Assembly (NCBI GenBank): GCA_019695185.1
Contig: JAIBAN010000001.1
Location: 62,001 to 126,000, forward strand
DNA length: 64,000 nucleotides
From: Blastocatellia bacterium
GTDB taxonomy: Bacteria; Acidobacteriota; Blastocatellia; Chloracidobacteriales; Chloracidobacteriaceae
Direction of reading: 5' to 3'
In this document: piece by piece, positions 1-64,000 of the stretch
Numbering within the stretch: position 1 is the stretch's first letter
How the letters are laid out: the number at the start of each line of letters is the position of its first letter
Program-made: the position numbers and the translations under genes
Notes under the pieces: model-generated
What the model saw: only the letters and a program-made list of their open reading frames with translations
Database searches by the model: none
Told to the model about the DNA's origin: nothing

Positions 1-737
1 ATAACCGGGTCAATGTGGTGTTGTATCCGGCAGCGGTCGAGGGGGACCCGGCTCCGGCTGAGATTGCCGCCGGAATCAAATATTTTAACGAACACAGGGT
101 GGAAATTCCGGTGGAAGTGCTGATTGTCGGACGCGGCGGCGGTTCGGCTGAATCCTTGTGGGCGTTTAATGACGAACGGGTGGCACGGGCCATTTTCCAT
201 TCGGAGCTTCCAGTGATTTCAGCCGTCGGTCACGAGGTTGATTTCACAATTGCGGATTTTGTGGCTGACCTGCGGGCTCCCACCCCATCGGCGGCGGCTG
301 AAATCGTTTCCGCCCGGCATGACGAACTGGTCACCCGGATTGAGCGCCTTTCCGCCGGACTGGAACGCACCATGCGCTATCAGTTGCTGGCGGCTCGCTC
401 GCAGGTGCAGGAACTGACCCGCAGTGACGCTTTTGCCGATGTGCGGGCGCGGGTTCGCAATCACCAGCAACAAACGGATGAACTGGCCCTGCGGGCCGAA
501 CAGGCCCTCACCGCCCGGTTTGAAAAAAACATGCGCCGGTTTGAGCAGGCGGTGGGAAAACTCGACGCCCTGTCTCCGTTGCGGGTTTTGCAGCGAGGAT
601 ATGCAGTGGCCTTTGATGCCAAAGGTGAAACCGTGCGGACTGTGACGGCGGTCACCGCTGGCGCAGCGCTTCGGGTGCGATTGGTGGACGGGGAGCTGCA
701 CTGCACGGTGACCGAAGTGACAAAAAAATCGGGTTGA
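1..737 (+). CDS. xseA: Exodeoxyribonuclease VII large subunit, C-terminal part
   Basis: This is the 3' part of a gene that begins before the window; the reading frame is open from the first bases. The family forms exonuclease VII with XseB and degrades single-stranded DNA to oligonucleotides. Seen here are the family signature GRGGGS followed by ESLWAFNDE, the block VGHEVDFTIADFVADLRAPT, and a long helical stretch (arm of the large subunit) before a small C-terminal beta domain. No xseB-like ORF follows directly; the next gene is a lipoprotein. A hairpin overlaps the stop codon. Family assignment is firm; the amino end cannot be judged. Confidence 0.93.
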   Translation, partial: NRVNVVLYPAAVEGDPAPAEIAAGIKYFNEHRVEIPVEVLIVGRGGGSAESLWAFNDERVARAIFHSELPVISAVGHEVDFTIADFVADLRAPTPSAAAEIVSARHDELVTRIERLSAGLERTMRYQLLAARSQVQELTRSDAFADVRARVRNHQQQTDELALRAEQALTARFEKNMRRFEQAVGKLDALSPLRVLQRGYAVAFDAKGETVRTVTAVTAGAALRVRLVDGELHCTVTEVTKKSG

Positions 738-759
738 AGCTGGTCACGGCTTCAACCCG
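730..759 (+). terminator. Hairpin at the xseA stop codon
   Basis: An 11-bp perfect inverted repeat (CGGGTTGAAGC and GCTTCAACCCG) encloses an 8-nt loop and overlaps the xseA stop codon. No T-tract follows, so this is either a weak or Rho-assisted terminator or an mRNA 3'-end stabiliser. The structure is seen; its role is inferred. Confidence 0.5.
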
Positions 760-802
760 AACTGAAATAAGCCAGGGGAGGAAAGAGAGAGGAGACAAAA
801 CT

Positions 803-901
803 ATGCACACGGAACATTCTCTGGCATCTTCAGTTGATTTAGGGCGTAAGAATCCCGCCAGCTTTGGAAAGTTTGAAAAATTTCCTGTTTTCCCACAATA
901 A
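803..901 (+). CDS. Possible small protein, 32 aa
   Basis: An ATG ORF of 32 codons lies in the gap between xseA and the lipoprotein gene. It is preceded by an unusually long purine-rich stretch (GGGGAGGAAAGAGAGAGGAG at about 775-794) that could serve as a strong ribosome binding site. The peptide starts MHTEHSLASS and ends FPVFPQ; it has no membrane segment or recognisable motif. It may equally be a leader peptide or chance. Only the ribosome binding region argues for translation. Confidence 0.25.
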   Translation: MHTEHSLASSVDLGRKNPASFGKFEKFPVFPQ

Positions 902-1079
902 ACTGTTTCAAATCAGGTTTGCGGGAACAAATCCGCCTGATTTCCCTCCCTTGCCGCCAGAGAGACCGTGACCTGAAGGAAGTCGTCTGCTACCTTAGAA
1001 GGTTCTGTCTTTTGTCGTCAGGTATCGGTTGCTCATCCGACAACCGGAAATTGATCTTGTTAAAGAAAAGGAAACCGTC

Positions 1080-1574
1080 ATGTCTCGAAGTGTTCAAAAT
1101 ATTTCAGGTGCATCAATGAAACTCATGGGGAGTCTGGTGCTGTCCGGTGTTTGTCTGTTGACTGCCTGCGGCGAAGCCCCGCAACCGGTCTCCAAGTCGG
1201 AATCGTCGCAACCCGCCCCGGCAGGGTATGGCGCGCCGCCACAACAGGCGGCTCCGGCCACGGCTCCGGCCACCGGCCAACCTGAAGCTGCCGCCGAGTT
1301 GCCTCCGGTGCCGGAGAGTATTCAAAAGCTGGAAAAGGAATACAGCGCCAAATCAGGTGATGCCAAAGTCAAGGCGGAACTCGCCAAGGCCAAACTGGAC
1401 TACGGCAATGAACTCATGTTCAAGTCGGCCCTTCCTCCCAAAATCAAATACCGGGCTGCTCTGAAAATGTACCGTGAAGTGCTGGCACTGGACCCGGCCA
1501 ACGAAGAAGCTCTGAAAAACAAGGCCCAAATTGAGGACATTTACAAGAGCATGGGACGCCCGGTTCCAAGTTAA
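1080..1574 (+). CDS. Lipoprotein with proline/alanine-rich linker and TPR-like end
   Basis: Predicted 164-residue lipoprotein. The ATG at 1080 is chosen because AAAGGAAA lies just upstream; an in-frame codon at 1029 has no such site. A hydrophobic signal ends in the lipobox LTAC with Cys30 as the lipidation site, so the protein is probably membrane-anchored. A Pro/Ala/Gln-rich linker (about residues 35-80) follows. The C-terminal third (KYRAALKMYREVLALDPANE) looks like a single TPR helix pair. Function is unknown. It lies 12 nt upstream of the coiled-coil gene and is probably co-transcribed with it. Confidence 0.8.
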   Translation: MSRSVQNISGASMKLMGSLVLSGVCLLTACGEAPQPVSKSESSQPAPAGYGAPPQQAAPATAPATGQPEAAAELPPVPESIQKLEKEYSAKSGDAKVKAELAKAKLDYGNELMFKSALPPKIKYRAALKMYREVLALDPANEEALKNKAQIEDIYKSMGRPVPS

Positions 1575-1586
1575 AAGGGGGGAAGT

Positions 1587-2039
1587 ATGACCTCTGAAGA
1601 CTTCATGCAGGAAGTGCTGCGCCGGATGGACGAAACCAACGTCCAGTTGGCTGAAATCAACGTCCGATTGACTGAAACCAACGCCCGGATTGATGAAACC
1701 AACGCCCGGATTGATGAAACCAATGTCCGGGTTGATGAAGTCAAAGCGGAATTAGTGGCAGTTGAAGGACGGCTGACAACTCGGATTGACGATGCCAAGG
1801 CAGAGCTACGGGCTCAAATGATTAACGACGACCATTGGGTCATGGAGGCTGCCAAGGATGTCAGTCGGGATGTGAAAGCGTTGCGGGTTGACATGCGCGA
1901 TGTCAAAGTGAAAATCCTTTCTGTTGAAAAAAACCTGAAAGAAACCCGGCAGAGCCTGAATCGGGTACGCGTCGAGGTTGACGAGCATGACAACCGCTTG
2001 GAAACCCTCGAAAACCGGCTTGGCGTGTCAGAGCCATAA
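1587..2039 (+). CDS. Coiled-coil protein with 21-nt internal repeats
   Basis: A 150-residue hydrophilic protein that is almost entirely predicted coiled coil. Residues about 16-50 are five 7-residue repeats of the type ETNARID, encoded by 21-nt DNA repeats at 1632-1736, two of which are identical. The second half continues with heptad-spaced hydrophobics (VEKNLKETRQSLNRVRVEVDE). There is no signal or membrane segment, so it is probably cytoplasmic. AGGGGGGAAG precedes the ATG. It resembles generic small coiled-coil proteins with no assigned function; a partner role with the upstream lipoprotein is only a guess from adjacency. Confidence 0.75.
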   Translation: MTSEDFMQEVLRRMDETNVQLAEINVRLTETNARIDETNARIDETNVRVDEVKAELVAVEGRLTTRIDDAKAELRAQMINDDHWVMEAAKDVSRDVKALRVDMRDVKVKILSVEKNLKETRQSLNRVRVEVDEHDNRLETLENRLGVSEP

Positions 2040-2063
2040 CCGGGCAAGGGTACAGGAGGTAAA

Positions 2064-2594
2064 ATGAAAAAAGTTCCCCAGGAAGTTTTGAAATTGCCGG
2101 TGACCGGGCTCAATCTGGATGCCAAAACCTTGGGCGGTCAAATTGCGAAAACCGGTACCTTGTTGGTTTTCCTCCGGCATTTTGGCTGACTGTTTTGTCG
2201 TGAGTGCGTAAAGGATTTACGCCGCGTCGCAACGGAAACTGCCAATTATCCGCCGGTTCTTTTTTTCTTCATGGCCGATGTGGAAGCCGGAAAACCGTTC
2301 TTTGAGTCGCTCTGGCCTGAAGCCCAGGCCGTTTCCGACCCGGAACGGCACTTTTATGATGCTTTTGGCCGCAAACATGGAACCATCGGCCAGTTTTTGA
2401 GTCCGGGAGCCCTCACCGCAGGAGTCCGGGCTTTATTCAAAGGCAATTTCATCGGGGCCCCGGTGGGTGACCCGCTCGTTATGCCGGGTTTTTTCCTGGT
2501 ACGGAAAGACGGTCAGGTGGTGTGGGAATATCTTTCCGCCCATACGGGTGACCATCCCGATTTTGCCAAAATACCATTTCAGGGAAAGGACTGA
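2064..2594 (+). CDS. Peroxiredoxin-like (AhpC/TSA type) probable selenoprotein, UGA read as Sec42
   Basis: Read through the in-frame TGA at 2187-2189, this is a 176-residue thioredoxin-fold protein. The ATG at 2064 has an excellent Shine-Dalgarno (ACAGGAGGTAAA). The segment before the TGA is LLVFLRHFG and the segment after it is LFCRECVKDLRR, which together match the redox site of PRXL2/AhpC-TSA-like proteins (usually R-x-G-C-x-x-C-R-E), with TGA at the first cysteine. That gives a U-x-x-C motif. Homologous sequence continues in frame to 2594 with no other stop. A SECIS-like hairpin follows at 2206-2222. The alternative, a recent nonsense mutation, is less likely because the rest of the frame is intact and the stop falls exactly on the redox residue. 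Standard callers would report only the fragment from 2271. The true stop lies inside a heptad repeat. Confidence 0.75.
2206..2222 (+). promoter_or_regulatory. SECIS-like hairpin for selenocysteine insertion
   Basis: A perfect 7-bp stem (GCGTAAA / TTTACGC) is closed by the loop GGA. The loop begins 24 nt after the UGA, so 23 nt lie between. As I recall them, published bacterial SECIS criteria ask for a small apical loop with a G in its first two positions, about 16-37 nt after the UGA; this element fits. It lies within the coding sequence. No selA, selB or tRNA-Sec is visible in the window. Confidence 0.65.
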
Positions 2595-2712
2595 GGACTG
2601 AGGACTGAGGACTGAGTTAATAATGAGAACCCTGGAAAACTCAGAGGGTTTCATTTTGTAAAAACTTTGGGAGGTCATTAACTCAGTCCCCAGTCCTCAG
2701 TCCTCAGTCCTC
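2588..2712. repeat. Heptad inverted repeat, unit GGACTGA
   Basis: The left arm has four tandem GGACTGA units plus GTTAA (2588-2620). The right arm (2678-2710) is its reverse complement with one mismatch, giving a potential 33-bp stem around a 57-nt loop. The selenoprotein stop codon lies within the first unit. The right arm ends 9 nt before the next start codon. The hairpin fills the whole gap. Confidence 0.92.
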
Positions 2713-2719
2713 AAAAAAT

Positions 2720-3694
2720 ATGCTTGAACGTCTGCAAAAAATTATCGCCAATGCCGGTCTCACTTCGCGCCGCAAGGCTGAGGAACTCATCCAGGAAGGA
2801 TTGGTGACCGTCAACGGACAAATCGTCACCGAACTGGGGGCCAAAGCTGACCCGGACCATGACCATATCAAGGTCAATGGCCGGTTGCTCAACACACTGC
2901 TGGAACGGAAAGAAAAAACCTATTACCTGCTCAACAAACCGAAAGGCTATCTTTCAAGCCTGTCGGACCCGGAAAAACGTCCGTTGGTGACCGCTTTTCT
3001 GCCGTCCCATGCACCCCGCGTGTACCCGGTCGGACGGCTGGATTTCAATACCGAAGGATTGCTTATTCTGACCAATGACGGTGAATTGAGTAATCTGATT
3101 ACCAAAGCCGGGAAGCATTGCCCCAAGGTCTATCATGTCAAGGTCAAAGGGTCGCCCTCACCTGCTCAGGTTGAGCGGTTGATGCGCGGGCTGAAAGTCG
3201 AAGACCAGTATTTCCGCATGTCGAGTGTGGAACATCTGGAAGGTGGGGAAGGGTCCAATACCTGGTATGAAGTCACGCTGCACGAAGGCAAAAACAACCA
3301 AATCCGCAAAATGTTTGATGAAATCGGGCATTCGGTTTTGAAGCTGCGGCGGGTTGCCATCGGCCATCTGACGGACCATCGGCTGCCTTTGGGGGAAATC
3401 CGGGAACTGAGCGAAGCCGAAGTCCAGAAATTCTTCCGGGTGGCCAAGGCGGTTGAAAAAGCCAAAGCCGCTCAGGCCCGTGGCGAGGCTCCTGCCAGCC
3501 AGGCAGTCAAACCCTTGACGCCCGGTGCCAAACAGAAACTCGGCAAGCCCAAACCAATTGGCCGCGCCAAAACCGAACAGCAAAAACGGCTGACGAAAAC
3601 CATCGGCAAGGATGTGAACACCAGTTTGGGGCGGAAACTGACGCGGGGCGGCAAATCAACCCGAACCCAACCCAGAGGAAAAAAACTGGGATAA
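2720..3694 (+). CDS. RsuA/RluB-family rRNA pseudouridine synthase with basic tail
   Basis: A 324-residue protein that isomerises a specific uridine in ribosomal RNA to pseudouridine. An N-terminal S4 RNA-binding domain (residues about 2-60, LTSRRKAEELIQEG) is followed by the catalytic domain with the signature GRLDFNTEGLLIL; Asp108 is the expected catalytic residue. NNQIRKMFDEIGH and LKLRRVAIG are the usual downstream motifs. The last 80 or so residues form a Lys/Arg/Pro-rich low-complexity tail, likely RNA-binding, which longer family members also carry. RluB is the best guess for the target type, but RsuA-like specificity cannot be excluded. There is no Shine-Dalgarno: the second arm of a heptad repeat and an A6 tract lead straight into the ATG. 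Confidence 0.9.
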   Translation: MLERLQKIIANAGLTSRRKAEELIQEGLVTVNGQIVTELGAKADPDHDHIKVNGRLLNTLLERKEKTYYLLNKPKGYLSSLSDPEKRPLVTAFLPSHAPRVYPVGRLDFNTEGLLILTNDGELSNLITKAGKHCPKVYHVKVKGSPSPAQVERLMRGLKVEDQYFRMSSVEHLEGGEGSNTWYEVTLHEGKNNQIRKMFDEIGHSVLKLRRVAIGHLTDHRLPLGEIRELSEAEVQKFFRVAKAVEKAKAAQARGEAPASQAVKPLTPGAKQKLGKPKPIGRAKTEQQKRLTKTIGKDVNTSLGRKLTRGGKSTRTQPRGKKLG

Positions 3695-3767
3695 CCCTCG
3701 ACCTTGAGCCTTGAGTTTTCAGCCTTGTGATTTTTCGATTTGTTTCTCACAGCAAACAACAATTCAT

Positions 3768-5042
3768 ATGACACGACTTTCAATTTTTGAAGAAATGTCC
3801 TGGCGTGGTCTGGTGCAGGATGTGACTCCCGAACTGCTGGACGAACTCAACAAAGGCCCGATGACGCTCTATGTCGGGTTTGACCCGACTGCAAACAGCC
3901 TGCATGTTGGAAATCTGGTGCCGCTGCTGGGTTTGGTCCGGTTCCAACGGGCCGGACATAAACCGATTGCCCTGGCTGGCGGAGGAACCGGCCTGATTGG
4001 CGACCCCAGCGGAAAAGCCAATGAACGCCAGTTGCTGGACGCCGATGCCGTGGCCGCCAATATTGCCGCGATTACCAAAATCCTGGAAAAGTACCTTGAT
4101 TTCGACGGTGAATGCGCCGCCAAGGTCGTCAACAACTACGATTGGTTGAGCCGGATTTCAACCATTGACTTCCTGCGCGATGTCGGCAAGCACTTCACCA
4201 TCAACTCCATGCTCGGCAAGGAGTCGGTCCGGGGCCGGATGGAGACGGGAATTTCGTTCACGGAGTTCAGCTACATGTTGTTGCAGGCGCGTGACTTTCA
4301 GGAATTGTTCGAACGTTACGGCTGCCGCTTGCAAGTCGGTGGCAGTGACCAATGGGGCAATATGACCGCCGGAATTGAGTTGATTCGGCGGACCTGTGGC
4401 GAATCGGCCTATGCCTTGACCATGCCGTTGGTGACCAAAGCCGATGGAACCAAGTTTGGAAAGACTGAGTCCGGGGCGGTCTGGCTGACGGAAGACCGGA
4501 CCTCGGCTTATGAGTTTTACCAATTCTGGTTCAACACGGATGACCGGGATGTGATTCGTTACCTGAAAACCTTCACATTTTTGCAGGAGGAGGAAATTGC
4601 CGCCCTGGAGGTCCAATTGCGGGAACACCCGGAAACCCGCACTGCCCAAAAGACCCTGGCCGTTGAAATGACCACCTTCATTCACGGCAAAACGGCTGCC
4701 GACCATGCCATTGCTGCCTCACGGGTGCTGTTTGGGGAAGCAATTGAAAACATCTCTGAAGACGCCCTGCTTTCGATTTTCCGGGATACACCCTCAACCG
4801 ACATCGAATCCGCCCGTTTTACCGATGGCATGATTCCGATTACGGATTTGGTGGTGGCCACAGGGTTGGCTTCCTCCAAAGCCGATGCCCGGCGAACCAT
4901 CGAAGGCGGCGGGATTTCCTTCAACAATGTCCGGGTTACTTCGCCACAGGAACGGATTGCCCGCGAACGGTTTGTGGGCGGACGGTACGGCGTGTTGCGC
5001 AAAGGGGCGAAAAATTACCACATCGCCCGGATTCTGGAATAA
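3768..5042 (+). CDS. tyrS: Tyrosyl-tRNA synthetase
   Basis: A 424-residue class I aminoacyl-tRNA synthetase that charges tRNA-Tyr. The HIGH-type motif is HVGN (residues 46-49), the tyrosine/ATP pocket shows GGSDQWGN, and the KMSKS-type loop is KFGKT. A C-terminal S4-like RNA-binding domain (TGLASSKADARRTIEGGGISFNN) completes the usual length. The ATG at 3768 (MTRLSIFEEM) is preferred to the upstream codon at 3711, which would add about 19 residues with no family counterpart. No T-box or other leader was recognised in the 73-nt gap upstream. Confidence 0.96.
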   Translation: MTRLSIFEEMSWRGLVQDVTPELLDELNKGPMTLYVGFDPTANSLHVGNLVPLLGLVRFQRAGHKPIALAGGGTGLIGDPSGKANERQLLDADAVAANIAAITKILEKYLDFDGECAAKVVNNYDWLSRISTIDFLRDVGKHFTINSMLGKESVRGRMETGISFTEFSYMLLQARDFQELFERYGCRLQVGGSDQWGNMTAGIELIRRTCGESAYALTMPLVTKADGTKFGKTESGAVWLTEDRTSAYEFYQFWFNTDDRDVIRYLKTFTFLQEEEIAALEVQLREHPETRTAQKTLAVEMTTFIHGKTAADHAIAASRVLFGEAIENISEDALLSIFRDTPSTDIESARFTDGMIPITDLVVATGLASSKADARRTIEGGGISFNNVRVTSPQERIARERFVGGRYGVLRKGAKNYHIARILE

Positions 5043-5043
5043 A

Positions 5044-5190
5044 GAGACTTGGGAGGCTTGGGAGGCAAAGGGGAGTTTAAAGGATTTTCGGGAAAAAAGA
5101 ACAAAGAACAGGTTTTTTACTCGGTCTTTTGACATCCGGCTTCCGCTTTTTTAGACTTCCCAAACTTCTCAAGACTCCCAAGACTTCAAG
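5044..5190. repeat. Degenerate nonad inverted repeat, CTTGGGAGG type
   Basis: Directly after the tyrS stop lie two degenerate 9-nt units (ACTTGGGAGGCTTGGGAGG). At about 5152-5190, diverged reverse-complement units (ACTTCCCAA, ACTTCTCAAG, ACTCCCAAGACTTC) close the element around a loop of about 80 nt. It is the same family as the perfect array at 12444-12621 but more decayed. It ends about 20 nt before the next gene. Confidence 0.7.
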
Positions 5191-5211
5191 ATTTTCAGGA
5201 CCGGTTTTTTT

Positions 5212-5688
5212 ATGCGGATTCAGAGTAAAACACGCAGCCGGGTAGCTTCCGAGCCGACACTTTCGACTCCTGACATACTTAAAATCATCCAGACTGAAAT
5301 GGCGCGCAAACGTCCATTCCGGTTACGGTTGTATGGGACAAGCATGCATCCGACGATTCGCAACGGTTCATGGATTACCATCGAACCCGTAGGACCGGAA
5401 GACATGCGGGCCGGTGACATCCTGCTGTTGGCCTCCAGCAGTCAGACCGCGATGGTTCATCGCCTGCAACGAGTCGAACGCTCCGAAACCCGCACGTTGC
5501 TCTACACGCAGGCCGACGCCGCCGAGAAACTTGACATTCCGGTACCGCTCTCCCATCTGGTGGGCCGGGTGAGCCAGATTGAACATGCCGGAATGCAGGT
5601 TGACCTGACAACCTGGTGGCAACGGGTTCGCTCACTTGTCATTGGCTGGAAATCCCGTTGGCGTCTGTGGCGCGCCAAACACCAATAA
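5212..5688 (+). CDS. S24/S26-like serine peptidase without a membrane anchor
   Basis: A 158-residue protein with the signal peptidase I box-B motif GTSMHPTI (Ser44 as predicted nucleophile). At the position of the second box it has MVHRL, with His83 where classical type I signal peptidases have Lys, resembling the ER/SipW-type Ser-His arrangement. No N-terminal membrane helix is visible, unlike true signal peptidases. The C-terminus (about residues 134-158) is rich in Trp and Arg and may be an amphipathic membrane-binding helix. Such short S24/S26 proteins often occur near peptide maturation genes, but none is adjacent here. Enzymatic activity is inferred from motifs only. Confidence 0.72.
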   Translation: MRIQSKTRSRVASEPTLSTPDILKIIQTEMARKRPFRLRLYGTSMHPTIRNGSWITIEPVGPEDMRAGDILLLASSSQTAMVHRLQRVERSETRTLLYTQADAAEKLDIPVPLSHLVGRVSQIEHAGMQVDLTTWWQRVRSLVIGWKSRWRLWRAKHQ

Positions 5689-5693
5689 ATCAT

Positions 5694-5752
5694 TTGCGAT
5701 TTGCGATTGACCATTTGCCACCTGCCATTCACCAATGGCAGGTGGCAAATGG
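5694..5752. terminator. Hairpin with heptad units between convergent genes
   Basis: A perfect 18-bp inverted repeat (5711-5728 with 5735-5752; arm CCATTTGCCACCTGCCAT) with a 6-nt loop lies between two convergent genes, where it could act as a bidirectional terminator. The DNA leading into it is in register as 7-nt units (ATTTGCG, ATTTGCG, ATTGACC, ATTTGCC, ACCTGCC), so it is a short-loop member of the heptad hairpin class. Confidence 0.75.
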
Positions 5753-5753
5753 T

Positions 5754-7418
5754 TTACAGTATCAGCCAGACGTGTTTTCCCGCATCCAGGACCAGTTCCG
5801 CGTGCATCCGGTCAATCAGTTCCATTCCATATTTTGTCAAAAATGAAAGCAGATTGAGGTCGCGCTCCTGTTTGTCACCAGCCGGATAGAGCGCCGTTAC
5901 CGCCCGTTCAAGCTGCCGTTTGGTGGCGTCCTCAGCCTGTGCCCGGCTGTTCAGGAACCGGGTTTGCAGGTGTTGGAGCTGGTAAAAGATTTTCTCTCTG
6001 GTCTGGGTCATGGCTTTGGCCAGAGTTGGGTCGCTCCGTTCCAGGCTTTGCTCCAGTTTTTCAAGCTGGGCGGTAAAGAGGTTTTCGGTTTCGTGAAACA
6101 AATCCGCCGTGCCGGTATCCAGCACCTCCGTCAGCACCCGCCGCATGAGGACAGTTTCCCCTTGGGTCACATCAATCAATGGAAAATGGAATTTCTCAAA
6201 AACTTTGGCATGCCGCCGTTCCACCAGTGTCAGGCCGGAACGCACCCAGCGCACGGGCGCGACCCGCTGGAGGTGGTCGTAAATCGGCTGGGACTGAGCC
6301 AGATAGGCGAGTTCGGCAGGGCCAATGACCTGGGCCACGGTGGGAAACAGCACATCCTGAATGATGGGCCGGAGCAGGGCATTGGGGGTCAGGCGGAGCG
6401 GCTCGGTCGCAAAGATTTCCAACAACTGAGCGGCAGAATACGAAACACTGCTTTCGGTTTTGGGGTGAAACCGCCCTTCATTTTGGGTGAGGGCGGTGCG
6501 GGTACCGTCAATTTCAAGAAAGACCAGTGACTGGTTGGCATCGGTTCGCACCTGGGCATGATAGCCGGCAGCCGTCAGGGCTTCGGAACGGGACACAATC
6601 TGTGCCGCCAATTCCGGTGCGTGATTGACCGCAGCCGCGATGACCGGTTCTGCCAGCCGTTTCAGCCGCTCGTCACGCGGGTCCACCAAAATCAAACCAA
6701 AGCGGGTAAACAGATGCGTCATCCAGCGGGCAAAGGCATCGCACCAACCTGCTCCCGACTGGTAGGCGGCGTTCAGTGCCGTCAATACCTCCGGCGTAAA
6801 TTCAGTTTCGGGCAATCCTGTCTTGAGTGCTTCCAGGGCGGCTTCCACTTCGCTGCCAAAATTCAAAGCCCCGACCGGTGGCGTGGTGGCAAAGGTTCCT
6901 TCATACCGGACGACGGCGCGCGCGCCGTCACGGGTGAGAACGGCTGTGTGATGGACTTCTTCAAAGTCATGGTCTTCGCTGGCAATCCAGAACACCGGAA
7001 CAGTTGGCTGCCCGGCGGCAGTCAGGCTTTGAGCCAGCCGAATCAGGGTCAATGCCTTGTACACACTGAGCAGCGGGCCGCCAAAAAGCCCGGCTTGCTG
7101 TCCGCCCACCACCGCAACCGTCCGTTCGTCAAGCAACCGTTTGATAGCGGCCTGCGTCGTCTCGCTGGAGCCCCATTGGGCGTTTTGCCCGGTCAGGACC
7201 TCAACCAGCGTTGCCCGGTCAAAAGATTGAGCGGCAATTCGCGGAGCCAGTTCCAGCAGATTCTCAGTTGAAAGGGTTTGGGGGGAAAGGTCCGGGTAAA
7301 ACGGCTGAAGGGTTGCGGCAGCCTTCAGGTAGTCCAACAGCAAGGCTGAATTGCCGGGAAACTCATGCAGGTGCGAAACCAAAACGGAGGGATTCGGTTG
7401 GGGGGTGGGAGCAGTCAC
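5754..7418 (-). CDS. bshC: Bacillithiol biosynthesis cysteine-adding enzyme
   Basis: A 554-residue protein matching BshC in length and motifs: GGQQAGLFGGPLLSVYKAL near residue 110, VFWIASEDHDFEEVHH further on, and a C-terminal coiled coil. BshC is thought to add cysteine to GlcN-malate in the last step of bacillithiol synthesis. bshA and bshB are not in the window. The gene is divergent from the mechanosensitive channel with a gap of about 100 nt. A low-molecular-weight thiol fits the peroxiredoxin-like selenoprotein nearby and the TrxR-like flavoprotein at 57665-58606, but that link is inference. Confidence 0.92.
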   Translation of the reverse strand: MTAPTPQPNPSVLVSHLHEFPGNSALLLDYLKAAATLQPFYPDLSPQTLSTENLLELAPRIAAQSFDRATLVEVLTGQNAQWGSSETTQAAIKRLLDERTVAVVGGQQAGLFGGPLLSVYKALTLIRLAQSLTAAGQPTVPVFWIASEDHDFEEVHHTAVLTRDGARAVVRYEGTFATTPPVGALNFGSEVEAALEALKTGLPETEFTPEVLTALNAAYQSGAGWCDAFARWMTHLFTRFGLILVDPRDERLKRLAEPVIAAAVNHAPELAAQIVSRSEALTAAGYHAQVRTDANQSLVFLEIDGTRTALTQNEGRFHPKTESSVSYSAAQLLEIFATEPLRLTPNALLRPIIQDVLFPTVAQVIGPAELAYLAQSQPIYDHLQRVAPVRWVRSGLTLVERRHAKVFEKFHFPLIDVTQGETVLMRRVLTEVLDTGTADLFHETENLFTAQLEKLEQSLERSDPTLAKAMTQTREKIFYQLQHLQTRFLNSRAQAEDATKRQLERAVTALYPAGDKQERDLNLLSFLTKYGMELIDRMHAELVLDAGKHVWLIL

Positions 7419-7520
7419 AACGTGTTCCTTTCACAAAAAATATGAAGGGCGCATGGTGGCGGCAGTTCCTGACTGACGCAAGCCATGTTGCCAGATTTCG
7501 GAAAGGAGTCGGCTGGTTCG

Positions 7521-8408
7521 ATGATTTATATACAAAACTTTTTCAATTTCGTGTGGCGAACCATGGAGCATCCGCTTTTCAAACTCGGCCAGACGCCAAT
7601 TTCATTATGGACGGTGCTGTATGTCATTGTCTTTACCGTCATCCTGATGAAACTGACACAGCGGCTGAAACATTGGTTGGTCAGCTTGATTCTCACCCGG
7701 CGGCACATTGATGTCGGAGTCGGCGAAGCCGCCGGTTCCATTGCCCGCTATGTGGTTTTGGTGGTTGGGCTGATGGTGGTTTTTCAGACGGTCGGAATTG
7801 ACCTCAGTACCGTCATTGCGCTGGCCGGAGCCCTGGGAATCGGAATCGGGCTTGGGTTGCAGAACATCACCAACAATTTTGTCAGCGGTTTGATTATCCT
7901 CTTTGAACGACCAATTAAAATCGGTGACCGGATTGAGGTGGGCAGTGTCAACGGCGACGTGGTTGACATTTCCCCCCGCTCAACCACGGTGGTTACCAAT
8001 GACAATATTGCGATTATCGTTCCGAATTCAGAGTTCATTTCATCGCGGGTCATCAATTGGAGCTACCGGGACCGGCAGGTGCGCTTCAATTTTCCGATTG
8101 GAGTTTCTTACAGCGCCAACCCGGACGAGGTCCGCACCCTGTTGCTTGAGGTTGCTGCGGAACATCCGGGCGTTCTCAAAAATCGCAAGGCGGATGTGTT
8201 GTTGCAGGAATTCGGTGCCAGCTCCATCAATTTTGTTCTGCGGGTCTGGACGCAAAGCTACACACAAACGCCCGGTGTGTTGCGAAGTGAGCTGAATTTC
8301 GCCATTCTGCAAAAATTCCGGCAACACGGTATTGAAATTCCGTTCCCGCAACGGGATATTCACATTCGAAGCAGTGCCATTGAACTTAAACCCAGCTTGA
8401 AGAACTGA
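7521..8408 (+). CDS. MscS-family mechanosensitive ion channel
   Basis: A 295-residue small-conductance mechanosensitive channel homologue that would release osmolytes on membrane tension. It shows three N-terminal membrane segments. The pore-lining TM3 block (ALGIGIGLGLQNITNNFVSG) is followed by the family motif LFERPIKIGDRIEV and a cytoplasmic beta/alpha-beta vestibule. The ATG at 7521 is chosen because GAAAGGAG lies at 7501-7508; an in-frame ATG at 7485 has none. The length is close to minimal MscS. Confidence 0.93.
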   Translation: MIYIQNFFNFVWRTMEHPLFKLGQTPISLWTVLYVIVFTVILMKLTQRLKHWLVSLILTRRHIDVGVGEAAGSIARYVVLVVGLMVVFQTVGIDLSTVIALAGALGIGIGLGLQNITNNFVSGLIILFERPIKIGDRIEVGSVNGDVVDISPRSTTVVTNDNIAIIVPNSEFISSRVINWSYRDRQVRFNFPIGVSYSANPDEVRTLLLEVAAEHPGVLKNRKADVLLQEFGASSINFVLRVWTQSYTQTPGVLRSELNFAILQKFRQHGIEIPFPQRDIHIRSSAIELKPSLKN

Positions 8409-8422
8409 AGCCTGAGGACTGA
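8402..8422. repeat. Single heptad arm, degenerate GGACTGA type
   Basis: Three 7-nt units in register (GAACTGA, AGCCTGA, GGACTGA) overlap the MscS stop codon. No matching second arm was found before the next gene. It appears to be a half element or a decayed one with the standard polarity (GGACTGA strand downstream of a stop). Confidence 0.55.
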
Positions 8423-8523
8423 AAGCCGGTTTGGGGCCAACGCAGATACGATTTCTTTTTCTGCCTTGATGCCTCCTTCCGACCTCGGTTCGACAACTCA
8501 CCCAGACAAGGAAACCCACGTAC

Positions 8524-10254
8524 ATGAAACGACTTGCAGCCATTCTGGTGCTTGGAATGATGATGATGACTTCACTTTCTGCCGCAGTGCCGCCCTCGGA
8601 TGACAAAAAATTTGAGGAACTGGCCGCCCAATACATCGAGCAGTCGCTCAAACTCAATCCGGAAGGTGCCACCATTCTCGGTGACCACCGCTTTGACAGC
8701 CAACTGACGGACCGGAGCGCCGCCGCCTTCAAACGGATTTTGCAATACAACCGGGAAACCCTGAGCAAATTGAATGCTTTCAAACCGGAGCGGTTAAGTG
8801 CTGTGAACCGGGTTGATTACCGGATTTTGCAAGCGAGTGCCGAGGCCGCGATTTTTGACATCGAAACCATTCGGGATTACGAATGGAATCCGCTTTCCTA
8901 CAATATTGGCGGCGCATTGTTTTCTTTGGTGGCCCGCGATTTCGCCCCGCTCAAAAACCGCCTCCAGAGCGTCAAGGAACGGCTCAAAGGCATTCCCACG
9001 GTGGTGGCCCAGGCCAAAACCAATTTGAAGAATCCGCCGAAAATCTATACGGAAACCGCTATTTCCCAAAACAAGGGCAATATTGGTCTGGTCAAAGAGG
9101 AGTTGAATGAGTTTCTGAAGGACGTTCCGGAACTCAAAGCCGAATTTGCCCCCTTGCAGGAAGCTGCTGCAAAATCATTGGAAGAGTATGGCATTTGGCT
9201 GGAAAAGGACCTGTTGCCGCGCTCAAACAGGGATTTCCGGATTGGGGACGCCAATTTTCGTAAAAAGCTGCGGTACTCGCTCGAATCGGATTTAACCAAG
9301 GAGGAAGTGCTCAAGCGGGCTGAAACGGAACTGGTCAAAACCACGGACGAACTCTATGCAACGGCGCTTCCGCTCTATAAAAAGTTTTTCCCGGCGGTCA
9401 CGGAAGAGGCCAAGTTGAAGGACAAAAAACACGTCATCAAGTCGGTTCTCGACAAACTGGCGGAAACCCGTCCCAACAACGACACCATTGTTCCGATGGC
9501 CCAAAAATCCCTGGCCAATTGCACGGAATTCGTGCGGAAAAACAATCTGATGACGGTTCCGACCGAACCGCTCAAAATCATCGTCATGCCCGAATTTCAG
9601 CGTGGGTTTTCGGTTGCCTACTGCGAGTCGCCGGGAGCGCTCGAAAAAAACGGTGAGACGTTTTATGCCATTTCCCCGACCCCGAAAGACTGGACGGCTG
9701 GCAGAGTCGAGTCCTTCTTTAAGGAATACAACCAGTATATGGTTGAGAACCTGACCGTTCACGAGGCCATGCCGGGACATTACCTGCAACTGGTTCAATC
9801 CAATAAATTTACGGCCCCAACCAAAGTGCGGGCGATTTTCCAGAGCGGCATCTTTGCCGAAGGCTGGGCGACCTACACAGAACAACTGATGGTGGAAAAA
9901 GGGTACGGCGGTCCTGAAGTCAAAATGCAGCAGCTTAAAATGCGGTTGCGGCTGATTATCAACTCCATCATTGACCAGAAAATCCATACAGCGGGAATGA
10001 CTGAAAAGGAAGCCATGGATTTGATGATGAACCAGGGATTTCAGGAAGACGGCGAAGCCGCCGGAAAATGGCGGCGGGCGTGTCTTTCTTCGGGCCAGCT
10101 TTCGACCTACTTTGTAGGAAACATTGAAATCAATGAAATCCGCAAAGCCTATGAAGCCAAACATGGAACCGGCGACATGAAAAAAATGCACGACACGATG
10201 ATGTCGTTCGGGACGATTGCGCCCAAGTATGTCAAGGAATTGATGGGACTCTAA
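8524..10254 (+). CDS. DUF885 family secreted metallohydrolase
   Basis: A 576-residue protein with a signal peptide (MKRLAAILVL to about residue 20, cleavage near AAVPP) and the DUF885 domain. The family's signature HEAMPGH is at residues 413-419 and resembles the HExxxGH zinc sites of some peptidases; a downstream GWATYTEQL supplies the probable third ligand region. These proteins are regarded as predicted secreted or periplasmic metalloproteases/carboxypeptidases, with few characterised members. It stands alone between the channel and a heparinase-like gene. Substrate is unknown. Confidence 0.88.
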   Translation: MKRLAAILVLGMMMMTSLSAAVPPSDDKKFEELAAQYIEQSLKLNPEGATILGDHRFDSQLTDRSAAAFKRILQYNRETLSKLNAFKPERLSAVNRVDYRILQASAEAAIFDIETIRDYEWNPLSYNIGGALFSLVARDFAPLKNRLQSVKERLKGIPTVVAQAKTNLKNPPKIYTETAISQNKGNIGLVKEELNEFLKDVPELKAEFAPLQEAAAKSLEEYGIWLEKDLLPRSNRDFRIGDANFRKKLRYSLESDLTKEEVLKRAETELVKTTDELYATALPLYKKFFPAVTEEAKLKDKKHVIKSVLDKLAETRPNNDTIVPMAQKSLANCTEFVRKNNLMTVPTEPLKIIVMPEFQRGFSVAYCESPGALEKNGETFYAISPTPKDWTAGRVESFFKEYNQYMVENLTVHEAMPGHYLQLVQSNKFTAPTKVRAIFQSGIFAEGWATYTEQLMVEKGYGGPEVKMQQLKMRLRLIINSIIDQKIHTAGMTEKEAMDLMMNQGFQEDGEAAGKWRRACLSSGQLSTYFVGNIEINEIRKAYEAKHGTGDMKKMHDTMMSFGTIAPKYVKELMGL

Positions 10255-10260
10255 ACAACA

Positions 10261-10385
10261 GGACTGAGGACTGAGGACTGAGGGCCGAGTAATTTTGGTT
10301 GCAATTGATACATTTCAGTCAACTGCATGGAACAACTCAGTCCTCAGTCCTCAGTCCTCAGTCCTCAGTCCTCAGCCCTCAGTCC
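10261..10385. repeat. Heptad inverted repeat, unit GGACTGA, unequal arms
   Basis: The left arm has three GGACTGA units plus a diverged GGGCCGAGT (10261-10290), the right arm about seven CTCAGTC units (10335-10385), with a loop of about 44 nt between. The right arm is much longer, as expected if unit number expands or shrinks by slippage. In two frames the right arm is open and yields a false N-terminal SVLSPQS extension on the next gene. Confidence 0.9.
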
Positions 10386-10403
10386 CGTTTTATTCTTCAT
10401 CTG

Positions 10404-12443
10404 ATGAATTCATTCCAACGAAAACTCAAGCGGGCACTGGAACTGGGTCCGCGTCTGGTGCTGGCCGAAATCCAACGGCGGAGCGGTCATGCGCTTTCCC
10501 TGCGCTGGCGGCGCTTGCGGGCGGCGGTTCGTCCGCCTACGCTTTCGGGGCGGCAACTGGAAGCCTTACTGCCCAATCTGTCACGCTCGGAGTGGCTGGA
10601 GCATTTTACCACCCGGACCGCTCCGGTCATCTTTCCCGGTGTCAGCGACCTTCCAAAAACAGCGAAACTTGTCCGGGAACATTGTCCAAATGCCGTCGCG
10701 GCAACCATCCGAACGGCGGAAGCTGCCTGCGAACACCGGTTTTTCTACTTTTCACATGAATTTGCCCATAGCCTGACTGAAATTGACTGGCTGTCCGGCT
10801 GGCCTCAGGCCCATTACACCGCAATTGTTTATGGAGCCGGGCGGGTTCCTCCGAAAGACATCAAACTCACGTGGGAGTTAGGGAGGTTTCAGCACGCCAA
10901 TGCACTGGGGCGAGCGTATGCTTTGACGGGTGAGGCCCGCTTTGCCGAGGCGTTCTGGAGCCAGCTTGAATCTTTTGACCGGCAAAATCCCTGCGAATTT
11001 GGCCCGCATTGGCTGTGTGCCATGGAAGTTGCCATCCGGGCGGTCAATCTGTGTCTGGCATTTTATTTTTTCAAAGACGCTCCCGGCTTGAATTCCGAAC
11101 GATTGGCCCGGTTGCTGCGGATGCTGGCCGAGCATGGGCGTTTTATCGAAGCAAATTTGGAAAATTCGCACCATGTCACCAGCAATCACTACCTTTCGGA
11201 TTTGGTCGGATTGCTTTTTCTGGGGGTTCTCTTTCCGGAATTTTCCCGGAGCCAAGCTTGGCGGGAGATGGCCTGGCGGGAAATCCTGGTCGAGTTGGAC
11301 AAACAGGTGTACCCGGAAGGGGCAAATTATGAAGCTTCCATCAGTTATCACCGGCTGGTGACGGAACTGTTCCTGTATGCGCTTGAGCTGGGGGAAAGCA
11401 ATGGCCTGGAAGTACCACCTTTTGCCCGCGAACGGCTTTCCGCCATGTTTGATTTTGTCCGGCATTATCTGAAACCGGACGGCCATGCCCCTCAGATTGG
11501 AGACACCGACAACGGGCAACTGGTGGTCTGGGCCGAACGTCAGCCGACTGACCATTCCTATCTGCTGGCCCTGGCCGGTTCTGTTTTCCGGGCTTCGGAG
11601 GTTGGGTTTCGGGAACCAGGAAGGAATCCTGTGGCCGAATCCGAAACCGAGGCCATCTGGTTTCGGGGAAACCTGCCTGCCGACACAGCGGAGCCTCCTT
11701 TTTCAAAGGCGTTTGCGGAAACCGGAATTTACCTGCTCCGGGACCGGGATGATTATTTGGTGGTGGATTGCGGTGACAATGGCATTGGCGGGCACGGCTC
11801 CCACGGGCACAACGATGCACTTGGAATCGAGGTTTTTACGGCAGGGCGAACATGGCTGGTTGACCCTGGAACCTATACCTACACCGGGGATTTGGAGGCC
11901 CGTGATAGATTCCGTTCAACGGCGTATCACACCACGGCGCGCGTTGACGGTGCTGAAATCAACCCGATTGTGAAAGGGACCCCGTTTGCGCTGGGCAGCA
12001 ACGTCAAACCGCGCGTAACTGTCTGGAAAAGCTCTCCCACGGAAGACATGCTCGAAGCCGAACACGACGGCTTTATGCGCCTTTCACACGGTGTCACCCA
12101 CCAGCGGAAAATTGTTTTTGCCAAACCCAACCGCGAATGGATTGTCGAGGACCGTTTTATCGGCACGGATTCCGAGGTTGAGCATACCATTGAGCTTTTC
12201 TTTAATTTTGATCTCGGAATTGAACTGGTGCGGGTCACTCCGCGTGAAATCAAGGCCAAAGATGAGGCTGGACGTGAGTTTTTCATCCAGTTGGTGCATG
12301 CCTCCGCTCCCATTCAGGCAGAATCAACCGAACGCTGGGTTTCCCAGGGCTATGGTCAGCGGGCGGCTTCCGTCGGGGCCAAATGGGAAATCAGGCGCAG
12401 GATTCCAGTCATTGTGACCTGGAGGGTGTTTGGCAAAAGATAA
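10404..12443 (+). CDS. Heparinase II/III family protein
   Basis: A 679-residue protein of the polysaccharide lyase 12/15-like class. The N-terminal alpha/alpha-toroid shows SNHYLSDLVGLLFLG and YEASISYHRLV, and the C-terminal beta-sheet heparinase II/III domain begins with the conserved GIGGHGSHGHNDALGIEVF and FRSTAYHTTARVDG. No clear signal peptide follows the chosen ATG at 10404 (MNSFQRKLKR); an in-frame extension to 10299 is only translated repeat DNA. Family members often cleave or remodel uronic acid-containing polysaccharides or occur in capsule loci, but no glycosyltransferase cluster is adjacent, so the substrate is unknown. Confidence 0.88.
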   Translation: MNSFQRKLKRALELGPRLVLAEIQRRSGHALSLRWRRLRAAVRPPTLSGRQLEALLPNLSRSEWLEHFTTRTAPVIFPGVSDLPKTAKLVREHCPNAVAATIRTAEAACEHRFFYFSHEFAHSLTEIDWLSGWPQAHYTAIVYGAGRVPPKDIKLTWELGRFQHANALGRAYALTGEARFAEAFWSQLESFDRQNPCEFGPHWLCAMEVAIRAVNLCLAFYFFKDAPGLNSERLARLLRMLAEHGRFIEANLENSHHVTSNHYLSDLVGLLFLGVLFPEFSRSQAWREMAWREILVELDKQVYPEGANYEASISYHRLVTELFLYALELGESNGLEVPPFARERLSAMFDFVRHYLKPDGHAPQIGDTDNGQLVVWAERQPTDHSYLLALAGSVFRASEVGFREPGRNPVAESETEAIWFRGNLPADTAEPPFSKAFAETGIYLLRDRDDYLVVDCGDNGIGGHGSHGHNDALGIEVFTAGRTWLVDPGTYTYTGDLEARDRFRSTAYHTTARVDGAEINPIVKGTPFALGSNVKPRVTVWKSSPTEDMLEAEHDGFMRLSHGVTHQRKIVFAKPNREWIVEDRFIGTDSEVEHTIELFFNFDLGIELVRVTPREIKAKDEAGREFFIQLVHASAPIQAESTERWVSQGYGQRAASVGAKWEIRRRIPVIVTWRVFGKR

Positions 12444-12621
12444 AGTCTTGGGAGTCTTGGGAGTCTTGGGAGTTGTGGGAGTCAAGGAAATTTGTCACCT
12501 TGTCAACCTTGCCGGTTTTTTTGACTCCCAAGACTCCCAAGACTCCCAAGACTCCCAAGACTCCCAAGACTCCCAAGACTCCCAAGACTCCCAAGACTCT
12601 CAAGACTCTCAAGACTCCCAA
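12444..12621. repeat. Nonad inverted repeat, unit CTTGGGAGT / GACTCCCAA
   Basis: Starting right after the heparinase stop, the left arm has about four 9-nt units (12444-12486). The right arm (12523-12621) has eleven GACTCCCAA units, two with a C-to-T change, separated by a loop of about 36 nt. Since 9 is a multiple of 3, each frame reads a 3-residue repeat (TPK, DSQ, LPR). It is the clearest example of unequal arm expansion in the window. Confidence 0.92.
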
Positions 12622-12733
12622 GACTTCTTCACGGTCCGAAATTGACAGCCTTCCTCCAGCACAGTAACATTCGCCGACTTCTTTATTTCATCCCACCTTA
12701 CAGCTTTCTCAAGAGTTACGAGGTTTTTTATTT

Positions 12734-13645
12734 GTGGCTACCCTGGGGTCCGAACTCAAGCAACTGCGTGAAGCAAAGGGTTTGACGTTGACCGATTTGG
12801 CTGAATCAACGCGCATTGGCATCCGGTTTTTACAGGCAATCGAATCGGATGACTATAAATCACTTCCCGGCGGGTTGTTTAACCGGTCGTTTATCAAAGC
12901 CTATGCACGTGCCGTTGGGCTGGACGAAGACAATGCTTTGTTGGCCTATCAACGGCAGACCGGTGCGACTGCGCCGCTCTCGGATGCGCCGCTCAATACG
13001 GTTCCTGCCTATACAGTTTCACGGTCATCAGGTTTGCACGATGTCAATCTGGTTCCGTCAGCCACTGTGCTGGTGATTTTAGGAGTTTTGGGGGTTGGCG
13101 CGTGGGCCATTTACAGCTACCTCCACCGCTTGCCACCGGCCCCGGCCCCGGCCCCGGTGGTCAATACCACACCGCCGCAGACCACGGCTCCGGTTGACCC
13201 CAATGCCACACCGCCAATCTTGAACGGAGGCGTCAACCCGTTGCCGCCAACCCAACCGGGGCAACCGACGCCTCCTCCGGCTACGCCAACCGCTCCGATT
13301 CTACTGGAACTGACGGCCACCAACCCTTGCTATGTCAAAGCCGACCCGGATGGGAAACTGCAAGCCGGTGGCATTATCAAAGCCGGGGAAACCAAACAGA
13401 TTGAGGCGCAGGAAAAATTAATGCTGCGGGTCGGAAAAGTTGATGCCGTGACAGTCAAGCTCAACGGCAAAGATATTACCCTGCCATCAACCGACAAAAT
13501 CAAATCAGATGTGTTGATTTCGCTTAAAGACGGTGTGCCGGTGATTGAGCAGATTAAACGCAAAATCCCGGTCAACAAACCGGCTGCCCCAGACGGTGGA
13601 GGTGCCACAACCACGCCGACTCCCACCACCGGGAATCCACAGTAG
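12734..13645 (+). CDS. RodZ-like helix-turn-helix membrane protein
   Basis: A 303-residue protein with the RodZ layout: an N-terminal HTH_25 domain (residues about 5-70, LKQLREAKGLTLTDLAEST), one membrane helix (about 108-130), a Pro-rich linker and a C-terminal beta domain of the DUF4115 type (LLELTATNPCYVKADPDGK). RodZ links MreB to the cell-wall elongation machinery; many distant relatives have unproven roles. The start is a GTG with a GAGG about 12 nt upstream. No rod-shape genes are nearby, so I keep the family name without a symbol. Confidence 0.85.
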   Translation: MATLGSELKQLREAKGLTLTDLAESTRIGIRFLQAIESDDYKSLPGGLFNRSFIKAYARAVGLDEDNALLAYQRQTGATAPLSDAPLNTVPAYTVSRSSGLHDVNLVPSATVLVILGVLGVGAWAIYSYLHRLPPAPAPAPVVNTTPPQTTAPVDPNATPPILNGGVNPLPPTQPGQPTPPPATPTAPILLELTATNPCYVKADPDGKLQAGGIIKAGETKQIEAQEKLMLRVGKVDAVTVKLNGKDITLPSTDKIKSDVLISLKDGVPVIEQIKRKIPVNKPAAPDGGGATTTPTPTTGNPQ

Positions 13646-13750
13646 TTTTCCCAGGCGGCCCCGCAACCGGTTGGAGACGATAAATCCGGAGTTCAGTTTT
13701 CAGCTTTGGTGGCTGGCACCACCGGGCTGACAGGCTGAACTCCAAATGTT

Positions 13751-15304
13751 TTGGGGACAAATGGCGGTGTGTGTGTGAAATCTGTCTCGGAACAGGCTCA
13801 ACAATTGGTTGTCTTTATGCGGCGGCAGGGATGGTGCCTGGGGGGAATCTTCCTGGCCACTGTTGGCTTGGCGGCCTGGGCCTGGGCAGTGCGGGTTTTA
13901 TATGGGATTCAGGTGCCATTGGTAGCCGAAATCAGACAAATCCGGCTGAGTGCGGCTGCCGTCGGGGTTGCCCTTGAACAGGTGATTATCCCGATTGTCT
14001 TGTTTTACGGGTTTTGCCGCACTGGTTTCTTTCATCGGCTCATCAGCGAGGAACTGGCCCCGGCTGAAAAATACCGGTTGGTGCTGGTGTTGGTACTGGG
14101 GCAATGCCTGACCTTGGGGACGGCCCTGGGAGTCGAAGTTTGGGTGCGCCAGCCGCTTGTCTCGTTTGGTTTTTTGATTGTTTTGATTGGTGGTTTTCTG
14201 GGTGGCTGGTCAGTTGGCTTGTGGCTGGGAGGGGTGACCTGCGCTGTCAGGGTCGGGGTTCACTGGTATCTTTTCCCTGAAACCGGTGTCATGGCTCATA
14301 CGCTGGGAAATTTGTGGGGGCTGGCTGCCATCTGGGCCGGATTGGTGGCTGGGCTGACTGCCCGACTCCTTGGTATTTGGCGCTTTGAAGCAGGGGTGGC
14401 GTTTTTCTTCGGGTTGGTCATGGATGGCGTCGGGGGGCTGGCAATGGCGATTGCCGCACCCCAACCAAACCTGTTTACCCATAATCTGATGGCCAACATG
14501 CTGGTTTCAGGCCTTGCCCTGGCGATGGTGTCATTACTGGTGCGAAGTGTTGAGGCCGAAGTCTCACAACGGAAAGCAGAAGCCGCAGAGCTTTCCCGCA
14601 CCCAATCGGAATTGCGGGCCTTGCGGGCACAAATCAATCCGCACTTTTTTTTCAACGCGCTCAATACCATCCGGTACTTTGTCCGGATTGACCCGGAAGC
14701 TGCCCGTGCCTTGCTGCTCAGTCTTTCCGAGGTTTTTCAACGGGCGTTGAGAGCGGGGGATTTTGTTCCGCTCCGCAGTGAAATCAGTTATGTCGAGGCG
14801 TATCTCTCGATTGAAAAAGCCCGATTGGACAAGCGTCTGCACATTATCTGGTCGTTGCTCGGCACCGAAGGAAAAATTCAGGATACCCCGTTGCTTGACA
14901 ACACGGTGCCAACCTTGATTTTGCAGCCGATTGTGGAAAACGCCATCATTCACGGGATTGCCAAGAAGGCCGAAGGGGGAACGCTTCGGATTGCCATTGA
15001 CCAGGCGGACGGCAACCTGTTGTTGCAGGTGGCAGATGATGGAATCGGCATTGAACCCAATCGGTTGGAAGAAATCCTGCATTCCGGGCAAGGGAAGGGG
15101 ACCTCAATTGGGCTCAAAAACGTGGACCGCCGCTTGCGGGTCATGTACGGTGAACATTACAAACTGGTGATTAAATCACAACCTGGACATGGAACCTGGG
15201 TTCAGATCAAAATCCCGCTCGAAATCCGCCAACCGGGAAAACTCGAATTTCGAGGCCGGTTCGATTCATTGCCCAAATATCGGGTGGACCATTCAGTAAA
15301 ATAG
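13751..15304 (+). CDS. LytS-type sensor histidine kinase
   Basis: About 517 residues: five to six hydrophobic segments in the first 270 residues (5TM LytS-like sensor), a coiled linker, then a His_kinase domain with INPHFFFNALNTI (phospho-His at about residue 298) and an HATPase with VENAIIHGI, DDGIGI and GTSIGLKNVDRRL. It presumably phosphorylates the LytTR regulator encoded 120 nt downstream. The start is uncertain: TTG at 13751, or GTG at 13769 or 13775, all in frame. There is no clear Shine-Dalgarno. No PAS or GAF domain is seen. Confidence 0.9.
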   Translation: MGTNGGVCVKSVSEQAQQLVVFMRRQGWCLGGIFLATVGLAAWAWAVRVLYGIQVPLVAEIRQIRLSAAAVGVALEQVIIPIVLFYGFCRTGFFHRLISEELAPAEKYRLVLVLVLGQCLTLGTALGVEVWVRQPLVSFGFLIVLIGGFLGGWSVGLWLGGVTCAVRVGVHWYLFPETGVMAHTLGNLWGLAAIWAGLVAGLTARLLGIWRFEAGVAFFFGLVMDGVGGLAMAIAAPQPNLFTHNLMANMLVSGLALAMVSLLVRSVEAEVSQRKAEAAELSRTQSELRALRAQINPHFFFNALNTIRYFVRIDPEAARALLLSLSEVFQRALRAGDFVPLRSEISYVEAYLSIEKARLDKRLHIIWSLLGTEGKIQDTPLLDNTVPTLILQPIVENAIIHGIAKKAEGGTLRIAIDQADGNLLLQVADDGIGIEPNRLEEILHSGQGKGTSIGLKNVDRRLRVMYGEHYKLVIKSQPGHGTWVQIKIPLEIRQPGKLEFRGRFDSLPKYRVDHSVK

Positions 15305-15416
15305 GGTTCAGGGTTCAGGGTTCAGGGTTTTCGAATACCGAAATTTTGAGGATCCGCTTCAAGTCTCAAAACTCAGAACCCAAGAAAAGCTCCTGAACCC
15401 TGAACCCTGAATCCTG
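15304..15416. repeat. Heptad inverted repeat, unit GGGTTCA / TGAACCC
   Basis: Three GGGTTCA units and a partial one (15304-15330) face degenerate TGAACCC units (15392-15416) across a loop of about 60 nt. It lies between the kinase stop and the regulator start. The first loop bases (TTTTCGAATACC) recur, inverted, in the same-family hairpin at 49815-49927. Confidence 0.88.
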
Positions 15417-15424
15417 CCAAACCT

Positions 15425-16201
15425 ATGCGAATTCTGATTGTTGATGACGAAATGCCTGCCCGTGGTGAGTTGCGTTACATTCTGGGAATGATTGCGCCGG
15501 ACGCCATTGTTTTTGAAGCAACAAACGGGATAGAAGCGCTTGACCTGATCGAACGGGAACCGATTGATGTCGTGTTTCTTGATATCAACATGCCAGGAAT
15601 GAACGGTTTGACTGTGGCAGCCCAGATTCTGGACGGTCCTCAGCCTCCGCTGGTGGTTTTTGCAACAGCGTATGACGACTATGCGTTGCAGGCGTTTCAA
15701 CTGGCGGCGCTTGATTATGTGGTCAAACCTTTTGATGAACGCCGCTTGCAGCAGACCGTCGAACGAATCACCCAAACTTTGCAGGAGCGGGCACTCCTGG
15801 CCCAGCGGCACAGTTCCTTGCGGGAGTTTCTGCATAAATCCGAAACGCCCATGAGCGGTCTTAAAAAATTGTGGGCCGAGCGGGCGGATGAAGTCCAGGT
15901 GCTGGTGGATTTTCAGGACATTGCCTGGGTCGAGGCAGAAGAAAAAATGGTCTATATCTGCACGGCGATGGGGGAAAAACTGGCCGTCCGGTATACCCTC
16001 AAGGACCTCGAAACCCGATTAAGCGGAAATAATTTTGTGCGGGTTCATAAGGGTTACATTGTCAATCTGAACTATATCGGCGAGGTTGTCACCTGGTTTT
16101 CAGGTTCCTATGTGATTCGCCTGACCGACCGCAACCGGACGGAAATTCCCATGTCCCGTCGCTATGCCGCCCAATTGAAAAAGGAAACCGGGCTGCATTA
16201 G
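15425..16201 (+). CDS. LytTR-family response regulator
   Basis: A 258-residue LytR/AlgR-type regulator. The receiver domain (1-125) has the acidic pair DDE at residues 7-9, phospho-acceptor Asp53 in FLDINMPG, and the conserved Lys in VVKPF. The LytTR DNA-binding domain (about 150-255) shows VEAEEKMVYICT and VRVHKGYIVNLNYI. It pairs with the LytS kinase immediately upstream, from which it is separated only by a heptad hairpin. Target genes are unknown; no LytTR direct-repeat operator was recognised nearby. Confidence 0.94.
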   Translation: MRILIVDDEMPARGELRYILGMIAPDAIVFEATNGIEALDLIEREPIDVVFLDINMPGMNGLTVAAQILDGPQPPLVVFATAYDDYALQAFQLAALDYVVKPFDERRLQQTVERITQTLQERALLAQRHSSLREFLHKSETPMSGLKKLWAERADEVQVLVDFQDIAWVEAEEKMVYICTAMGEKLAVRYTLKDLETRLSGNNFVRVHKGYIVNLNYIGEVVTWFSGSYVIRLTDRNRTEIPMSRRYAAQLKKETGLH

Positions 16202-16226
16202 CAGCGACATGTTGTTGCTTTTGTTT

Positions 16227-16316
16227 GTGATGAGTTGTCATCACTCTCCACTATAACCTACAAATTGCCGAATTCGGCGACAAGTCACCGCACTCCAAAG
16301 CGGCGACATGCGCCGC
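16227..16316. repeat. Cluster of three short hairpins with a tandem repeat of about 25 nt
   Basis: Between convergent genes lie GTGATGA/TCATCAC (16227-16244, loop GTTG), the 12-bp palindrome GCCGAATTCGGC (16267-16278), and GCGGCG/CGCCGC (16300-16316). The segment from 16275 to about 16325 is two diverged copies of a unit of about 25 nt (CGGCGACA..CCGCA.TCCAAAG). The first hairpin could act as terminator for the regulator gene. It has no heptad structure. Confidence 0.6.
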
Positions 16317-16337
16317 ATTCCAAGTTTTCAATCTCTT

Positions 16338-16354
16338 CCTCAGTCCTCAGTCCT
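16338..16354. repeat. Single heptad arm, unit GGACTGA on the minus strand
   Basis: Two and a half CTCAGTC units lie just beyond the stop of the minus-strand xdhC gene. Read on the minus strand they are GGACTGA units following a stop codon, the same polarity as the complete elements. No second arm was seen. Confidence 0.6.
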
Positions 16355-16358
16355 TTGC

Positions 16359-17477
16359 CTAATGAATCGGCCCTTTGCGGTCACGTAACAAGCCTCCCGG
16401 ATGGCTGTTCAGCACGGCCCGGATTTCAGCCAAAATGGAAAGGGCGATTTCTTCGGGTGTTTCTGCACCAATATCCAATCCGATTGGGCCAAAAATCCGG
16501 GAGCGTTCTGCTTCGGTCAGAGAGATTCCGGCTTGGGAAAGTTCTTCCAGCAATTGGTCGGTTCGGCGTTTGGGACCAAGCAACCCAAGATAGGACAAAG
16601 GTTTGCGGGCAAGTGTCCGCAACAGTTCAGCATCCCGTTGGAAATTATGGGTCATGAGAACTGCCACGGTGCGGGCTTTGGGGGGGGATTTCTCAGCAAG
16701 AGCCTCAGGTGTGCAGCACCACACTTCGTCAGCTTCGGGAAACCGGTCGGCACGGGCAAAACCAGGCCGATGGTCCGCAACTGTGATGTGCCAGCCCAGG
16801 TCTTTGGCAAACCGCACCAGTGGCACCGCATCGTAGCCGGCTCCGCAAACCAGCAGCCGGATTTGCGGCTGGACCCATTCAATAAATGCCTCAATCCGGC
16901 CTTCCGGCAACTGAAAGGGAAGTGTCACCGATTCCTGTGACCGTAACGTTTTGGTGGCATCGTCCAAAACCAGCTTGGCCAGTCGGGGATTGTGAATTCC
17001 ACTGACAACCGTTTCGTCATCGCGCAGAACCAGTCGGATACCCCCTTTGACTTTGGCTTGATTTTCAACCGAAAAGACGGTTGCCATCACACCGGAGCGG
17101 TGTTGGTCGATACATTCTTTCAGAAACGCCAGCCCATCGGGTTTGGTGCTGGCCGGAACCCGCTCAATCAAAACTGTAACAGAACCGTTACATCCTAATC
17201 CCAACCCCCACACGATGTCGGCGTTGGCTTGGGAATCATAAGTGATGGTGATGGGGTCGCCGGTTCGCATGACGTTTTGCGCCCGTTCAAACACATCGCT
17301 TTCGAGGCAGCCGCCACTGATGGCACCTATCATGCGGTTGTCGGCGGTGATGAGCATCCGGGCTCCGGCCCGGCGATAGACCGAACCGGTGGTTTTGACC
17401 ACGGTTGCCAGGGCGGCCACGCCTCCAGTCTGCTCAATGGCACGGGCGGCGGTGAGAATTTCAAGAAGGTCTTTCAT
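16359..17477 (-). CDS. xdhC: XdhC/CoxI family molybdenum cofactor maturation protein
   Basis: A 372-residue protein with the N-terminal XdhC/CoxI domain (KTTGSVYRRAGARMLI, GAISGGCLESDV, GLGCNGSVTVLIE) and a C-terminal Rossmann-like domain (LLVCGAGYDAVPLVRFAKDLGWHITVADHR). Family members bind molybdopterin cofactor, help insert the terminal sulfur, and load it into xanthine-dehydrogenase-type enzymes. It lies just downstream of the two-subunit Mo hydroxylase on the same strand, so it is probably its dedicated chaperone. The ATG is preceded by the second arm of a repeat and an A-run rather than a Shine-Dalgarno. Confidence 0.9.
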   Translation of the reverse strand: MKDLLEILTAARAIEQTGGVAALATVVKTTGSVYRRAGARMLITADNRMIGAISGGCLESDVFERAQNVMRTGDPITITYDSQANADIVWGLGLGCNGSVTVLIERVPASTKPDGLAFLKECIDQHRSGVMATVFSVENQAKVKGGIRLVLRDDETVVSGIHNPRLAKLVLDDATKTLRSQESVTLPFQLPEGRIEAFIEWVQPQIRLLVCGAGYDAVPLVRFAKDLGWHITVADHRPGFARADRFPEADEVWCCTPEALAEKSPPKARTVAVLMTHNFQRDAELLRTLARKPLSYLGLLGPKRRTDQLLEELSQAGISLTEAERSRIFGPIGLDIGAETPEEIALSILAEIRAVLNSHPGGLLRDRKGPIH

Positions 17478-17483
17478 TTTTTT

Positions 17484-17643
17484 GAGTCTTGGGAGTCTTG
17501 GGGGGCTTGGGAGTCTTGGGAGTCAAAGACAAGTGACAAGTGACAAGTGACAAGTAGCAAGAAAAATCCTGTTACTGTTTACCTGTCACTGTTTACTTCT
17601 TCAGACTCCCAAGACTCCCAAGACCCCCAAGACTCTCAAGACT
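17484..17643. repeat. Nested inverted repeat: nonad outer arms, heptad inner arms
   Basis: Outer arms are 9-nt units (GAGTCTTGG type at 17484-17526; GACTCCCAA type at 17604-17643). Inside them sit four perfect 7-nt GACAAGT units (17528-17555) and four diverged, complementary-looking units (CTGTTAC, TGTTTAC, CTGTCAC, TGTTTAC; 17569-17596). Two unit lengths are thus nested in one element in the gap between the Mo hydroxylase and xdhC. Confidence 0.85.
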
Positions 17644-19781
17644 TATGCTTTCAGGTCTTCCGGTCGAATCGGCAACCGGCGAATCCGCTTGCCGGTGGCG
17701 GCAAAAACAGCGTTGGCGACCGCCGGGGCAATCGGGGGCAGTCCGGGTTCGCCAATGCCGGTCGGGTTTTCCGCACTCGGCACAACATGAACCTCGACCA
17801 CCGGGGTTTCGTCCATTTTGGTGATTTCGTAATCGTCAAAATTCCCTTGCTGGACCTGCCCGTTTTCAATGGTAATCCGGCCTTTGAGCGTGGGGCCCAG
17901 CCCATCGGTGACAGCACCCTGGATTTGGGCCACCAGCATGTCCGGATTGATGACGATGCCGCAGTCAGCCGCACAAACCACCCGATGAACCTGGATGGAA
18001 CCTTCCTCCGTGACGGAAATCTCGACGACTTCAGCCACGAAACTGCCAAAGGACATGTGACAGGCAATGCCGCGAAACCGGCCTTTGGGTAATGGCTTGC
18101 CCCAACCGGCTTTTTCGGCGGCCAGATTGAGCACGGCCAACAGCCGGGGTGATTTCTCCAGATGGGCTTTGCGAAACTCGTAAGGGTCTTTCCCTGCCGC
18201 AGTGGCCATTTCATCAACGAAGCATTCGTGGACAAAGGCGTTTTGCGTGTTATAGACCGAGCGCCACCAGCCGGTTGGAATGGCGGTGTTGGCCATCACA
18301 TAATCCACGTTGAGGTGGGGAACGTGGTACTGAATGGTCGCGGCACCTTCAACGGCTGCTTCGTCAAGGCCGTTTTTGATTTGGTCCGGCCAGCGCTGAC
18401 CCACAATCGAAGGTGCGACAATCCGGTGATTCCAGGCTGTCAGATTGCCTTTGGCATCCAGTCCCGCGCTGATGGTGTGATAACTCGCCGGACGATAAAA
18501 ATCATGCTGCATGTCGTCCTCGCGGGTCAAAATGACTTTGACCGGCGTGCCCACTTCTTTGGAAATGCCAATTGCCTCAATGGCCGCATCCGGTTCAGCC
18601 CGGCGGCCAAACCCGCCGCCCAACAAAGTCACATTGACCTTGATGGCAGTGGCCGGAAGCTGGGTAATGGCCTGGGCTGCCTGGACCATAAACTGTGGAA
18701 ACTGGGCTCCGGCCCAGATTTCACAGGAATCTTTCTGCACGTAAGCCGTGGCATTGATGGGTTCCATCGTGGCGTGGGCCAGGAAAGGAACTTCAAACAC
18801 GGCTTCCAGTTTCTTGGCGACAGATTTCATCCCTTCGGCTCCGGCCCCCTCTTTGCGGGCGACGGCAGCGGTTCCGGATGCCTTTTCTTTCAGCATTTTG
18901 CTAATGGCGGCACTGTTCAGTGAAGCGTTGGGGCCTTCGTCCCATTTGATTTCAAGCGCCCGGCGGCCTTGCATGGCCTGCCAGAAGGTATCGGCCACAA
19001 CGGCCACGCCGCTGGGGATTTGCAGGACATGTCTGACACCGGGAACGGCTTTGGCTTTGGAGCCGTCAAAACTGGCCACTTTTCCGCCAAAGACCGGGCA
19101 GCGGGCGACCACTGCCGTCAACATGCCCGGCACTTTCACATCAATTCCGTAGATGGCCGAACCATCCACGATTTTGGGATTGTCCACCCGTGCGGTTTTC
19201 TTGCCGATAATTTTGAAGTCTTTCGGGTCTTTGAGCGGGACTTCCTTGGGAACGGGAACCTTGGCTGCCGCTTCGGCCAGTTCGCCGTAGCTCAGTCGTT
19301 GATTGCCTTTGGAATTGATGACAAATCCGGCTTCGGTCCGGCAGGCTGCCGGTTCAACGCCCCACTTTTGCGCAGCCGCAGCCACCAGCATGGCACGGGC
19401 GGTGGCTCCGGCATTCCGGAGCGGTTTCCACGAAGTCCGAATGCTCGAACTGCCACCCGTTCCCTGGTTGCCATGTTTGGTGGAATGGCCCGGTGCATGT
19501 TCGACTTTGACCTTGTTCCAGTCAGCGTCAAGCTCCTCCGCCACAATCATAGGGAGCGAAGTCCGAATGCCCTGACCCATTTCCGCTTTGGCTGCAAAGA
19601 TGGTGACGGTGCTGTCCGGCGCAATCGTAACCCAGGCGTTCAGGGTTTGGGCGTCAACCGCAGCCGCTTCGGTTACATCCAGCTTCCCTCCGCCGGGCAA
19701 ATGGCAGCCCAGGACCAGACCGGTTCCGGCGACAAAACTGACTTTCAGAAAATCACGACGATTCAAACCTGATGCAGCCAT
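17643..19781 (-). CDS. Mo hydroxylase large subunit, isoquinoline 1-oxidoreductase beta type
   Basis: A 712-residue molybdopterin-binding subunit of the xanthine-dehydrogenase family. The N-terminus has a twin-arginine signal ([10 protein letters not shown], Arg8-Arg9), suggesting Tat export of the folded complex. Cofactor and active-site regions are recognisable: [16 protein letters not shown] and the C-terminal [17 protein letters not shown], where the glutamate is the expected catalytic base. The substrate is probably an aldehyde or N-heterocycle, but specificity is not predictable. Its stop lies near a repeat arm. The small Fe-S subunit gene overlaps it as TAATG, so translation is coupled. 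No FAD subunit is present, as is typical of this subgroup. Confidence 0.92.
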
Positions 19782-20245
19782 TATTTTTTCCCTCCTTCCG
19801 CAGCACGGTGGATGGCACCTTTAATCCGTTGATAAGTGCCACAGCGACATAGGTTTCCGGCCATTGCCGTATCAATGTCGGCATCCGTTGGTTTGGATTT
19901 GCGGCCCAGCAGGGCTGCTGCCGACATGATTTGCCCCGGCTGGCAAAAACCACATTGCGCCACGCCGTCCTCCAGCCAGGCAAGCTGCAAGGGATGGCTG
20001 TGGTCGGCGGAAAGTCCTTCGATGGTGGTGATTTTCTTGTTGGCCACTGTGTCCATTGGTGCCGAGCAGGAACGAATCGGTTTTCCGTCCACATGCACCG
20101 TACATGCACCACACAGACCGCGCCCGCATCCATACTTGGTTCCCGTGAGTCCTAAAATATCGCGCAAGACCCAAAGCAGCGGAGTATCCGGTCCGACCTC
20201 TACCGTTTGCTCTTTGCCGTTGACTGTCAATTTGAACGAAGCCAT
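19781..20245 (-). CDS. Mo hydroxylase 2Fe-2S subunit, isoquinoline 1-oxidoreductase alpha type
   Basis: A 154-residue iron-sulfur subunit. The plant-ferredoxin-type cluster is bound by Cys40, Cys45, Cys48 and Cys60 ([14 protein letters not shown]), and the second cluster by CGFC (98/101) and CRC (133/135). It transfers electrons from the Mo site to an external acceptor, probably a c-type cytochrome or quinone in this FAD-less subgroup. It is the first gene of the cluster; the large subunit gene starts at its stop (TAATG). No Tat signal of its own is visible, so it would be exported with its partner. Confidence 0.94.
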
Positions 20246-20417
20246 GCCACGCCCCTTTCTCTGCTTTCAATTGGCAATTCTTTTTGAGTTGATTGTGATT
20301 GGAGTATTTGGTCCCAATGAGGCCGCCATTGTACATTGAATCCCGTGGCTGCGGGCAAATACTCCTGAAAATTATTTGTAAAAACGCCACCCCTGCTCCG
20401 AAAGGAAACCCTGATTT

Positions 20418-20975
20418 GTGAGTACCTTTTCAATCTCGTTGCGGCAACATCTCCGTCAGTTTCCTCAGGCTTTTCTAACGTGGCCCTCGCTGCCGGAATG
20501 GCTCTGGTGTGGCGGTGCCAGTCTGATGTATCTGGCGATGGTCCTTCCGCTTGGGTTTTTAACCGGGTTTCTTCGTCCGGAGGTGATGGCCGGTTCCGAA
20601 TGGAAGCTGGTGGGGGTTGCCGGTTGGCTGGCCGTCAAGCCCTGCCTGTTTGAAGAGGCTTTTTTTCGGGTTTTGCTCCTGCCGCACCGGTCACTATCGC
20701 TTGGCAAACGGCCTGTTTTCATCATTTCCGGGGTGAGTCTGACGGTTTTTGTTGTGGCCCACCCACTCAACGGGTTATGGTTGAAACCGGCGGCTTTTCA
20801 GGTTTTCAGCAGTCCGGTGTTCCTCACACTGGCTGCGTTGCTTGGCCTGACGTGTACGGTCCTCTACCGAAAAACCGGTTCGGTCTGGCCTTGTGTTGTG
20901 CTCCATTGGGTAACGGTCGTGATGTGGATTCTTTTTTTGGGCGGGCGGAATCTTCTGCTCGGCCTGCGACCGTAG
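20418..20975 (+). CDS. CPBP/CAAX-type intramembrane protease
   Basis: A 185-residue integral membrane protein with several hydrophobic segments and the family's first motif EEAFFR (Glu79, Glu80, Arg84). Later segments carry FVVAHPLNG and VLHWVTVVMW, the expected histidine-bearing helices. Bacterial members are putative proteases, sometimes bacteriocin-immunity or signalling proteins; the role here is unknown. The start is GTG with AAAGGAAA about 10 nt upstream. It is divergent from the Mo hydroxylase genes. Confidence 0.85.
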   Translation: MSTFSISLRQHLRQFPQAFLTWPSLPEWLWCGGASLMYLAMVLPLGFLTGFLRPEVMAGSEWKLVGVAGWLAVKPCLFEEAFFRVLLLPHRSLSLGKRPVFIISGVSLTVFVVAHPLNGLWLKPAAFQVFSSPVFLTLAALLGLTCTVLYRKTGSVWPCVVLHWVTVVMWILFLGGRNLLLGLRP

Positions 20976-21045
20976 CCTGTTGTGGTTTCCATTCCAAATT
21001 TTTCCAGACTGTCAATTCCCAGATTTTTATCCGTGAAAGACGTGG

Positions 21046-21081
21046 AGAAATGCGAAGCGATTGGAATTGCTTCGTGTTTCT
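21046..21081 (+). terminator. Hairpin downstream of the CPBP protease gene
   Basis: A 13-bp stem in RNA (AGAAATGCGAAGC with GCTTCGTGTTTCT, two G-U pairs) has a 10-nt loop. A short T-rich end follows. It lies 70 nt after the protease stop and 34 nt before the GMC oxidoreductase start, so it may terminate the first or attenuate the second. Confidence 0.5.
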
Positions 21082-21115
21082 TTAGGTGTCCCTGGTGGAT
21101 GAAAGAACAAATCTT

Positions 21116-22678
21116 ATGTTTGATTACATCATTGTTGGTGCAGGTTCGGCGGGTTGTGTGTTGGCCCATCGGTTAACTGAGAACCCGCAGGTCAAGGTGC
21201 TGCTGCTCGAAGCCGGCGGCCCTGACACGAGGCAGGAAATTCACATTCCCGCCGCTTTTTCCAAGCTTTTCAAAAGCGATTGCGATTGGGCTTACCATAC
21301 CGAGCCTCAAGCCGGATTGAATGGTCGGAAACTGTTTTGGCCCCGTGGCAAGACGCTGGGCGGGAGCAGTTCCATCAATGCCATGATTTACATTCGCGGT
21401 CATGCCCGTGATTACGACCATTGGGAAACACTGGGCAATTCCGGCTGGGGTTACCGGGACGTGTTGCCGTTTTTCAAGAAATCAGAGCATCAGGAACGCG
21501 GTCCCTCTGAATTTCATGGTGTCGGCGGACCACTCAATGTGGCGGATTTGCGAACGGTCAATCCGACCGCTCAGGCGTTTGTCGAGGCCGGGGCCGAGAT
21601 TGGTCTGGCTCGCAACTCTGATTTCAACGGAGCCCAACAGGAAGGCGTCGGGCTTTATCAGGTCACTCAGAAAAATGGCCGCCGTCACAGCACTGCCGCC
21701 GGATTTCTCAAGCCCGCGCTCAAACGTCCGAATCTGACCGTTTACACCCAGGCGCAGGTGACCGGCCTTGTGCTGGAAAAAGGAAGAGCGGTTGGCGTGA
21801 ATTATGTACGGCAGGGACAGGCCGCCACTGCCCGTGCCGAGCGTGAAGTCATCCTGTCAGGCGGGGCCATCAATTCGCCGCAATTACTGATGCTTTCCGG
21901 AATCGGCCCGGCAGACGAGTTGCGCCGGCATGGAATTGACGTTCGGGTTGACCTGCCCGGCGTCGGACAGAATTTACAGGACCACCTGCTCCAGGCCGTC
22001 TGTTACGAATGCACTCAGCCGGTCACGCTCGCTTCAGCGGAAAAACTGGGCAACATCATCAACTATCTGCTTTTCAGGAAGGGGCCGCTCAGTTCAAATG
22101 TTGGCGAAGGCGGCGCTTTCGTCAAATCCTCGCTGGCGGAAGCGGTGCCGGACCTGCAATTCCTGTTTGGGGCGGTTTACTACGTCAATCACGGATTTAC
22201 CAAAGTCGAAGGCCACGGTTTTACGATTGCCCCGGTGCTGGTCCAGCCCAAAAGCGCGGGCTTTCTCCGGTTGGCTTCCGCTGACCCTCTGGCCGCGCCG
22301 GTCATTGAACCGAACTACTGTCAGGTTGCATCCGACCTGAAAATTCTGGTTGAGGGCGTCAAACTGGCCCGGAGCATTGGCCAAGCAAAGGCTTTTGACA
22401 AATTTCGTGGAGCGGAGCGGTTTCCCGGCTCGCAGGCCAAAACTGATGCCGAACTGGCAGAATATGTGCGCAATACGGTGGAAACGCTCTATCACCCGGT
22501 TGGAACCTGCAAGATGGGAACCGATGAAATGGCGGTGACAGACTCTGAGTTGCGGGTGCGCGGGGTGGCGGGGCTGCGGGTGGTGGATGCTTCGGTGATG
22601 CCGACCATCGTCAACGGCAACACCAATGCTCCAACCATTATGATTGCAGAAAAAGCCGCAGCCTTGATGAACCGGTAG
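21116..22678 (+). CDS. GMC family FAD-dependent oxidoreductase, choline-dehydrogenase-like
   Basis: A 520-residue flavoprotein. Start ATG 21116 places the FAD-binding motif GAGSAGC directly at the N-terminus (MFDYIIVGAG), as usual for the family; a GTG at 21086 would add ten residues. The second GMC signature is SGGAINSPQLLMLSGIGPA, the active-site region HPVGTCKMG, and the C-terminal block NTNAPTIMIAEKAA. Members oxidise alcohols such as choline or polyols. The neighbours give no substrate clue, so I leave the symbol empty. Confidence 0.94.
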   Translation: MFDYIIVGAGSAGCVLAHRLTENPQVKVLLLEAGGPDTRQEIHIPAAFSKLFKSDCDWAYHTEPQAGLNGRKLFWPRGKTLGGSSSINAMIYIRGHARDYDHWETLGNSGWGYRDVLPFFKKSEHQERGPSEFHGVGGPLNVADLRTVNPTAQAFVEAGAEIGLARNSDFNGAQQEGVGLYQVTQKNGRRHSTAAGFLKPALKRPNLTVYTQAQVTGLVLEKGRAVGVNYVRQGQAATARAEREVILSGGAINSPQLLMLSGIGPADELRRHGIDVRVDLPGVGQNLQDHLLQAVCYECTQPVTLASAEKLGNIINYLLFRKGPLSSNVGEGGAFVKSSLAEAVPDLQFLFGAVYYVNHGFTKVEGHGFTIAPVLVQPKSAGFLRLASADPLAAPVIEPNYCQVASDLKILVEGVKLARSIGQAKAFDKFRGAERFPGSQAKTDAELAEYVRNTVETLYHPVGTCKMGTDEMAVTDSELRVRGVAGLRVVDASVMPTIVNGNTNAPTIMIAEKAAALMNR

Positions 22679-22730
22679 GGCAAGACAGGTCACCCAACCG
22701 GACAACCATTGGAATTTTGGCAAGTGAAAA

Positions 22731-22743
22731 AACTCAGTCCTCA
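22731..22743. repeat. Single short heptad arm, GGACTGA type
   Basis: ACTCAGTCCTCA lies just past the stop of the minus-strand VWFA gene; on that strand it reads TGAGGACTGAGT. It is less than two units and unpaired, but matches the position and polarity of the other half elements. Confidence 0.4.
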
Positions 22744-22750
22744 ACCTTCA

Positions 22751-23797
22751 TTACTTGGAAAAGTACCCTGAACGACTGGTCGCTTTGAGGCCGGGCCGGG
22801 TGACAATCACGGAAATGGAGCGGAAAAAAGCCGCTTTGTCTTCGTTTGAGGAAACGTAGGTTAAGACGTACTGGCTTTGCAGTTCTGCCCCAATCTCACG
22901 AAAAGCCGGGGCGAGGTCTTCGGTTTTGAGCGGACTGAGGAGTTTCCCCCCGGAGCGGGTGGCCATGTCATCCATCCGGGCTTCATCGGCCAGCAACCGT
23001 TTGTAAATTTTGTCGGCTTCCCACTTGGTCCCAACCACCAAGCCACCAAAGCCGCCATATTGACGTTTGATGTTTTCTGCAATGGCTCTGGCTTTGCTGA
23101 CAACATAGAGGGTGCTGTCGGCTTCCAGAACCGCCCGCATCGCCTGCTTGTCGAGGGTCCGGCTTTGATTGTCATCGCCGTCGGTCAGGAGCAGAATCGT
23201 CCGGCGGCCTTCGACCTGGGCCAATTTATCATGAGCGGCTGAGGCCAGTGCGTCCCAGAGATGTGTTTCGCTGTAGTTGTCACGGGTCGGACGGTATTTC
23301 CACTGGATGGCTGTGGCGACTTTGGCTGCGTCGTCCGTCCAGTCCTGTAGCACCTCAACCCCTTTGCCAAACTGAATGACACAGGCTGCATCACCGGGGC
23401 TCAGAGTTTTGACAAAATCCGCCCCTGCCTGCCGGATGGCTTCCATTTCGGAAAAAATACTGCCCGAAACATCCAGCAAAATCACAATCCTGAGTGGAAC
23501 CCGGCGTTGGTTGAAACTCGTGATGGTTTGCCGCACTCCGTCTTCAACCACGATAAAGTCACTGGCTGAAAGACTGTGTGACAGCCTGCCGTATTCGTTG
23601 CGAACCGTCACCGGCAGCACGATTTCACTGGTTCGAACGTGCCCAATCACGTCTTCATCCTGCGATGGTGCGGTGACTGCCGTGACAGCAGGGCTTTTTT
23701 CGGATTTACGCCCGCTTTGCGCTGCCAGGGAACCGTGCCACACGAGCAACCACCCAACCGCCAACAGATATATCAGGCTCTTTTTCAGATGTGGCAT
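22751..23797 (-). CDS. Secreted VWFA-domain protein, acidobacterial type
   Basis: A 348-residue protein. The start at 23797 (MPHLKKSLIYLL) gives a signal peptide ending near SLAAQ; the longer ORF to 23944 is repeat DNA. A short domain with EIVLPVTVRNEYGRLS and FIVVEDGVRQTITSF precedes the von Willebrand A domain, whose metal site is LLDVSGSIF (DxSxS), with ILLLTDGDDNQS further on. This layout matches the family described as VWFA-related Acidobacterial domain (TIGR03436). Role unknown, probably periplasmic adhesion or interaction. It is a paralogue of the next gene upstream. Confidence 0.9.
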   Translation of the reverse strand: MPHLKKSLIYLLAVGWLLVWHGSLAAQSGRKSEKSPAVTAVTAPSQDEDVIGHVRTSEIVLPVTVRNEYGRLSHSLSASDFIVVEDGVRQTITSFNQRRVPLRIVILLDVSGSIFSEMEAIRQAGADFVKTLSPGDAACVIQFGKGVEVLQDWTDDAAKVATAIQWKYRPTRDNYSETHLWDALASAAHDKLAQVEGRRTILLLTDGDDNQSRTLDKQAMRAVLEADSTLYVVSKARAIAENIKRQYGGFGGLVVGTKWEADKIYKRLLADEARMDDMATRSGGKLLSPLKTEDLAPAFREIGAELQSQYVLTYVSSNEDKAAFFRSISVIVTRPGLKATSRSGYFSK

Positions 23798-23815
23798 ACA
23801 AGGACTATTGCAGGC

Positions 23816-23933
23816 ATCGGGTATCGGGTATCGGGTATCGGGTTTTTTCAGTTGACAGTTCAAAGTTAAAATCCAACTCGAAACATCAGGTTTTATACAT
23901 TTGAATACCCGAAACCCGAAACCCGAAACCCTG
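23816..23933. repeat. Heptad inverted repeat, unit ATCGGGT / ACCCGAA
   Basis: Four perfect ATCGGGT units (23816-23843) face three ACCCGAA units (23907-23927) across a loop of about 63 nt. The right arm's complement is TTCGGGT, so each unit pairs at six of seven positions with a fixed mismatch. The two arms therefore carry different variants of one unit. It separates the two VWFA paralogues and abuts both genes. Confidence 0.88.
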
Positions 23934-24992
23934 TCACTTTTCATTTCCTGGAAAAAAGTACCCTTCGCGGGTGATGACCTTGAATCCAGGCCGTGCCATC
24001 AAGACCGAGATTTTCCGATAGGTGGCGGCATCGGCTTCATTGCTGGAAAGATAGGTCAGAACGTATTGGCCGTGCAGTTCATTGATGGTGTTCCGCAGTC
24101 CCGCCGCAAGGTCTCCGTTTTTGAGTACCCGTGTCAAGTGGCCGCCGGTTTCAGTGGCAAGCTGAGTCAGGTTCTGTTCGGTTTCGCGCATCCAGCGGAC
24201 GGCTTGTCCCTGGCTTTTTCCGGCAATGGTTTCACCTCCCACACCACCACAGCCACACCATGGCGTTGGTTTCGGAGCCCGCTCAACGGCCTCGGAACTG
24301 CTCAGGACATAGAGCCCGGCATTGGCCTGCACCACGGCTTTTTGGGCATCCTCAAACTGGAGCTTGCTGCCGATGCCATAGGCGTCCGTGGCCATCAGAA
24401 TTGTCCGCCGCCCACGAACCTGGCGGAGTTTTTCCGCTGCCTTGGCCAGAGCATCCCAAAAATGGGTTTGGAGTGCATTGTACGGACCGGAGCGGTAGCG
24501 GCTTTGAATGGCGTCGGAAAGCTGACGCCGACTGCCGGTCCAATCCTGCAAAACCTGAACTCCATCACCAAATTGAATGACACACATCTGGTCGTCCAAT
24601 CCCATGTTTTCGACCATTTCCAGGGCAGCGGTGCGGGTTTCGCTTCTGGAATCAAAAAAACTGGCGGAAACGTCCAGCAGTAAAACCATCCGGAGCGGTG
24701 CTCCCTGGCGGAGACTGGTGATTTCCTGCCGTTTATCGTCTTCGACCACAATAAAATCATTCTGCCCCAGGCCGGGTGTATAAGTGCCGTATTCATTCAA
24801 AACCGTCACGGGCAGGAAGACTTCATTGGTGCGGACTTTGGTAATGACATCATCATTTTGACCCGCAGACGAGACAACTGGTGACGGAGGCGGGGTTTCG
24901 CGGCTGCGACCGCTCTGGGCGAACAAAATATGATGGCTGAAAACCACCATGCTCAAGGCAACCAGGAACAGGCTGCGACGGCTGGGAAACAT
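23934..24992 (-). CDS. Secreted VWFA-domain protein, acidobacterial type, paralogue
   Basis: A 352-residue paralogue of the downstream gene with the same order: signal peptide (MFPSRRSLFLVALSMVVF to about FAQS), N-terminal module (EVFLPVTVLNEYGTYT, FIVVEDDKRQEITSL), then a VWFA domain with LLDVSASFF (DxSxS) and CVIQFGDGVQVLQDW. A Cys/Gly-rich insert (WCGCGGVGG) is unique to this copy. Tandem duplication is likely. The gene may share a transcript with the radical SAM gene upstream and the second VWFA gene downstream. Confidence 0.9.
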   Translation of the reverse strand: MFPSRRSLFLVALSMVVFSHHILFAQSGRSRETPPPSPVVSSAGQNDDVITKVRTNEVFLPVTVLNEYGTYTPGLGQNDFIVVEDDKRQEITSLRQGAPLRMVLLLDVSASFFDSRSETRTAALEMVENMGLDDQMCVIQFGDGVQVLQDWTGSRRQLSDAIQSRYRSGPYNALQTHFWDALAKAAEKLRQVRGRRTILMATDAYGIGSKLQFEDAQKAVVQANAGLYVLSSSEAVERAPKPTPWCGCGGVGGETIAGKSQGQAVRWMRETEQNLTQLATETGGHLTRVLKNGDLAAGLRNTINELHGQYVLTYLSSNEADAATYRKISVLMARPGFKVITREGYFFPGNEK

Positions 24993-25117
24993 AGGGTTCC
25001 TCGCAAAATATGCTGATTGGTGTACTGCCCGCTTGATTGGGGTGAATATTCAGACAACGCTGCTGTGTCGGATTAGGTTGCGAGGAGATGCGGGAAACGG
25101 GAGTGGGGTTGTGGGAA

Positions 25118-25226
25118 AATTGAGAATTGAGAATTGAGAATTGAGAATTAAAACCTCAAAACCAGGTTTATCTTGATTTCATCTGGCTTACGGTGTCAAA
25201 AAATTCTCAATTCTCAATTCTCAATT
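25118..25226. repeat. Heptad inverted repeat, unit AATTGAG
   Basis: Four AATTGAG units (25118-25145) and three ATTCTCA units (25203-25226) enclose a loop of about 50 nt. The right arm ends at the stop of the radical SAM gene (minus strand). The left arm lies in the leader of the VWFA gene. The rest of the 240-nt gap (24993-25117) shows no other structure. Confidence 0.9.
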
Positions 25227-25231
25227 CATTT

Positions 25232-26386
25232 TCAGGCAAACTGTCCGGCGGCGACTTCGCGGGCCTCGGCAGCCTGGAAGGAGCGGCGGATATCACGCTC
25301 AAGTTTCTTGATTTGAACCAGATGTCCCGGATTGAACGGCAACGACGGATAGTAGCAGTTGCTTTCGTGCGTGCAATAGCACCCGTTGGCAGCTTCTTTG
25401 CGGCGTTCTTTCATGGCCTGTGATTGCCACAACGCATTGAAGTTCCAATCGTAGTCGCGCAGGTTGCCGATGGCCGGTTTGTTTTCACAGCTTGAAACCG
25501 TGCCTTCGTCGTAAATCACGCCTCCGGCGGTGCCGGCATAACAGGTCAATTGCGCGCGTTGTTCCTCTTGGGTTTTGGCAATCAACTTGTGCATGTAAAT
25601 GTCAATTGCAGCCTTGAAGAACCCTGAATCGCCCGAATAGATGTTCTTGAGTTTGGCACTGCACGAGTCATCCAAAATCATTTGCGACAGTTTTTCATAG
25701 CGGGCCCGGTCAATGTTGAGTTCGTGCGGGACGGCTGACGGCGGACGAATGTAGTTGATGTTGATTTTGTCGGGTTTGAGTTCGTGCTTGAGGAAGTCAT
25801 ACCAATCGAAAATGCGGTCCTGGTTTGAGTTCATCAGACAGGTGCAGGTTTGAATATCAAGCCGGTTGTTTTCCTTCTTGATTTCCTTGAGTTTGTAGGC
25901 CGTGTCAATCACCCGGTTCCAACTGCCCGGTTTTTGCCGGATTTTGTCGTGTTCGGATTCCAACCCGTCAATCCCCAAGGCCACCGTCACGTTCAGGTTC
26001 GGACATTCCTGCAAAATTTTGGTCACATCGGGAATAATTCGTTTTTGAATCTGCCCGTTGGACATCAAATAGATGGATTCGAGCTTGTTGTTTTCGTAAA
26101 ACGCTTTGGCGATTTGCGGCAAATCAATCCGGGTGAATGGCTCGCCTCCGGCGATAACCAGCACGCCCAGGTTGCCCCCCAGGGTTTCGCTGATGCGGAC
26201 GATGTTATCCGTTTTCATCTGCAATTTCTTACGGTCTTTGTCGTCCAGCTCGTCGGTGAAAAAGCAATGCACACAGCGCATGTCACACACCGACGTGACC
26301 AGGATGTTGAGAAAAACTGGCGGGAAGACGCGTCCCAGCATCATTTGCCCATAACGCTTGAGCATTTCTTTGGTCATGTAATCCAT
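25232..26386 (-). CDS. Radical SAM/SPASM domain protein
   Basis: A 384-residue protein. The start at 26386 (MDYMTKEMLKRYG) has AAAAGGA upstream; the ORF extension to 26455 is translated repeat. The radical SAM cluster motif is CDMRCVHC (Cys34, Cys38, Cys41), followed by the SAM-binding GGEPFTR. A C-terminal Cys-rich SPASM-like region (CYAGTAGG, SSCENKPAIGN, GCYCTHESNCYYP) suggests extra 4Fe-4S clusters. Family members modify peptides or act in cofactor or lipid pathways. No short precursor peptide gene was recognised next to it, so the substrate is unknown. Confidence 0.88.
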   Translation of the reverse strand: MDYMTKEMLKRYGQMMLGRVFPPVFLNILVTSVCDMRCVHCFFTDELDDKDRKKLQMKTDNIVRISETLGGNLGVLVIAGGEPFTRIDLPQIAKAFYENNKLESIYLMSNGQIQKRIIPDVTKILQECPNLNVTVALGIDGLESEHDKIRQKPGSWNRVIDTAYKLKEIKKENNRLDIQTCTCLMNSNQDRIFDWYDFLKHELKPDKININYIRPPSAVPHELNIDRARYEKLSQMILDDSCSAKLKNIYSGDSGFFKAAIDIYMHKLIAKTQEEQRAQLTCYAGTAGGVIYDEGTVSSCENKPAIGNLRDYDWNFNALWQSQAMKERRKEAANGCYCTHESNCYYPSLPFNPGHLVQIKKLERDIRRSFQAAEAREVAAGQFA

Positions 26387-26414
26387 AAATGGTCGAATCC
26401 TTTTGGCGGCTTTT

Positions 26415-26526
26415 GAGTCCAGGGAGTCTGGGGAGTCCAGAAATCTAGGGACCAAAACTGATTGAGAGTTGGGAATGTATTTCTGAGTCCTCAGTCCTCA
26501 GTCCTTGTTTCAGACTCTCAAGACTA
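26415..26526. repeat. Mixed repeat element, nonad and GGACTGA heptad units
   Basis: Three 9-nt units (GAGTCCAGG, GAGTCTGGG, GAGTCCAGA) lie at 26415-26441. After about 40 nt come two to three CTCAGTC heptads (26483-26506), then a nonad-type end AGACTCTCAAGACT (26511-26526). The outer parts belong to one family and the inner right arm to another. It fills the gap between the DUF167 and radical SAM genes. Confidence 0.75.
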
Positions 26527-26814
26527 CACATCCGAGAGTTTTTCTTCAAATTGTTTCGGCGAAAGCGTTCGTACAAAAATCACTTTGTTCCGGTTGGTTT
26601 CACCTGACAGGATTTCCACATCGCCGCGTGCAACTGCAAAAAATTTCGCCAGAAAGCGGATACATTCCAGATTCGCTTTGCCATCCACCGGCGGTGCAGC
26701 CAGGGCAAGTTTGAGCGCACCGTCATGGTCACCCAGGATTTTCGTCCGGGGAGCGTTGGGCTGTACGCGAAGCTCAAATGTCAATCCGTTTTCTTTTTCC
26801 TTGTAGCGAATCAT
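26524..26814 (-). CDS. DUF167 (YggU-like) family protein
   Basis: A 96-residue protein of the DUF167 family: LRVQPNAPRTKILG near the N-terminus and the typical APPVDGKANLECIRFLAKFF helix, then VEILSGETNRNK. The family is widespread, small and of unknown biochemical role. Its ATG overlaps the TGA of the sodium:solute symporter gene (ATGA), so it is translationally coupled to it. The final codons run into the repeat element. Confidence 0.92.
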   Translation of the reverse strand: MIRYKEKENGLTFELRVQPNAPRTKILGDHDGALKLALAAPPVDGKANLECIRFLAKFFAVARGDVEILSGETNRNKVIFVRTLSPKQFEEKLSDV

Positions 26815-28256
26815 GCTTTGTCAATTGAGTTCTTTTTTTCGTGTATTTCGCGTGTTTCGCGGTTTGCAAAAAGAACAGCACCGACCAGCAACACCGGAAG
26901 CCCGACTGTCACGCCGAGCAGAACCGGTGGAAATCCGAACCAGCCTTTCCCTCCGGTGGCCACAAAAAAACCGACGGTTGCCAGGACGGAAAAGGCGAGG
27001 GCAAGGGCGACCTCACGTTGTTTGAAGCCCGGCAGGTAAAGCCCCGTCACCAAAGGAATTGCCAGTGCTGCTGTCATGAGGGAATAGAAAATCGTCAAAC
27101 CCTGAATGATGGAAGTCAGTTGCAAGGCCAGCCAGATTCCGATGATACCGGCTCCGACTGCAACCACCCGGCTGACTCGCAGCAGGTGGGCATCGTCCGC
27201 GTTGGGCTTCACCAGCGGGCGGTACAAATCCTGGGTCAACGATGAGGAAAGCATCAGTAAAACGGCATCCACCGTGCCAACTTCGGCACTGAAAACAGCA
27301 GCCAGCACAATTGCCCCCATCCAGGTTGGAAGCAGTTCGACCATCACAACCGGCAGCGCCATTTCATGATTGGGAAGGTTTGGATGCTGGGCGCGGGCCA
27401 GAATGCCCAAGGTGACCGGAACAATGGAATAGGCCAGTAATACCAACGCGTTCCCCACCACTCCCCGCCGGACGGCTTTTTCATCCTGTGCGCCATAGAT
27501 TTTCTGAATGAGTCCGGGAGAGATGATAAAGGCTGGCATTAAAACCAGCAAATACCCAAACACATCCGCGCCGCTTCGGGCAAACTGGTGAAAGGCTGTG
27601 GGGATTGTTGAGTCCTGCGCCAACCGGGCCGCCAAACCGGAACTGCCGCCCAAAGCCGCCCAGGCTACCCAAAGGGCTGCCACAAAGCCTCCGAGTTTGA
27701 CCGCCAGTTGAATGGTGTTGATGCGGATAGTGCCTTTCAGTCCTCCGGCGGTGAAATAGATGGTTGCCAGGGCTCCTCCGATACTACATCCGAGGGGTTT
27801 GGGAATGCCGGCCACGACCTGCAAAATCCAGGCAATGGCAATCAACTGACTGGCCAGAATAATCAAGGATGAGAACCAGACCACGACCGCGACTTGCGTG
27901 CGCACCACCGCACCAAACCGGTATTCAAGGAAATCACCCAAAGTCAGGAATTGATGTTCTTTGGCCAATCGCCAGATTTTGGGACCAACCGTCAACCCCA
28001 GCACGAGTGACCCCAGACCCGCCGACCCAACCCACCACCAGCCGGAAAGCCCCGCTTTGTAACCTAATCCGGCGGCTCCCACCGTTGAACCTGCACCAAT
28101 ATTGGCCGCCAACAGGGATACAAACAAGGCTCCGCCGCTCAGGCTGCGACCTGCCACCAGAAAATCAGCCGCCCGCCGGGTGCGCCGCAGGCTTTCCAGT
28201 CCCAGCCCGGCCAGAATCAGAGAGTAGGTGATAATGACAACGAGGTGGAGGTTCAT
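26811..28256 (-). CDS. Sodium:solute symporter family transporter
   Basis: A 481-residue integral membrane protein with about 13 hydrophobic segments, typical of the SSS family that couples solute uptake to the sodium gradient. GAGSTVGAAGLGYKAG and the following helices correspond to the conserved core of TM2-TM3, and FSAEVGTVDAVLLMLSSSLTQDLYRP is the SSS signature near TM8. The substrate cannot be told from sequence. It overlaps DUF167 by four bases. Confidence 0.92.
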   Translation of the reverse strand: MNLHLVVIITYSLILAGLGLESLRRTRRAADFLVAGRSLSGGALFVSLLAANIGAGSTVGAAGLGYKAGLSGWWWVGSAGLGSLVLGLTVGPKIWRLAKEHQFLTLGDFLEYRFGAVVRTQVAVVVWFSSLIILASQLIAIAWILQVVAGIPKPLGCSIGGALATIYFTAGGLKGTIRINTIQLAVKLGGFVAALWVAWAALGGSSGLAARLAQDSTIPTAFHQFARSGADVFGYLLVLMPAFIISPGLIQKIYGAQDEKAVRRGVVGNALVLLAYSIVPVTLGILARAQHPNLPNHEMALPVVMVELLPTWMGAIVLAAVFSAEVGTVDAVLLMLSSSLTQDLYRPLVKPNADDAHLLRVSRVVAVGAGIIGIWLALQLTSIIQGLTIFYSLMTAALAIPLVTGLYLPGFKQREVALALAFSVLATVGFFVATGGKGWFGFPPVLLGVTVGLPVLLVGAVLFANRETREIHEKKNSIDKA

Positions 28257-28260
28257 GGAT

Positions 28261-28378
28261 GAGTCTGGGAGTTTGAGAAAGGACTGAGGACTGAGGACTG
28301 AGAAAAGGAGAAATCAAGGGAATCAGAAAAGTCATATCAAACTCAGTCCTCAGTCCTCAGTCCTCAGTCCTTTTTATT
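28261..28378. repeat. Heptad inverted repeat, unit GGACTGA, with nonad fragment
   Basis: Three GGACTGA units (28281-28301) and about four CTCAGTC units (28341-28373) enclose a 38-nt loop. GAGTCTGGGAGTTTGAG (28261-28277), next to the symporter start, is a fragment of the nonad family. The right arm reaches the stop of the next minus-strand gene. Confidence 0.88.
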
Positions 28379-30056
28379 TCTTGCCTTTCAACTGGAATGT
28401 GCCGTCACTGTCGTCTGCGCCTTGGTTTCCGGCTGCATCGCGGGCAATCACCCGGACTTTGCAGGCTTTGATTTTGCCGGTCTGGGTTGGCGTGTACTCA
28501 AAATCCTGCACGGTGCCGGTCAAACCGGTGGCGACAACCGTTGGGAAGGTGACACCTCCGTCGGTCGAAAAGGAGACATCCTGGCTGACCACTCCAACCT
28601 CATCGGTAGACTGCCACGTGATTTTGAAGGGTGAAGTCCCTTTGAGTTTTTCCCCGCCATTGGGCGACAGGACTTTAACCACAGGCGGTTTCAGGTCAAT
28701 TGCTTTAATCAAGAAGTTTGCATCGGACGTATCAGTTCCCGTATTGCCAGCCGCGTCTTTGGCCGTGACTTTGACACGGGCGGAAACAGCAGCCTGTGTG
28801 TTTGGAATCTCAAAGCTGAAGGTTCGCACATTTCCAGCCAACCCGGATGCCAGGGACGTGCCGTAACTGGCACCGCCATCATTGGACAGGTCCACACTTT
28901 GGGTGACAATCCCGGTGTTGTCTTCAGCCGTCCAACTGATGGCCAGTGTTTTGCCGGCTTCGATGGTTTCCCCGCCATTGGGAGTCACCACTTGCACTTT
29001 GGGAGGTTGCTGGTCACCTGGGTCAATATTGCCGGGAGTGGCGGTGACTTCGTTGGAAAGTCCGCTTTCCCGGCCATCCGCATAAAGGGCCGTCACGGCA
29101 TAAAAGTATTTCGTTTGGCCATCCGCCACGTCCGGTTCGTCGGTCAACGAGGTTTTGTCCGCCTCGATTTCCCCGACTTTTTTAGCGGTGGCCACGTTCA
29201 CCGGTGTATTCAATGAGCGGTACACATTGTATTTGGTAACCACGGGCGCTGGCACTGAAACTTCCGCCCGGCCAAGTAAAGGAAAATCAGCCGTAAAGGT
29301 ACCATTGGCGGTTGGCACGGTGACATCCACGCCACGCCAGGTTTGTCCGCCGTTGGTGGAGAGAATCCCGGTTGAAGGGGGATCTTTGTCAAACGCGAGG
29401 TTCAGATTTTTGCTTCCATCAACGGACAACATGCTGGTTCCGTTGCTGACATATTGCATGCAGACAAAAAAGCTGCCGGAGGTAATCACAAGCGGTTCCG
29501 GCAAAATGAATTCATTGAAGTCATCAAATTCACGGGAAGGGGTGCTGGTTGGCTCCTTGGTGATTGTGACGTCATAAGTTTTGACTTCCTGGGGCGGCTT
29601 AAACAGAAGGTTGGCGTTCGTGGGGGCGGAGAAAACCCAGAGCTTGAAATTTGCCCCAATCGTGGAAGGAAATTCCGGACCGAATTCTTTGTTGTATGAA
29701 ATATACAGCACGCTTTTGAGCGTGGCCGGGTAGCTGGTCGGAGTGAGTTGTTCACCAAAGACAACCGGACGCAAATCGCGGTCAATCCGGAATCCGGTGT
29801 CCACGTCGGCATCGATGGTTGGCTGTTTTCCCAAACCTTCGGGTCGGATGACGGTTTTTTTGATTTGGGGAGGTGCCTCGGCTGGTTTGTTCCAATTCAG
29901 CACGACGGTTTTTCCCGCTACGACAGCAGTCGTGTTGGTTGGTTTTTCCGGTGGTGCATCCTGGCGGAACAGTCCGGTGGCTTTTGCCGGGGCAAGTAAT
30001 GAAACCGGGTTCAACAAAAGAAGGACAATCAGGAAAAGTGGTTTGGTGTGGAACAT
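28374..30056 (-). CDS. Secreted multidomain protein with Fn3-like and Kre9-type repeats
   Basis: A 560-residue exported protein. The start at 30056 (MFHTKPLFLIVLLLL) gives a signal peptide; the ORF extension to 30161 is repeat DNA. A Fn3-like segment (KYNVYRSLNTPVNVATAKKVGEI) is followed by two tandem copies of a domain of about 100 residues that begins NGGETIEAGKTLAISW or NGGEKLKGTSPFKITW and ends with a VTAKDAAGN-type strand. These resemble Ser/Thr-rich or Ig-like Kre9/KNH-type modules. The same modules occur in the metalloprotease upstream. No catalytic motif is visible, so a binding or structural role is likely. Confidence 0.8.
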   Translation of the reverse strand: MFHTKPLFLIVLLLLNPVSLLAPAKATGLFRQDAPPEKPTNTTAVVAGKTVVLNWNKPAEAPPQIKKTVIRPEGLGKQPTIDADVDTGFRIDRDLRPVVFGEQLTPTSYPATLKSVLYISYNKEFGPEFPSTIGANFKLWVFSAPTNANLLFKPPQEVKTYDVTITKEPTSTPSREFDDFNEFILPEPLVITSGSFFVCMQYVSNGTSMLSVDGSKNLNLAFDKDPPSTGILSTNGGQTWRGVDVTVPTANGTFTADFPLLGRAEVSVPAPVVTKYNVYRSLNTPVNVATAKKVGEIEADKTSLTDEPDVADGQTKYFYAVTALYADGRESGLSNEVTATPGNIDPGDQQPPKVQVVTPNGGETIEAGKTLAISWTAEDNTGIVTQSVDLSNDGGASYGTSLASGLAGNVRTFSFEIPNTQAAVSARVKVTAKDAAGNTGTDTSDANFLIKAIDLKPPVVKVLSPNGGEKLKGTSPFKITWQSTDEVGVVSQDVSFSTDGGVTFPTVVATGLTGTVQDFEYTPTQTGKIKACKVRVIARDAAGNQGADDSDGTFQLKGKK

Positions 30057-30079
30057 AAATGCTTGGGTCCAGGGGCGGA

Positions 30080-30205
30080 AAATTGAGAATTGAGAATTGA
30101 GAATTGAGAGCAGGTTGAACAGGAAATGGGAGTTGCTGGTTGATGGGTCAAGCCGTACCAAATTTTCTCAATTCTCAATTCTCAATTCTCAATTCTCAAT
30201 TCTCG
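30080..30205. repeat. Heptad inverted repeat, unit AATTGAG
   Basis: Four AATTGAG units (30081-30108) face about five ATTCTCA units (30164-30205) across a loop of about 52 nt. It occupies the gap between the metalloprotease stop and the start of the downstream secreted protein. Confidence 0.9.
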
Positions 30206-30206
30206 G

Positions 30207-33200
30207 TTACTTCACCTTAAAGATGGTTGAAACGCCCTCGCCGGCATTGCCGGCGGCGTCCACGGCAATGACTTTGATTTGGGCCTGTTTGATTTTTTCA
30301 GATGGGATGGTCACCGCAAACGATTGAGCCGTTCCCGCAATTCCTGAGGCCAGCGCCGTTGGGAAGGTTCGTCCGCCGTCCTTGGAAAGCGTAATCCGAT
30401 GGGTGGCAATGCCCACGTTGTCGGTTGAATTCCAGGTGACTGTGAAACTCGTTCCCTGTTTCACTTTTTTGGTGGAAGCGCCTGGGGCCGTGACCGTTAC
30501 GGTTGGGGCCGTAGTGTCGTTGCTCCGAATGGTAAAGTTGGCATCCGAGGTATCCTGAGCACTGTTTCCAGCCGCATCGCGGGCGGTGACACGAATCCGG
30601 GCGGTGGTTGTGGTCAAAGTTGTCGGGACGTTAAAGGCAAAAGCCTGGATACTGCCAGCCAGCCCGGTGGCCACGGAGGTGCCAAAATCAGTTCCTCCAT
30701 TGGTTGAGAGGTCAACTGAGTGGGAGCTGACACCAACATTGTCGGAAGAAGCCCAGGTGATGTTCAATTGGCTGCCGCTTCCGACGGTTTCGCCTCCGTT
30801 GGGTGTCAATACCCGGATAGTCGGGGAAACCGTATCGCCGCCGGTGCTGCCGCCGATTTTGACCGTAGCTTCGTTGGATGGGTCGCTTTCGGTCTGGTTT
30901 TCATAGGTGGCTGTGACAACATAGAAGTAGCTGGTGTCTGCCGCCACCGTTTCATCGGTAAAGGTGGTGATATTGGCTCCGACGCTGGCGATTTTGTTGG
31001 CTGCCGTAACGGCTACTGGTGAGGTTGTCGAACGATAGACGTTAAAGCCGGTGGCCGCTGCCGTGGTCCCGCCATTCTGAACCCGTGCCCGAATGACCCA
31101 GCTTCCCGGACGAAGTGAGGTTCCAGCAAAAGCCTTAATCACATTATCAAAGGTTTTTCCTTTGTCATCGCTCAAAAATGAGGACGAACCGGCAGGTTGG
31201 GATAGCCCTGGAATTGACAAAGTACTGGGAAACGGCACACCCGTTTTGTCATCCAACAGGCCAATCACGTAACTTCCTTGGGTAATGCTGAGTTGCGGTT
31301 CCGGTAAGGTGTAGTTGACTAGCGTTCTTTGACCGTTTTGGATGGCGACTTTGACATTCAACCGTAAATCAGGCGTTTGATTGGCGGCGGGGCCGTCGTT
31401 TTCCGGGTCTTTCCACACCAGCATGGTAAAGTCCTGACCGTTTTGGACTCCATTGGTGGCGGTTGGGGAGGGAAACCATAAAACCGTGGCTGTTGTCAAT
31501 CTTGAAGGGTATCCATTGGGTTGCAACCGGTTGGCCCACAAAATAGCCCCGGTGTTCGGATTGGCACTGGTTCCAAACCCAATAATGGAAACGTTGGTTC
31601 CGTCTTCAATGGCGATATCCTGTTGCGAAGTTTGCTGGTCAAAGGGGGCGTCAACCGAGGTTACCGTTCCCTGAACCGTCGGCCAGTTTTCCACCGGCTG
31701 GCCTTCAACCAAGCCTCCGTCAACTGCCAGACTGTCTTCCGCTGCACCGGGTTTTTGCCAGGCCAGGGCGACTGTGCGCCCGGTGACCGTGGCGGTCAGG
31801 CTTTTGGGGGCTGGCAGACCGGCGGCTTTGATGGTGAAATTGGCCGCACTGGTTCCGGTTCCCTGATTGAATGAACCGTCCTGGGCGGTAACCCGAATCC
31901 GGCCACTGGTGGTTTCCAATCCCAAAGGAATCGTGTAGGTAAAGCTTTGGGCCGTACCGTTGAGTCCGGTGGTCACCGCAGTCGGAAAGGTCTGACCACC
32001 ATCCCGTGACAAATCAATTCGATGAGATACAACTGAAGTATTATCGGTTGATTTCCAACTGATTGGCATCTGGCTGCCGGAACTGAAGGTTTCGCCACCT
32101 TGCGGAACAACCGTATTCACCGTGGGGGGCACGGTATCTCCGCCGGTGCCGCCTTGCAGGCGATAGCCAAAAGTATCGAGGGCAGCCAAGTCATTGGCCG
32201 TGATTTCCTCGCGCACCCCATCAGCCAGGGTTGGATCCATGATTCCAATGAAAATCCCGTTATTTTGTTCGTCGGCTTTCCAGTGACTGGATTGGTTACC
32301 GTCGCCACCGGTACCGTTGGGGCGTCCGGTCGAAAGTGGAAATTCCGCTCCTCCGGCAAAGAAGCGGTGTTCCCCTCCGGAGGAAAGCACTCGTGTGGCA
32401 GTTTGAAAGGTTCCAAGGGTGGCCCCACCGGGCCGGAAACGAAACAAATCCCAGGTGGTCAAGGCGATTGGCAATGATGGAATAATGTCCCGAAGTCCAA
32501 CATTGGAAGAAAAACCCAAGGCATGGCCGATTTCATGGGTGGCGGTGGCGTCGAAGTCGGTTTTATTCCCGTCAATGCCGTTACTGGGGTCAAAGTCAAA
32601 AGAAAAATTTGAATTGAATCCAATCGAAGGTGGCGAGCCAAGTTGTGATTGTTCGGTGGCGGGGTCTGCCGTCGCCGGAAGTTGCCCAATCGCACGAAAT
32701 ACCATGGATGGACCAAGCATCTGGGTGGATGCTCCAATATCAGTTGGAACTGTTGTGGTTGGCAAAGAGTTGTACAGTGAGGTTTCCGCCGCACTGGAGG
32801 CGGTTCCTATCAATCCTGCTCGCACATCAGCATAGGGGAATCCTTGCACTAACTGCGGGTTTGTTGAACCGAGTACCCCGGACGGAAACGGAGTGCCGAA
32901 GCGGGTTGGCCCAAAGTCCACGTCAATCACGACATTCAAGGGGGTGGCAATCCGCGCTTCCCAATTGGCAGCGGCTTTAAGAAATGCCTGTTTGGCGGCC
33001 GGGAACGTGTCCAGTTGGGCTGTGCCCCGCAGGGTGATTTTCAGGCCGGTGGATTGTCGTGTGTCAAACCGTTCGGGGTTCAGAACATGCAATTGTTTTT
33101 CGTCCGGGCGTCGGGAAAAAAGTGTTGCTTCGGCTGGAGTGGCTTCGCGGCAGGCAGTTCCACCTGGTACGGCATAGCGGACAAAGACCCCTGTCTCCGG

Positions 33201-33365
33201 TACCGCCCGGCTCAACAGGGTGGATTGCACCGGCTGTTCGGATTTCAGTTTAAGCGGTGCCTGCGCCTGAGTTGCTGGAAGACTGGATGAGGTGAGGAGC
33301 GAAACAGCCAAAATTGCCAAGGCAAGCAACGTGCGGTATCGCCGGAAAGAAAGCGACGGTTTCAT
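30207..33365 (-). CDS. Secreted zinc metalloprotease with C-terminal repeat modules
   Basis: A 1052-residue protein with a signal peptide (SFRRYRTLLALAILAVSLL). The catalytic part (about 60-420) contains ATHEIGHALGF, an HExxHxxGF zinc site with His277, and a long Gly/Ser-rich surface region. A first Kre9-like module follows (VVPQGGETFSSGSQMPISW), then a Fn3-like segment and two more modules (LTPNGGETVGSGSQLNITW and the C-terminal end). I place it with the metzincin-like NF038122-type proteases by motif and layout. It is first in a seven-gene minus-strand block; modules shared with its neighbour suggest a joint surface or secreted function. Confidence 0.82.
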   Translation of the reverse strand: MKPSLSFRRYRTLLALAILAVSLLTSSSLPATQAQAPLKLKSEQPVQSTLLSRAVPETGVFVRYAVPGGTACREATPAEATLFSRRPDEKQLHVLNPERFDTRQSTGLKITLRGTAQLDTFPAAKQAFLKAAANWEARIATPLNVVIDVDFGPTRFGTPFPSGVLGSTNPQLVQGFPYADVRAGLIGTASSAAETSLYNSLPTTTVPTDIGASTQMLGPSMVFRAIGQLPATADPATEQSQLGSPPSIGFNSNFSFDFDPSNGIDGNKTDFDATATHEIGHALGFSSNVGLRDIIPSLPIALTTWDLFRFRPGGATLGTFQTATRVLSSGGEHRFFAGGAEFPLSTGRPNGTGGDGNQSSHWKADEQNNGIFIGIMDPTLADGVREEITANDLAALDTFGYRLQGGTGGDTVPPTVNTVVPQGGETFSSGSQMPISWKSTDNTSVVSHRIDLSRDGGQTFPTAVTTGLNGTAQSFTYTIPLGLETTSGRIRVTAQDGSFNQGTGTSAANFTIKAAGLPAPKSLTATVTGRTVALAWQKPGAAEDSLAVDGGLVEGQPVENWPTVQGTVTSVDAPFDQQTSQQDIAIEDGTNVSIIGFGTSANPNTGAILWANRLQPNGYPSRLTTATVLWFPSPTATNGVQNGQDFTMLVWKDPENDGPAANQTPDLRLNVKVAIQNGQRTLVNYTLPEPQLSITQGSYVIGLLDDKTGVPFPSTLSIPGLSQPAGSSSFLSDDKGKTFDNVIKAFAGTSLRPGSWVIRARVQNGGTTAAATGFNVYRSTTSPVAVTAANKIASVGANITTFTDETVAADTSYFYVVTATYENQTESDPSNEATVKIGGSTGGDTVSPTIRVLTPNGGETVGSGSQLNITWASSDNVGVSSHSVDLSTNGGTDFGTSVATGLAGSIQAFAFNVPTTLTTTTARIRVTARDAAGNSAQDTSDANFTIRSNDTTAPTVTVTAPGASTKKVKQGTSFTVTWNSTDNVGIATHRITLSKDGGRTFPTALASGIAGTAQSFAVTIPSEKIKQAQIKVIAVDAAGNAGEGVSTIFKVK

Positions 33366-34067
33366 ATTAGGAGAACCCCCTTCGGCTCAAAAAGTTTATA
33401 TGTCAACGGATGGTGTCGGTGCGGCGTGACACCCGCTGGGCGACCGGCGACAGTGGATCGTCTGGTTATTGGTTGTTTTGCTGACAGGTGTCGCGTGCCA
33501 CAAAGCGTGCGTGTGCTGAACAAAGGTGTTTGTGAGAGAACGATTCCGGAGCCACGAGCTACTTTTTCCACTTTAGCAAAAACATGCCCTCACTGTCAGC
33601 CTGTGACGGCAAGGTAACAGTCCTGGGAGTCCTGGGAGTCCTGGGAGTCCTGGGAGTTAATCAACATTCTCAATTCTCAATTCTCAATTCTCAATTCTCA
33701 ATTCTCAATTCTCAATTCAACAGGTCCCCTACCTGTTTTGGTAGTTGTTGCCGGTTTTGCGGTTTTGATATTGTACGTGCCACGTGCTTTCCATCTTTAT
33801 CTTCAAAAAAAGTCGGTTACTTCCTGAGTTTCAACAGTATTGAGGCAGGGTTCACTTTGGGATTGGAAGGAAAATCCATGAACGCCGCTTTTTGAGGTGG
33901 TGGTCTGTCATTGTCTTTGCAGTGCATCCTTTCCTTTCTGGTTTGCGGAGAGTTGCCCTTGGACTCACTGCCTGGGCCATCGTTTTCCAATCCCAATGAA
34001 GCTGCCAAAACCGTTGTGACCTTCAGGCGCTGACTTCCATTTTCACCTTTGGAGTTCACACAACGTT
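33366..34067. other. Divergent 700-nt intergenic region
   Basis: This gap separates the divergent metalloprotease and DUF4132 genes and must hold both promoters. Apart from the repeat array at 33618-33720, I see no gene. Short ORFs on both strands are either translated repeat or lack ribosome binding sites and family resemblance. No operator or riboswitch was recognised. Confidence 0.6.
33618..33720. repeat. Chimeric tandem array: four nonads then seven heptads
   Basis: Four perfect AGTCCTGGG units (33618-33653) are followed after 11 nt by seven perfect ATTCTCA units and a partial one (33665-33720). The left part has the polarity of a nonad first arm, the right part that of an AATTGAG second arm, so the arms cannot pair with each other. 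It looks like a fusion of two half elements. Confidence 0.9.
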
Positions 34068-37000
34068 ATGGAAAAAACGAAGCAGGTCCTTTCAGTAACT
34101 TCAATCCCGTCGGAAGATTTTCAAACATTCATCAACAGTTTTAAGTGGCTGAAACAATCGCCTTCGACACTTGAACGGTTGGGAGCTTACCTTCTGGAAG
34201 GCACCAACGAACTCGTGCTGGCGGAATGCAAACCATTGGCACCCTCTGGTGCGGGGCTGTATTTCTGGCCTGATGACAATAAGAAGCGTGATTCATTCCT
34301 GAAAAAATATTTCCGTCATCTGGATGGTGCCATGGTGGCCCGGTTGGCTCGGATTTACTCGATTGAAACCTCCCATTATCAGTTTGCCACCCGGCAGGTG
34401 CCCTTTGGGGAAGGGTATTTTTTTGACCCGTTTCTGGAGGTGATGCACTGGCTGGACCATGTGCAACTCGATTCGGAAGTCTGGGACCAGGCTTTTCAAT
34501 GTGCCGGTTATCCAGCCGGTTCCCTGATTCGGCTGGCCTGTGCCCATCACAAAGGGGAATTGCTGGCCGGAAAGAATTTTCCTGCTTATTGTGCCAATCA
34601 TCGGACCGTGATTTGTGAAGAACTGGGGAAAATCAAAAATGGAAATGCACTGTTTTTGTTGACCCGATTGATAAAACAGAAAATCGCCCTGCCGGAAACC
34701 CTGCCGGTCATTGTGGAACTGGCTTTTGCCGCGGACAAAGACACCCGTGAAACCGCCCGTGAGTATCTGCTGAAAGACAAACTCGTGGGGGCCATTCCGT
34801 TTCTGGCCAAAAAGCTCGAATCGGGTAAGGCCAATGAACGGGAGGCAGTCGTCAAACTGCTCTGGGCACTTGACCGGGAAAAAGCTCACCCCATTTTGGA
34901 AGAACATCTTGGCGGTGAAAAATCCCAGGCCGTCAAAAAACTGATTGAGGATTACATTCAGGTGGCGGTCCCTGCTACCGGAGCCGGTACCGAGGCTGAG
35001 GCAGTGGCCCGCATGCTGACAGTTGAACCACTGCCGGAACTGGACCCGGTGGCCAAATTGCCCGAAAGCCTGCTGGAACTGCTGCAAAAGGCAGTGGTTG
35101 AAGCCAACAAAGCCGAGGAACGTTATCACGAAACGCTTTACAAGGGGCCGGGGTATCAGCCATTCAATCCCATCAAACCGGAAACGGTGGTTCAGGTTTT
35201 CCGCTTGTTGGAGAAGGCGGATGCCTTTGAACTGGAGAAAAAACGATTTGCTTCTCACTGGTCGCCTGCGGCTGACAAGTATCTCTTTCAACTCATCGCA
35301 CACCCTGAAGTCCAGCTTGTGCACGTGGTCCGACTGGCCTTGGCTGCCTGTCGCCTGAGCCTGACTGATAGCACCAGTGAAATTGCAGACGGATTATACT
35401 TTTGGGACAACGCTCTGGACTTTTTTGACCATTACCGTGCGACGCACCAGCCAGGATTTACGCTGCGTGATGTGGCGGCTGTTTTCAAAGCCCTGCGGGG
35501 TGACCCGGCCTCGCTGGCCTGGGTGATTCTGAACCATGACCGGGGCTGGGAAAAAACCGGCTGCTTCCGTTATGAACATGAAGCGGTATGGCCGTACTTT
35601 GCCGGATACATAACGATTCTGGAAAAGGTTTTTCAGCGGGACCTCAAACTGCGCCGTTACGAATCGGACGCTGAACGCTCATTCATGCGCCGGAATGCAA
35701 TCCAGGTCTTGCAGACGTTTCCGGTTTTGCCCCCGCAGTTGGTCCCGATGCTGTGGGAAGTCGCCTTGGGCAACTCCAAGGCAGAACGTCCTTTGGCGCA
35801 AGCCTGTCTCAGCGGGCGGCCTGATGTCTTTGAACGGATTTGTCAGGCGCTCAACGATGGAAAGGCCGACCAGCGGCTGATTGCCTGCGAATGGCTGGCC
35901 CTGCGCAAAAATCCGGATGGGATTGACCCGCTGGTTGAGCGGTTGAAGGTGGAAAAAGATGCCAACGTCAAAAACATGATCCTGACCACCCTTGAAAAAC
36001 TCGGTGCGGATGTCAACCGCTTTGTGGACCGGAACGCCCTGGTTCAGGAAGCCCAGGCCGGGCTTAAAAAAGGCATTCCCAAACCGTTGGCCTGGTTTCC
36101 GTTTGATGCCCTGCCGCCGGTGCATTGGGCTGATTCCAGCGAACCGGTGGCAACCGACATTCTCAAGTTTCTGATGGTTCAGGCTTTTTCCCAAACAACC
36201 TTTGAACCGGGGCCGATGCTGAAACAATGTGTGGCGGGTTGGCGCAGCTCCGAACGCGAAGCACTGGGGCAGTTCATTTTGGAAAAATGGGTGGAGCAGG
36301 ACACCCTGCCGCTTTACACCCTGGAGGAAGCCGACCAAAAAGCCCGCAAACAGGCTCAGGACGGACTGAATTATGCCAAGAAATATCCCCGTTCGTATCA
36401 GCCTTTGAATACTCCGGAGGACGAGGCAAGGCTGTTTGAAACCTTTTACACATCAACCTTTGAAGAATTAAAGAAGCAGTTCAAAGGCAGTGCGGCCAAA
36501 GAGAAAAACATTCTGCTGGTGGCAGCGGTCTGCTGTGGCAGCACTGCGGTTCCGGTGGTCAACCGGTACATCCGGACCTACTTTGGCAACCGGCTTTCGC
36601 AGGCCAAAATCCTGCTCGCCATGCTCAGTTGGGTCGAGGATTTCAGCGGTATCCAACTGTTGCTTTCGGTGGCCAACCGTTTTCGAACCAAAGCCATCCG
36701 CGAAGAGGCTGCCTTGCTGGTCAATGCTGTGGCCGAGCGCAAAGGCTGGACGCCGGATGAGTTGGGCGACCGGACCATTCCGTGTATCGGGTTTGAAGAC
36801 GGCCCGGTGATGGAACTGGACTATGGTTCCCGGAAATTCAAGGCCAGTCTGGATGCGAAACTGAACGTTCTGCTTGCGGATGAGGCTGGAAATTCCCTGG
36901 CGGCCTTGCCTGATGCCCGCAAGGACGAGGATGAAAATACGGTCAAGGAAGCCAAAAAACTGTTTTCTGAAACCAAAAAACAGACCAAGGCGATTGTTCA

Positions 37001-37751
37001 AACCCAGACCATCCGGCTCTATGAAGGCATGTGCGTTGAACGGACCTGGAGTTTCCGCGACTGGGAGGCGTTTCTGAACGGCCATCCGGTGGTAGGCCGT
37101 TTGTGCCAAAGGCTGGTGTGGGCCGTGTTTGACGAAGGGGTGCCCACCCTGACATTTCGTCCTTTGGAGGATGGAACCCTCACTGATGTCAATGACAACC
37201 CGGTCACGGTTGCCCCGGAAGCCATGGTCAGGCTGGCCCACGCCGTGACGCTTCCGGTGGAAACCGTTGCGACTTGGCAGCAACACTTGAATGATTATGA
37301 GATTGAACCGGTTTTTGACCAGTTCAACCGTCCGGTCTTCCGGTTGGAGGAAGTCCGCTGCAAAGACCTGCATTGCGATGTGTTTGCAGGCCATACTGCC
37401 TCAGTGGTCAAATTTTGCGGCAAGGCGGAAAAAATGGGCTATACCCGGGGCGAGATGGATTACGAGCGGTTCTTTAACGAATACCGGAAACCTTTTCGCA
37501 GCTTGAATGTGCAAGCCGTCATCGAATTCAGCGGAACCAATGGCGAAGTTTCCGGCACTAAACTGGAGGAACACTTGATTGCCATCACGGGGTTCCGTTT
37601 TGAACAAGCTGCCGGAAAAGGGAAACCGGCCAAGGTGCCATTGGGTGAGGTTCCACCGGTATTATTGAGTACGGTCTGGAACGATGTCCGCGAACTGGCC
37701 GAACTCGGCAGCGGCTTTGACCCGGACTGGAATGCGAAGGTCGGAAGTTAA
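34068..37751 (+). CDS. DUF4132 domain protein with HEAT-like repeats
   Basis: A 1227-residue cytoplasmic protein without signal or membrane segments. The middle shows helical HEAT-like repeats (for example residues about 225-300 and 560-660), and the C-terminal 250 residues are DUF4132-like: LCQRLVWAVFDEG, TFRPLEDGTLTDVNDN, VRLAHAVTLP and EIEPVFDQFNRPVFRLEE. DUF4132 includes proteins once called MolR; their biochemical role is unsettled. It is followed by a histidine kinase across a heptad hairpin. It starts at ATG 34068 with TTGGAG about 14 nt upstream. Confidence 0.85.
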   Translation: MEKTKQVLSVTSIPSEDFQTFINSFKWLKQSPSTLERLGAYLLEGTNELVLAECKPLAPSGAGLYFWPDDNKKRDSFLKKYFRHLDGAMVARLARIYSIETSHYQFATRQVPFGEGYFFDPFLEVMHWLDHVQLDSEVWDQAFQCAGYPAGSLIRLACAHHKGELLAGKNFPAYCANHRTVICEELGKIKNGNALFLLTRLIKQKIALPETLPVIVELAFAADKDTRETAREYLLKDKLVGAIPFLAKKLESGKANEREAVVKLLWALDREKAHPILEEHLGGEKSQAVKKLIEDYIQVAVPATGAGTEAEAVARMLTVEPLPELDPVAKLPESLLELLQKAVVEANKAEERYHETLYKGPGYQPFNPIKPETVVQVFRLLEKADAFELEKKRFASHWSPAADKYLFQLIAHPEVQLVHVVRLALAACRLSLTDSTSEIADGLYFWDNALDFFDHYRATHQPGFTLRDVAAVFKALRGDPASLAWVILNHDRGWEKTGCFRYEHEAVWPYFAGYITILEKVFQRDLKLRRYESDAERSFMRRNAIQVLQTFPVLPPQLVPMLWEVALGNSKAERPLAQACLSGRPDVFERICQALNDGKADQRLIACEWLALRKNPDGIDPLVERLKVEKDANVKNMILTTLEKLGADVNRFVDRNALVQEAQAGLKKGIPKPLAWFPFDALPPVHWADSSEPVATDILKFLMVQAFSQTTFEPGPMLKQCVAGWRSSEREALGQFILEKWVEQDTLPLYTLEEADQKARKQAQDGLNYAKKYPRSYQPLNTPEDEARLFETFYTSTFEELKKQFKGSAAKEKNILLVAAVCCGSTAVPVVNRYIRTYFGNRLSQAKILLAMLSWVEDFSGIQLLLSVANRFRTKAIREEAALLVNAVAERKGWTPDELGDRTIPCIGFEDGPVMELDYGSRKFKASLDAKLNVLLADEAGNSLAALPDARKDEDENTVKEAKKLFSETKKQTKAIVQTQTIRLYEGMCVERTWSFRDWEAFLNGHPVVGRLCQRLVWAVFDEGVPTLTFRPLEDGTLTDVNDNPVTVAPEAMVRLAHAVTLPVETVATWQQHLNDYEIEPVFDQFNRPVFRLEEVRCKDLHCDVFAGHTASVVKFCGKAEKMGYTRGEMDYERFFNEYRKPFRSLNVQAVIEFSGTNGEVSGTKLEEHLIAITGFRFEQAAGKGKPAKVPLGEVPPVLLSTVWNDVRELAELGSGFDPDWNAKVGS

Positions 37752-37753
37752 CA

Positions 37754-37880
37754 GGACTGAGGACTGAGGACTGAGGACTGAGTTTCTTGTTCGTTTATCA
37801 CAATAGCTCATTTGATTCCCGAAGTCTTATGGTAGTTTAGCACTCAGTCCTTAGTCCTCAGTCCTCAGTCCTCAGTCCTG
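37754..37880. repeat. Heptad inverted repeat, unit GGACTGA
   Basis: Four GGACTGA units (37754-37781) and about five CTCAGTC-type units (37842-37879, one with a T substitution) enclose a loop of about 60 nt. The first arm starts two bases after the DUF4132 stop. The second arm is followed by AAAAAATATG, the same decamer that follows the element at 2588-2712. Confidence 0.92.
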
Positions 37881-37887
37881 AAAAAAT

Positions 37888-39375
37888 ATGAATCTTTCAC
37901 TTCGGACCAAGCTGACGCTTTGGTCAGTCAGCATTGTCGGAGTTGCGCTGGTTGGGCTGGGCGTGACGCTTTACCATTTGCTTTCCGCCAACTTGCTCAA
38001 CTCAATTGATGATTCACTTTTGTTTTATGCGAGGTCGTTGGAATCAAATGCGACCAACACAACCTTGGAGGCCACCGAGACACCTTCCGCCCAAACTCCC
38101 CAGACCGAACCCGAAACTGATTCCCGAACCCCTTTCCTTTCTGCACAGGTCATTCAATTTCTTGACACTTCCGGACGGATTACCCAGCAGGTGACGGAAA
38201 AGCCGCCAGGTGAATTGTTTGGCAATGTTCAGCCTGTTTCACTTGGAAACTGGCAGGCTGTCCAGCGGCTGAAACAGCCTTTGTATGAAACCGTCACCGT
38301 GCCACGGGGCCAGAAACTGCGGGTTGTGACCATTCTGGTCGGAAGCAAGGACGAATCCTTTTTCATTTCGGTCGGACATCAACTGGATGATTTCGAGGCA
38401 TTGCAACAAACAATTTTGACGGTGTTGGTGACAAGCATTCCGACTGCTCTGTTTTTTCTGGGCTGGGGAAGCTGGATTCTGGTGGGCGGCGCGCTGAAGC
38501 GGGTGGACCGTCTGACCCGGACAGCCCAGCATATTGGTGAAAACAACCTGCGGGAACGCATCGAAGCCGGTGACTCGGGAGACGAATTGACCCGCCTCGC
38601 CGAGACCTTCAATCAGATGCTCGCGCGCCTTGATGCGGCTTTTGAGCGCCAAAAGCAGTTTACGGCCGATGCCGCCCATGAGTTGCGCACCCCGCTGGCG
38701 GTGATGCGGGGGGAACTGGAACTGGCGCTCCGCCGCAGTGACGTGCCGGAAACACATGCCCTGACCTTTGGCAGCCTGTTGGAAGAAACCCTGCGCCTGA
38801 GCACCCTGGTGGATGATTTGCTGACCCTGGCCCGCTCCGACAGCGGGGAACTCCGGCTTGAATTCCATCCGGTGGATATGACCGCACTCTGCCAGGAGAT
38901 GTATGAATATTTATTACCTTTGGCCGAAAGCCGCGAGTTGAAATTTTCCAGCCACATGGCGCTCACTCCGACGATGATTTCCGGTGACCGCCAGCGGCTC
39001 CGCCAGTTGGTGCTCAATGTGCTGGATAATGCGCTCAAATACACACCTGCCGGAGGCGAGGTTATCCTGCAAAGCCGATTCAATGAGGCTGGGGCGGTGG
39101 AAATCGCAGTGGTTGACAATGGTCCGGGGATTCCAGTCACAGACCGGGGGAAGATTTTCGACCGGTTTTACCGGCACGTTCACACGGGCGGGGAAAAAAG
39201 CGGATTTGGTTTGGGTTTGGCCATTTGCAAATGGATTGTTCAGGCTCACCAGGGGGCCATCACCGTGACGGAAACTCCGGGAGGCGGAACCACCTTTACC
39301 CTGACATTTCCTTCGGTTCAGCTTCCGCCAGCACTTGCCACAGATGGTCCAGGTCGGTCTGCTCCTGAGGCGTGA
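37888..39375 (+). CDS. HAMP-domain sensor histidine kinase, orphan
   Basis: A 495-residue inner-membrane sensor kinase: TM1 about residues 10-32, a periplasmic domain to about 170, TM2 about 175-200, a HAMP linker, HisKA with AAHELRTPLAVMRGE (phospho-His264), and an HATPase with N-box VLNVLDNALKYTP, G1 DNGPGIP and G2 GFGLGLAICKWIV. No response regulator lies next to it. Its last 80 nt overlap the 3' end of the convergent unknown gene, and the final 18 or so residues after LTFPS have no family counterpart. No Shine-Dalgarno: the start follows a repeat arm and an A6 tract. Confidence 0.92.
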   Translation: MNLSLRTKLTLWSVSIVGVALVGLGVTLYHLLSANLLNSIDDSLLFYARSLESNATNTTLEATETPSAQTPQTEPETDSRTPFLSAQVIQFLDTSGRITQQVTEKPPGELFGNVQPVSLGNWQAVQRLKQPLYETVTVPRGQKLRVVTILVGSKDESFFISVGHQLDDFEALQQTILTVLVTSIPTALFFLGWGSWILVGGALKRVDRLTRTAQHIGENNLRERIEAGDSGDELTRLAETFNQMLARLDAAFERQKQFTADAAHELRTPLAVMRGELELALRRSDVPETHALTFGSLLEETLRLSTLVDDLLTLARSDSGELRLEFHPVDMTALCQEMYEYLLPLAESRELKFSSHMALTPTMISGDRQRLRQLVLNVLDNALKYTPAGGEVILQSRFNEAGAVEIAVVDNGPGIPVTDRGKIFDRFYRHVHTGGEKSGFGLGLAICKWIVQAHQGAITVTETPGGGTTFTLTFPSVQLPPALATDGPGRSAPEA

Positions 39376-40078
39376 GCAAGACTTGCTGGCAAACGGATTC
39401 CTGTTGGCAAAGCCACTCATCCACCGATTTCAGCAGGGACTGGTCACGGGCCAGAAGTCTTTCCGCAACACGGGCTTCAGGGGTTCCAACTGGTGGGAGG
39501 TACATGCCGAAAAATTGCCCAAGGGGGCGAAAAAAGTTCCCAAGCTGGGGCTTGGATGGTTTCTGTTCAGCAGCCTTGCGGGTGAACCGCTCCAGCAGGT
39601 CCGGCCAGCCGGGAGCGTCATGGAAACAAAGCGAAATCATTGCCGCACCGGCACAATTCCAGCTTTGACCTGCCAGCCATTGTTCAACGATGGTTTGTAA
39701 AACCCCCTGAGCCACTTCAGGGTGAATTCCCTGCCGACACCAGCGACTTGCAGTATAAACAAAATCCTCCATCAGCCCGGTTGTTGCCAGTTGGTCAAAA
39801 TCGAAACCACTGCTTGGGGCATCTTGGCCGGTCAGGAAATCAAACAGGTTGGCCAGCAGGTTGGGCGGAGGCTTCTGGATGTATCCGGCCAGAATGACCG
39901 CAATTTTCCACTGTAAATGGTCAGGTTGGGTGACCGCAAACCGACAAATGGTTTCTGCAGCCTGGGCGCAGGTCCCAAGTTTCCGGCAGAGCAGGACATC
40001 ATTTCCAGCTTTGAAATAAGCGTCCCAGGCCCATCTGGAAACCGGAATCCAGGCTGCAATAACTGAGGAGTGTGACAT
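39296..40078 (-). CDS. Unknown protein, overlaps kinase gene tail-to-tail
   Basis: A 260-residue, probably cytoplasmic protein that I do not recognise. It is rich in Trp, Cys, Gln and Leu and appears all-helical, with repeated short helices (QWKIAVILAGYI, GVLQTIVEQWLAG) that could be HEAT-like. A Pro-rich loop (LPPVGTPEARVAER) precedes the C-terminal acidic helix. The coding frame overlaps the convergent kinase gene by 80 nt, leaving no room for a terminator. It is real by length and composition. Function unknown; a link to the DUF4132 gene 1.5 kb away is only positional. Confidence 0.65.
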   Translation of the reverse strand: MSHSSVIAAWIPVSRWAWDAYFKAGNDVLLCRKLGTCAQAAETICRFAVTQPDHLQWKIAVILAGYIQKPPPNLLANLFDFLTGQDAPSSGFDFDQLATTGLMEDFVYTASRWCRQGIHPEVAQGVLQTIVEQWLAGQSWNCAGAAMISLCFHDAPGWPDLLERFTRKAAEQKPSKPQLGNFFRPLGQFFGMYLPPVGTPEARVAERLLARDQSLLKSVDEWLCQQESVCQQVLLTPQEQTDLDHLWQVLAEAEPKEMSG

Positions 40079-40374
40079 GGTTGAAACACCGGAAAATCAA
40101 ATTGGCAGGAAAAAATACTCCGGTTTTGCTTCAGGCAACAAGTTCAGGTATCTTTGCCCAGAAGCTGAAACGACCTCGTCTTTGACCGGGCACTGTGACA
40201 TCTGACTGGTGGCAAGTATCAATCCAACAATCCAGTTCTCTGATTTTTCCTGTTACACCGTACTTGTTCCTGGTCACTCCACCAGGCTCTTCACCATAAC
40301 CACAGGGCCGGGCTGAAAATGCTCTGTCCCTGCGACGAGCCGGATTCTAACGATTCAGGCGATTGTGCTCCAGC
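40079..40374. other. Divergent intergenic region, leader of desaturase gene
   Basis: This gap of about 300 nt separates the unknown minus-strand gene from the desaturase. It holds the promoter-like module at 40110-40158, followed by about 215 nt of unassigned leader. No ORF with a ribosome binding site and no heptad array is seen. Confidence 0.5.
40110..40158 (+). promoter_or_regulatory. 49-nt promoter-like module, copy 1
   Basis: Identical at 47 of 49 positions to 42335-42383. It contains an A6 run, then TTGCTT (40126-40131), 17 nt, and TATCTT (40149-40154). This spacing fits a sigma-70-type promoter with an upstream A-tract. It points towards the desaturase gene, whose ATG is 216 nt away, so a long leader would result. 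The match and spacing are seen; promoter activity is inferred. Confidence 0.55.
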
Positions 40375-41400
40375 ATGTCCACCAAATCAGTATTTGATGA
40401 ATGGAGTCAGGCTGATGACCTGACCCAAAAATTTCGCCAGTCCGTTGCTTCGTTGCATAACTCATCCGGGGTTGCCTACCGTGAGTTTCGCAAATCCTTG
40501 AGCCCCCGCTATGGAGTGGTTTGGGCAGAGCTTTTATGCGGTCATGGCGTCCTGATTGGCACAGTGATGGTGCTGCTCTTCCAAAAGCCATTGCCATGGT
40601 GGGTTGCGTTGCTTGTCATTGCCTGCAGCGCGTTGTTGATTGGTGGAGCGATTGCCTACCTTGCACTGTTCATGCATGAGGCAGCCCACTTCAATCTCGC
40701 TCAAAGTACCCTTTGGAACGACCGGCTTGCCAATTTACTGATTGGCGTTTTGACCGGCACAGAGATTAAAACCTATCGGCCAACTCACTTTGACCATCAC
40801 CGCAAACTGGGATTGCCGGATGACCCGGAACATTTCTACTTCAATCCGCTGAACTGGCATTTGGTCATTGCAAGCCTGACCGGAATGACGTTGCTTCAGG
40901 CGGTTCGCAAACGATTTCACAATACAAAGGTCACCACCGGCTCCGCCCCGGCGGCCAGTGGCAAACCATCCCGGTCAAACTCCTTTCCTTGGGTACTGGT
41001 TGGCGGGATGCTTCTGCATGGCGGTCTGGTGGTTGGCTCGCTTTGGTTCCACTGTTGGTTTCTGACGTTCAGTTGGCTGGCCGGGGTCTTGCTGGTTTGG
41101 CCATTCTTCACGGTTCTGCGGCCAATTTTGGAGCATCGCAGCACGCAGGCAATGGCTGGGACTGACTATTTCCGGGTTCCGCATGGAGCCGTCAATCGCC
41201 TCTTTGGTGATGGCCCGCTGGCCTGGATTTTGGGCGGAGCCGGCTTTAACCGTCATTTGCTCCATCACTTGGAACCCCAAATTTCCTATACCCGGTTGCG
41301 GGAGCTTGAACAATTTTTACAGGAAACCTCCCTGGAGCCGCTGCTGAAACCGCATCGCACCACTTATCTGCGGGTCTTTGGGGAATTGTTCGGAAAATAA
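40375..41400 (+). CDS. Membrane fatty acid desaturase
   Basis: A 341-residue integral membrane di-iron desaturase/hydroxylase. All three histidine boxes are present: HEAAHFN, HFDHHRKLG and, near the C-terminus, HLLHHLEP. Two pairs of hydrophobic segments flank them. It would introduce a double bond (or hydroxyl) into a lipid acyl chain or a carotenoid-like substrate. The start ATG 40375 (MSTKSVFDEW) is preferred over a TTG four codons upstream. The TylF-like methyltransferase follows after 3 nt, so the two are co-transcribed. Confidence 0.9.
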   Translation: MSTKSVFDEWSQADDLTQKFRQSVASLHNSSGVAYREFRKSLSPRYGVVWAELLCGHGVLIGTVMVLLFQKPLPWWVALLVIACSALLIGGAIAYLALFMHEAAHFNLAQSTLWNDRLANLLIGVLTGTEIKTYRPTHFDHHRKLGLPDDPEHFYFNPLNWHLVIASLTGMTLLQAVRKRFHNTKVTTGSAPAASGKPSRSNSFPWVLVGGMLLHGGLVVGSLWFHCWFLTFSWLAGVLLVWPFFTVLRPILEHRSTQAMAGTDYFRVPHGAVNRLFGDGPLAWILGGAGFNRHLLHHLEPQISYTRLRELEQFLQETSLEPLLKPHRTTYLRVFGELFGK

Positions 41401-41403
41401 CCC

Positions 41404-42111
41404 ATGTTCATTTCTTCCTTCCGCCTCAAAACATATATTCAAAAGCTCCTGTTCGATTTGCGCAGCATTCTGGAGTTCCCGTTTCTCCATCCCAACTACG
41501 AGCTGTCAAAGCGGGCTTTGCAGGAATCAGCCACCTACATCCAGGAACATATGCCCGATGCGGTTGGACTGGAAACAGCCCGGCAGGTGCTTGATTTGGC
41601 ACTGACGGAACTTCCGACTGATGGTGTGATACTTGAATTTGGAGTCTTTCGCGGCGGCACCATCCGGTATTTGGCCAAGGCTGTTCCGGGGCGCAAGGTC
41701 CATGGATTTGACAGTTTTGAAGGATTGCCGGAAATCTGGTCAGGCGGTGCCAATAACTCGCTCAAAGGGGCATTCACCACCCACGGAAAACTTCCCAAGG
41801 TCCCGCGCAATGTGACTCTGCACAAGGGGCTATTCAATGAAACCGTCCCGCGCTGGCTGGCTGGCAATCAGGAACGAATTGCCCTGATTCATATTGATTG
41901 TGATTTGTACTCTTCAACCAAAAGTGTTTTTGAGGCATTGGGGGGGGCAATCGGGCCGGGAACTGTGATTGTTTTTGATGAATATTTCAATTACCCCAAC
42001 TGGCAACGCCATGAGTTCCGTGCTTTCCAGGAGTTCGTGAAGAAACACAACCTCAAATATGAATATCTGGCCTATGCCCGCATTCAGGTTGCAGTCAGAA
42101 TTCTTGCCTGA
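41404..42111 (+). CDS. TylF/MycF-like class I SAM-dependent methyltransferase
   Basis: A 235-residue enzyme resembling macrocin O-methyltransferase family proteins: SAM-binding ILEFGVFRGGTIRYLAK, VHGFDSFEGLPEIWSG, then the metal-ligand region ALIHIDCDLYSSTKSVFEAL and VFDEYFNYPNW. Family members methylate sugar hydroxyls in natural products or unknown glycans. Its gene begins three bases after the desaturase stop, with no clear ribosome binding site, implying coupling. The joint pathway of the two is not evident. Confidence 0.88.
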   Translation: MFISSFRLKTYIQKLLFDLRSILEFPFLHPNYELSKRALQESATYIQEHMPDAVGLETARQVLDLALTELPTDGVILEFGVFRGGTIRYLAKAVPGRKVHGFDSFEGLPEIWSGGANNSLKGAFTTHGKLPKVPRNVTLHKGLFNETVPRWLAGNQERIALIHIDCDLYSSTKSVFEALGGAIGPGTVIVFDEYFNYPNWQRHEFRAFQEFVKKHNLKYEYLAYARIQVAVRILA

Positions 42112-42202
42112 ACCGCGGCTTTCCGTGCCACCGATTTTCCCCAGTTGGTATTTCAGGTCAGACCTCATGCCCCGGCGGCGCACCACCAGCGATGAAAACC
42201 GG

Positions 42203-42226
42203 CTCAGTCCTCAGTCCTCAGTCCTC
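42203..42226. repeat. Single heptad arm, CTCAGTC units
   Basis: Three CTCAGTC units and a partial one lie 90 nt after the methyltransferase stop. No GGACTGA arm is found between that stop and this array. It has second-arm polarity relative to the plus-strand genes. Confidence 0.65.
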
Positions 42227-42334
42227 TTTTCACGTCAGAGCCTGAAACCGGAATGAGGCAGGGGAAGCACAACAATCCGACTGTTCGGATAGAGGCGGCA
42301 CCCAGGCAAAAAACAGGGCGGGTAATTTCTCACG

Positions 42335-42383
42335 AAAAAAGACTCCGGTTTTGCTTCCGGCAACAAGTTCAGGTATCTTTGCC
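42335..42383 (+). promoter_or_regulatory. 49-nt promoter-like module, copy 2
   Basis: Second copy of the element at 40110-40158, with two substitutions. TTGCTT lies at 42351-42356 and TATCTT at 42374-42379 with 17 nt between. It ends 45 nt before the GTG of the TauE/SafE gene, a normal promoter distance. Following bases allow a TTCAGG/CCTGAA hairpin in this copy only. Confidence 0.6.
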
Positions 42384-42428
42384 TGAACGCCTCCTGACCG
42401 ACCTTCCAACCGACCAAGGGGACTCATC

Positions 42429-43181
42429 GTGGAAAAGCTCTTTTTTCTCTTCATTGTGGTGGGCTTTTTTGCCCAAATGATTGATGGTGCGCTCGGAATG
42501 GGGTATGGCACGATTTCGGCCATTGCACTGTTGAGTATGGGGATTCCACCAGCCACAACCAGTGCCGGAGTCCACGCCGCCAAAATCATTGCCGGAGGCG
42601 TGTCAGGAATTGCCCATCTGCGCTTTGGGAATGTGGACCGCAAGTTGTTCGAGCGATTGCTGGTGCCGGGCATTCTCGGTGGGATTGCCGGAGCGTTTAC
42701 CATCACACATCTTTCCCGCAAAGTGGTGACACCGGTGGTTTCAGTCTATCTGGCTGCCATCGGGTTGATGATGTTTTACAAAGCGGTGCGCACCGTGACG
42801 GAAAAAGTGGTCACCACCCATATTCGACCGCTGGCACTGGTGGGAGGGTTTCTTGATTCAGCAGGCGGGGGCTGGGGGCCGATTGTCACTTCGACGCTCA
42901 TGGCACGGGGCAATAATCCGCGTCTGACCATCGGAACGGTCAATCTGGTCGAATTTTTTGTCAGTCTTGCACAACTGGCAACACTCCTGATTTTCCTGGG
43001 AAAAAACGACCTGGATGGTGTGTTGCAGGTGTTGCCCATCATTGCCGGGCTGATTGTGGGAGCCATGATGGCGGCTCCGATTGCTGCCTATGTCTGCCGT
43101 AAAATTCCGGCACAAGCTATGATTATCATCGTCAGCGTACTCATCATTGCTTTGAGCGCCCAGACGTTGTTGCGACGATAA
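42429..43181 (+). CDS. TauE/SafE family sulfite exporter-like permease
   Basis: A 250-residue membrane protein with about seven to eight hydrophobic segments. The family motifs are [12 protein letters not shown] near the N-terminus and the repeated [25 protein letters not shown] in the second half. TauE/SafE proteins transport organosulfur or sulfur oxyanions, but many are uncharacterised. The start is GTG with AAGGGG 8 nt upstream. lysS follows after 47 nt and may be co-transcribed. Confidence 0.9.
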
Positions 43182-43228
43182 ACAGGACAAGGATTCCTTT
43201 CCTGAAACTGAACTCATTTCACACGGAC

Positions 43229-44761
43229 ATGTTTGATCAAGATAACGAACTGATTGCGCAACGGCGCAAAAACCTCGAAGAAATCACTGCGCTTGGATTT
43301 GAAGCCTATCCTCACCGTTTTTCCCGGACTCACACCATTACCGAAGCTGTCTCCGCGTTCGGTTGCCTGGACCGGGAGTCATTAGCCGCCGAACCGATTA
43401 CGGTTCGGGTTGCCGGGCGCATTCATGCCATCAACAAGATGGGCAAAGCCGCCTTTATCCGGTTTACCGACGGCAAATCAATGGTGCAAACCTATTTGCG
43501 GAAAGACGAAGTGGAGCCGGCAGCCTGGGAGCTTTTTCTGCGGCTGGACTTGGGCGACCACATTGGTGTGGAAGGCTTCCTGTTTCGAACCAAAACCAAC
43601 GAATTTTCCATCCATGCCAAAGCCCTGGCCTTTTTAGCCAAGGCATTGATTCCGCCGCCGGACAAATTCCACGGGTTGCAGAACAAGGAATTGCGCTACC
43701 GCCAACGCTATGCCGATTTGATTGCCAACCACGATGTGCGGGAGGTATTTGAAAAACGCGCCCGGATTTTGCGGGAGATTCGCAATTATTTTGACAGCCG
43801 GGGCTATATCGAGGTCGAAACCCCCATGCTCTCGCCGCTGGCGACCGGTGCGGCGGCCCGACCGTTCAAGACCCATCATAATGCGCTCGACATTCCGCTC
43901 TATGCCCGGATTGCACCGGAACTCTATCTCAAGCGGCTGACGGTGGGCGGATTTGAAAAAGTTTATGAACTCAACCGCAACTTCCGTAACGAAGGGCTTT
44001 CCATCAAACACAATCCCGAATTCACCATGCTGGAGTTTTATCAAGCCTACAGCAATTACGAGGAATTGATTGACCTCACGGAAGAGTTGATTACGGGCAT
44101 TGTGGAAACGGTTTGCGGCGGAACGACCGTGACCTACGAAGGAGTGGACATTTCCTTTGAACGGCCCTGGGCACGCCTGACCATGCAGGAAGCCGTGCTC
44201 AAATACTGGGAAACCAAGCCCGAAGGCGCAAAACTTGAAACTCTTGAGGATGTGATTGCCGCTGCCCAGGCCACCCATTGCGAAATTAACCCCAAGGCCG
44301 GTTTTGGCAAATGTCTGGGGGCCTTGTTTGAGCACGTGGCGGAAAAGCACCTCATCCAGCCGACTTTCATTACCCGGTTTCCGACCGAACTGAGTCCGCT
44401 TTCCAAACAGTCAGCCGATGACCCGAACTTTGTGGACCGGTTCGAACTGTTTATCAATGCGATGGAATGCGCCAACGGCTTTTCGGAACTCAACGACCCG
44501 CTCGAACAGCAGCGGCGCTTTGAGGAACAGATGCAGGCCCGCGCAGGCGGCGACGAGGAAGCCATGGTACTGGACGAGGATTATATCCGGGCCTTGGGCT
44601 ATGGGTTGCCTCCAACCGCAGGCGAAGGCATTGGCATTGACCGGATTGTCATGATTTTGACGGGACAGCGGTCCATTCGGGATGTGATTCTCTTCCCCCA
44701 CATGCGCCCTGAACGGCACCAGGAAGAACATCCGGCAGCCGAACCCCGCACGGCTGAATAA
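43229..44761 (+). CDS. lysS: Lysyl-tRNA synthetase, class II
   Basis: A 510-residue class II LysRS. An N-terminal OB-fold anticodon-binding domain ([20 protein letters not shown]) precedes the catalytic core with motif 2 region [20 protein letters not shown], the ATGAAARPF segment, and motif 3 [14 protein letters not shown]. It charges tRNA-Lys. The length is normal. The ATG at 43229 has no strong Shine-Dalgarno. Confidence 0.97.
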
Positions 44762-44767
44762 GAAAAA

Positions 44768-44800
44768 GGGAGAAGGCGGACACTCAAGTTCGCCTCTCCC
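44768..44800. terminator. Hairpin between convergent lysS and sucD
   Basis: GGGAGA plus GGCG pair with CGCC plus TCTCCC (one bulged A), enclosing a loop of about 12 nt. An A-run on the left and the convergent gene arrangement suggest a bidirectional terminator. Confidence 0.65.
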
Positions 44801-44805
44801 CACCT

Positions 44806-45705
44806 TCATTCTGACAAGGCTTTCCTCAAAAGCTCTGGGATTTCATGGTGGACTTCAGCCACCAAGGCTCCAGCAGCGCGGAGTGTTTCCATTTTGGCAC
44901 GTGGGCTGCCCATGCCCCGTTCCATAATCGCGCCGGCATGGCCAAAGGTAATCCCCGAAGGCATCAAATCGGCAAACTTCCCGGCAATAAAGGCCACCAG
45001 CGGTTTGGTAAACATCTTTTGTTTGAGCAGTTCAGCCGCCTGCTCCTCATAAACGCCACCCGGTTCGCCAAACAGAACAACCGCATCGGTTTCGGGGTCC
45101 GCTTCAAAGAGCGGCAAAATATCGGCAAACGTCGAGCAGGCAATCACGTCGCCACCGACGCTCAAGGCGGTGCTGATGCCAAATCCGGCTTGGTGCAGAA
45201 TCCAGGCGGTTTCGCTCGTCATCGAACCCGATTTGCTGACGATGCCAATCCTTCCAGGGGCAAACTGGAAATCCGGGTCGGTTCCCCCAATCGGGCCGAG
45301 TTTGCACTTGCCGGGCGTTAAAATTCCGACTGAAGTTGGCCCGACGATACGCGCTCCCTGGCTTTGCGCGTAGGAAAACATGTCCGAAACATCATGAATC
45401 GGCACTCGCTCGGTGATGATGTTGACGAGCTTAATGCCTTTGCTGATGGCCTCGATGGCGGCGTCTTTGGCGGAAAGGGGAGGAACGTAAATGAGGGAGG
45501 TGTTGATATCGGGAAAGGCCGTGAGCGCTTGTTTGAGCGTATCGAAAACCGGCATTCCGTGAACTTCGTCACCACCTTTGCCGGGTGTCACCCCGGCCAG
45601 GATTTTGGTCCCGTATTTGAGCATCTCGCCGGTGACAAATGCGCCTTCGCGTCCCGTGATGCCCTGAATCACAACTCTGGTCTGTTCGTTGATGAGGATT
45701 CCCAT
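44806..45705 (-). CDS. sucD: Succinyl-CoA ligase alpha subunit
   Basis: A 299-residue alpha subunit of succinyl-CoA synthetase (TCA cycle, substrate-level phosphorylation). An N-terminal CoA-binding Rossmann domain (VIQGITGREGAFVTGEML, TPGKGG) and a ligase domain with SKSGSMTSETAWIL are visible, and GHAGAI carries the phosphorylated histidine. The beta subunit gene sucC is not adjacent, which is unusual because sucCD are normally paired. The upstream neighbour is glgA, separated by a heptad hairpin. Confidence 0.95.
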   Translation of the reverse strand: MGILINEQTRVVIQGITGREGAFVTGEMLKYGTKILAGVTPGKGGDEVHGMPVFDTLKQALTAFPDINTSLIYVPPLSAKDAAIEAISKGIKLVNIITERVPIHDVSDMFSYAQSQGARIVGPTSVGILTPGKCKLGPIGGTDPDFQFAPGRIGIVSKSGSMTSETAWILHQAGFGISTALSVGGDVIACSTFADILPLFEADPETDAVVLFGEPGGVYEEQAAELLKQKMFTKPLVAFIAGKFADLMPSGITFGHAGAIMERGMGSPRAKMETLRAAGALVAEVHHEIPELLRKALSE

Positions 45706-45710
45706 AAAAA

Positions 45711-45847
45711 AATTGAGAATTGAGAATTGAGAGTTGAGAATTGAGAATTAAAATCCAGTTCAGACATGTTGCCAAAAAAAGAATTTTGAAGAAACCCTCT
45801 TTTTGAATTCTCAATTCTCAATTCTCAATTCTCAATTCTCAATTCAG
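45711..45847. repeat. Heptad inverted repeat, unit AATTGAG
   Basis: Five units (four AATTGAG, one AGTTGAG; 45711-45745) face five ATTCTCA units (45807-45841) over a loop of about 60 nt. The array runs into the glgA stop codon on one side and ends within ten bases of the sucD start on the other. Confidence 0.92.
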
Positions 45848-47268
45848 CGGTTTTGCAGGGCGCGATAGACATCCAGGTACTTTTTGGCCGAGACATCCCA
45901 CGAATGGTCAGCCTGCATGCCGTTTTTCATAATGACCTGCCACAGTTCGCGGTCCTGGTACAAAATCAGCGCCTCGTAAATCTTTTCCAGCAGTTTGTTT
46001 GACTTGTAGGGAATGAACTTGAAGCCGTTGCCATTGCGGGTGATGCGGTCAAATTCCTGAATCGTATCGTCCAGCCCGCCGGTGGCCCGGACAATCGGCA
46101 CCGTGCCATATTTCAAACTGTAGATTTGATTCAAACCACAGGGCTCAAACAGCGACGGCATGAGGAAAATATCGGCTCCGGCTTCGATGCGATGGGCCAT
46201 TTCATTGTTAAATCCAAAATAAACGCCCACCCGGTGCGGAGCGGCATCCCGCAACCGCTGGAAGAAATTCTCATACCGGGCGTCCCCCGAACCCAGCAGG
46301 ATGAAAAAGGCTCCAGCCTGCAACAGACGTCCGGAAATTTCCTGGATTAAATCAAACCCCTTTTGGTCGCTGATCCGGGAAACAACCGCGATAATCGGGC
46401 GGTCCAGTTCCTGCGGCAAATGGAACCGGCTTAACAAATCGGCTTTGCAGGTGCGTTTGCCGGAAAGGTCTTCAGGGGTGAAATGAGCTGCGATGTAGTG
46501 GTCGCTGGCCGGATTCCAGATTTCGTAATCCACCCCGTTCAAAATGCCAATCAGGTCATGGCGGCGGGCCTTGAGCAGCCCTTCCATTTTGAAACCGAAC
46601 TCTGAGGTTTGAATTTCCTGGGCATAACGGCGACTGACGGTTGAAAGCGCGTCCGCTGCCACTAGGCCGCCTTTGAGCATGCTGGCCGTTCCCCGAAATT
46701 CGAGTCCGCCGTCTGAGGTGTACAAATCAGGCGAGAGGCCGAAATATGGCAGTTGGCGCGGGTCAAAATACCCGTGAAACGCCATGTTATGGATACTGAG
46801 CAAGGTCGAAGTATCGGCAAAAAACGGGTCGTAGGAATAGACGGTTCGCAGATAAACCGGGATCAACCCCGTCATCCAGTCATTCAAATGGATGACGTCG
46901 GGCGGGACTCCCAGCCATTTGGCGGTTTCGAGCAAGGCCCGGCAAAAAAATGCAAACCGTTCCGGGTCATCCGAGTGCCCGTAAATATCTTTTCCCCGAT
47001 GAAAATATTCCGGTGCATCAATCCAGTAAATCGGCACCGTACCCATTTCCTCACGAAAAATCCGGATCGGTTTGTGCCCGTATCCAAATGGAACCGGCAG
47101 GTACTGACACACCACTTCGCCCACGTGGATCGAGTCGTACCGGGGCATGATAACCGTGACACGTTCGCCAAGTTTTTGAAGCGCTTTGGGTAAGGCCGAG
47201 GCCACATCGGCCAGCCCGCCCGTCTTGGCATAAGGAGCGACTTCGGAGGCAGCGAAGAGAATGTGCAT
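45844..47268 (-). CDS. glgA: Glycogen synthase (ADP-glucose)
   Basis: A 474-residue GT5 glycosyltransferase that extends alpha-1,4-glucan from ADP-glucose. MHILFAASEVAPYAKTGGLADV is the canonical N-terminus with the ADP-glucose-binding KTGGL motif. The C-terminal lobe shows SRISDQKGFDLI and the acceptor/donor motif PSLFEPCGLNQIYSLKYGT. The start is set at 47268 because the upstream ORF portion (LNSQFSILNSQFS) is translated repeat. Other glycogen genes are not in the window. Confidence 0.95.
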   Translation of the reverse strand: MHILFAASEVAPYAKTGGLADVASALPKALQKLGERVTVIMPRYDSIHVGEVVCQYLPVPFGYGHKPIRIFREEMGTVPIYWIDAPEYFHRGKDIYGHSDDPERFAFFCRALLETAKWLGVPPDVIHLNDWMTGLIPVYLRTVYSYDPFFADTSTLLSIHNMAFHGYFDPRQLPYFGLSPDLYTSDGGLEFRGTASMLKGGLVAADALSTVSRRYAQEIQTSEFGFKMEGLLKARRHDLIGILNGVDYEIWNPASDHYIAAHFTPEDLSGKRTCKADLLSRFHLPQELDRPIIAVVSRISDQKGFDLIQEISGRLLQAGAFFILLGSGDARYENFFQRLRDAAPHRVGVYFGFNNEMAHRIEAGADIFLMPSLFEPCGLNQIYSLKYGTVPIVRATGGLDDTIQEFDRITRNGNGFKFIPYKSNKLLEKIYEALILYQDRELWQVIMKNGMQADHSWDVSAKKYLDVYRALQNR

Positions 47269-47405
47269 AGTTGAGAATTGAGAATTGAGAATTGAGAATT
47301 GAGAATTGAGAAGAAGCAGTGGTATCGCCAGATTTTGTGAAATTTGGGTTATCAAGCACCCAGATAAAAATCAATTCTCAATTCTCAATTCTCAATTCTC
47401 AATTG
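47269..47405. repeat. Heptad inverted repeat, unit AATTGAG, seven units
   Basis: Seven units (47269-47317) face four ATTCTCA units (47374-47401) across a loop of about 56 nt. It begins at the glgA start codon and ends four bases before the rho stop. It is the same family as the next element at 45711-45847, but the loop sequence is different. Confidence 0.92.
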
Positions 47406-47408
47406 GGT

Positions 47409-48692
47409 TTAGGTGTTCATGGAAGCCAGGAACTCAGCGTTGCTCTTGGTTCGTTCCAGCCGTTCCAGAATCAATTCCATGGATTCGACACTCGACAAGG
47501 GGCTGAGGACGCGCCGCATGACGAAAATCCGGTTGAGGTCTTCGCGTGGTATGAGCAGTTCCTCTTTGCGGGTGGCCGACTTGTTGATGTCAATGGCCGG
47601 GAAGATGCGTTTTTCGATCAGTTTCCGATCAAGATGGATTTCCATGTTACCCGTGCCTTTGAATTCTTCAAAAATCACGTCATCCATGCGTGAACCGGTG
47701 TCAATCAACGCCGTGGCAATGATGGTCAAACTGCCGCCTTCTTCCAGGTTCCGGGCTGCGCCGAAAAAGCGTTTCGGGCGTTGGAGCGCGTTGGAGTCCA
47801 CCCCGCCGGAGAGGATTTTGCCCGAAGGCGGAACCGTGGCGTTATGGGCGCGTGCCAGGCGGGTGATGGAGTCAAGCAGAATCACCACGTCCCGTCCATG
47901 TTCAACCAGCCGTTTCGCTTTTTCAATCACCATGTCCGCCACTTGGACGTGCCGGGTAGCCGGTTCGTCAAAGGTGGAACTGATGACTTCGCCCTGGACG
48001 CTACGCTGCATGTCCGTCACTTCTTCGGGGCGTTCGTCAATCAGCAGCACAATCAGCATGACTTCCGGATGATTGCGGGTGATGGAATTGGCAATCGTCT
48101 GGAGCAACATGGTTTTTCCGGTGCGGGGCGGAGCCACAATCAATCCGCGTTGGCCGCGTCCAATGGGGGTGACCAGGTCCAGCACCCGTGCCGACAGATT
48201 GTCGTGGGTGGTTTCCATCATCAGGCGCTTGTGCGGATAGAGCGGCGTCAGGTTGTCAAAGAAAATCTTCTCCCGCCGGGCTTCGGGTGGCTCAAAGTTG
48301 ATAGCTTCAACCTTGATAAGGGCAAAATAGCGTTCGCCTTCCTTGGGGGGGCGAATCTGTCCGGAAATTGTGTCGCCGGTGCGCAAGTCAAATTTGCGAA
48401 TCTGTGAGGGTGAAACGTAAATGTCATCCGGTCCGGGCAGGTAGTTGTAATCCGGTGCCCGCAGAAAGCCAAAACCGTCAGGCAGGCATTCAAGTACCCC
48501 TTCGGAAAAGATCAAACCGGATTTTTCCGTCTGGGCTTGCAGGATTTTGAAGATCAACTCCTGTTTGCGCATCCCGGTTGCACCGGGAACATCCAAGTCT
48601 TGGGCGATTTGTGTCAGCTTGGAGATGTTCATCTCCTTGAGCATGGCAATATCCATCAGCCCGGTGGTTGATGTGTCAATGGGTTCGTCCAT
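47409..48692 (-). CDS. rho: Transcription termination factor Rho
   Basis: A 427-residue hexameric RNA helicase for factor-dependent termination. The N-terminal domain (about 15-50, [17 protein letters not shown]) and the cold-shock-like RNA-binding domain ([20 protein letters not shown]) are followed by the ATPase with Walker [11 protein letters not shown] and Walker [17 protein letters not shown]-loop regions ([27 protein letters not shown]) are intact. It is slightly longer than E. coli Rho (419 residues). Confidence 0.97.
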
Positions 48693-49041
48693 GGTCGTCT
48701 GGCCCTTTTGATCAAGTGCTGGGTTGGTTCAGGCGAAGGAGGGGTTTTCACGCTGCACCAAATATCATAGCTGTGGTTGTTTGGTAACCGGAACAGGGTT
48801 ACCGCAAGGTGGCCGCTGTCAAAACGGCTCGATTTCACGTGCTTTTTGGTTGCCTCACAGGAGGTTTTTGGGTTCGCTTGCAGATGGTGTACTTCGGCGG
48901 GGACGGCATTCGATTGCCAAAGTTCCTGGGGGCTGTTGCTCCGAAACGGTATTATTGCCTTGGAAACTTTATGGTTTGGGACACATTCCAGAACTAGGCC
49001 GGGAAGGCCGAGACATTTGTCTGACACTTGTAATGCAAGGC
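48693..49041. other. Upstream region of rho, 350 nt
   Basis: The gap between engB and rho on the minus strand is probably the rho leader and promoter. It contains GGTAACC/GGTTACC (48783-48803, 7-bp stem) and a small GGCC/GGCC hairpin near 49000. rho leaders are autoregulated by Rho-dependent attenuation in other bacteria, which could apply here. No heptad repeat and no supported gene are seen. Confidence 0.45.
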
Positions 49042-49710
49042 TCAGTTCCGGTCTCCGAATTCGTTGGAGGGGTCAGTCCCATCTTCCGTTTGGGATTCCG
49101 CTGCTGCTTCCGGTTGGTCGGAAACCTTGGTTTTAGGCGGTTCGATTGCCGCTCGAATCGCACGCCAGACAAGGTCGGCACCTTTCCGGGTGATGGACGA
49201 ATACGGAATCACCTGTGGTCCAAATGCTTTTTTCAATTTAGCCAAATTGGCTGCTAGTTGATTGTTCGATAACTTGTCGGCCTTGGTGGCCACGACACAG
49301 TATGGCACCTGTTCGGCCTCCAACCAGTCGTGCATTTGCTGGTCCAGTTCCGTGGGTGCCAACCGGACATCCACAATCAGAATGCCAATCTTCAATGCTG
49401 GTCGGTCGGTTATATAGCGTTCAATCATCGGTGCCCACTGCTGGCGGATTTCCTGTGGTACACGGGCATAGCCATAGCCGGGCAAATCGACAAAATATAA
49501 GGAATTGTTAATACTGAAGAAGTTGATCTGTTGGGTTCGGCCCGGTGTACTACTGGTTTTAGCCAGTCCGCGCACGCGAAGCAGGGAATTGATTAAGCTG
49601 GATTTGCCTACGTTGGAACGCCCTAAAAATGCAACTTCAGGTAATCTGTCCGTAGGAAACTGATGCGGTGAAACTGCGCTTCGTAAAAACTGCGCCGTCA
49701 CGATCTTCAT
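49042..49710 (-). CDS. engB: Ribosome biogenesis GTP-binding protein
   Basis: A 222-residue YihA/YsxC GTPase required for 50S subunit assembly. G1 is GRSNVGKSS, G2 lies around TPGRTQQINFF, G3 is DLPGYGYA and G4 is ATKADKL. The C-terminal 25 residues are an unconserved acidic tail (EAAAESQTEDGTDPSNEF). It follows lon on the minus strand across a hairpin of the GGGTTCA family. Confidence 0.95.
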   Translation of the reverse strand: MKIVTAQFLRSAVSPHQFPTDRLPEVAFLGRSNVGKSSLINSLLRVRGLAKTSSTPGRTQQINFFSINNSLYFVDLPGYGYARVPQEIRQQWAPMIERYITDRPALKIGILIVDVRLAPTELDQQMHDWLEAEQVPYCVVATKADKLSNNQLAANLAKLKKAFGPQVIPYSSITRKGADLVWRAIRAAIEPPKTKVSDQPEAAAESQTEDGTDPSNEFGDRN

Positions 49711-49814
49711 GCTGGTTACTGATTCTTATTGTGAAATATACCGACGGCGGGAACATTTGTGCAGATACGGCTGGCACTCTACTCTGACTGAACGGATTTT
49801 GCAAGAAACTTTCT

Positions 49815-49927
49815 TCAGGGTTCAGGGTTCAGGGTTCAGGGTTCAGGGTTCAGGGAGCTTTGAGCTTTGATTCAAAATCCCCAATCTTTGGTATTCGAAA
49901 ACCCTGAACCCTGAACCCTAAACCCTA
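49815..49927. repeat. Heptad inverted repeat, unit CAGGGTT / AACCCTG
   Basis: About six CAGGGTT units (49815-49855) face about three and a half AACCCTG units (49901-49927) over a loop of about 45 nt. The right arm overlaps the lon stop codon. The loop end next to the right arm, read on the minus strand, is TTTTCGAATACC, shared with the element at 15304-15416. Confidence 0.92.
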
Positions 49928-52354
49928 TTGTTCCACCGAGGGAGTTGAGATTTGACTTCCTTTGGACATTTCGGAATTCCAAAGTGGCGGCAGGGAACCG
50001 GCTTCCTGGTTGGCTTCCGGTTTCAGAGCCAATTGGAGAACCCGGTCCACATTTTCGACCAAGTGAACGGTCATCACATCCAGCACTTCCTTGGGCACAT
50101 CAACCAAGTCTTTCTGGTTGTCTTTTGGAATCAGGACCGTGCGAATACCTGAGCGGTGAGCTGCCAGCAGCTTTTCTTTCAAGCCACCGATGGGCAACAC
50201 TTTGCCGCGCAGGGTAATTTCACCGGTCATGGCAACATCCTTGCGAATGGGTGTATCCGTCAGTGCCGATACGATAGATGTCGCAATCGTAATACCGGCG
50301 GAAGGCCCGTCCTTGGGAATAGCTCCTTCGGGGATGTGAATGTGAATATCGTACCGTTTGTAAAACCCTGGCGAGATACCAAGATGTGTCGCACGGGCGC
50401 GCACATAGCTGATGGCAGCCCGCGCGGATTCCTGCATGACTTCGCCCAGTTTTCCGGTGAGAGTCAACTGGCCCCGCCCTGGCATGAGAGTGGTTTCGAT
50501 ATGCAGCACTTCTCCGCCGACTTCGGTCCAGGCCAGCCCGGTTGACAGCCCCACTTCGCTTTCCTCTTCCATCATTTGCGGACGGAACTTGATGGGACCC
50601 AGGTATCCTTGGGCAGCTTCCGGAGAGACAATTTCGTGAAAATTGTCCTTTTCCGTCGTTAAGACCAGTTTTCGGGCAACTTTCCGGCAGATGGAGGAAA
50701 TTTCACGTTCCAGGCTCCGCACCCCGGCTTCACGAGTGTAATGCTGAATCACCGTGGTCACGGCTGTATCGCTAAAGTCGAGTTGGTCGGCCTTGATGCC
50801 ATTGGTTTCCCGTTGTTTGGGAATCAGATAGCGGCGGGCAATCTCGGTCTTTTCCCGTTCGGTATAACCGGAAAGCCGAATGATTTCGAGCCGGTCCTGC
50901 AAAGCTGCCGGAATCGTATGAAGGACGTTGGCCGTGGCAATGAACATGACTTTGGAAAGGTCATATTCGACATCCAAATAATGGTCCTGGAAGGTGCTGT
51001 TTTGTTCCGGGTCGAGCACTTCGAGCAGGGCTGACGACGGGTCGCCCCGAAAATCCATTCCCAATTTGTCAATTTCATCCAGCAAAATGAGCGGATTGAC
51101 GGTTCCGGCTTTTTTCATCATCTGGATAATCTGGCCGGGAAGCGCTCCGATATAGGTCCGCCGATGGCCTCGAATTTCAGCTTCGTCTCGCACGCCACCC
51201 AGGGAAAGCCGTACAAACTTACGTCCGGTGGCTTTGGCAATCGAACGTCCCAAGCTGGTCTTTCCGACTCCTGGCGGGCCGACAAAACATAAAATCGAAC
51301 CCTTCGGGTTATCCACCAGTTGCCGCACGGCCAGAAATTCCAGAATCCGTTCTTTGACTTTTTCCAGTCCGTAATGGTCGGCTTCCAGGACGTCTTCAGC
51401 TACTTTGAGGTCAGTGACTTCTTCAGAGCGTTCTTTCCAGGGCACGGCCAACAGCCATTCCAGATAGTTGCGGGAAACAGCGGATTCCGCCGACATGGGG
51501 GGCATCTGCTCAAGCCGTTTCAGTTCGGAAATGGCTTTGTTATAGGCGTCCGGCGACATTCCGGCAGCGTCAATCTTTTTCTTGAGTTCTTCAAGTTCAG
51601 CTTTTTCGTCTTTGCGGCCCAGTTCCTTGTTGATTGCCTTGATCTTTTCGTTCAGGTAATACTCTTTCTGGGCCCGCTCCATCTGCTTTTTGACCCGGCC
51701 TTGCAGAGCCCGGTCCACCTGGAGTTTTTCAAGTTCGACATCCAGAATTTCAATCAGCCGCATGAGGCGTTCCGGCAGGGTGAAAATCTCCAGAATGCTT
51801 TGCTTTTCCTCAACGGTGATTTTGAGATGGTTGGCAATCGCATCCGCCAGCCGGGATGGGTCTTCAATTTGAAGGTCGGCGTGCAGGTTCTCCGGATTGT
51901 CAGGGTTTTGCCGCACGTATTGATCAACCAGCGAGGTCAGCTTGGCCATCAGGGCGCTGACCCGTGGGCTGCGTTCAACCACACTGGATGACCGGCGCAC
52001 AGTTGCAGTCCAGTACCCATCGGGATGTTCGGCAAAACGCATGGCGCGGGCGCGTTCAATGCCTTCGAATTGGACCTTGATATTGCCGTCTGCCAGTTGC
52101 AGATGATGGGAAATGCGGGCCAGGGTTCCAACCTGAAAAACCTGCTCGGTGGAGGGTTCTTCAATGGTGGCATCGTGTTGAGTTGCCAAAAAAATGATCC
52201 GGTCACCTTTGAGGGCCTGAACCATGGCATTGACTGAAGGCGGACGGCCAATCTTAAACCGGACCACCGTGTGGGGAAACACGACGACATCCCGAATCGG
52301 TACCATCGGATATTGCGCCACATCATCCGGCGTACTGTCGTGATATTCTTCCAT
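49925..52354 (-). CDS. lon: ATP-dependent Lon protease
   Basis: An 809-residue LonA. An N-terminal substrate-binding domain ([19 protein letters not shown]) and a coiled coil lead to the AAA+ module with Walker [14 protein letters not shown] and Walker [12 protein letters not shown]. The protease domain has the catalytic serine in [10 protein letters not shown] and the lysine in [12 protein letters not shown]. It degrades misfolded and regulatory proteins. It forms a cluster with clpX, clpP and tig upstream, 68 nt from clpX. Confidence 0.97.
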
Positions 52355-52422
52355 ACAAACTTCTTTCTCTTTCTCGGTTTGGGTGCAAAAAGTTCGGCCA
52401 CATTGGTGCCGGTCACCCTACT

Positions 52423-53655
<1,233 letters not shown>

Positions 53656-53675
53656 GACACGCTCCAAGTGGGTTT

Positions 53676-53762
53676 TTTGAGTTTTGAATTTTGAATTTTG
53701 AATTTTGAATGAGTGGTTCTCATCGCCACGTTCACTCAAAACGCAAAATTCAAAATGCAAAA
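53676..53762. repeat. Heptad inverted repeat, unit TTTTGAA
   Basis: Four perfect TTTTGAA units (53682-53709) face diverged units (CAAAACG, CAAAATT, CAAAATG, CAAAACT type) at 53738-53762 over a 28-nt loop. It sits between clpP and clpX, extends almost from stop to start, and is A/T-rich unlike its surroundings. Confidence 0.82.
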
Positions 53763-53778
53763 CTGCTCAGCACGTTGA

Positions 53779-54384
53779 TTACTCCCGATGGGAAAGGACC
53801 TGGTCAATCAGGCCATATTCCATAGCCTGTTGAGCGCTCATAATCCGGTCACGTTCCACATCGCGCTCGATAACTTCCAGTGATTGCCCCGTGTGCTTGG
53901 CCAGAATCTCACTCGTCAGCCCCCGCATCCGCATCAATTCATCAGCATGAATGCGGACATCGGTTGCCTGGCCGGAAATACCACCATGGATCGAAGGTTG
54001 GTGAATCAAAATTCGTGAATTGGGCAACGCAAAGCGTTTGCCTTTGGTGCCGGCGGTCAGGAGCAGGGCTCCCATCGAAGCGCATTGACCGACACAAATC
54101 GTGGTCACATCCGGACGGATGAACTGCATTGTGTCGTAAATGGCCATGCCCGCCGTGATTGAACCACCCGGACTGTTGATGTAAAGGGAAATGTCACGTT
54201 CCGGATCCTCGGCTTCGAGGAACAAGAGCTGGGCGACGACCAGATTGGCGATTACGTCGTCAATCGGCGTCCCGATGAAAATGATGTTGTCTTTGAGAAG
54301 GCGCGAGTAAATGTCGTAAGCGCGTTCGCCGCGCCCGGTCTGCTCGACCACCATTGGAACCAAGGTTGAAACAGGTTTCATCAT
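53779..54384 (-). CDS. clpP: ATP-dependent Clp protease proteolytic subunit
   Basis: A 201-residue serine peptidase forming the ClpP barrel. The catalytic Ser103 lies in GQCASMGA and His128 in ILIHQPS; the handle and the ERDVERDR segment are typical. It acts with ClpX from the next gene. The order tig-clpP-clpX-lon is the conserved proteostasis cluster. An inverted repeat of 13 bp lies 30 nt upstream. Confidence 0.97.
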
Positions 54385-54413
54385 TGTGAAATCAATCCTA
54401 CTGAAGAAACAGA

Positions 54414-54458
54414 ATCTGTGCTATCTGGGCACATAACATGAGTGAAGATAGCACAGAT
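54414..54458. promoter_or_regulatory. 13-bp inverted repeat between tig and clpP
   Basis: ATCTGTGCTATCT and AGATAGCACAGAT pair perfectly around 19 nt. It lies in the 88-nt gap upstream of clpP. It is not a CIRCE element (TTAGCACTC-N9-GAGTGCTAA) and not a heptad repeat. It could be an operator for a stress regulator, a processing site or a terminator of tig; no T-tract follows on the minus strand. Confidence 0.5.
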
Positions 54459-54472
54459 ATGAAACTTTGGAA

Positions 54473-55831
54473 TTACGATTCGGCGGAAGCGGACTGGTCG
54501 TTGGCAGGTGTCACCGTTTCGGTGGTTAAATTGGCGTTATCCACTAGAAACTGAAGGGTTTTCTTGTGGCGTATGGCGGCTCGGATACTAGCCAGACCAC
54601 CTTCCTTTGTCAAGCGGTCCTTCAGTGCTGCCGGGCTCATCTTGTTATGCGAGGCAATGTGGCTGATTTCGTGATTGATTTCCTCTTCGGTGGCGTCAAT
54701 GTTCTCGGCATTTCCGATTTTGGAGAGCAATAACGTGTGTTGGATGTCACGCCGGGCGAGCGGGACCTGTTCTTCAAGCAGGGCGTTCCAATCGAACGAT
54801 TGCGCCACACGGGGGTCAAGTCCACGTTGGATGAGCGATTCGGCCAGCATTTGCAGCCGTTCCTTGGCGCGGTCCTGCACCAGCACGTCCGGTGCCTCGA
54901 TTTGAGTTTGTTTGACCAGTTGGTCAAGCAGGTTGTCCTGCACCTGCGTGAGGGCCAATTGTTCCGATTCGCGCTCAAAACGGGCACGAATCTTGCTCCG
55001 CAGATCGTCCAGGCTTTCAAAATCGCCGGGCAATCCCTGGGCAAAGCCGTCATCCAAGTCGGGCAGTTCCTGAACCCGGATGGTCTGCATTTCGACCCGG
55101 CAGAAAACCCGTTTGCCTTGCAGTTCCTGTGGTGCATTGCTCTTTTCGTCAAAAGTGGCAATGAATTCGCGGGTTTCGTTCATTTTCATCCCGCGCAGGT
55201 TGTCGTTAAAAGCCGGCACGGCGGTTTCCGAACCAAGGCGCATTTCCTCGACGTGTTGCGGAATCAAAATGGCCGCATCGGGTTGGGGCGTGTCTTCACC
55301 TTCGGCCAGCTCATAACCCATGAGTGAGAATTCGGCAAAGTTGCCGTCTTCGGCGGCATGGTCATCCTCGGTCGGGAGGAGGGACGCCTGGGACTCGCGC
55401 ATTTTTTCCAGTGCCCGGTCAATGGCTTCGTCCGTCACCGGAATCATCCGTTTGGTGGCGGCCAGGCCGCGATATTCGCCGAGTTCGACTTCGGGAATGA
55501 CTTCGACCTTGAGTTTGACGGTCAGCGGCTGGCCGTCAGTCAGGTGAAGATGGTCCACCACCGGTTCACCCACCACCGGCAGATTGTTTTCCACCAGGGC
55601 GTTTTGCACCACCTGGGGAACCATGGTGCGAATCACTTCATCCCGAAGTTCTTTCGCATAGCGGGCACGCACAATGTTTTGGGGAGCCCGGCCCGGACGA
55701 AATCCCGGTACGCTGACGAAACGGGCAAATTGGGCCAGAGCTTGGTTAAATGCCAGGGAGACCTGTTCGGAGGGAACTTCGATCACGACATCTTTCTTGC
55801 AGGCGGACGTGGAGTTGATTTCGACTTTCAA
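54473..55831 (-). CDS. tig: Trigger factor
   Basis: A 452-residue ribosome-associated chaperone and peptidyl-prolyl isomerase. The start is assigned to TTG 55831 (reading MKVEINSTSACKKDV) with AGAGG upstream; a TTG at 55852 would add seven residues. The ribosome-docking signature is GFRPGRAPQNIVRARY. The PPIase domain around residues 155-240 is recognisable but its sequence (EDDHAAEDGNFAEFSLMGYE) is diverged, and the C-terminal helical arms complete the usual length. First gene of the tig-clpP-clpX-lon cluster. Confidence 0.94.
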   Translation of the reverse strand: MKVEINSTSACKKDVVIEVPSEQVSLAFNQALAQFARFVSVPGFRPGRAPQNIVRARYAKELRDEVIRTMVPQVVQNALVENNLPVVGEPVVDHLHLTDGQPLTVKLKVEVIPEVELGEYRGLAATKRMIPVTDEAIDRALEKMRESQASLLPTEDDHAAEDGNFAEFSLMGYELAEGEDTPQPDAAILIPQHVEEMRLGSETAVPAFNDNLRGMKMNETREFIATFDEKSNAPQELQGKRVFCRVEMQTIRVQELPDLDDGFAQGLPGDFESLDDLRSKIRARFERESEQLALTQVQDNLLDQLVKQTQIEAPDVLVQDRAKERLQMLAESLIQRGLDPRVAQSFDWNALLEEQVPLARRDIQHTLLLSKIGNAENIDATEEEINHEISHIASHNKMSPAALKDRLTKEGGLASIRAAIRHKKTLQFLVDNANLTTETVTPANDQSASAES

Positions 55832-55957
55832 TGGGTTTGCCTCTGTGTACAAATGAATTCAAAGAGCACAAAACTTGTGCTTCAGGTAAAACGGCCATTA
55901 TAGGCATAGCCGCCCGGACTCTGCAAATCAGGGACGCCAACCGGAAGCAGAAAACCA

Positions 55958-56095
55958 GGACTGAGGACTGAGGACTGAGGACTGAGGCTAAAGAAACTCA
56001 TTGGTGTTCCAAATCAACGTGCCGGATTTGAATACCCGGAACCGGATTTTTAGCCATTCGGTCAGAGAAAAAACACTTAGTCCTCAGTCCTGAAT
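55958..56095. repeat. Heptad inverted repeat, unit GGACTGA, long loop
   Basis: Four GGACTGA units (55958-55985) face two CTCAGTC-type units (56076-56093) across about 90 nt. The right arm ends at the stop of the macro-domain gene. It separates that gene from tig on the minus strand. Confidence 0.88.
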
Positions 56096-56599
56096 TAGAG
56101 CTTTCTGATAACAGCGCAGGTCGGCTTTGGTGTAGCAGACCACTGTAACCTGTTCAAGCGAGGTGTTGGTGGCGAGAAATGTCTTGATTTCATGCAGGGC
56201 AATGCGGGCTGCCCGTTCGATGGGAAAGCAAAAGGCTCCGGTGCTGATGGAAGGAAAAGCAATGGTTTTGACCCCATGTTCAACTGCCAGCCGTAGACAA
56301 TTCCGGTAACAATTGGCCAACAGTTCGTCCTCATTGTTTTTGCCGCCCTTCCAAACCGGTCCCGGCGTGTGAATCACGTATCTGGCTGATAGCCGGTAGC
56401 CTTTCGTGATTTTGGCTTCCCCGGTCCGGCATCCGTTCAGTGTTTTGCATTCAGCCAGCAGGTCCGGCCCGGCGGCATAATGAATTGCGCCGTCCACGCC
56501 GCCTCCGCCCAGGAGCGAGGTATTTGCCGCGTTCACAATCGCATCAACTTCCTGTTGTGCAATGTTGCCCTGAACCAGGGAAATTCGCCCGTTACCCAT
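56084..56599 (-). CDS. Macro domain protein, ADP-ribose-binding/deacetylase type
   Basis: A 171-residue single macro domain. [33 protein letters not shown] and [10 protein letters not shown] are the ADP-ribose-binding loops of YmdB/MacroD-type proteins, which hydrolyse O-acetyl-ADP-ribose or remove ADP-ribose from proteins. VIHTPGPVW replaces the usual HTVGPxW. It is divergent from the DUF4328 gene with 74 nt between. No DarT-type toxin is next to it, so it is not obviously an antitoxin. Confidence 0.92.
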
Positions 56600-56673
56600 T
56601 GGTTTTCAACCTCCAAAAAATCCGGAACTACCGTTCGGCTGCCTGCAGGCACCCGGCCAGACAAGGAGTCACT

Positions 56674-57483
56674 ATGTATCAGCAACCACAATATGGACAA
56701 GCTCCAATCGTGCAACCGCTTCCCGCTTCGTATCTGGACGATTATCGCTCGGTTCGGACCAGAGCTCTCGTGGTACTGGTTCTTTTTGCCCTGCTGGTGC
56801 TGGTCAAACTCCTGGTTTTTGGTTCTGCCGCCATGGAAAACGATTTATTGCACAAAATCCTGGGAGGAGTGGAAATTGACCAGCAGACCCTGAAAAACAA
56901 TGACGTGCGTGAGGCATTGGTCAATGGTCTGGATGGGTTGATGTATCTGGCCACTTCCACGACATTTCTGTTTTGGACGTATCGGGCCTATCGCAACCTG
57001 ATGGCAATTGCGGCAGATGCCCCGGAAACGACTGCCGGGTTTGCGGTTGGCTCTTTTTTTATTCCCATTCTGAATTTGTTTCGCCCTCGCAAGGTTTTTC
57101 AGGAAATGTGGGCCAAAAGTGACCCGGACGTTTCTTTCGCCCGGCCTGTCATCACCATGCCGAGCAATTCCGATTCCTCCACTTTGATAAACGTCTGGTG
57201 GGTTTTTTGGATTATTTCCAATCTCTTTGGCAATGTTGGAGCCTATGGCACAACCCACAAAACCGCCCGCGATTTGATAGCAGCCAATAATGTGGTTTTG
57301 GCGGGAACCCTGATTGTCATCCCGGCGGCTGTATTGGCGATGGCGGTGGTGTGGGAAATCACCAAACGGCAGGAAGCCCGTTTTGCTGCCTTGCAGGCCA
57401 GCCATGTGCCCCAGCCGGGAAGCAGCCCTCAGCCGGGTTATGGTGCCTCAACCTTTCCGTCAACTTACACACCTCTGGGGTAG
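56674..57483 (+). CDS. DUF4328 membrane protein
   Basis: A 269-residue protein with four hydrophobic segments. The ATG at 56674 has AGGAG seven bases upstream; an in-frame extension runs antisense through the macro gene and is discarded. A short Gln/Pro-rich cytoplasmic start (MYQQPQYGQAP) precedes the DUF4328 core: FLFWTYRAYRNLMAI, FFIPILNLFRPRKVFQEMW and VWWVFWIISNLFGN. Function of the family is unknown. Confidence 0.88.
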   Translation: MYQQPQYGQAPIVQPLPASYLDDYRSVRTRALVVLVLFALLVLVKLLVFGSAAMENDLLHKILGGVEIDQQTLKNNDVREALVNGLDGLMYLATSTTFLFWTYRAYRNLMAIAADAPETTAGFAVGSFFIPILNLFRPRKVFQEMWAKSDPDVSFARPVITMPSNSDSSTLINVWWVFWIISNLFGNVGAYGTTHKTARDLIAANNVVLAGTLIVIPAAVLAMAVVWEITKRQEARFAALQASHVPQPGSSPQPGYGASTFPSTYTPLG

Positions 57484-57543
57484 CAAGAGGGGAATCTAAA
57501 GCAGTCCACAAAACAGTGGAACCCTGTTTGTTTGAAAACATTC

Positions 57544-57632
57544 ACCACAGAGACACAGAGGACACAGAGAGGGCACAGAGTTTTTCCTGGTGTTTCTCTG
57601 TGTAGCCTTCGTGGCCTCTGTGTCTCTGTGGT
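57544..57632. repeat. 18-bp inverted repeat with CACAGAG-rich arms
   Basis: ACCACAGAGACACAGAGG (57544-57561) and its perfect reverse complement (57615-57632) flank a 53-nt loop that starts with further CACAGAG-like units. It lies between convergent genes. The spacing of CACAGAG is irregular (8-11 nt), so it differs from the strict 7-nt arrays though the architecture is the same. Confidence 0.85.
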
Positions 57633-57664
57633 AAAGAAGTGTTTTCATCATTCTCTGGGATGGT

Positions 57665-58606
57665 TCAGCTTTCCTTTGGGTGATGCAGCCAATCAAAAGC
57701 CGCCTTGGCCGTGGTGGCTCCATCGCCAAAAGCAGTTACCAAACTGGGCAGGAGCGGGCGGCAGGCATCTCCGGCAGCCCAGACACCTGCTGCTGAGGTG
57801 GCACCGTAGCGGTCCGTCACAATATATCCTTCCGAATCCAGTTCGAGTTGTCCGGCGGTCAGTTGGGTCGCCGGATTGGTTCCCAAGGTCAGAAAAACCC
57901 CGGCCAAGGGCAGGTGCATCGTTTCAACCGGACCGCCAGGCTGGGCAATTTCGAGATTGACTCCGGTAACTGCCGTGGTTCCAACAATTTCCGTCAGGCG
58001 GGCACAAGTCAGCACGCGAATCTGCGGATGAACCAACACCGGGTCCCGATACATGGGACGGGCACGAAAACGGTCGGACCGGTGAATAAGTGTGACCCGG
58101 CAGCCTTCTTCGGCCAGCATGAGCGCTTCTTCAAAGGCTCCGTCCCCGCCACCAACAATGGCCACCGATTTGCCCCGGTACAAATGTTTGTCGCGGGTGG
58201 CCGAGGTGCTGACTCCGCGTCCGGCAAATTCCTCCTCGCCGGGAATTCCCAGGCGGCGTTTTTGCACTCCCAGCGTTAAAATCAGGGCTTGATAGGAAAT
58301 CGCCTCCGAATCAAACCAGACCAGATTCTCCGCAAGGGAAAGCCGGGTGACAGGGGAACGCAGCCGGACGGCAACTGCCAGGGTTTTCAAGTGCTCGGCT
58401 ACCTGCCGGGCGATTTCCGCTCCGGTTTGCCCTAAAAAACCGGGACAATCCACCAACCGGTTAAAGGTTCTGAGCAATTGCCCGCCCGGTTCCGCCCCGG
58501 CTTCCACCAGAAGCGGTTCACAGCCCAGACGTTTGGCCCACAATGCTGCACTCATGCCTGCCGGACCACCGCCAATGATTACAATCTGCCAGTTTTCATG
58601 TGCCAT
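57665..58606 (-). CDS. Thioredoxin-reductase-like FAD oxidoreductase lacking the CxxC
   Basis: A 313-residue class II-type pyridine nucleotide-disulfide oxidoreductase. The start at 58606 (MAHENWQIVIIGGGPAG) places the FAD motif GGGPAG at the N-terminus; the extension to 58759 is not conserved. The NADPH site is VGGGDGAFEEAL and the second FAD motif GVWAAGDACRP. Where thioredoxin reductase has CATC, this protein has STSATRD, so it cannot be a dithiol reductase of the usual type. It may be a ferredoxin-NADP reductase-like enzyme or act on another thiol such as bacillithiol disulfide; bshC is in the window but 50 kb away. Confidence 0.86.
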   Translation of the reverse strand: MAHENWQIVIIGGGPAGMSAALWAKRLGCEPLLVEAGAEPGGQLLRTFNRLVDCPGFLGQTGAEIARQVAEHLKTLAVAVRLRSPVTRLSLAENLVWFDSEAISYQALILTLGVQKRRLGIPGEEEFAGRGVSTSATRDKHLYRGKSVAIVGGGDGAFEEALMLAEEGCRVTLIHRSDRFRARPMYRDPVLVHPQIRVLTCARLTEIVGTTAVTGVNLEIAQPGGPVETMHLPLAGVFLTLGTNPATQLTAGQLELDSEGYIVTDRYGATSAAGVWAAGDACRPLLPSLVTAFGDGATTAKAAFDWLHHPKES

Positions 58607-58628
58607 TTTGGTGTATTGAGAGTTTTGA

Positions 58629-58769
58629 GTTGTGAAGTGTGGTTTTGTACTGTGTCTCGGCTGAATTCTCAATCCGAAATTCTCCGTTGGAGCCTGACGG
58701 GTTTGGCCCTGAGAGGTTAAGGGGAACCGTCTGGCTGAAGCCGACGTTTGAGGCTGCACACTTCACAAC
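58629..58769. repeat. 13-bp inverted repeat in divergent promoter region
   Basis: GTTGTGAAGTGTG (58629-58641) and its perfect complement (58757-58769) lie 115 nt apart between the flavoprotein and AraC-regulator genes. The left copy is preceded by a 7-nt-spaced pattern (ATTGAGA, GTTTTGA, GTTGTGA). It could be a paired operator or a long-loop member of the heptad class. Confidence 0.5.
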
Positions 58770-58801
58770 ATCCGTTTCCTTCAGGTTTTTGAGTTCCCCC
58801 T

Positions 58802-59635
58802 ATGGCTCGAAATCTTTTATCCAGGGATTTTTACGGCGGTACGCTGCCCAGTCTGGCAGTCACTGGTCTGACGCTCTCTGAATCCTGCTATCCGCCGGCA
58901 TTAAAGATGCCGCGCCATCAACATGAGCCGGCTTATTTCAGCCTTGTTTTGCAGGGAAGTTATTCGGAAAAACTGGGAATAAAGGGAAGCACCAGGGAAG
59001 GCCGGCCCCATGCAGCCCTTTTCCATCCGCAGGGTGAATCCCATGCGGTTATTTTTCATGCGGCCCCGGTGCATATCCTCCGGGTGGAGTTGGGACCGCA
59101 GTGGTTGGACCGCATGTCACTCTTTGACCGGATTCCGGATGCACCGCTTTCGCAAGGCAATGACCATGTGATGTCTCTGGCGCGCAGACTTTACCGGGAG
59201 TTTCAGCACCGTGACCGGTGGTCCACCTTTGCCATTGAAGGGCTGACCCTGGAACTCATGGCCGAGTTGGGGCGTGCCGCAACCGCCAGCCCCAAAAACC
59301 GGAAACCGTCCTCCTGGATTCAGACTGTCCGCGAGCAATTGGAAGCCGTCCACGCCGAATTCCCAACCCTGGAGGAACTGGCCACTCAGGCGGGCGTGCA
59401 TCCCGTTCATCTCTCGCGGGAGTTTCGCAAACAGTTTGGGGTGACCCCCAGCGAATTTCTCCGCCGCCGCCGCATTGAACAAGCCAGCGAGCAGCTTGCC
59501 CACAGTGACCGTTCACTTTGTGAAATTGCTCTCGAAGCCGGTTTCTATGACCAGAGCCATTTTACCAACGCCTTCAAGCGCCAGATGGGAATGACGCCGA
59601 CAGCCTATCGGGCTTTGTTTTATTTTCACCAATAG
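58802..59635 (+). CDS. AraC family transcriptional regulator
   Basis: A 277-residue regulator. The N-terminal cupin-like half (about 30-120: PRHQHEPAYFSLVLQGSY) would sense an effector, and the C-terminal AraC domain contains two helix-turn-helix units (LEELATQAGVHPVHLSREF; LCEIALEAGFYDQSHFTNAFKRQMGMTPTAYR). The effector is unknown. It is divergent from the TrxR-like gene, which might be its target. The ATG 58802 has no strong Shine-Dalgarno. Confidence 0.93.
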   Translation: MARNLLSRDFYGGTLPSLAVTGLTLSESCYPPALKMPRHQHEPAYFSLVLQGSYSEKLGIKGSTREGRPHAALFHPQGESHAVIFHAAPVHILRVELGPQWLDRMSLFDRIPDAPLSQGNDHVMSLARRLYREFQHRDRWSTFAIEGLTLELMAELGRAATASPKNRKPSSWIQTVREQLEAVHAEFPTLEELATQAGVHPVHLSREFRKQFGVTPSEFLRRRRIEQASEQLAHSDRSLCEIALEAGFYDQSHFTNAFKRQMGMTPTAYRALFYFHQ

Positions 59636-59662
59636 GGCTGAGGACTGAAGACTGCGGACTGA
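59635..59662. repeat. Single heptad arm, GGACTGA type
   Basis: Four 7-nt units in register (GGGCTGA, GGACTGA, AGACTGC, GGACTGA) start at the last base of the AraC stop codon. No complementary arm is present before the protease start at 59843. It is a half element with first-arm polarity. Confidence 0.7.
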
Positions 59663-59842
59663 TCCGATGTTCATTGCCGGTGGTGAGCCGCTCGGTTGTC
59701 AGGTCTGGCAGAAATTCCTCCCTCACATGGTTAATTGCATCCAAGCCGGTTGTCATTTTCCAAGACAGCAGGCCGGGGCCTCTCTACACTTGGTTCCAAC
59801 TCCATTCAAAAATCTGACTGTGTGACGGGAAGAAGATTCTCT

Positions 59843-62800
59843 ATGCGCATTGTATGGCTGTTGGTTTTGGTGTTCTGTGCCAGTTCCCTCGTTTCCGCCC
59901 AAACTTCATCAAGGGCGCTTTTCGGACGGCTGGCAGTGAATGAAACCCGGATTGTTTTTACCTATGCCGGTGACGTATGGACGGTGGACCGTCAGGGTGG
60001 AGAGGCCCGCCGTCTGACGACTCATCCGGCGGAGGATGGGGCTCCGGTAATTTCGCCGGATGGAAAGCAATTGGCCTATGCGAGTCAGGCCGAAGGTTCG
60101 TGGGATGTCTATCTCATGCCGATTGAAGGTGGAACCACCCGGCGTTTGACCTTTCACCCACGGAATGAGTATCCGCGCGGCTGGACGCCCGACGGCAAGT
60201 CGCTGCTGCTCTTAACCACTGAAACCGGTTCTCCTCAATTGAGCCTGCTGGATGTGAATGCCACCTTGCCCACCCAGCTTCCTTTGGTGGAGGGCTGGAC
60301 CGGTTCTTTCGCGCCGGATGGCCAGCGGCTGGCGGTTGCTCCCACCTCCAGCATTGGAGATTGGCGTTATTATCGGGGCGGAAACAATGGGCGCATCTGG
60401 CTGACGGACCGTTCGACCTGGAACATCACTCCACTTGCGCAAGGTACATTTAATGACGAGTTTCCCATGTGGGTTGGTAACACGGTTTATTTCATTTCGG
60501 ACCGGACCGGGGTGTACAACCTGTTTGCCTATGACCTGGGAACCCGGAAAACCAGACAACTGACAACCTTTGAAACCTATGGCATCCGTTGGGCCAGCGC
60601 CGGAGGCGAAGCCGTGGCGTTTGTCCGCGATGGCCGGATTTACCTGTATGAAATTGCCACCGGGAAAACCCGGACAGTGGACATCCGGCTGAATCCGGAA
60701 AGGCCGGAGCTCAAACCCCGCACTGCTTCTGCACTGCGCAGCCTGGAATCCATCAGTCCTGGCATGAACGGGGAAACCTGCCTGATTGGCGCTCGCGGGG
60801 AAGTGCTGGCCCTGACCACGGCGACCGGAGCGGCCCGGAATTTGACCCAGACACCGGGGGTGGCGGAACGCTATCCGGTACTTTCTCCGGACGGAAAACA
60901 GGTGGCCTTCTTTTCGGATGAAAGTGGTGAATATGAGCTTCAGGTACGGGAACTGGAGAGCGGCCAACTTTTCAAACGCATTCCGGTTGAAGCGAAGCCT
61001 TCATTTTATCGGGAATTGACCTGGGCTCCCGATGGGAAGCGGTTGGCTTTTACCGACAAACGGCTGGCGCTGTGGGTGGCCGAGGTGGCGTCGGGCAAAA
61101 CCATGCAGGTGGACCGTTCGACCTATTCCTATCAGGAGGAATGGTTTCCCCGCTGGTCACCGGATGGCCGGTGGCTGACCTTTTCAAAGCATTTGCGGAA
61201 TCGGGTGCGGACGGTTTTTATCTGGGAGGCAGCATCCGGCCAGACACGTCAAATCACCGACGGTGTGACCCACACCGAACAACCCTGCTTTGATGCCAAT
61301 GGAAAGTATCTCTATTTTGTTTCCAGCCTGAATGCCGGAACCAGTGAATTTGGCTGGGGTGTTCTCAACGGTGTGCTGGCCCGCCCGTTGATAACTAGGC
61401 AGTTGCAGGTGGCGATGCTTTCCGCCAGCGACCTAGCCCCTTTTTTACCCGATGGAAAGCCCAATCCGGCAGCCAAACCCGCAGAATCCGTTCCGGCTGT
61501 AACGATTGATTTTGCCGGATTAAACCGGCGGGTACTGGACCTGCCAACTCCGGCCCGCGATTACGCCGGGCTGCAGGCGGGTCTGCCGGGCACGGTTCTG
61601 GTTCTGGTCAACGAGTGGCCGCCCTTGCCAGCTCCGGGGGCAAATCCCAGCCAGATGCTCTATCGGCATGATTTTTCCCAACCGGGAAAATTGGACAAAC
61701 TGGCTGAAAATGTCGGTGCCTTGGAAGTCACCGGAGACGGTCGGCGGGTTTTGCTGGCACGAGGTGGAGTCTGGTCCTTGCTTCCGACAGCTCCGGCAGA
61801 AAAAACCGAAGAGCGAAAACTTGATTTGGGCAAAGTGGAAATCGCAGTTGACCCCGCCGCTGAATGGAAACAGATGTATCACGAAGCGTGGCGGATTATG
61901 CGGGACTGGTTTTATGACCCGGCCCATCACGGTCAGAATCTGGCTGATTTGGAGGCCCATTATGCCACCTATCTGCCCAATGTCACCCGCCGGACTGACC
62001 TCAACGGTTTGTTGGGGTTGGCACTCGGTCATATTTCGGTGAGCCATTTTGTGGTTGGGGGTGGAGATATGCCCTCCGGACCGCCACCGGCAAGGATTGG
62101 ACTTCTGGGGGCCGACTATGAGATTGCCGCCGGACGGTATCGCTTCAAACGGATTTTCCGAAGCAGCACGTATAGCGACCCGTTGGGAACGAACGCCGCA
62201 CCGCTTGACCGTCCGGGTGTGCAGGTCAAAGAAGGGGAATTTCTGCTCAAGGTCGAGGGGCAGGATGTTACCGCCGATAAACCCATCTGGCCTTATTTTC
62301 TTTTGAAAAATCCGGGTCCGCTGACAATTACCGTTGGTCCGGAACCAACTGGGGCCAATGCCCGCACCCTGACAGTCTATCCAATTCCGAATGAAACCCA
62401 GCTTCGGGTGGCGGATTGGGCGGAAGCCAATCGGAGACGGGTTGAGGAAGCTTCACAGGGGAAGCTTGGCTATGTGTACGTAGCTGATTATGGGGCGGAA
62501 ACCCTGAAGCTGATGCGGGCTTTGAGCGGTTACAGCGACCGGGCCGGAATCATTATTGACCAACGATACAATGGCGGAGGCATCACGCCAGATTATCTGA
62601 TTGAATGGCTGCGGCGGAAACCAATCTATCAGTACACGTTTCGGGAAGGGGACGACATCGCCACTCCGGTCAATCCCGGTCCGCCTGTTTCGGTGCTTCT
62701 GGTCAACCACCAGAATTATTCTGCTGCCGAGACGTTTGCCTTTATGTACAAACTGACCAAAATCGGGCCGCTGGTGGGAAAGCGAACCGGCGGTGGTGGT

Positions 62801-63064
62801 ATTGGTCCCTATGTGTTTACTCCCCGGTTGCTGGATGGAGGCCGGGTGCAGCTTCCCAATCGGGCGGCTTACAATCCTGACGGAACTTCCTGGGGAATTG
62901 AAAACATTGGGGTTGCTCCGGATGTTGAGGTGGAAATACTCCCCCAGGATGTGCTGGCCGGGCGTGACCCACAATTGGAGCAGGCCCTCCGGATGGCCCT
63001 TGAGGCTGCAAAAAAACAGCCTCCTGCTGTTGTGAAGAAGCCGAAATATCCGGTTCACAAGTAA
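59843..63064 (+). CDS. Tricorn-like S41 family peptidase
   Basis: A 1073-residue exported protease. The start at 59843 (MRIVWLLVLVFCASSLVSAQ) gives a signal peptide. Residues about 30-640 are WD40-like/PD40 beta-propeller blades (ISPDGKQLAYAS, LTWAPDGKRLAFTDKR, PRWSPDGRWLTFS). A PDZ-like segment with FLLKVEGQDVTADKP precedes the C-terminal S41 serine protease with NYSAAETFAF (Ser960 as nucleophile) and KRTGGGGIGPYVFTPRLLDGG. Tricorn homologues degrade oligopeptides; the exported form probably acts in the periplasm. The gene is flanked by repeat arms. Confidence 0.93.
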   Translation: MRIVWLLVLVFCASSLVSAQTSSRALFGRLAVNETRIVFTYAGDVWTVDRQGGEARRLTTHPAEDGAPVISPDGKQLAYASQAEGSWDVYLMPIEGGTTRRLTFHPRNEYPRGWTPDGKSLLLLTTETGSPQLSLLDVNATLPTQLPLVEGWTGSFAPDGQRLAVAPTSSIGDWRYYRGGNNGRIWLTDRSTWNITPLAQGTFNDEFPMWVGNTVYFISDRTGVYNLFAYDLGTRKTRQLTTFETYGIRWASAGGEAVAFVRDGRIYLYEIATGKTRTVDIRLNPERPELKPRTASALRSLESISPGMNGETCLIGARGEVLALTTATGAARNLTQTPGVAERYPVLSPDGKQVAFFSDESGEYELQVRELESGQLFKRIPVEAKPSFYRELTWAPDGKRLAFTDKRLALWVAEVASGKTMQVDRSTYSYQEEWFPRWSPDGRWLTFSKHLRNRVRTVFIWEAASGQTRQITDGVTHTEQPCFDANGKYLYFVSSLNAGTSEFGWGVLNGVLARPLITRQLQVAMLSASDLAPFLPDGKPNPAAKPAESVPAVTIDFAGLNRRVLDLPTPARDYAGLQAGLPGTVLVLVNEWPPLPAPGANPSQMLYRHDFSQPGKLDKLAENVGALEVTGDGRRVLLARGGVWSLLPTAPAEKTEERKLDLGKVEIAVDPAAEWKQMYHEAWRIMRDWFYDPAHHGQNLADLEAHYATYLPNVTRRTDLNGLLGLALGHISVSHFVVGGGDMPSGPPPARIGLLGADYEIAAGRYRFKRIFRSSTYSDPLGTNAAPLDRPGVQVKEGEFLLKVEGQDVTADKPIWPYFLLKNPGPLTITVGPEPTGANARTLTVYPIPNETQLRVADWAEANRRRVEEASQGKLGYVYVADYGAETLKLMRALSGYSDRAGIIIDQRYNGGGITPDYLIEWLRRKPIYQYTFREGDDIATPVNPGPPVSVLLVNHQNYSAAETFAFMYKLTKIGPLVGKRTGGGGIGPYVFTPRLLDGGRVQLPNRAAYNPDGTSWGIENIGVAPDVEVEILPQDVLAGRDPQLEQALRMALEAAKKQPPAVVKKPKYPVHK

Positions 63065-63220
63065 GGGCTGAGGGTCCAGGGTTCAGGGGCCAGGGTTCAG
63101 GGTTCAGGGGCCAGGGTTCAGGGTTCTCGATGACCAGGAAATTTGAAGCTCTGAATGGGTTTAATTGTCAATTGTCCATACAAAGACCCTGAACCCTGAA
63201 CCCTGAACCCTGGACCCTGA
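63065..63220. repeat. Heptad inverted repeat, mixed GGGTTCA / GGGGCCA units
   Basis: Nine units in register (63065-63127): GGGCTGA, GGGTCCA, then GGGTTCA and GGGGCCA alternating irregularly. The right arm (63186-63220) has five ACCCTGA-type units. The loop is about 58 nt. The first unit matches that of the half element at 59635, suggesting exchange between families. Convergent genes flank it. Confidence 0.9.
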
Positions 63221-63221
63221 T

Positions 63222-63815
63222 TTAGTAGTGTTTCCGGTTTTTGAGGTCTGTCAAAACCAGCCGCGCCGCTGCTTTCAAGGTATCAAAGACACCAATCCCC
63301 TGATTTGCCACTGCTTCTATCACGGGTTCGTTTTTCAGGACGAGTTCCCGCTTCATTTCATCCACCGAAAGGATGTTACGGCCATCCCGTTTGTTGAGTT
63401 GGAGCACGTAAGGGAGCGTCCGAAAATTCAGATTATACTCGGCAAGATGTTCCAGCATGTCATTGACCATGAGGATATTGGCGTCCATTCTTTCGAAATG
63501 GCTGTCGGCGACAAAGATGATTCCATCCAAGCCCCGTACAATCAGCTTCCGGCTGGCTTTGTAGAAAATCTGTCCTGGTACCGTGTACAGATGGAAACGG
63601 GTTTTGAATCCCCGGATTTCACCCAGTTGCAACGGCATAAAGTCAAAAAACAGAGTGCGCTCCGTCTCGGTATCCAGTTTGACCAGTTTGCCTTTTGCGC
63701 TTGGGTCTGACTGTTTGTAAATATGCTCCACGTTGGAAGTTTTCCCGCCTAGCCCCGGCCCGTAGTAAACGATTTTGCAACTGATTTCTTTGGTTGCCAG
63801 ATTGATTGTCACCAT
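63222..63815 (-). CDS. mglA: MglA-type small GTPase
   Basis: A 197-residue Ras-like GTPase of the MglA family, which sets cell polarity and motility in Myxococcus and occurs as a single gene in many other bacteria. The start at 63815 has a perfect AAAGGAGGT eight bases upstream; a longer frame exists but lacks one. G1 is YYGPGLGGKTS, G3 lies around YTVPGQ, and G4 is LNKRD (NKxD type). No mglB (roadblock) gene is seen next to it, though the window ends 185 nt further on. Confidence 0.93.
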   Translation of the reverse strand: MVTINLATKEISCKIVYYGPGLGGKTSNVEHIYKQSDPSAKGKLVKLDTETERTLFFDFMPLQLGEIRGFKTRFHLYTVPGQIFYKASRKLIVRGLDGIIFVADSHFERMDANILMVNDMLEHLAEYNLNFRTLPYVLQLNKRDGRNILSVDEMKRELVLKNEPVIEAVANQGIGVFDTLKAAARLVLTDLKNRKHY

Positions 63816-63929
63816 AGATTGCGACCTCCTTTTTGTTTCAGAGTGAGAAAGTCGCCTCAAATCTCGAAAAAAGATTTTCCAGGAAAGAAATCTTTTGAGT
63901 GAATTGCTTCACTTTGGCTTCGTGGTATT

Positions 63930-63967
63930 CTGAACCCTGAACCCTGAACCCTGAACCCTGCACCCTG
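63930..63967. repeat. Single heptad arm, unit CTGAACC
   Basis: Four perfect CTGAACC units and one variant (CTGCACC) lie upstream of mglA on its far side and just before a possible plus-strand ATG at 63970. No first arm is seen. It has second-arm polarity for a plus-strand gene. Confidence 0.8.
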
Positions 63968-63969
63968 TT

Positions 63970-64000
63970 ATGTCGGTTTCACTACACGACCACCAAACCA
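63970..64000 (+). CDS. Possible start of a plus-strand gene, cut by window end
   Basis: ATG at 63970 (MSVSLHDHQT) directly follows a heptad second arm, the position where gene starts lie at several other elements. Only ten codons are visible, so this is a positional guess. Confidence 0.25.
   Translation, partial: MSVSLHDHQT

What the first reader, a model, noticed from the sequence alone, without database searches (positions are those of the whole stretch)
2588..63967. Genome-style class of intergenic hairpins with 7-nt or 9-nt tandem-repeat arms
Seen: about 18 intergenic gaps hold an inverted repeat whose two arms are tandem arrays of short units, with loops of about 30-90 nt; about seven more gaps hold one arm. 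Full elements: 2588, 5044, 5694, 10261, 12444, 15304, 17484, 23816, 25118, 28261, 30080, 37754, 45711, 47269, 49815, 53676, 55958, 63065. At least seven units are used (GGACTGA, AATTGAG, GGGTTCA, CTTGGGAGT, ATCGGGT, TTTTGAA, ATTTGCC), so architecture and unit length are conserved while sequence is not. Known: heptanucleotide tandem repeats (STRR) occur in cyanobacteria, and REP/BIME hairpins in enterobacteria; neither is an inverted pair of heptad arrays with many unit types, to my knowledge. Inference: a generating mechanism acting on short words (template switching plus slippage), or a family of non-autonomous elements, with effects on mRNA ends between cistrons.
Basis: partly seen in the sequence, partly recalled or inferred. 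Interest (0 to 1): 0.88.

Follow-up and report, generated by a model that had tools for sequence, protein, structure and literature searches.

The report
Inward-pointing repeat hairpins after stop codons
This uncultured bacterium carries, by extrapolation, about nine hundred intergenic hairpins whose two arms are short words, mostly of 7 or 9 letters, repeated head to tail, nearly always pointing inward and mostly starting right after a gene's stop codon; the general kind was seen before in Xanthomonas and Geobacter, but the shared direction across many different words, and arms shared without their loops, are unexplained.

Summary
Window gaps hold 33 period-7 and 7 period-9 arms and 14 strict inverted pairs; dinucleotide-shuffled gaps gave means of 0.18, 0.04 and 0. 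A 755-kb sample of the genome, whose TyrRS is closest to an uncultured Blastocatellia record, holds 82 distinct pairs, about 109 per Mb. (2) In codirectional gaps elements start a median 4 nt after the upstream stop. (3) Two kinds exist. CAGGGTT elements share a conserved core (41 places including itself) and look like a dispersed miniature element. GGACTGA and GAGAATT elements have pure, shared arms around unrelated loops. Closest known: inverted GGGAATC arrays of Xanthomonas (PMC4692102) and paired tandem-repeat sites of Geobacter (PMC2700814), so the architecture is not new. My best reading: REPIN/MITE-like stem-loops tolerated at gene 3' ends, whose arms grow by slippage and are re-copied between elements. 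Neither mobility of the window's two main types nor any RNA function is shown.

The parts
2587..2713 (.). GGACTGA element: left arm 2587-2616, right arm 2682-2713
   Evidence: RNA fold -73.5 kcal/mol, z -9.9
5044..5187 (.). Degenerate nonamer element (AGACTTGGG-like) between TyrRS and the next gene; the orthologous gap of G001 holds a nonamer element too
5691..5752 (.). ATTTGCG x2.4 followed by a short-loop palindrome CCATTTGCCACCTGCCATT/AATGGCAGGTGGCAAATGG
10260..10385 (.). GGACTGA element: arms 10260-10283 and 10336-10385
   Evidence: fold -69.0, z -10.0
12444..12625 (.). Nonamer element AGTCTTGGG: arms 12444-12483 and 12523-12625; related copy at C72:54670-54836 (81%)
   Evidence: fold of 12444-12593 -87.5, z -10.6
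15303..15416 (.). GGGTTCA element: arms 15303-15329 and 15392-15416
17484..17643 (.). Nonamer element with nested GACAAGT array 17528-17555; dispersed copies at C7:106236, C7:47361, C7:108931
23816..23931 (.). ATCGGGT element: arms 23816-23843 and 23907-23931
25118..25227 (.). AATTGAG element: arms 25118-25149 and 25202-25227
   Evidence: fold -42.2, z -9.7
28280..28371 (.). GGACTGA element: arms 28280-28302 and 28342-28371
30081..30204 (.). AATTGAG element: arms 30081-30109 and 30165-30204
33619..33718 (.). Hybrid: left arm AGTCCTGGG (33619-33657), right arm ATTCTCA (33666-33718); polarity kept without a strong hairpin
   Evidence: fold -24.1, z -1.7
37753..37879 (.). GGACTGA element: arms 37753-37782 and 37843-37879; loop found once in the 8.3-Mb genome
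   Evidence: fold -65.4, z -9.5
45711..45845 (.). AATTGAG element: arms 45711-45749 and 45806-45845
47271..47404 (.). TTGAGAA element: arms 47271-47312 and 47371-47404
   Evidence: fold of 47269-47404 -61.6, z -10.3
49814..49926 (.). TTCAGGG element: arms 49814-49855 and 49900-49926
53675..53762 (.). Degenerate TTTTGAA element
55957..56090 (.). GGACTGA left arm (55957-55987) with a short, imperfect right arm reaching about 56090
63071..63220 (.). AGGGTTC element: arms 63071-63126 and 63186-63220; its core matches 41 places in the genome, itself included
   Evidence: fold of 63071-63215 -76.9, z -5.9
16337..16354 (.). Single arm TCCTCAG
26486..26505 (.). Single arm AGTCCTC
42203..42226 (.). Single arm CTCAGTC
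59634..59662 (.). Single imperfect arm AGGACTG
63930..63967 (.). Single arm CTGAACC

Best explanation
These are a class of stem-loop repeats that settle just after stop codons, comparable to REPINs and MITEs. Each is two inverted arrays with the G-richer strand reading inward. Shown: a nearly fixed polarity; stop-codon proximity; conserved cores at dispersed places in both orientations for the CAGGGTT and nested-nonamer types; arm lengths that vary independently; arms of GGACTGA and GAGAATT shared across the genome around unrelated loops; different units in the same orthologous gap of related genera in three cases. Inferred: the elements first spread as small non-autonomous mobile hairpins. 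Replication slippage then grows and shrinks each arm by whole units. A few units take over because arms are re-copied from one element to another by template switching or ectopic conversion, which keeps the polarity and leaves the old loop. They persist at gene 3' ends because that site is tolerated and the transcript then carries a long hairpin, which probably affects RNA processing or stability.
For: Core of the window 63071 element at 41 places (itself included) on both strands, while the loop of the window 37753 element occurs once. Loop-to-loop alignment scores of 20 or more: CAGGGTT 20 of 152 pairs; GGACTGA 0 of 251; GAGAATT 0 of 119; shuffled loops 0 (elements under 3 kb apart left out). 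Phase-locked, pure arms: outer end AGGACTG in 35 of 50 GGACTGA arms and AATTGAG in 20 of 38 GAGAATT arms; the window just outside matches the unit at background level, 0.28 and 0.24. Left/right arm lengths uncorrelated: Spearman 0.29, 0.05, 0.05, p 0.16 or more. Neighbouring arms of different units read G then C in 22 cases of equal and 13 of unequal unit length, C then G in 0, in this genome (some come from nested elements or variant units). Stop-to-element quartiles 1, 4, 10 nt in 57 codirectional pairs. Gaps of 90 nt or more with a pair: convergent 17 of 47, codirectional 53 of 222, divergent 5 of 59. Whole-element copies in neighbouring gaps, in either orientation: C5 598/1075, C2 41318/42633, C11 5484/6951. 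A G003 family has defined ends and a 3-bp target duplication TNA, read by eye, in five of seven listed copies; the other two lack one end. At 9 orthologous gaps (10 comparisons): both occupied 4, three of them with different units; one occupied 4; neither 2. Left out as ambiguous or one-sided: the gaps at C13 807, C72 267153 and after C72 270358.
Against: No target-site duplication beyond the range of 100 shuffled-partner controls around the 83 listed pairs, for lengths 3, 4, 5, 7, 8 and 9; some settings lie above the control mean (TNA 4 vs 1.5; 3 nt with a 6-nt end 3 vs 1.1; 4 nt 7 vs 3.2) but within its maximum. No transposase was tied to any family: of four Y1-transposase loci read, two hold arrays, no more than background density gives. 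For GGACTGA and GAGAATT a shared core is missing, so their spread as units is inferred from the other types. Nothing here explains why polarity is the same in different units; ordinary hairpins of the same genome show only 61 G-left to 34 C-left. The neighbour rule is not absolute: in G003 C then G occurs in 1 of 30 equal-length and 3 of 28 unequal-length cases. In Xanthomonas the repeat sites were reported as more stable than controls (PMC4692102, passages), which does not suit rapid turnover. Unit changes at orthologous gaps rest on three cases.
Confidence: 0.4

Rival explanations
1. Arms are made in place. Ordinary hairpins after stop codons acquire short repeats by slippage, the second arm is copied from the first by intra-hairpin template switching, and no transposition is involved.
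For: Unrelated loops for GGACTGA and GAGAATT; pairing that extends beyond the heptads in some elements, e.g. C5 1045 (by eye); no target duplications beyond control range; array purity.
Against: The same exact units recur at very many sites: 2035 overlapping GGACTGA-dimer matches. CAGGGTT cores are homologous. Arm lengths are uncorrelated. Ordinary hairpins of the genome have only weak polarity.
Confidence: 0.22
2. Selected binding arrays: each unit is the site of a DNA- or RNA-binding protein, or a G-quadruplex, and selection keeps unit sequence and place.
For: Uniform units with unrelated loops; stop-codon proximity; Geobacter pairs were proposed as IHF/HU sites (passages); oligonucleotides of the Xanthomonas repeats form quadruplexes in vitro (PMC4692102, abstract and passages).
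Against: Quadruplexes cannot be general: 0 of 38 GAGAATT arms and 0 of 10 G003 CAGTAGT arms hold four GG runs. Units are patchy among relatives and differ at three orthologous gaps. No neighbour-function pattern was tested.
Confidence: 0.17
3. Transcription terminators or RNase III sites: the hairpins were selected as 3' ends of transcripts.
For: Folds of -42 to -88 kcal/mol for seven window elements; median 4 nt after the stop and few pairs in divergent gaps; in Xanthomonas transcripts start or stop more often at quadruplex-forming repeats than at controls (PMC4692102, section 15 read).
Against: A T tract after the 3' arm in only 7 of 58 codirectional pairs (one counted twice) against 10% of random intergenic decamers. 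The one hybrid folded has no strong hairpin yet keeps polarity. Unit identity is not needed for a terminator.
Confidence: 0.12
4. A repeat-writing enzyme of telomerase type extends 3' DNA ends with a templated 7-9-nt G-rich unit; each arm is one such extension.
For: Inward G-rich polarity in 134 of 137 pairs of six genomes, and in 29 of 31 unit spellings of own and G003; phase-locked array ends, independent arm lengths; hybrids. DRT10 reverse transcriptases make tandem 9-nt repeats in bacteria (PMC12632851, abstract and passages).
Against: It does not explain the loop or the stop-codon anchoring. No candidate enzyme or template was found: five RVT_1 matches, four over the cut-off, read by eye as retron-like and RT-Cas1-like in part, not tested. 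DRT10 is protein-primed; the passages I saw describe no writing into the chromosome.
Confidence: 0.06
5. Assembly or binning artefact.
For: Draft genome in 222 contigs.
Against: The same architecture with other units in five other genomes; copies vary and sit between genes.
Confidence: 0.01

Closest known systems
Inverted GGGAATC heptad arrays of Xanthomonas (Rehm et al. 2015, PMC4692102; sections 10 and 15 and passages including the abstract read)
   Same: Tandem heptads, mostly intergenic, often two arrays convergent and close (70 and 75 cases); [quoted passage not shown] few between divergent genes; [quoted passage not shown]
   Different: One G-rich unit studied, able to form quadruplexes, at genomic places reported as more stable than controls. 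Here there are many units of 7-9 nt, several with no GG run, at about 109 pairs per Mb, with nested and hybrid elements and a dispersed conserved core in one type.
Paired tandem-repeat sites of Geobacter metallireducens (2009, PMC2700814; passages read)
   Same: Pairs on opposite strands at variable distance; several classes in one genome; tandem units of about 7-9 nt (GTTGCTYN, TCTCCGTS[Y], MTYCTGA).
   Different: 24, 21 and 8 pairs, read there as global-regulator sites; polarity, stop-codon placement and loop uniqueness are not described in the passages I saw.
REPINs and REP elements with RAYT transposases (PMC3116915 abstract and passages; PMC3733652 passages)
   Same: Inverted pairs with a spacer less conserved than the ends, extragenic, hairpin-forming; REPs close to genes can supply the stop codon.
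   Different: REP units are single 20-40-bp palindromes, not tandem arrays; no linked RAYT was found here.
Cyanobacterial STRR and TAACTGA repeats (PMC4679880, abstract and sections 3 and 10 read; the name STRR is recalled)
   Same: Heptanucleotide tandem arrays, intergenic, patchy across phyla.
   Different: Mostly direct arrays: 169 direct sets and one indirect in BOGUAY, most just before start codons.
MITEs with a TNA target (seen here in relative G003)
   Same: Short non-coding element with inverted heptad arrays, dispersed in both orientations.
   Different: The window genome's elements show no target duplication beyond control range and two main types share no core.

Membership tests
Inverted heptad-array class of Xanthomonas (Rehm 2015) | Two tandem heptad arrays on opposite strands close together, G-rich strands convergent | tested here: met
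   79 of 82 distinct pairs with left arm G-rich; 14 strict pairs in the window
Inverted heptad-array class of Xanthomonas (Rehm 2015) | Close to the stop on the coding strand, under-represented between divergent genes | tested here: met
   Median 4 nt; divergent gaps 5 of 59 vs convergent 17 of 47, Fisher p 0.0006
Inverted heptad-array class of Xanthomonas (Rehm 2015) | Arms can form G-quadruplexes | tested here: not met
   0 of 38 GAGAATT arms have four GG runs; GGACTGA 34 of 50 with GG and 0 with GGG; CAGGGTT 19 of 36 with GGG
MITE | Target-site duplication | tested here: not met
   Within the range of shuffled partners for lengths 3, 4, 5, 7, 8, 9 in 83 listed pairs; seen only in a G003 family, by eye
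MITE | Homologous copies at dispersed sites | tested here: inconclusive
   Met for CAGGGTT (41 places) and the nested nonamer type; not met for GGACTGA and GAGAATT, except neighbouring GGACTGA copies
REPIN (REP doublet) | Inverted pair with a spacer less conserved than the ends | tested here: met
   Met for GGACTGA and GAGAATT; in CAGGGTT the core is conserved and the arms are decayed outward
REPIN (REP doublet) | Linked RAYT (Y1 transposase) | tested here: not met
   11 Y1_Tnp matches in the genome; of four loci read, two hold arrays about 1.5 kb from the gene, no more than background; the other matches were not read
Intrinsic terminator | Stem followed by a T tract | tested here: not met
   7 of 58 vs 10% of random intergenic decamers; the scan allows loops of 3-8 only and cannot see these elements
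STRR | Heptanucleotide tandem arrays, intergenic | tested here: met
   but some types here are nonamers
Telomerase-like or DRT10 product | Cognate reverse transcriptase and RNA template | tested here: inconclusive
   Five RVT_1 matches in the genome, not classified; no template searched

The most novel reading that the evidence does not exclude
The arms are products of a chromosome-writing activity: a templated repeat-adding enzyme (telomerase- or DRT10-like) or a dedicated template-switching pathway adds a genome-specific 7-9-nt G-rich unit to 3' ends facing each other near stop codons. This would make polarity, phase-locked ends, independent arm lengths, hybrids and unrelated loops all one mechanism.
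Probability: 0.07. Interest if true: 0.93.

Novelty: new variant of a known kind. Interest (0 to 1): 0.57.

Why it matters
[quoted passage not shown] This genome offers on the order of 900 elements (extrapolated) in several unit families, with a polarity rule that holds across units and genera and fits the placement reported for Xanthomonas. That turns a curiosity into a testable problem: what writes or copies the arms, and why the G-rich strand points inward after stop codons. Arms lie in 152 of 353 gaps of 60 nt or more in the sample, so repeats shape much of this genome's intergenic DNA.

Tried and rejected
Target-site duplications of 3, 4, 5, 7, 8 and 9 nt around window-genome pairs: none beyond the control range. 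Polarity inherited from ordinary terminators: ordinary hairpins are only 61 to 34 G-left here, 71 to 39 in G003, and 83 to 104 in 80 loci found with TyrRS, nearly all of other phyla. Intrinsic terminators: no T-tract excess. G-quadruplexes as the general cause: rejected by GAGAATT and CAGTAGT. Rfam and tRNA matches in the window: none. Phage carriage: no exact match of one GGACTGA hairpin pattern in viral contigs. Recent paralogous regions as empty sites: none informative in the sample. Y1 transposase linkage: not seen in four loci. An idea that the heptads are repeated TNA target plus element end was dropped because the nonamers and several heptads lack TNA; that check was by eye and no call counts it.

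Limits: gene calls are my own ORF and codon-score model, so start positions are rough. The window genome has 754.7 kb sampled of 8.33 Mb, G003 789 kb. The G001 stretches were chosen because one search showed nonamer matches there (plus the TyrRS contig), so G001 density and unit make-up are biased. My first pair list counted one right arm twice here (83, now 82) and two arms in G003 (36, now 34); one search recounts polarity, gaps and distances, while searches used the older lists. The lists of 39 relatives include the window's own genome. The 31 units are spellings, some of them one base apart, not independent families.
Full report
CHECKING THE OBSERVATION. The window is C72:62001-126000 of an 8.33-Mb draft genome in 222 contigs; its TyrRS is closest (63%) to an uncultured Blastocatellia record (very near records may be left out there). 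In 37 window gaps there are 33 period-7 arms, 7 period-9 arms and 14 pairs; 50 dinucleotide shuffles gave means of 0.18, 0.04 and 0. In 359 gaps of the larger sample the counts were 238, 31 and 79 against 0.75, 1.0 and 0. The GGACTGA dimer matches 2035 times in the genome (overlapping matches counted) and its reversed control never.

SAMPLE. I took 754.7 kb of the genome in stretches and called genes with an ORF and codon-usage model of my own. The first list had 83 strict pairs and 163 unpaired arms; one right arm had been used twice, so there are 82 distinct pairs, about 109 per Mb, or some 900 in the genome by extrapolation. Any arm is present in 63 of 141 and 42 of 96 codirectional gaps (plus and minus), 29 of 54 convergent and 18 of 62 divergent gaps of 60 nt or more.

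POLARITY. In 79 of 82 pairs the left arm has more G than C, so that on both strands the G-richer array reads 5' to 3' toward the loop; the three exceptions are two ATTTGCC-type pairs and one GCTTTCA pair. In the same-family genome G003, which uses 7-, 8- and 9-nt units, it is 34 of 34; in G001 11 of 11, G014 3 of 3, G025 2 of 2, G033 5 of 5, and G016 and G026 gave no pair. Counted by unit spelling over own and G003, 29 of 31 obey. Unpaired arms obey too: 22 G-rich to 3 C-rich near the left border of a gap, 20 C-rich to 0 G-rich (one neutral) near the right border; 67 were in neither position and 50 were skipped. Neighbouring arms of different units read G then C in 22 (equal length) and 13 (unequal length) cases and never C then G; the rest were G-G 1 and 6, C-C 2 and 4, and four with a neutral unit. 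Some of these come from nested elements or variant spellings, so they are not all true hybrids. In G003 the same count gave G then C 17 and 15, C then G 1 and 3. Ordinary hairpins in gaps without arrays do not share this (61 to 34 here; 83 to 104 in 80 TyrRS loci).

PLACE. In 57 codirectional pairs the element begins 1, 4 and 10 nt (quartiles) after the upstream stop, 48 of 57 within 30 nt; the distance to the next start is 10, 26 and 221 nt. Where 100-900 nt of gap remain, 14 of 18 elements lie within 36 nt of the stop and three within 24 nt of the start. In 11 of 57 the stop lies inside the array. Pairs occur in 17 of 47 convergent, 53 of 222 codirectional and 5 of 59 divergent gaps of 90 nt or more (Fisher p 0.0006 and 0.010 against divergent).

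TWO KINDS OF ELEMENT. CAGGGTT elements share a core: the loop of the window element at 63071 matches 41 places, itself included, on both strands, and 10 of 18 sampled loops match others. The nested nonamer element at 17484 has three more copies. By contrast the loop of the GGACTGA element at 37753 matches only itself. Among GGACTGA loops 0 of 251 non-neighbour comparisons, and among GAGAATT loops 0 of 119, reach a score that 20 of 152 CAGGGTT comparisons reach. Five of 25 GGACTGA loops do match, but only an element about 0.5-1.5 kb away, in either orientation. Yet GGACTGA and GAGAATT arms look the freshest: they tend to start at a fixed phase (35 of 50; 20 of 38) and stop abruptly, with flanking identity to the unit at background, while CAGGGTT and nonamer arrays have decayed units outside (0.48). 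So these arms seem to have spread or been renewed without their loops. Arm lengths in a pair are uncorrelated.

RELATIVES. Units are patchy. Among 38 relatives the GGACTGA dimer is found in five, with at most 22 matches; the nonamer dimer in one, G001 (82; 368 in the window's genome); the GAGAATT trimer in five, most in G001 (26) and G030 (39). At nine orthologous gaps (ten comparisons) both genomes are occupied by exact arrays in four, with different units in three of these; one only in four; neither in two. The clearest is C72:268834-268941, GAGAATT arms here and nonamer arms in G001, with loops that look unrelated by eye. A further unit, CAGTAGT, has six listed matches of one loop in G003. 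A young G003 family with GGGTTCA arrays lies inside defined outer ends and a TNA target duplication in five of seven copies, read by eye; the other two lack one end. In two of the five the target is a gene's stop codon, which I read off the listed coordinates.

HOW IT MOST LIKELY WORKS. The shared cores and the G003 family suggest that such stem-loops can spread as small non-autonomous elements. Uncorrelated arm lengths and whole-unit steps fit slippage. Shared pure arms around unrelated loops, hybrids, nested arrays and unit changes at one gap suggest that arms are overwritten from other elements; this step is inference. The seven paired elements folded as RNA give -42 to -88 kcal/mol, z -5.9 to -10.6, and the hybrid z -1.7, so a role in RNA processing or stability is plausible but untested. 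Termination by a T tract is not indicated, and quadruplexes cannot be general.

COMPARISON WITH WHAT IS KNOWN. My paper searches found the closest cases. Rehm et al. 2015 (PMC4692102; sections 10 and 15 and passages read) describe 70 and 75 convergent heptad pairs in two Xanthomonas genomes, close to stops on the coding strand, few between divergent genes, at places reported as more stable than controls. The Geobacter metallireducens paper (PMC2700814; passages) lists paired tandem-repeat sites on opposite strands. MacGregor 2015 (PMC4679880; abstract and two sections) treats TAACTGA arrays and cites Mrazek for the excess of heptads. REPINs (PMC3116915; abstract and passages) have ends more conserved than spacers. 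I found no paper on such elements in Blastocatellia, in a library that lacks most subscription journals. Hence 'new variant of a known kind': the pairing, place and polarity have a precedent; the many units of 7-9 nt in one genome at this density, the cross-unit polarity, arms without shared loops and unit change at one gap have none that I saw in the searches and passages named.

Noticed in passing
window 57546-57580; C72:51815 and C72:226546 (own stretches): Another intergenic repeat family, CACAGAGGA-like, and hairpins such as TTTTCACCGCAGAGGCGCAGAGGT/ACCTCTGCGCCTCTGCGGTGAAAA; it resembles intergenic repeats I recall from other environmental genomes, not checked.
   Followed up: no
G000:C195 (L144, L145): An RT gene directly followed by a gene that looks like cas1, possibly a CRISPR-associated RT; naming is by eye, no family search was run on the second gene.
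   Followed up: no
G000:C62 (L143): A retron-like RT gene (named by eye) whose upstream gap carries CAGGGTT, AATTCTC and CTGAACT arrays; arrays are so common that this may be chance.
   Followed up: no
L177:16797-17555 (G003): AGTGGTT arrays with a short loop segment repeated several times in tandem within one gap (by eye).
   Followed up: no
L037:19792-19922 and L052:15741-15913: Inverted heptad arrays in two Bacteroidota loci (TACGATT/ATCGTAT; CAATAGG/ATTGCCT), so the architecture appears in another phylum.
   Followed up: partly
C2:41283-42753, C5:544-1185, C11:5454-7076 (own stretches): Neighbouring gaps that carry copies of one element (about 80-88% identity), direct or inverted, suggesting short-range copying.
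   Followed up: partly
window 1622-1739: A 21-nt repeat, 5.6 copies, inside an open reading frame.
   Followed up: no

Follow-up and report, generated by a model that had tools for sequence, protein, structure and literature searches.

The gene at positions 2064-2594 of the analysed window, a stretch of 64,000 nt from contig JAIBAN010000001.1 of a Blastocatellia bacterium, almost certainly encodes a selenoprotein, predicted from the sequence to be a PRXL2/SelL-related redox protein with SelB-dependent selenocysteine (Sec) at residue 42 (Table 1). This prediction, put forward in the sequence-only reading as a selenoprotein with UGA at the redox cysteine, is supported by the Sec machinery of the genome, by a UGA/Cys column in the alignment of homologues, and by a conserved bSECIS-like hairpin. 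The identity of the hairpin and of the UGA column across genomes argues most strongly against chance. In the cell, Sec is presumed to be inserted at UGA 2187-2189.

Table 1. Features of the selenoprotein locus, heptamer arrays of the window and further candidate selenoprotein genes of the same genome
Feature	Position	Strand	Description	Evidence
Predicted selenoprotein gene	2064..2594	+	176 aa, Sec at residue 42, stop TGA 2592-2594	NF040769, PF13911, alignment with 9 homologues
Shine-Dalgarno AGGAGG	2054..2059	+	upstream of ATG 2064-2066	read directly
UGA codon, predicted selenocysteine 42	2187..2189	+	U-L-F-C motif	column TGA in 68/126, TGC/TGT in 58/126 homologues
Cys45 codon	2196..2198	+	presumed resolving residue of U-x-x-C	aligns with residue 47 of human PGFS
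bSECIS-like hairpin	2206..2222	+	7-bp stem GCGTAAA (2206-2212)/TTTACGC (2216-2222), loop GGA (2213-2215)	cross-genome identity, synonymous-recoding p = 0.005
SelW-like candidate selenoprotein	G000:C85:10734-10943 (L173)		CGAU, context EYCGAUGYY	TGA + hairpin
AhpC/TSA candidate selenoprotein	G000:C142:13854-14255 (L174)		YWUPWC, context GYWUPWC	TGA + hairpin
Thioredoxin-type candidate selenoprotein	G000:C174:8340-8675 (L175)		WASWUGPC	TGA + hairpin
GGACTGA arrays in the window	2587-2713, 10257-10389, 16339, 26483, 28281-28370, 37752-37880, 42203, 55945-56107

Reading frame and protein family

The sequence-only reading had described an ATG frame behind a strong Shine-Dalgarno sequence, running through one TGA to position 2594, and a perfect 7-bp stem with a GGA loop 16 nt past this TGA; both were found in the DNA exactly so. 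The TGA is the sole internal stop of the frame and lies within FLRHFG-U-LFCRECVKDL of the translation. The whole product matches the NCBIfam family NF040769, "SelL-related redox protein", with 145.3 bits (cut-off 120), as do 10 of 10 aligned homologues, and reaches 39 bits for PF13911 AhpC-TSA_2 (Pfam, PRXL2; gathering cut-off 27), while the score for the peroxiredoxin family PF00578 AhpC-TSA (Pfam) is below the cut-off (11.9 vs 26 bits).

Among proteins of solved structure, human prostamide/prostaglandin F synthase (PGFS; E 0.005) is the closest in sequence, with C44 and C47 aligned to U42 and C45. In the AF2 model, which was built from a ten-homologue alignment and has a mean pLDDT of 91, residue 42 is situated just ahead of the first long helix, starting at 43. 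The top PDB fold match is again human PGFS, in the structure of its C44S/C47S mutant, and ResA/TlpA occur among the structural matches as well. As part of the joint claim stated at the outset, and with the same near certainty, the product is modelled as a single-domain thioredoxin-fold, peroxiredoxin-like (PRXL2/SelL-related) protein.

Since just one stop breaks the frame, the locus might be regarded as a pseudogene in which a Cys codon turned into TGA and the remainder is decaying, but the 134 codons past the TGA are intact and the product is 47-51% identical to its homologues over full protein length. Moreover, the TGA is found at the same place in dozens of genomes and the hairpin is kept base for base between genomes, which leaves decay highly improbable. 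The ORF that a standard gene caller would list begins at the internal ATG 2271; a functional product from there (107 aa), with the upstream part untranslated or forming a separate short peptide, would lose the catalytic motif and the first strands. This start is without a Shine-Dalgarno sequence ahead of it, whereas a strong one precedes 2064 and residues 1-41 are conserved as protein, so that translation from 2271 appears no more credible than decay. The gene is easily halved or missed by standard annotation.

Probable selenocysteine decoding in the source genome

The source genome (8.33 Mb, 99.7% complete) contains a tRNA-Sec above the Rfam cut-off, which ARAGORN identifies as tRNA-Sec(UCA), together with SelB (387 bits), SelD (386), and SelA (547), all above cut-off and without stops. 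Thus selA, selB, selD, and tRNA-Sec, the four genes by which the sequence-only reading had proposed to judge its claim, are all present. In case of FdhA as a Sec-decoding control, no TGA was found among the matches listed for this genome, and searches for SelW and AhpC/TSA took its place. At least three other genes of the genome carry TGA at a classical Sec site, namely the SelW-like, AhpC/TSA, and thioredoxin-type candidates (L173, L174, and L175), each with a stem-loop after the UGA and a G opening the loop. Due to the full Sec machinery and these additional genes, the organism very probably decodes Sec.

Near-cognate read-through of the UGA as Trp or Cys, or a reassignment of UGA, would likewise give a full-length protein; nothing specific speaks in favour of these routes. 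A genome-wide reassignment is contradicted by the TGA that serves as stop at 2592 of the same gene and by the presence of SelA, SelB, SelD, and tRNA-Sec(UCA). Further, the aligned residue is Cys in 58 of 58 non-UGA homologues, in part by construction, because the motif filter applied to the homologue collection demanded U or C at the site. Decoding by another route is thus very unlikely, if marginally less so than decay or the internal start, and Sec insertion is retained as the predicted route.

Hairpin downstream of the UGA

Sec insertion in bacteria needs a hairpin just downstream of the UGA, as stated in the sequence-only reading, and the conserved bSECIS-like form is found only in the UGA versions of the closest orthologues. 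As in other bacterial selenoprotein genes, the hairpin lies just 3' of the UGA, and its small apical loop carries an early G, here at +24 from the UGA. It is included in the minimum-energy fold, and the fold energy is unremarkable compared to dinucleotide shuffles (z -1.5). In place of this non-significant shuffle test, synonymous recoding was used: among sequences encoding the same peptide, an equally good stem with an early-loop G at +16 to +37 is rare (p = 0.005).

The hairpin GCGTAAAGGATTTACGC is identical at 17 of 17 nt in the window, L022, L025, and L029, orthologues that are only about 50% identical as proteins, and the version of L032, GCGTAATGGATTTACGC, is one base off. Nucleotide comparison revealed it in none of the Cys orthologues, where the sequence is unrelated. 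Combining the synonymous test over the sets gave a Fisher p of 6e-12 for the Sec set, which is optimistic because the Sec rows are related and not independent, and of 0.70 for the Cys set. More distant Sec members possess stems of other sequence with the loop AGTT at +26, in which pairing is kept through two-sided changes; such stems occur in 17 of 63 distinct Sec rows vs 1 of 54 Cys rows. In some Sec homologues, e.g., L033, L034, and L077, a crude scan detected no good simple hairpin. Overall, this pattern is as expected for a bacterial SECIS element under selection.

Homologues and Sec/Cys exchange

A homologue was matched in 24 of 58 related genomes (the source genome included), the closest orthologues being about 47-53% identical to the product. 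Either UGA or Cys in place of U is found in the same alignment column, as the selenoprotein reading had anticipated: in the closest set, TGA is present in five genomes (L022, L025, L029, L032, and L033) and TGC/TGT in L023, L024, L026-L028, L030, and L031. The in-frame UGA thus occupies the position of a redox-active Cys of Cys homologues, as is typical of bacterial selenoproteins. The Cys forms of this set belong to one Chloracidobacterium genus of the window's own family; the Chloracidobacterium records L091 and L092 apparently contain the same genes as these Cys forms, which would place the window in that part of the Acidobacteriota. Of the 58 relatives, 50 have SelB above cut-off, among them most members of the Cys-form genus, and due to this retention the loss of Sec in that genus is not attributed to a loss of the machinery. 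Closely related Sec and Cys forms in a single bacterial family, with SelB retained, provide useful material on why Sec is kept or lost.

Among 396 Acidobacteriota genomes, 60 contain NF040769 matches at E <= 1e-15, and 45 of the 65 matches listed contain a TGA, which in the inspected subset is located at the motif. Blastocatellia and other Acidobacteriota hence hold many such Sec genes. Whereas a single-protein search of the genome contigs gave no match, an alignment-based search then revealed loci in other phyla. The resulting collection of 126 homologues from several phyla, filtered by motif for U or C, contains UGA in 68 and Cys in 58 members at the site. On their tree, Sec and Cys were switched 19 times, and at least 11 of these switches are forced by well-supported branches. 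The Acidobacteriota homologues L047, L054, L057, and L065 carry two in-frame UGAs in a U-x-x-U (SelL-type) motif.

Genomic neighbourhood and heptamer repeats

A comparison of five genomes showed no conservation of the gene neighbours, which therefore give no operon clue. A small gene for a coiled-coil protein with internal repeats ETNARIDETNARIDETN is situated at 1587-2039 of the window and ends 24 nt upstream of the selenoprotein gene; no adjacent match to it was found in the relatives compared.

The heptamer GGACTGA forms tandem arrays in the window and genome-wide, often as inverted pairs about 45-100 nt apart that constitute long potential hairpins, with arms of 31-35 nt and 94-97% complementarity in the three best pairs inspected. 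The stop codon of the selenoprotein gene falls within the first GGACTGA unit. For GGACTGAGGACTGAG, 35 matches were counted in the window, where none are expected. Three-unit arrays occur 1147 times in the 8.3-Mb genome, 9 times in the relative G014, and not at all in 13 others; GGACTGA is a massively amplified, lineage-specific repeat. Rfam matches near the gene (microRNA, one snoRNA) are below threshold, are located almost exclusively on the heptamer inverted repeat, and were rejected as spurious.

Predicted mechanism and activity

In the proposed mechanism, SelB with Sec-tRNA(Sec) would dock on the hairpin past UGA 2187-2189 and Sec would be placed at residue 42, after which translation would proceed to the TGA at 2592. 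Judged from fold and motif, we infer a catalytic cycle in which Sec42, at the N-terminal end of the first long helix, would act as the attacking residue, reduce a peroxide, endoperoxide or disulfide, and become oxidised. The oxidised Sec42 would then pair with Cys45 as a selenenylsulfide and be recycled via cellular thiols or thioredoxin. The predicted activity is most likely that of a selenium-dependent thiol peroxidase or thiol-disulfide oxidoreductase.

With Sec inserted as proposed, the protein may be an oxidoreductase and not a peroxidase, acting on a protein or small-molecule disulfide. This possibility, to which we assign somewhat less than an even chance, is favoured by the U-x-x-C motif beside a helix N-terminus, a thioredoxin-type arrangement, by ResA/TlpA among the fold matches, and by the listing of prokaryotic Prx-like UxxC/UxxU selenoproteins as 'thiol:disulfide oxidoreductase' (PMC9312934). 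On the other hand, PGFS, a PRXL2 enzyme, is the best match in both sequence and fold, and the second Cys is lost in 11 of 68 Sec homologues, which is more in keeping with a peroxidase than with a dithiol exchanger.

In these 11 Sec rows (L022, L101, L107, L110, L116, L119, L127, L128, L129, L132, and L139, from Blastocatellia-type, Acidimicrobiia, and Planctomycetota genomes) the second Cys is replaced (U-x-x-P/Y/A/S/R), in about four separate lineages, vs 0 of 58 Cys rows. Plain Fisher statistics give p 9e-4 for this Sec-only loss, but with correction for relatedness the median p of the sign test is 1, and it is thus treated as a hypothesis. It is tempting, if rather doubtful, to speculate that Sec freed the family from a two-thiol mechanism, with many Sec/Cys exchanges and the resolving Cys lost only in Sec lineages. 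If true, the PRXL2/SelL-related family would represent a natural test of the chemical benefit of Sec.

Comparison with known selenoproteins

Eukaryotic SelU/PRXL2A belongs to the same AhpC-TSA_2 superfamily as the window protein, and the eukaryotic SECIS sits in the 3' UTR. Set side by side by description only, SelU/PRXL2A and the window gene thus differ in the location of this element, which in the latter would be the hairpin directly past the UGA. SelU/PRXL2A contains Sec in fish and Cys in most mammals (PMC2397514). Human PRXL2B, the prostamide/prostaglandin F synthase (PDB 9us9, 9usa), is a Cys enzyme of animals with about 17% identity to the window protein; its substrate is not transferable.

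Among prokaryotic systems, a peroxiredoxin-like PF13911/cd02970 selenoprotein with U-x-x-S is catalogued (PMC9312934, PMC13188914), as are Prx-like selenoproteins with U-x-x-C and U-x-x-U (PMC9312934). The U-x-x-S protein, compared by description only, shares AhpC-TSA_2 and the first-position Sec with the window protein, which has U-x-x-C instead. SelL is described with U-x-x-U and a diselenide (Shchedrina et al. 2007, PNAS, as cited in PMC2397514). Both belong to the Prx-like family and carry Sec in a redox motif with x-x spacing, and U-x-x-U relatives occur in the tree of the window protein; because its own motif is U-L-F-C, i.e., U-x-x-C, the latter is classified as SelL-related and not as SelL proper. 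The SelL-related family is already described by NF040769, so that 'unannotated' does not mean an unknown family, and nothing examined sets the window protein apart from it as a U-x-x-C member. UGA/Sec recoding in a bacterial Prx-like protein is established biology, to which the window gene adds a family member.
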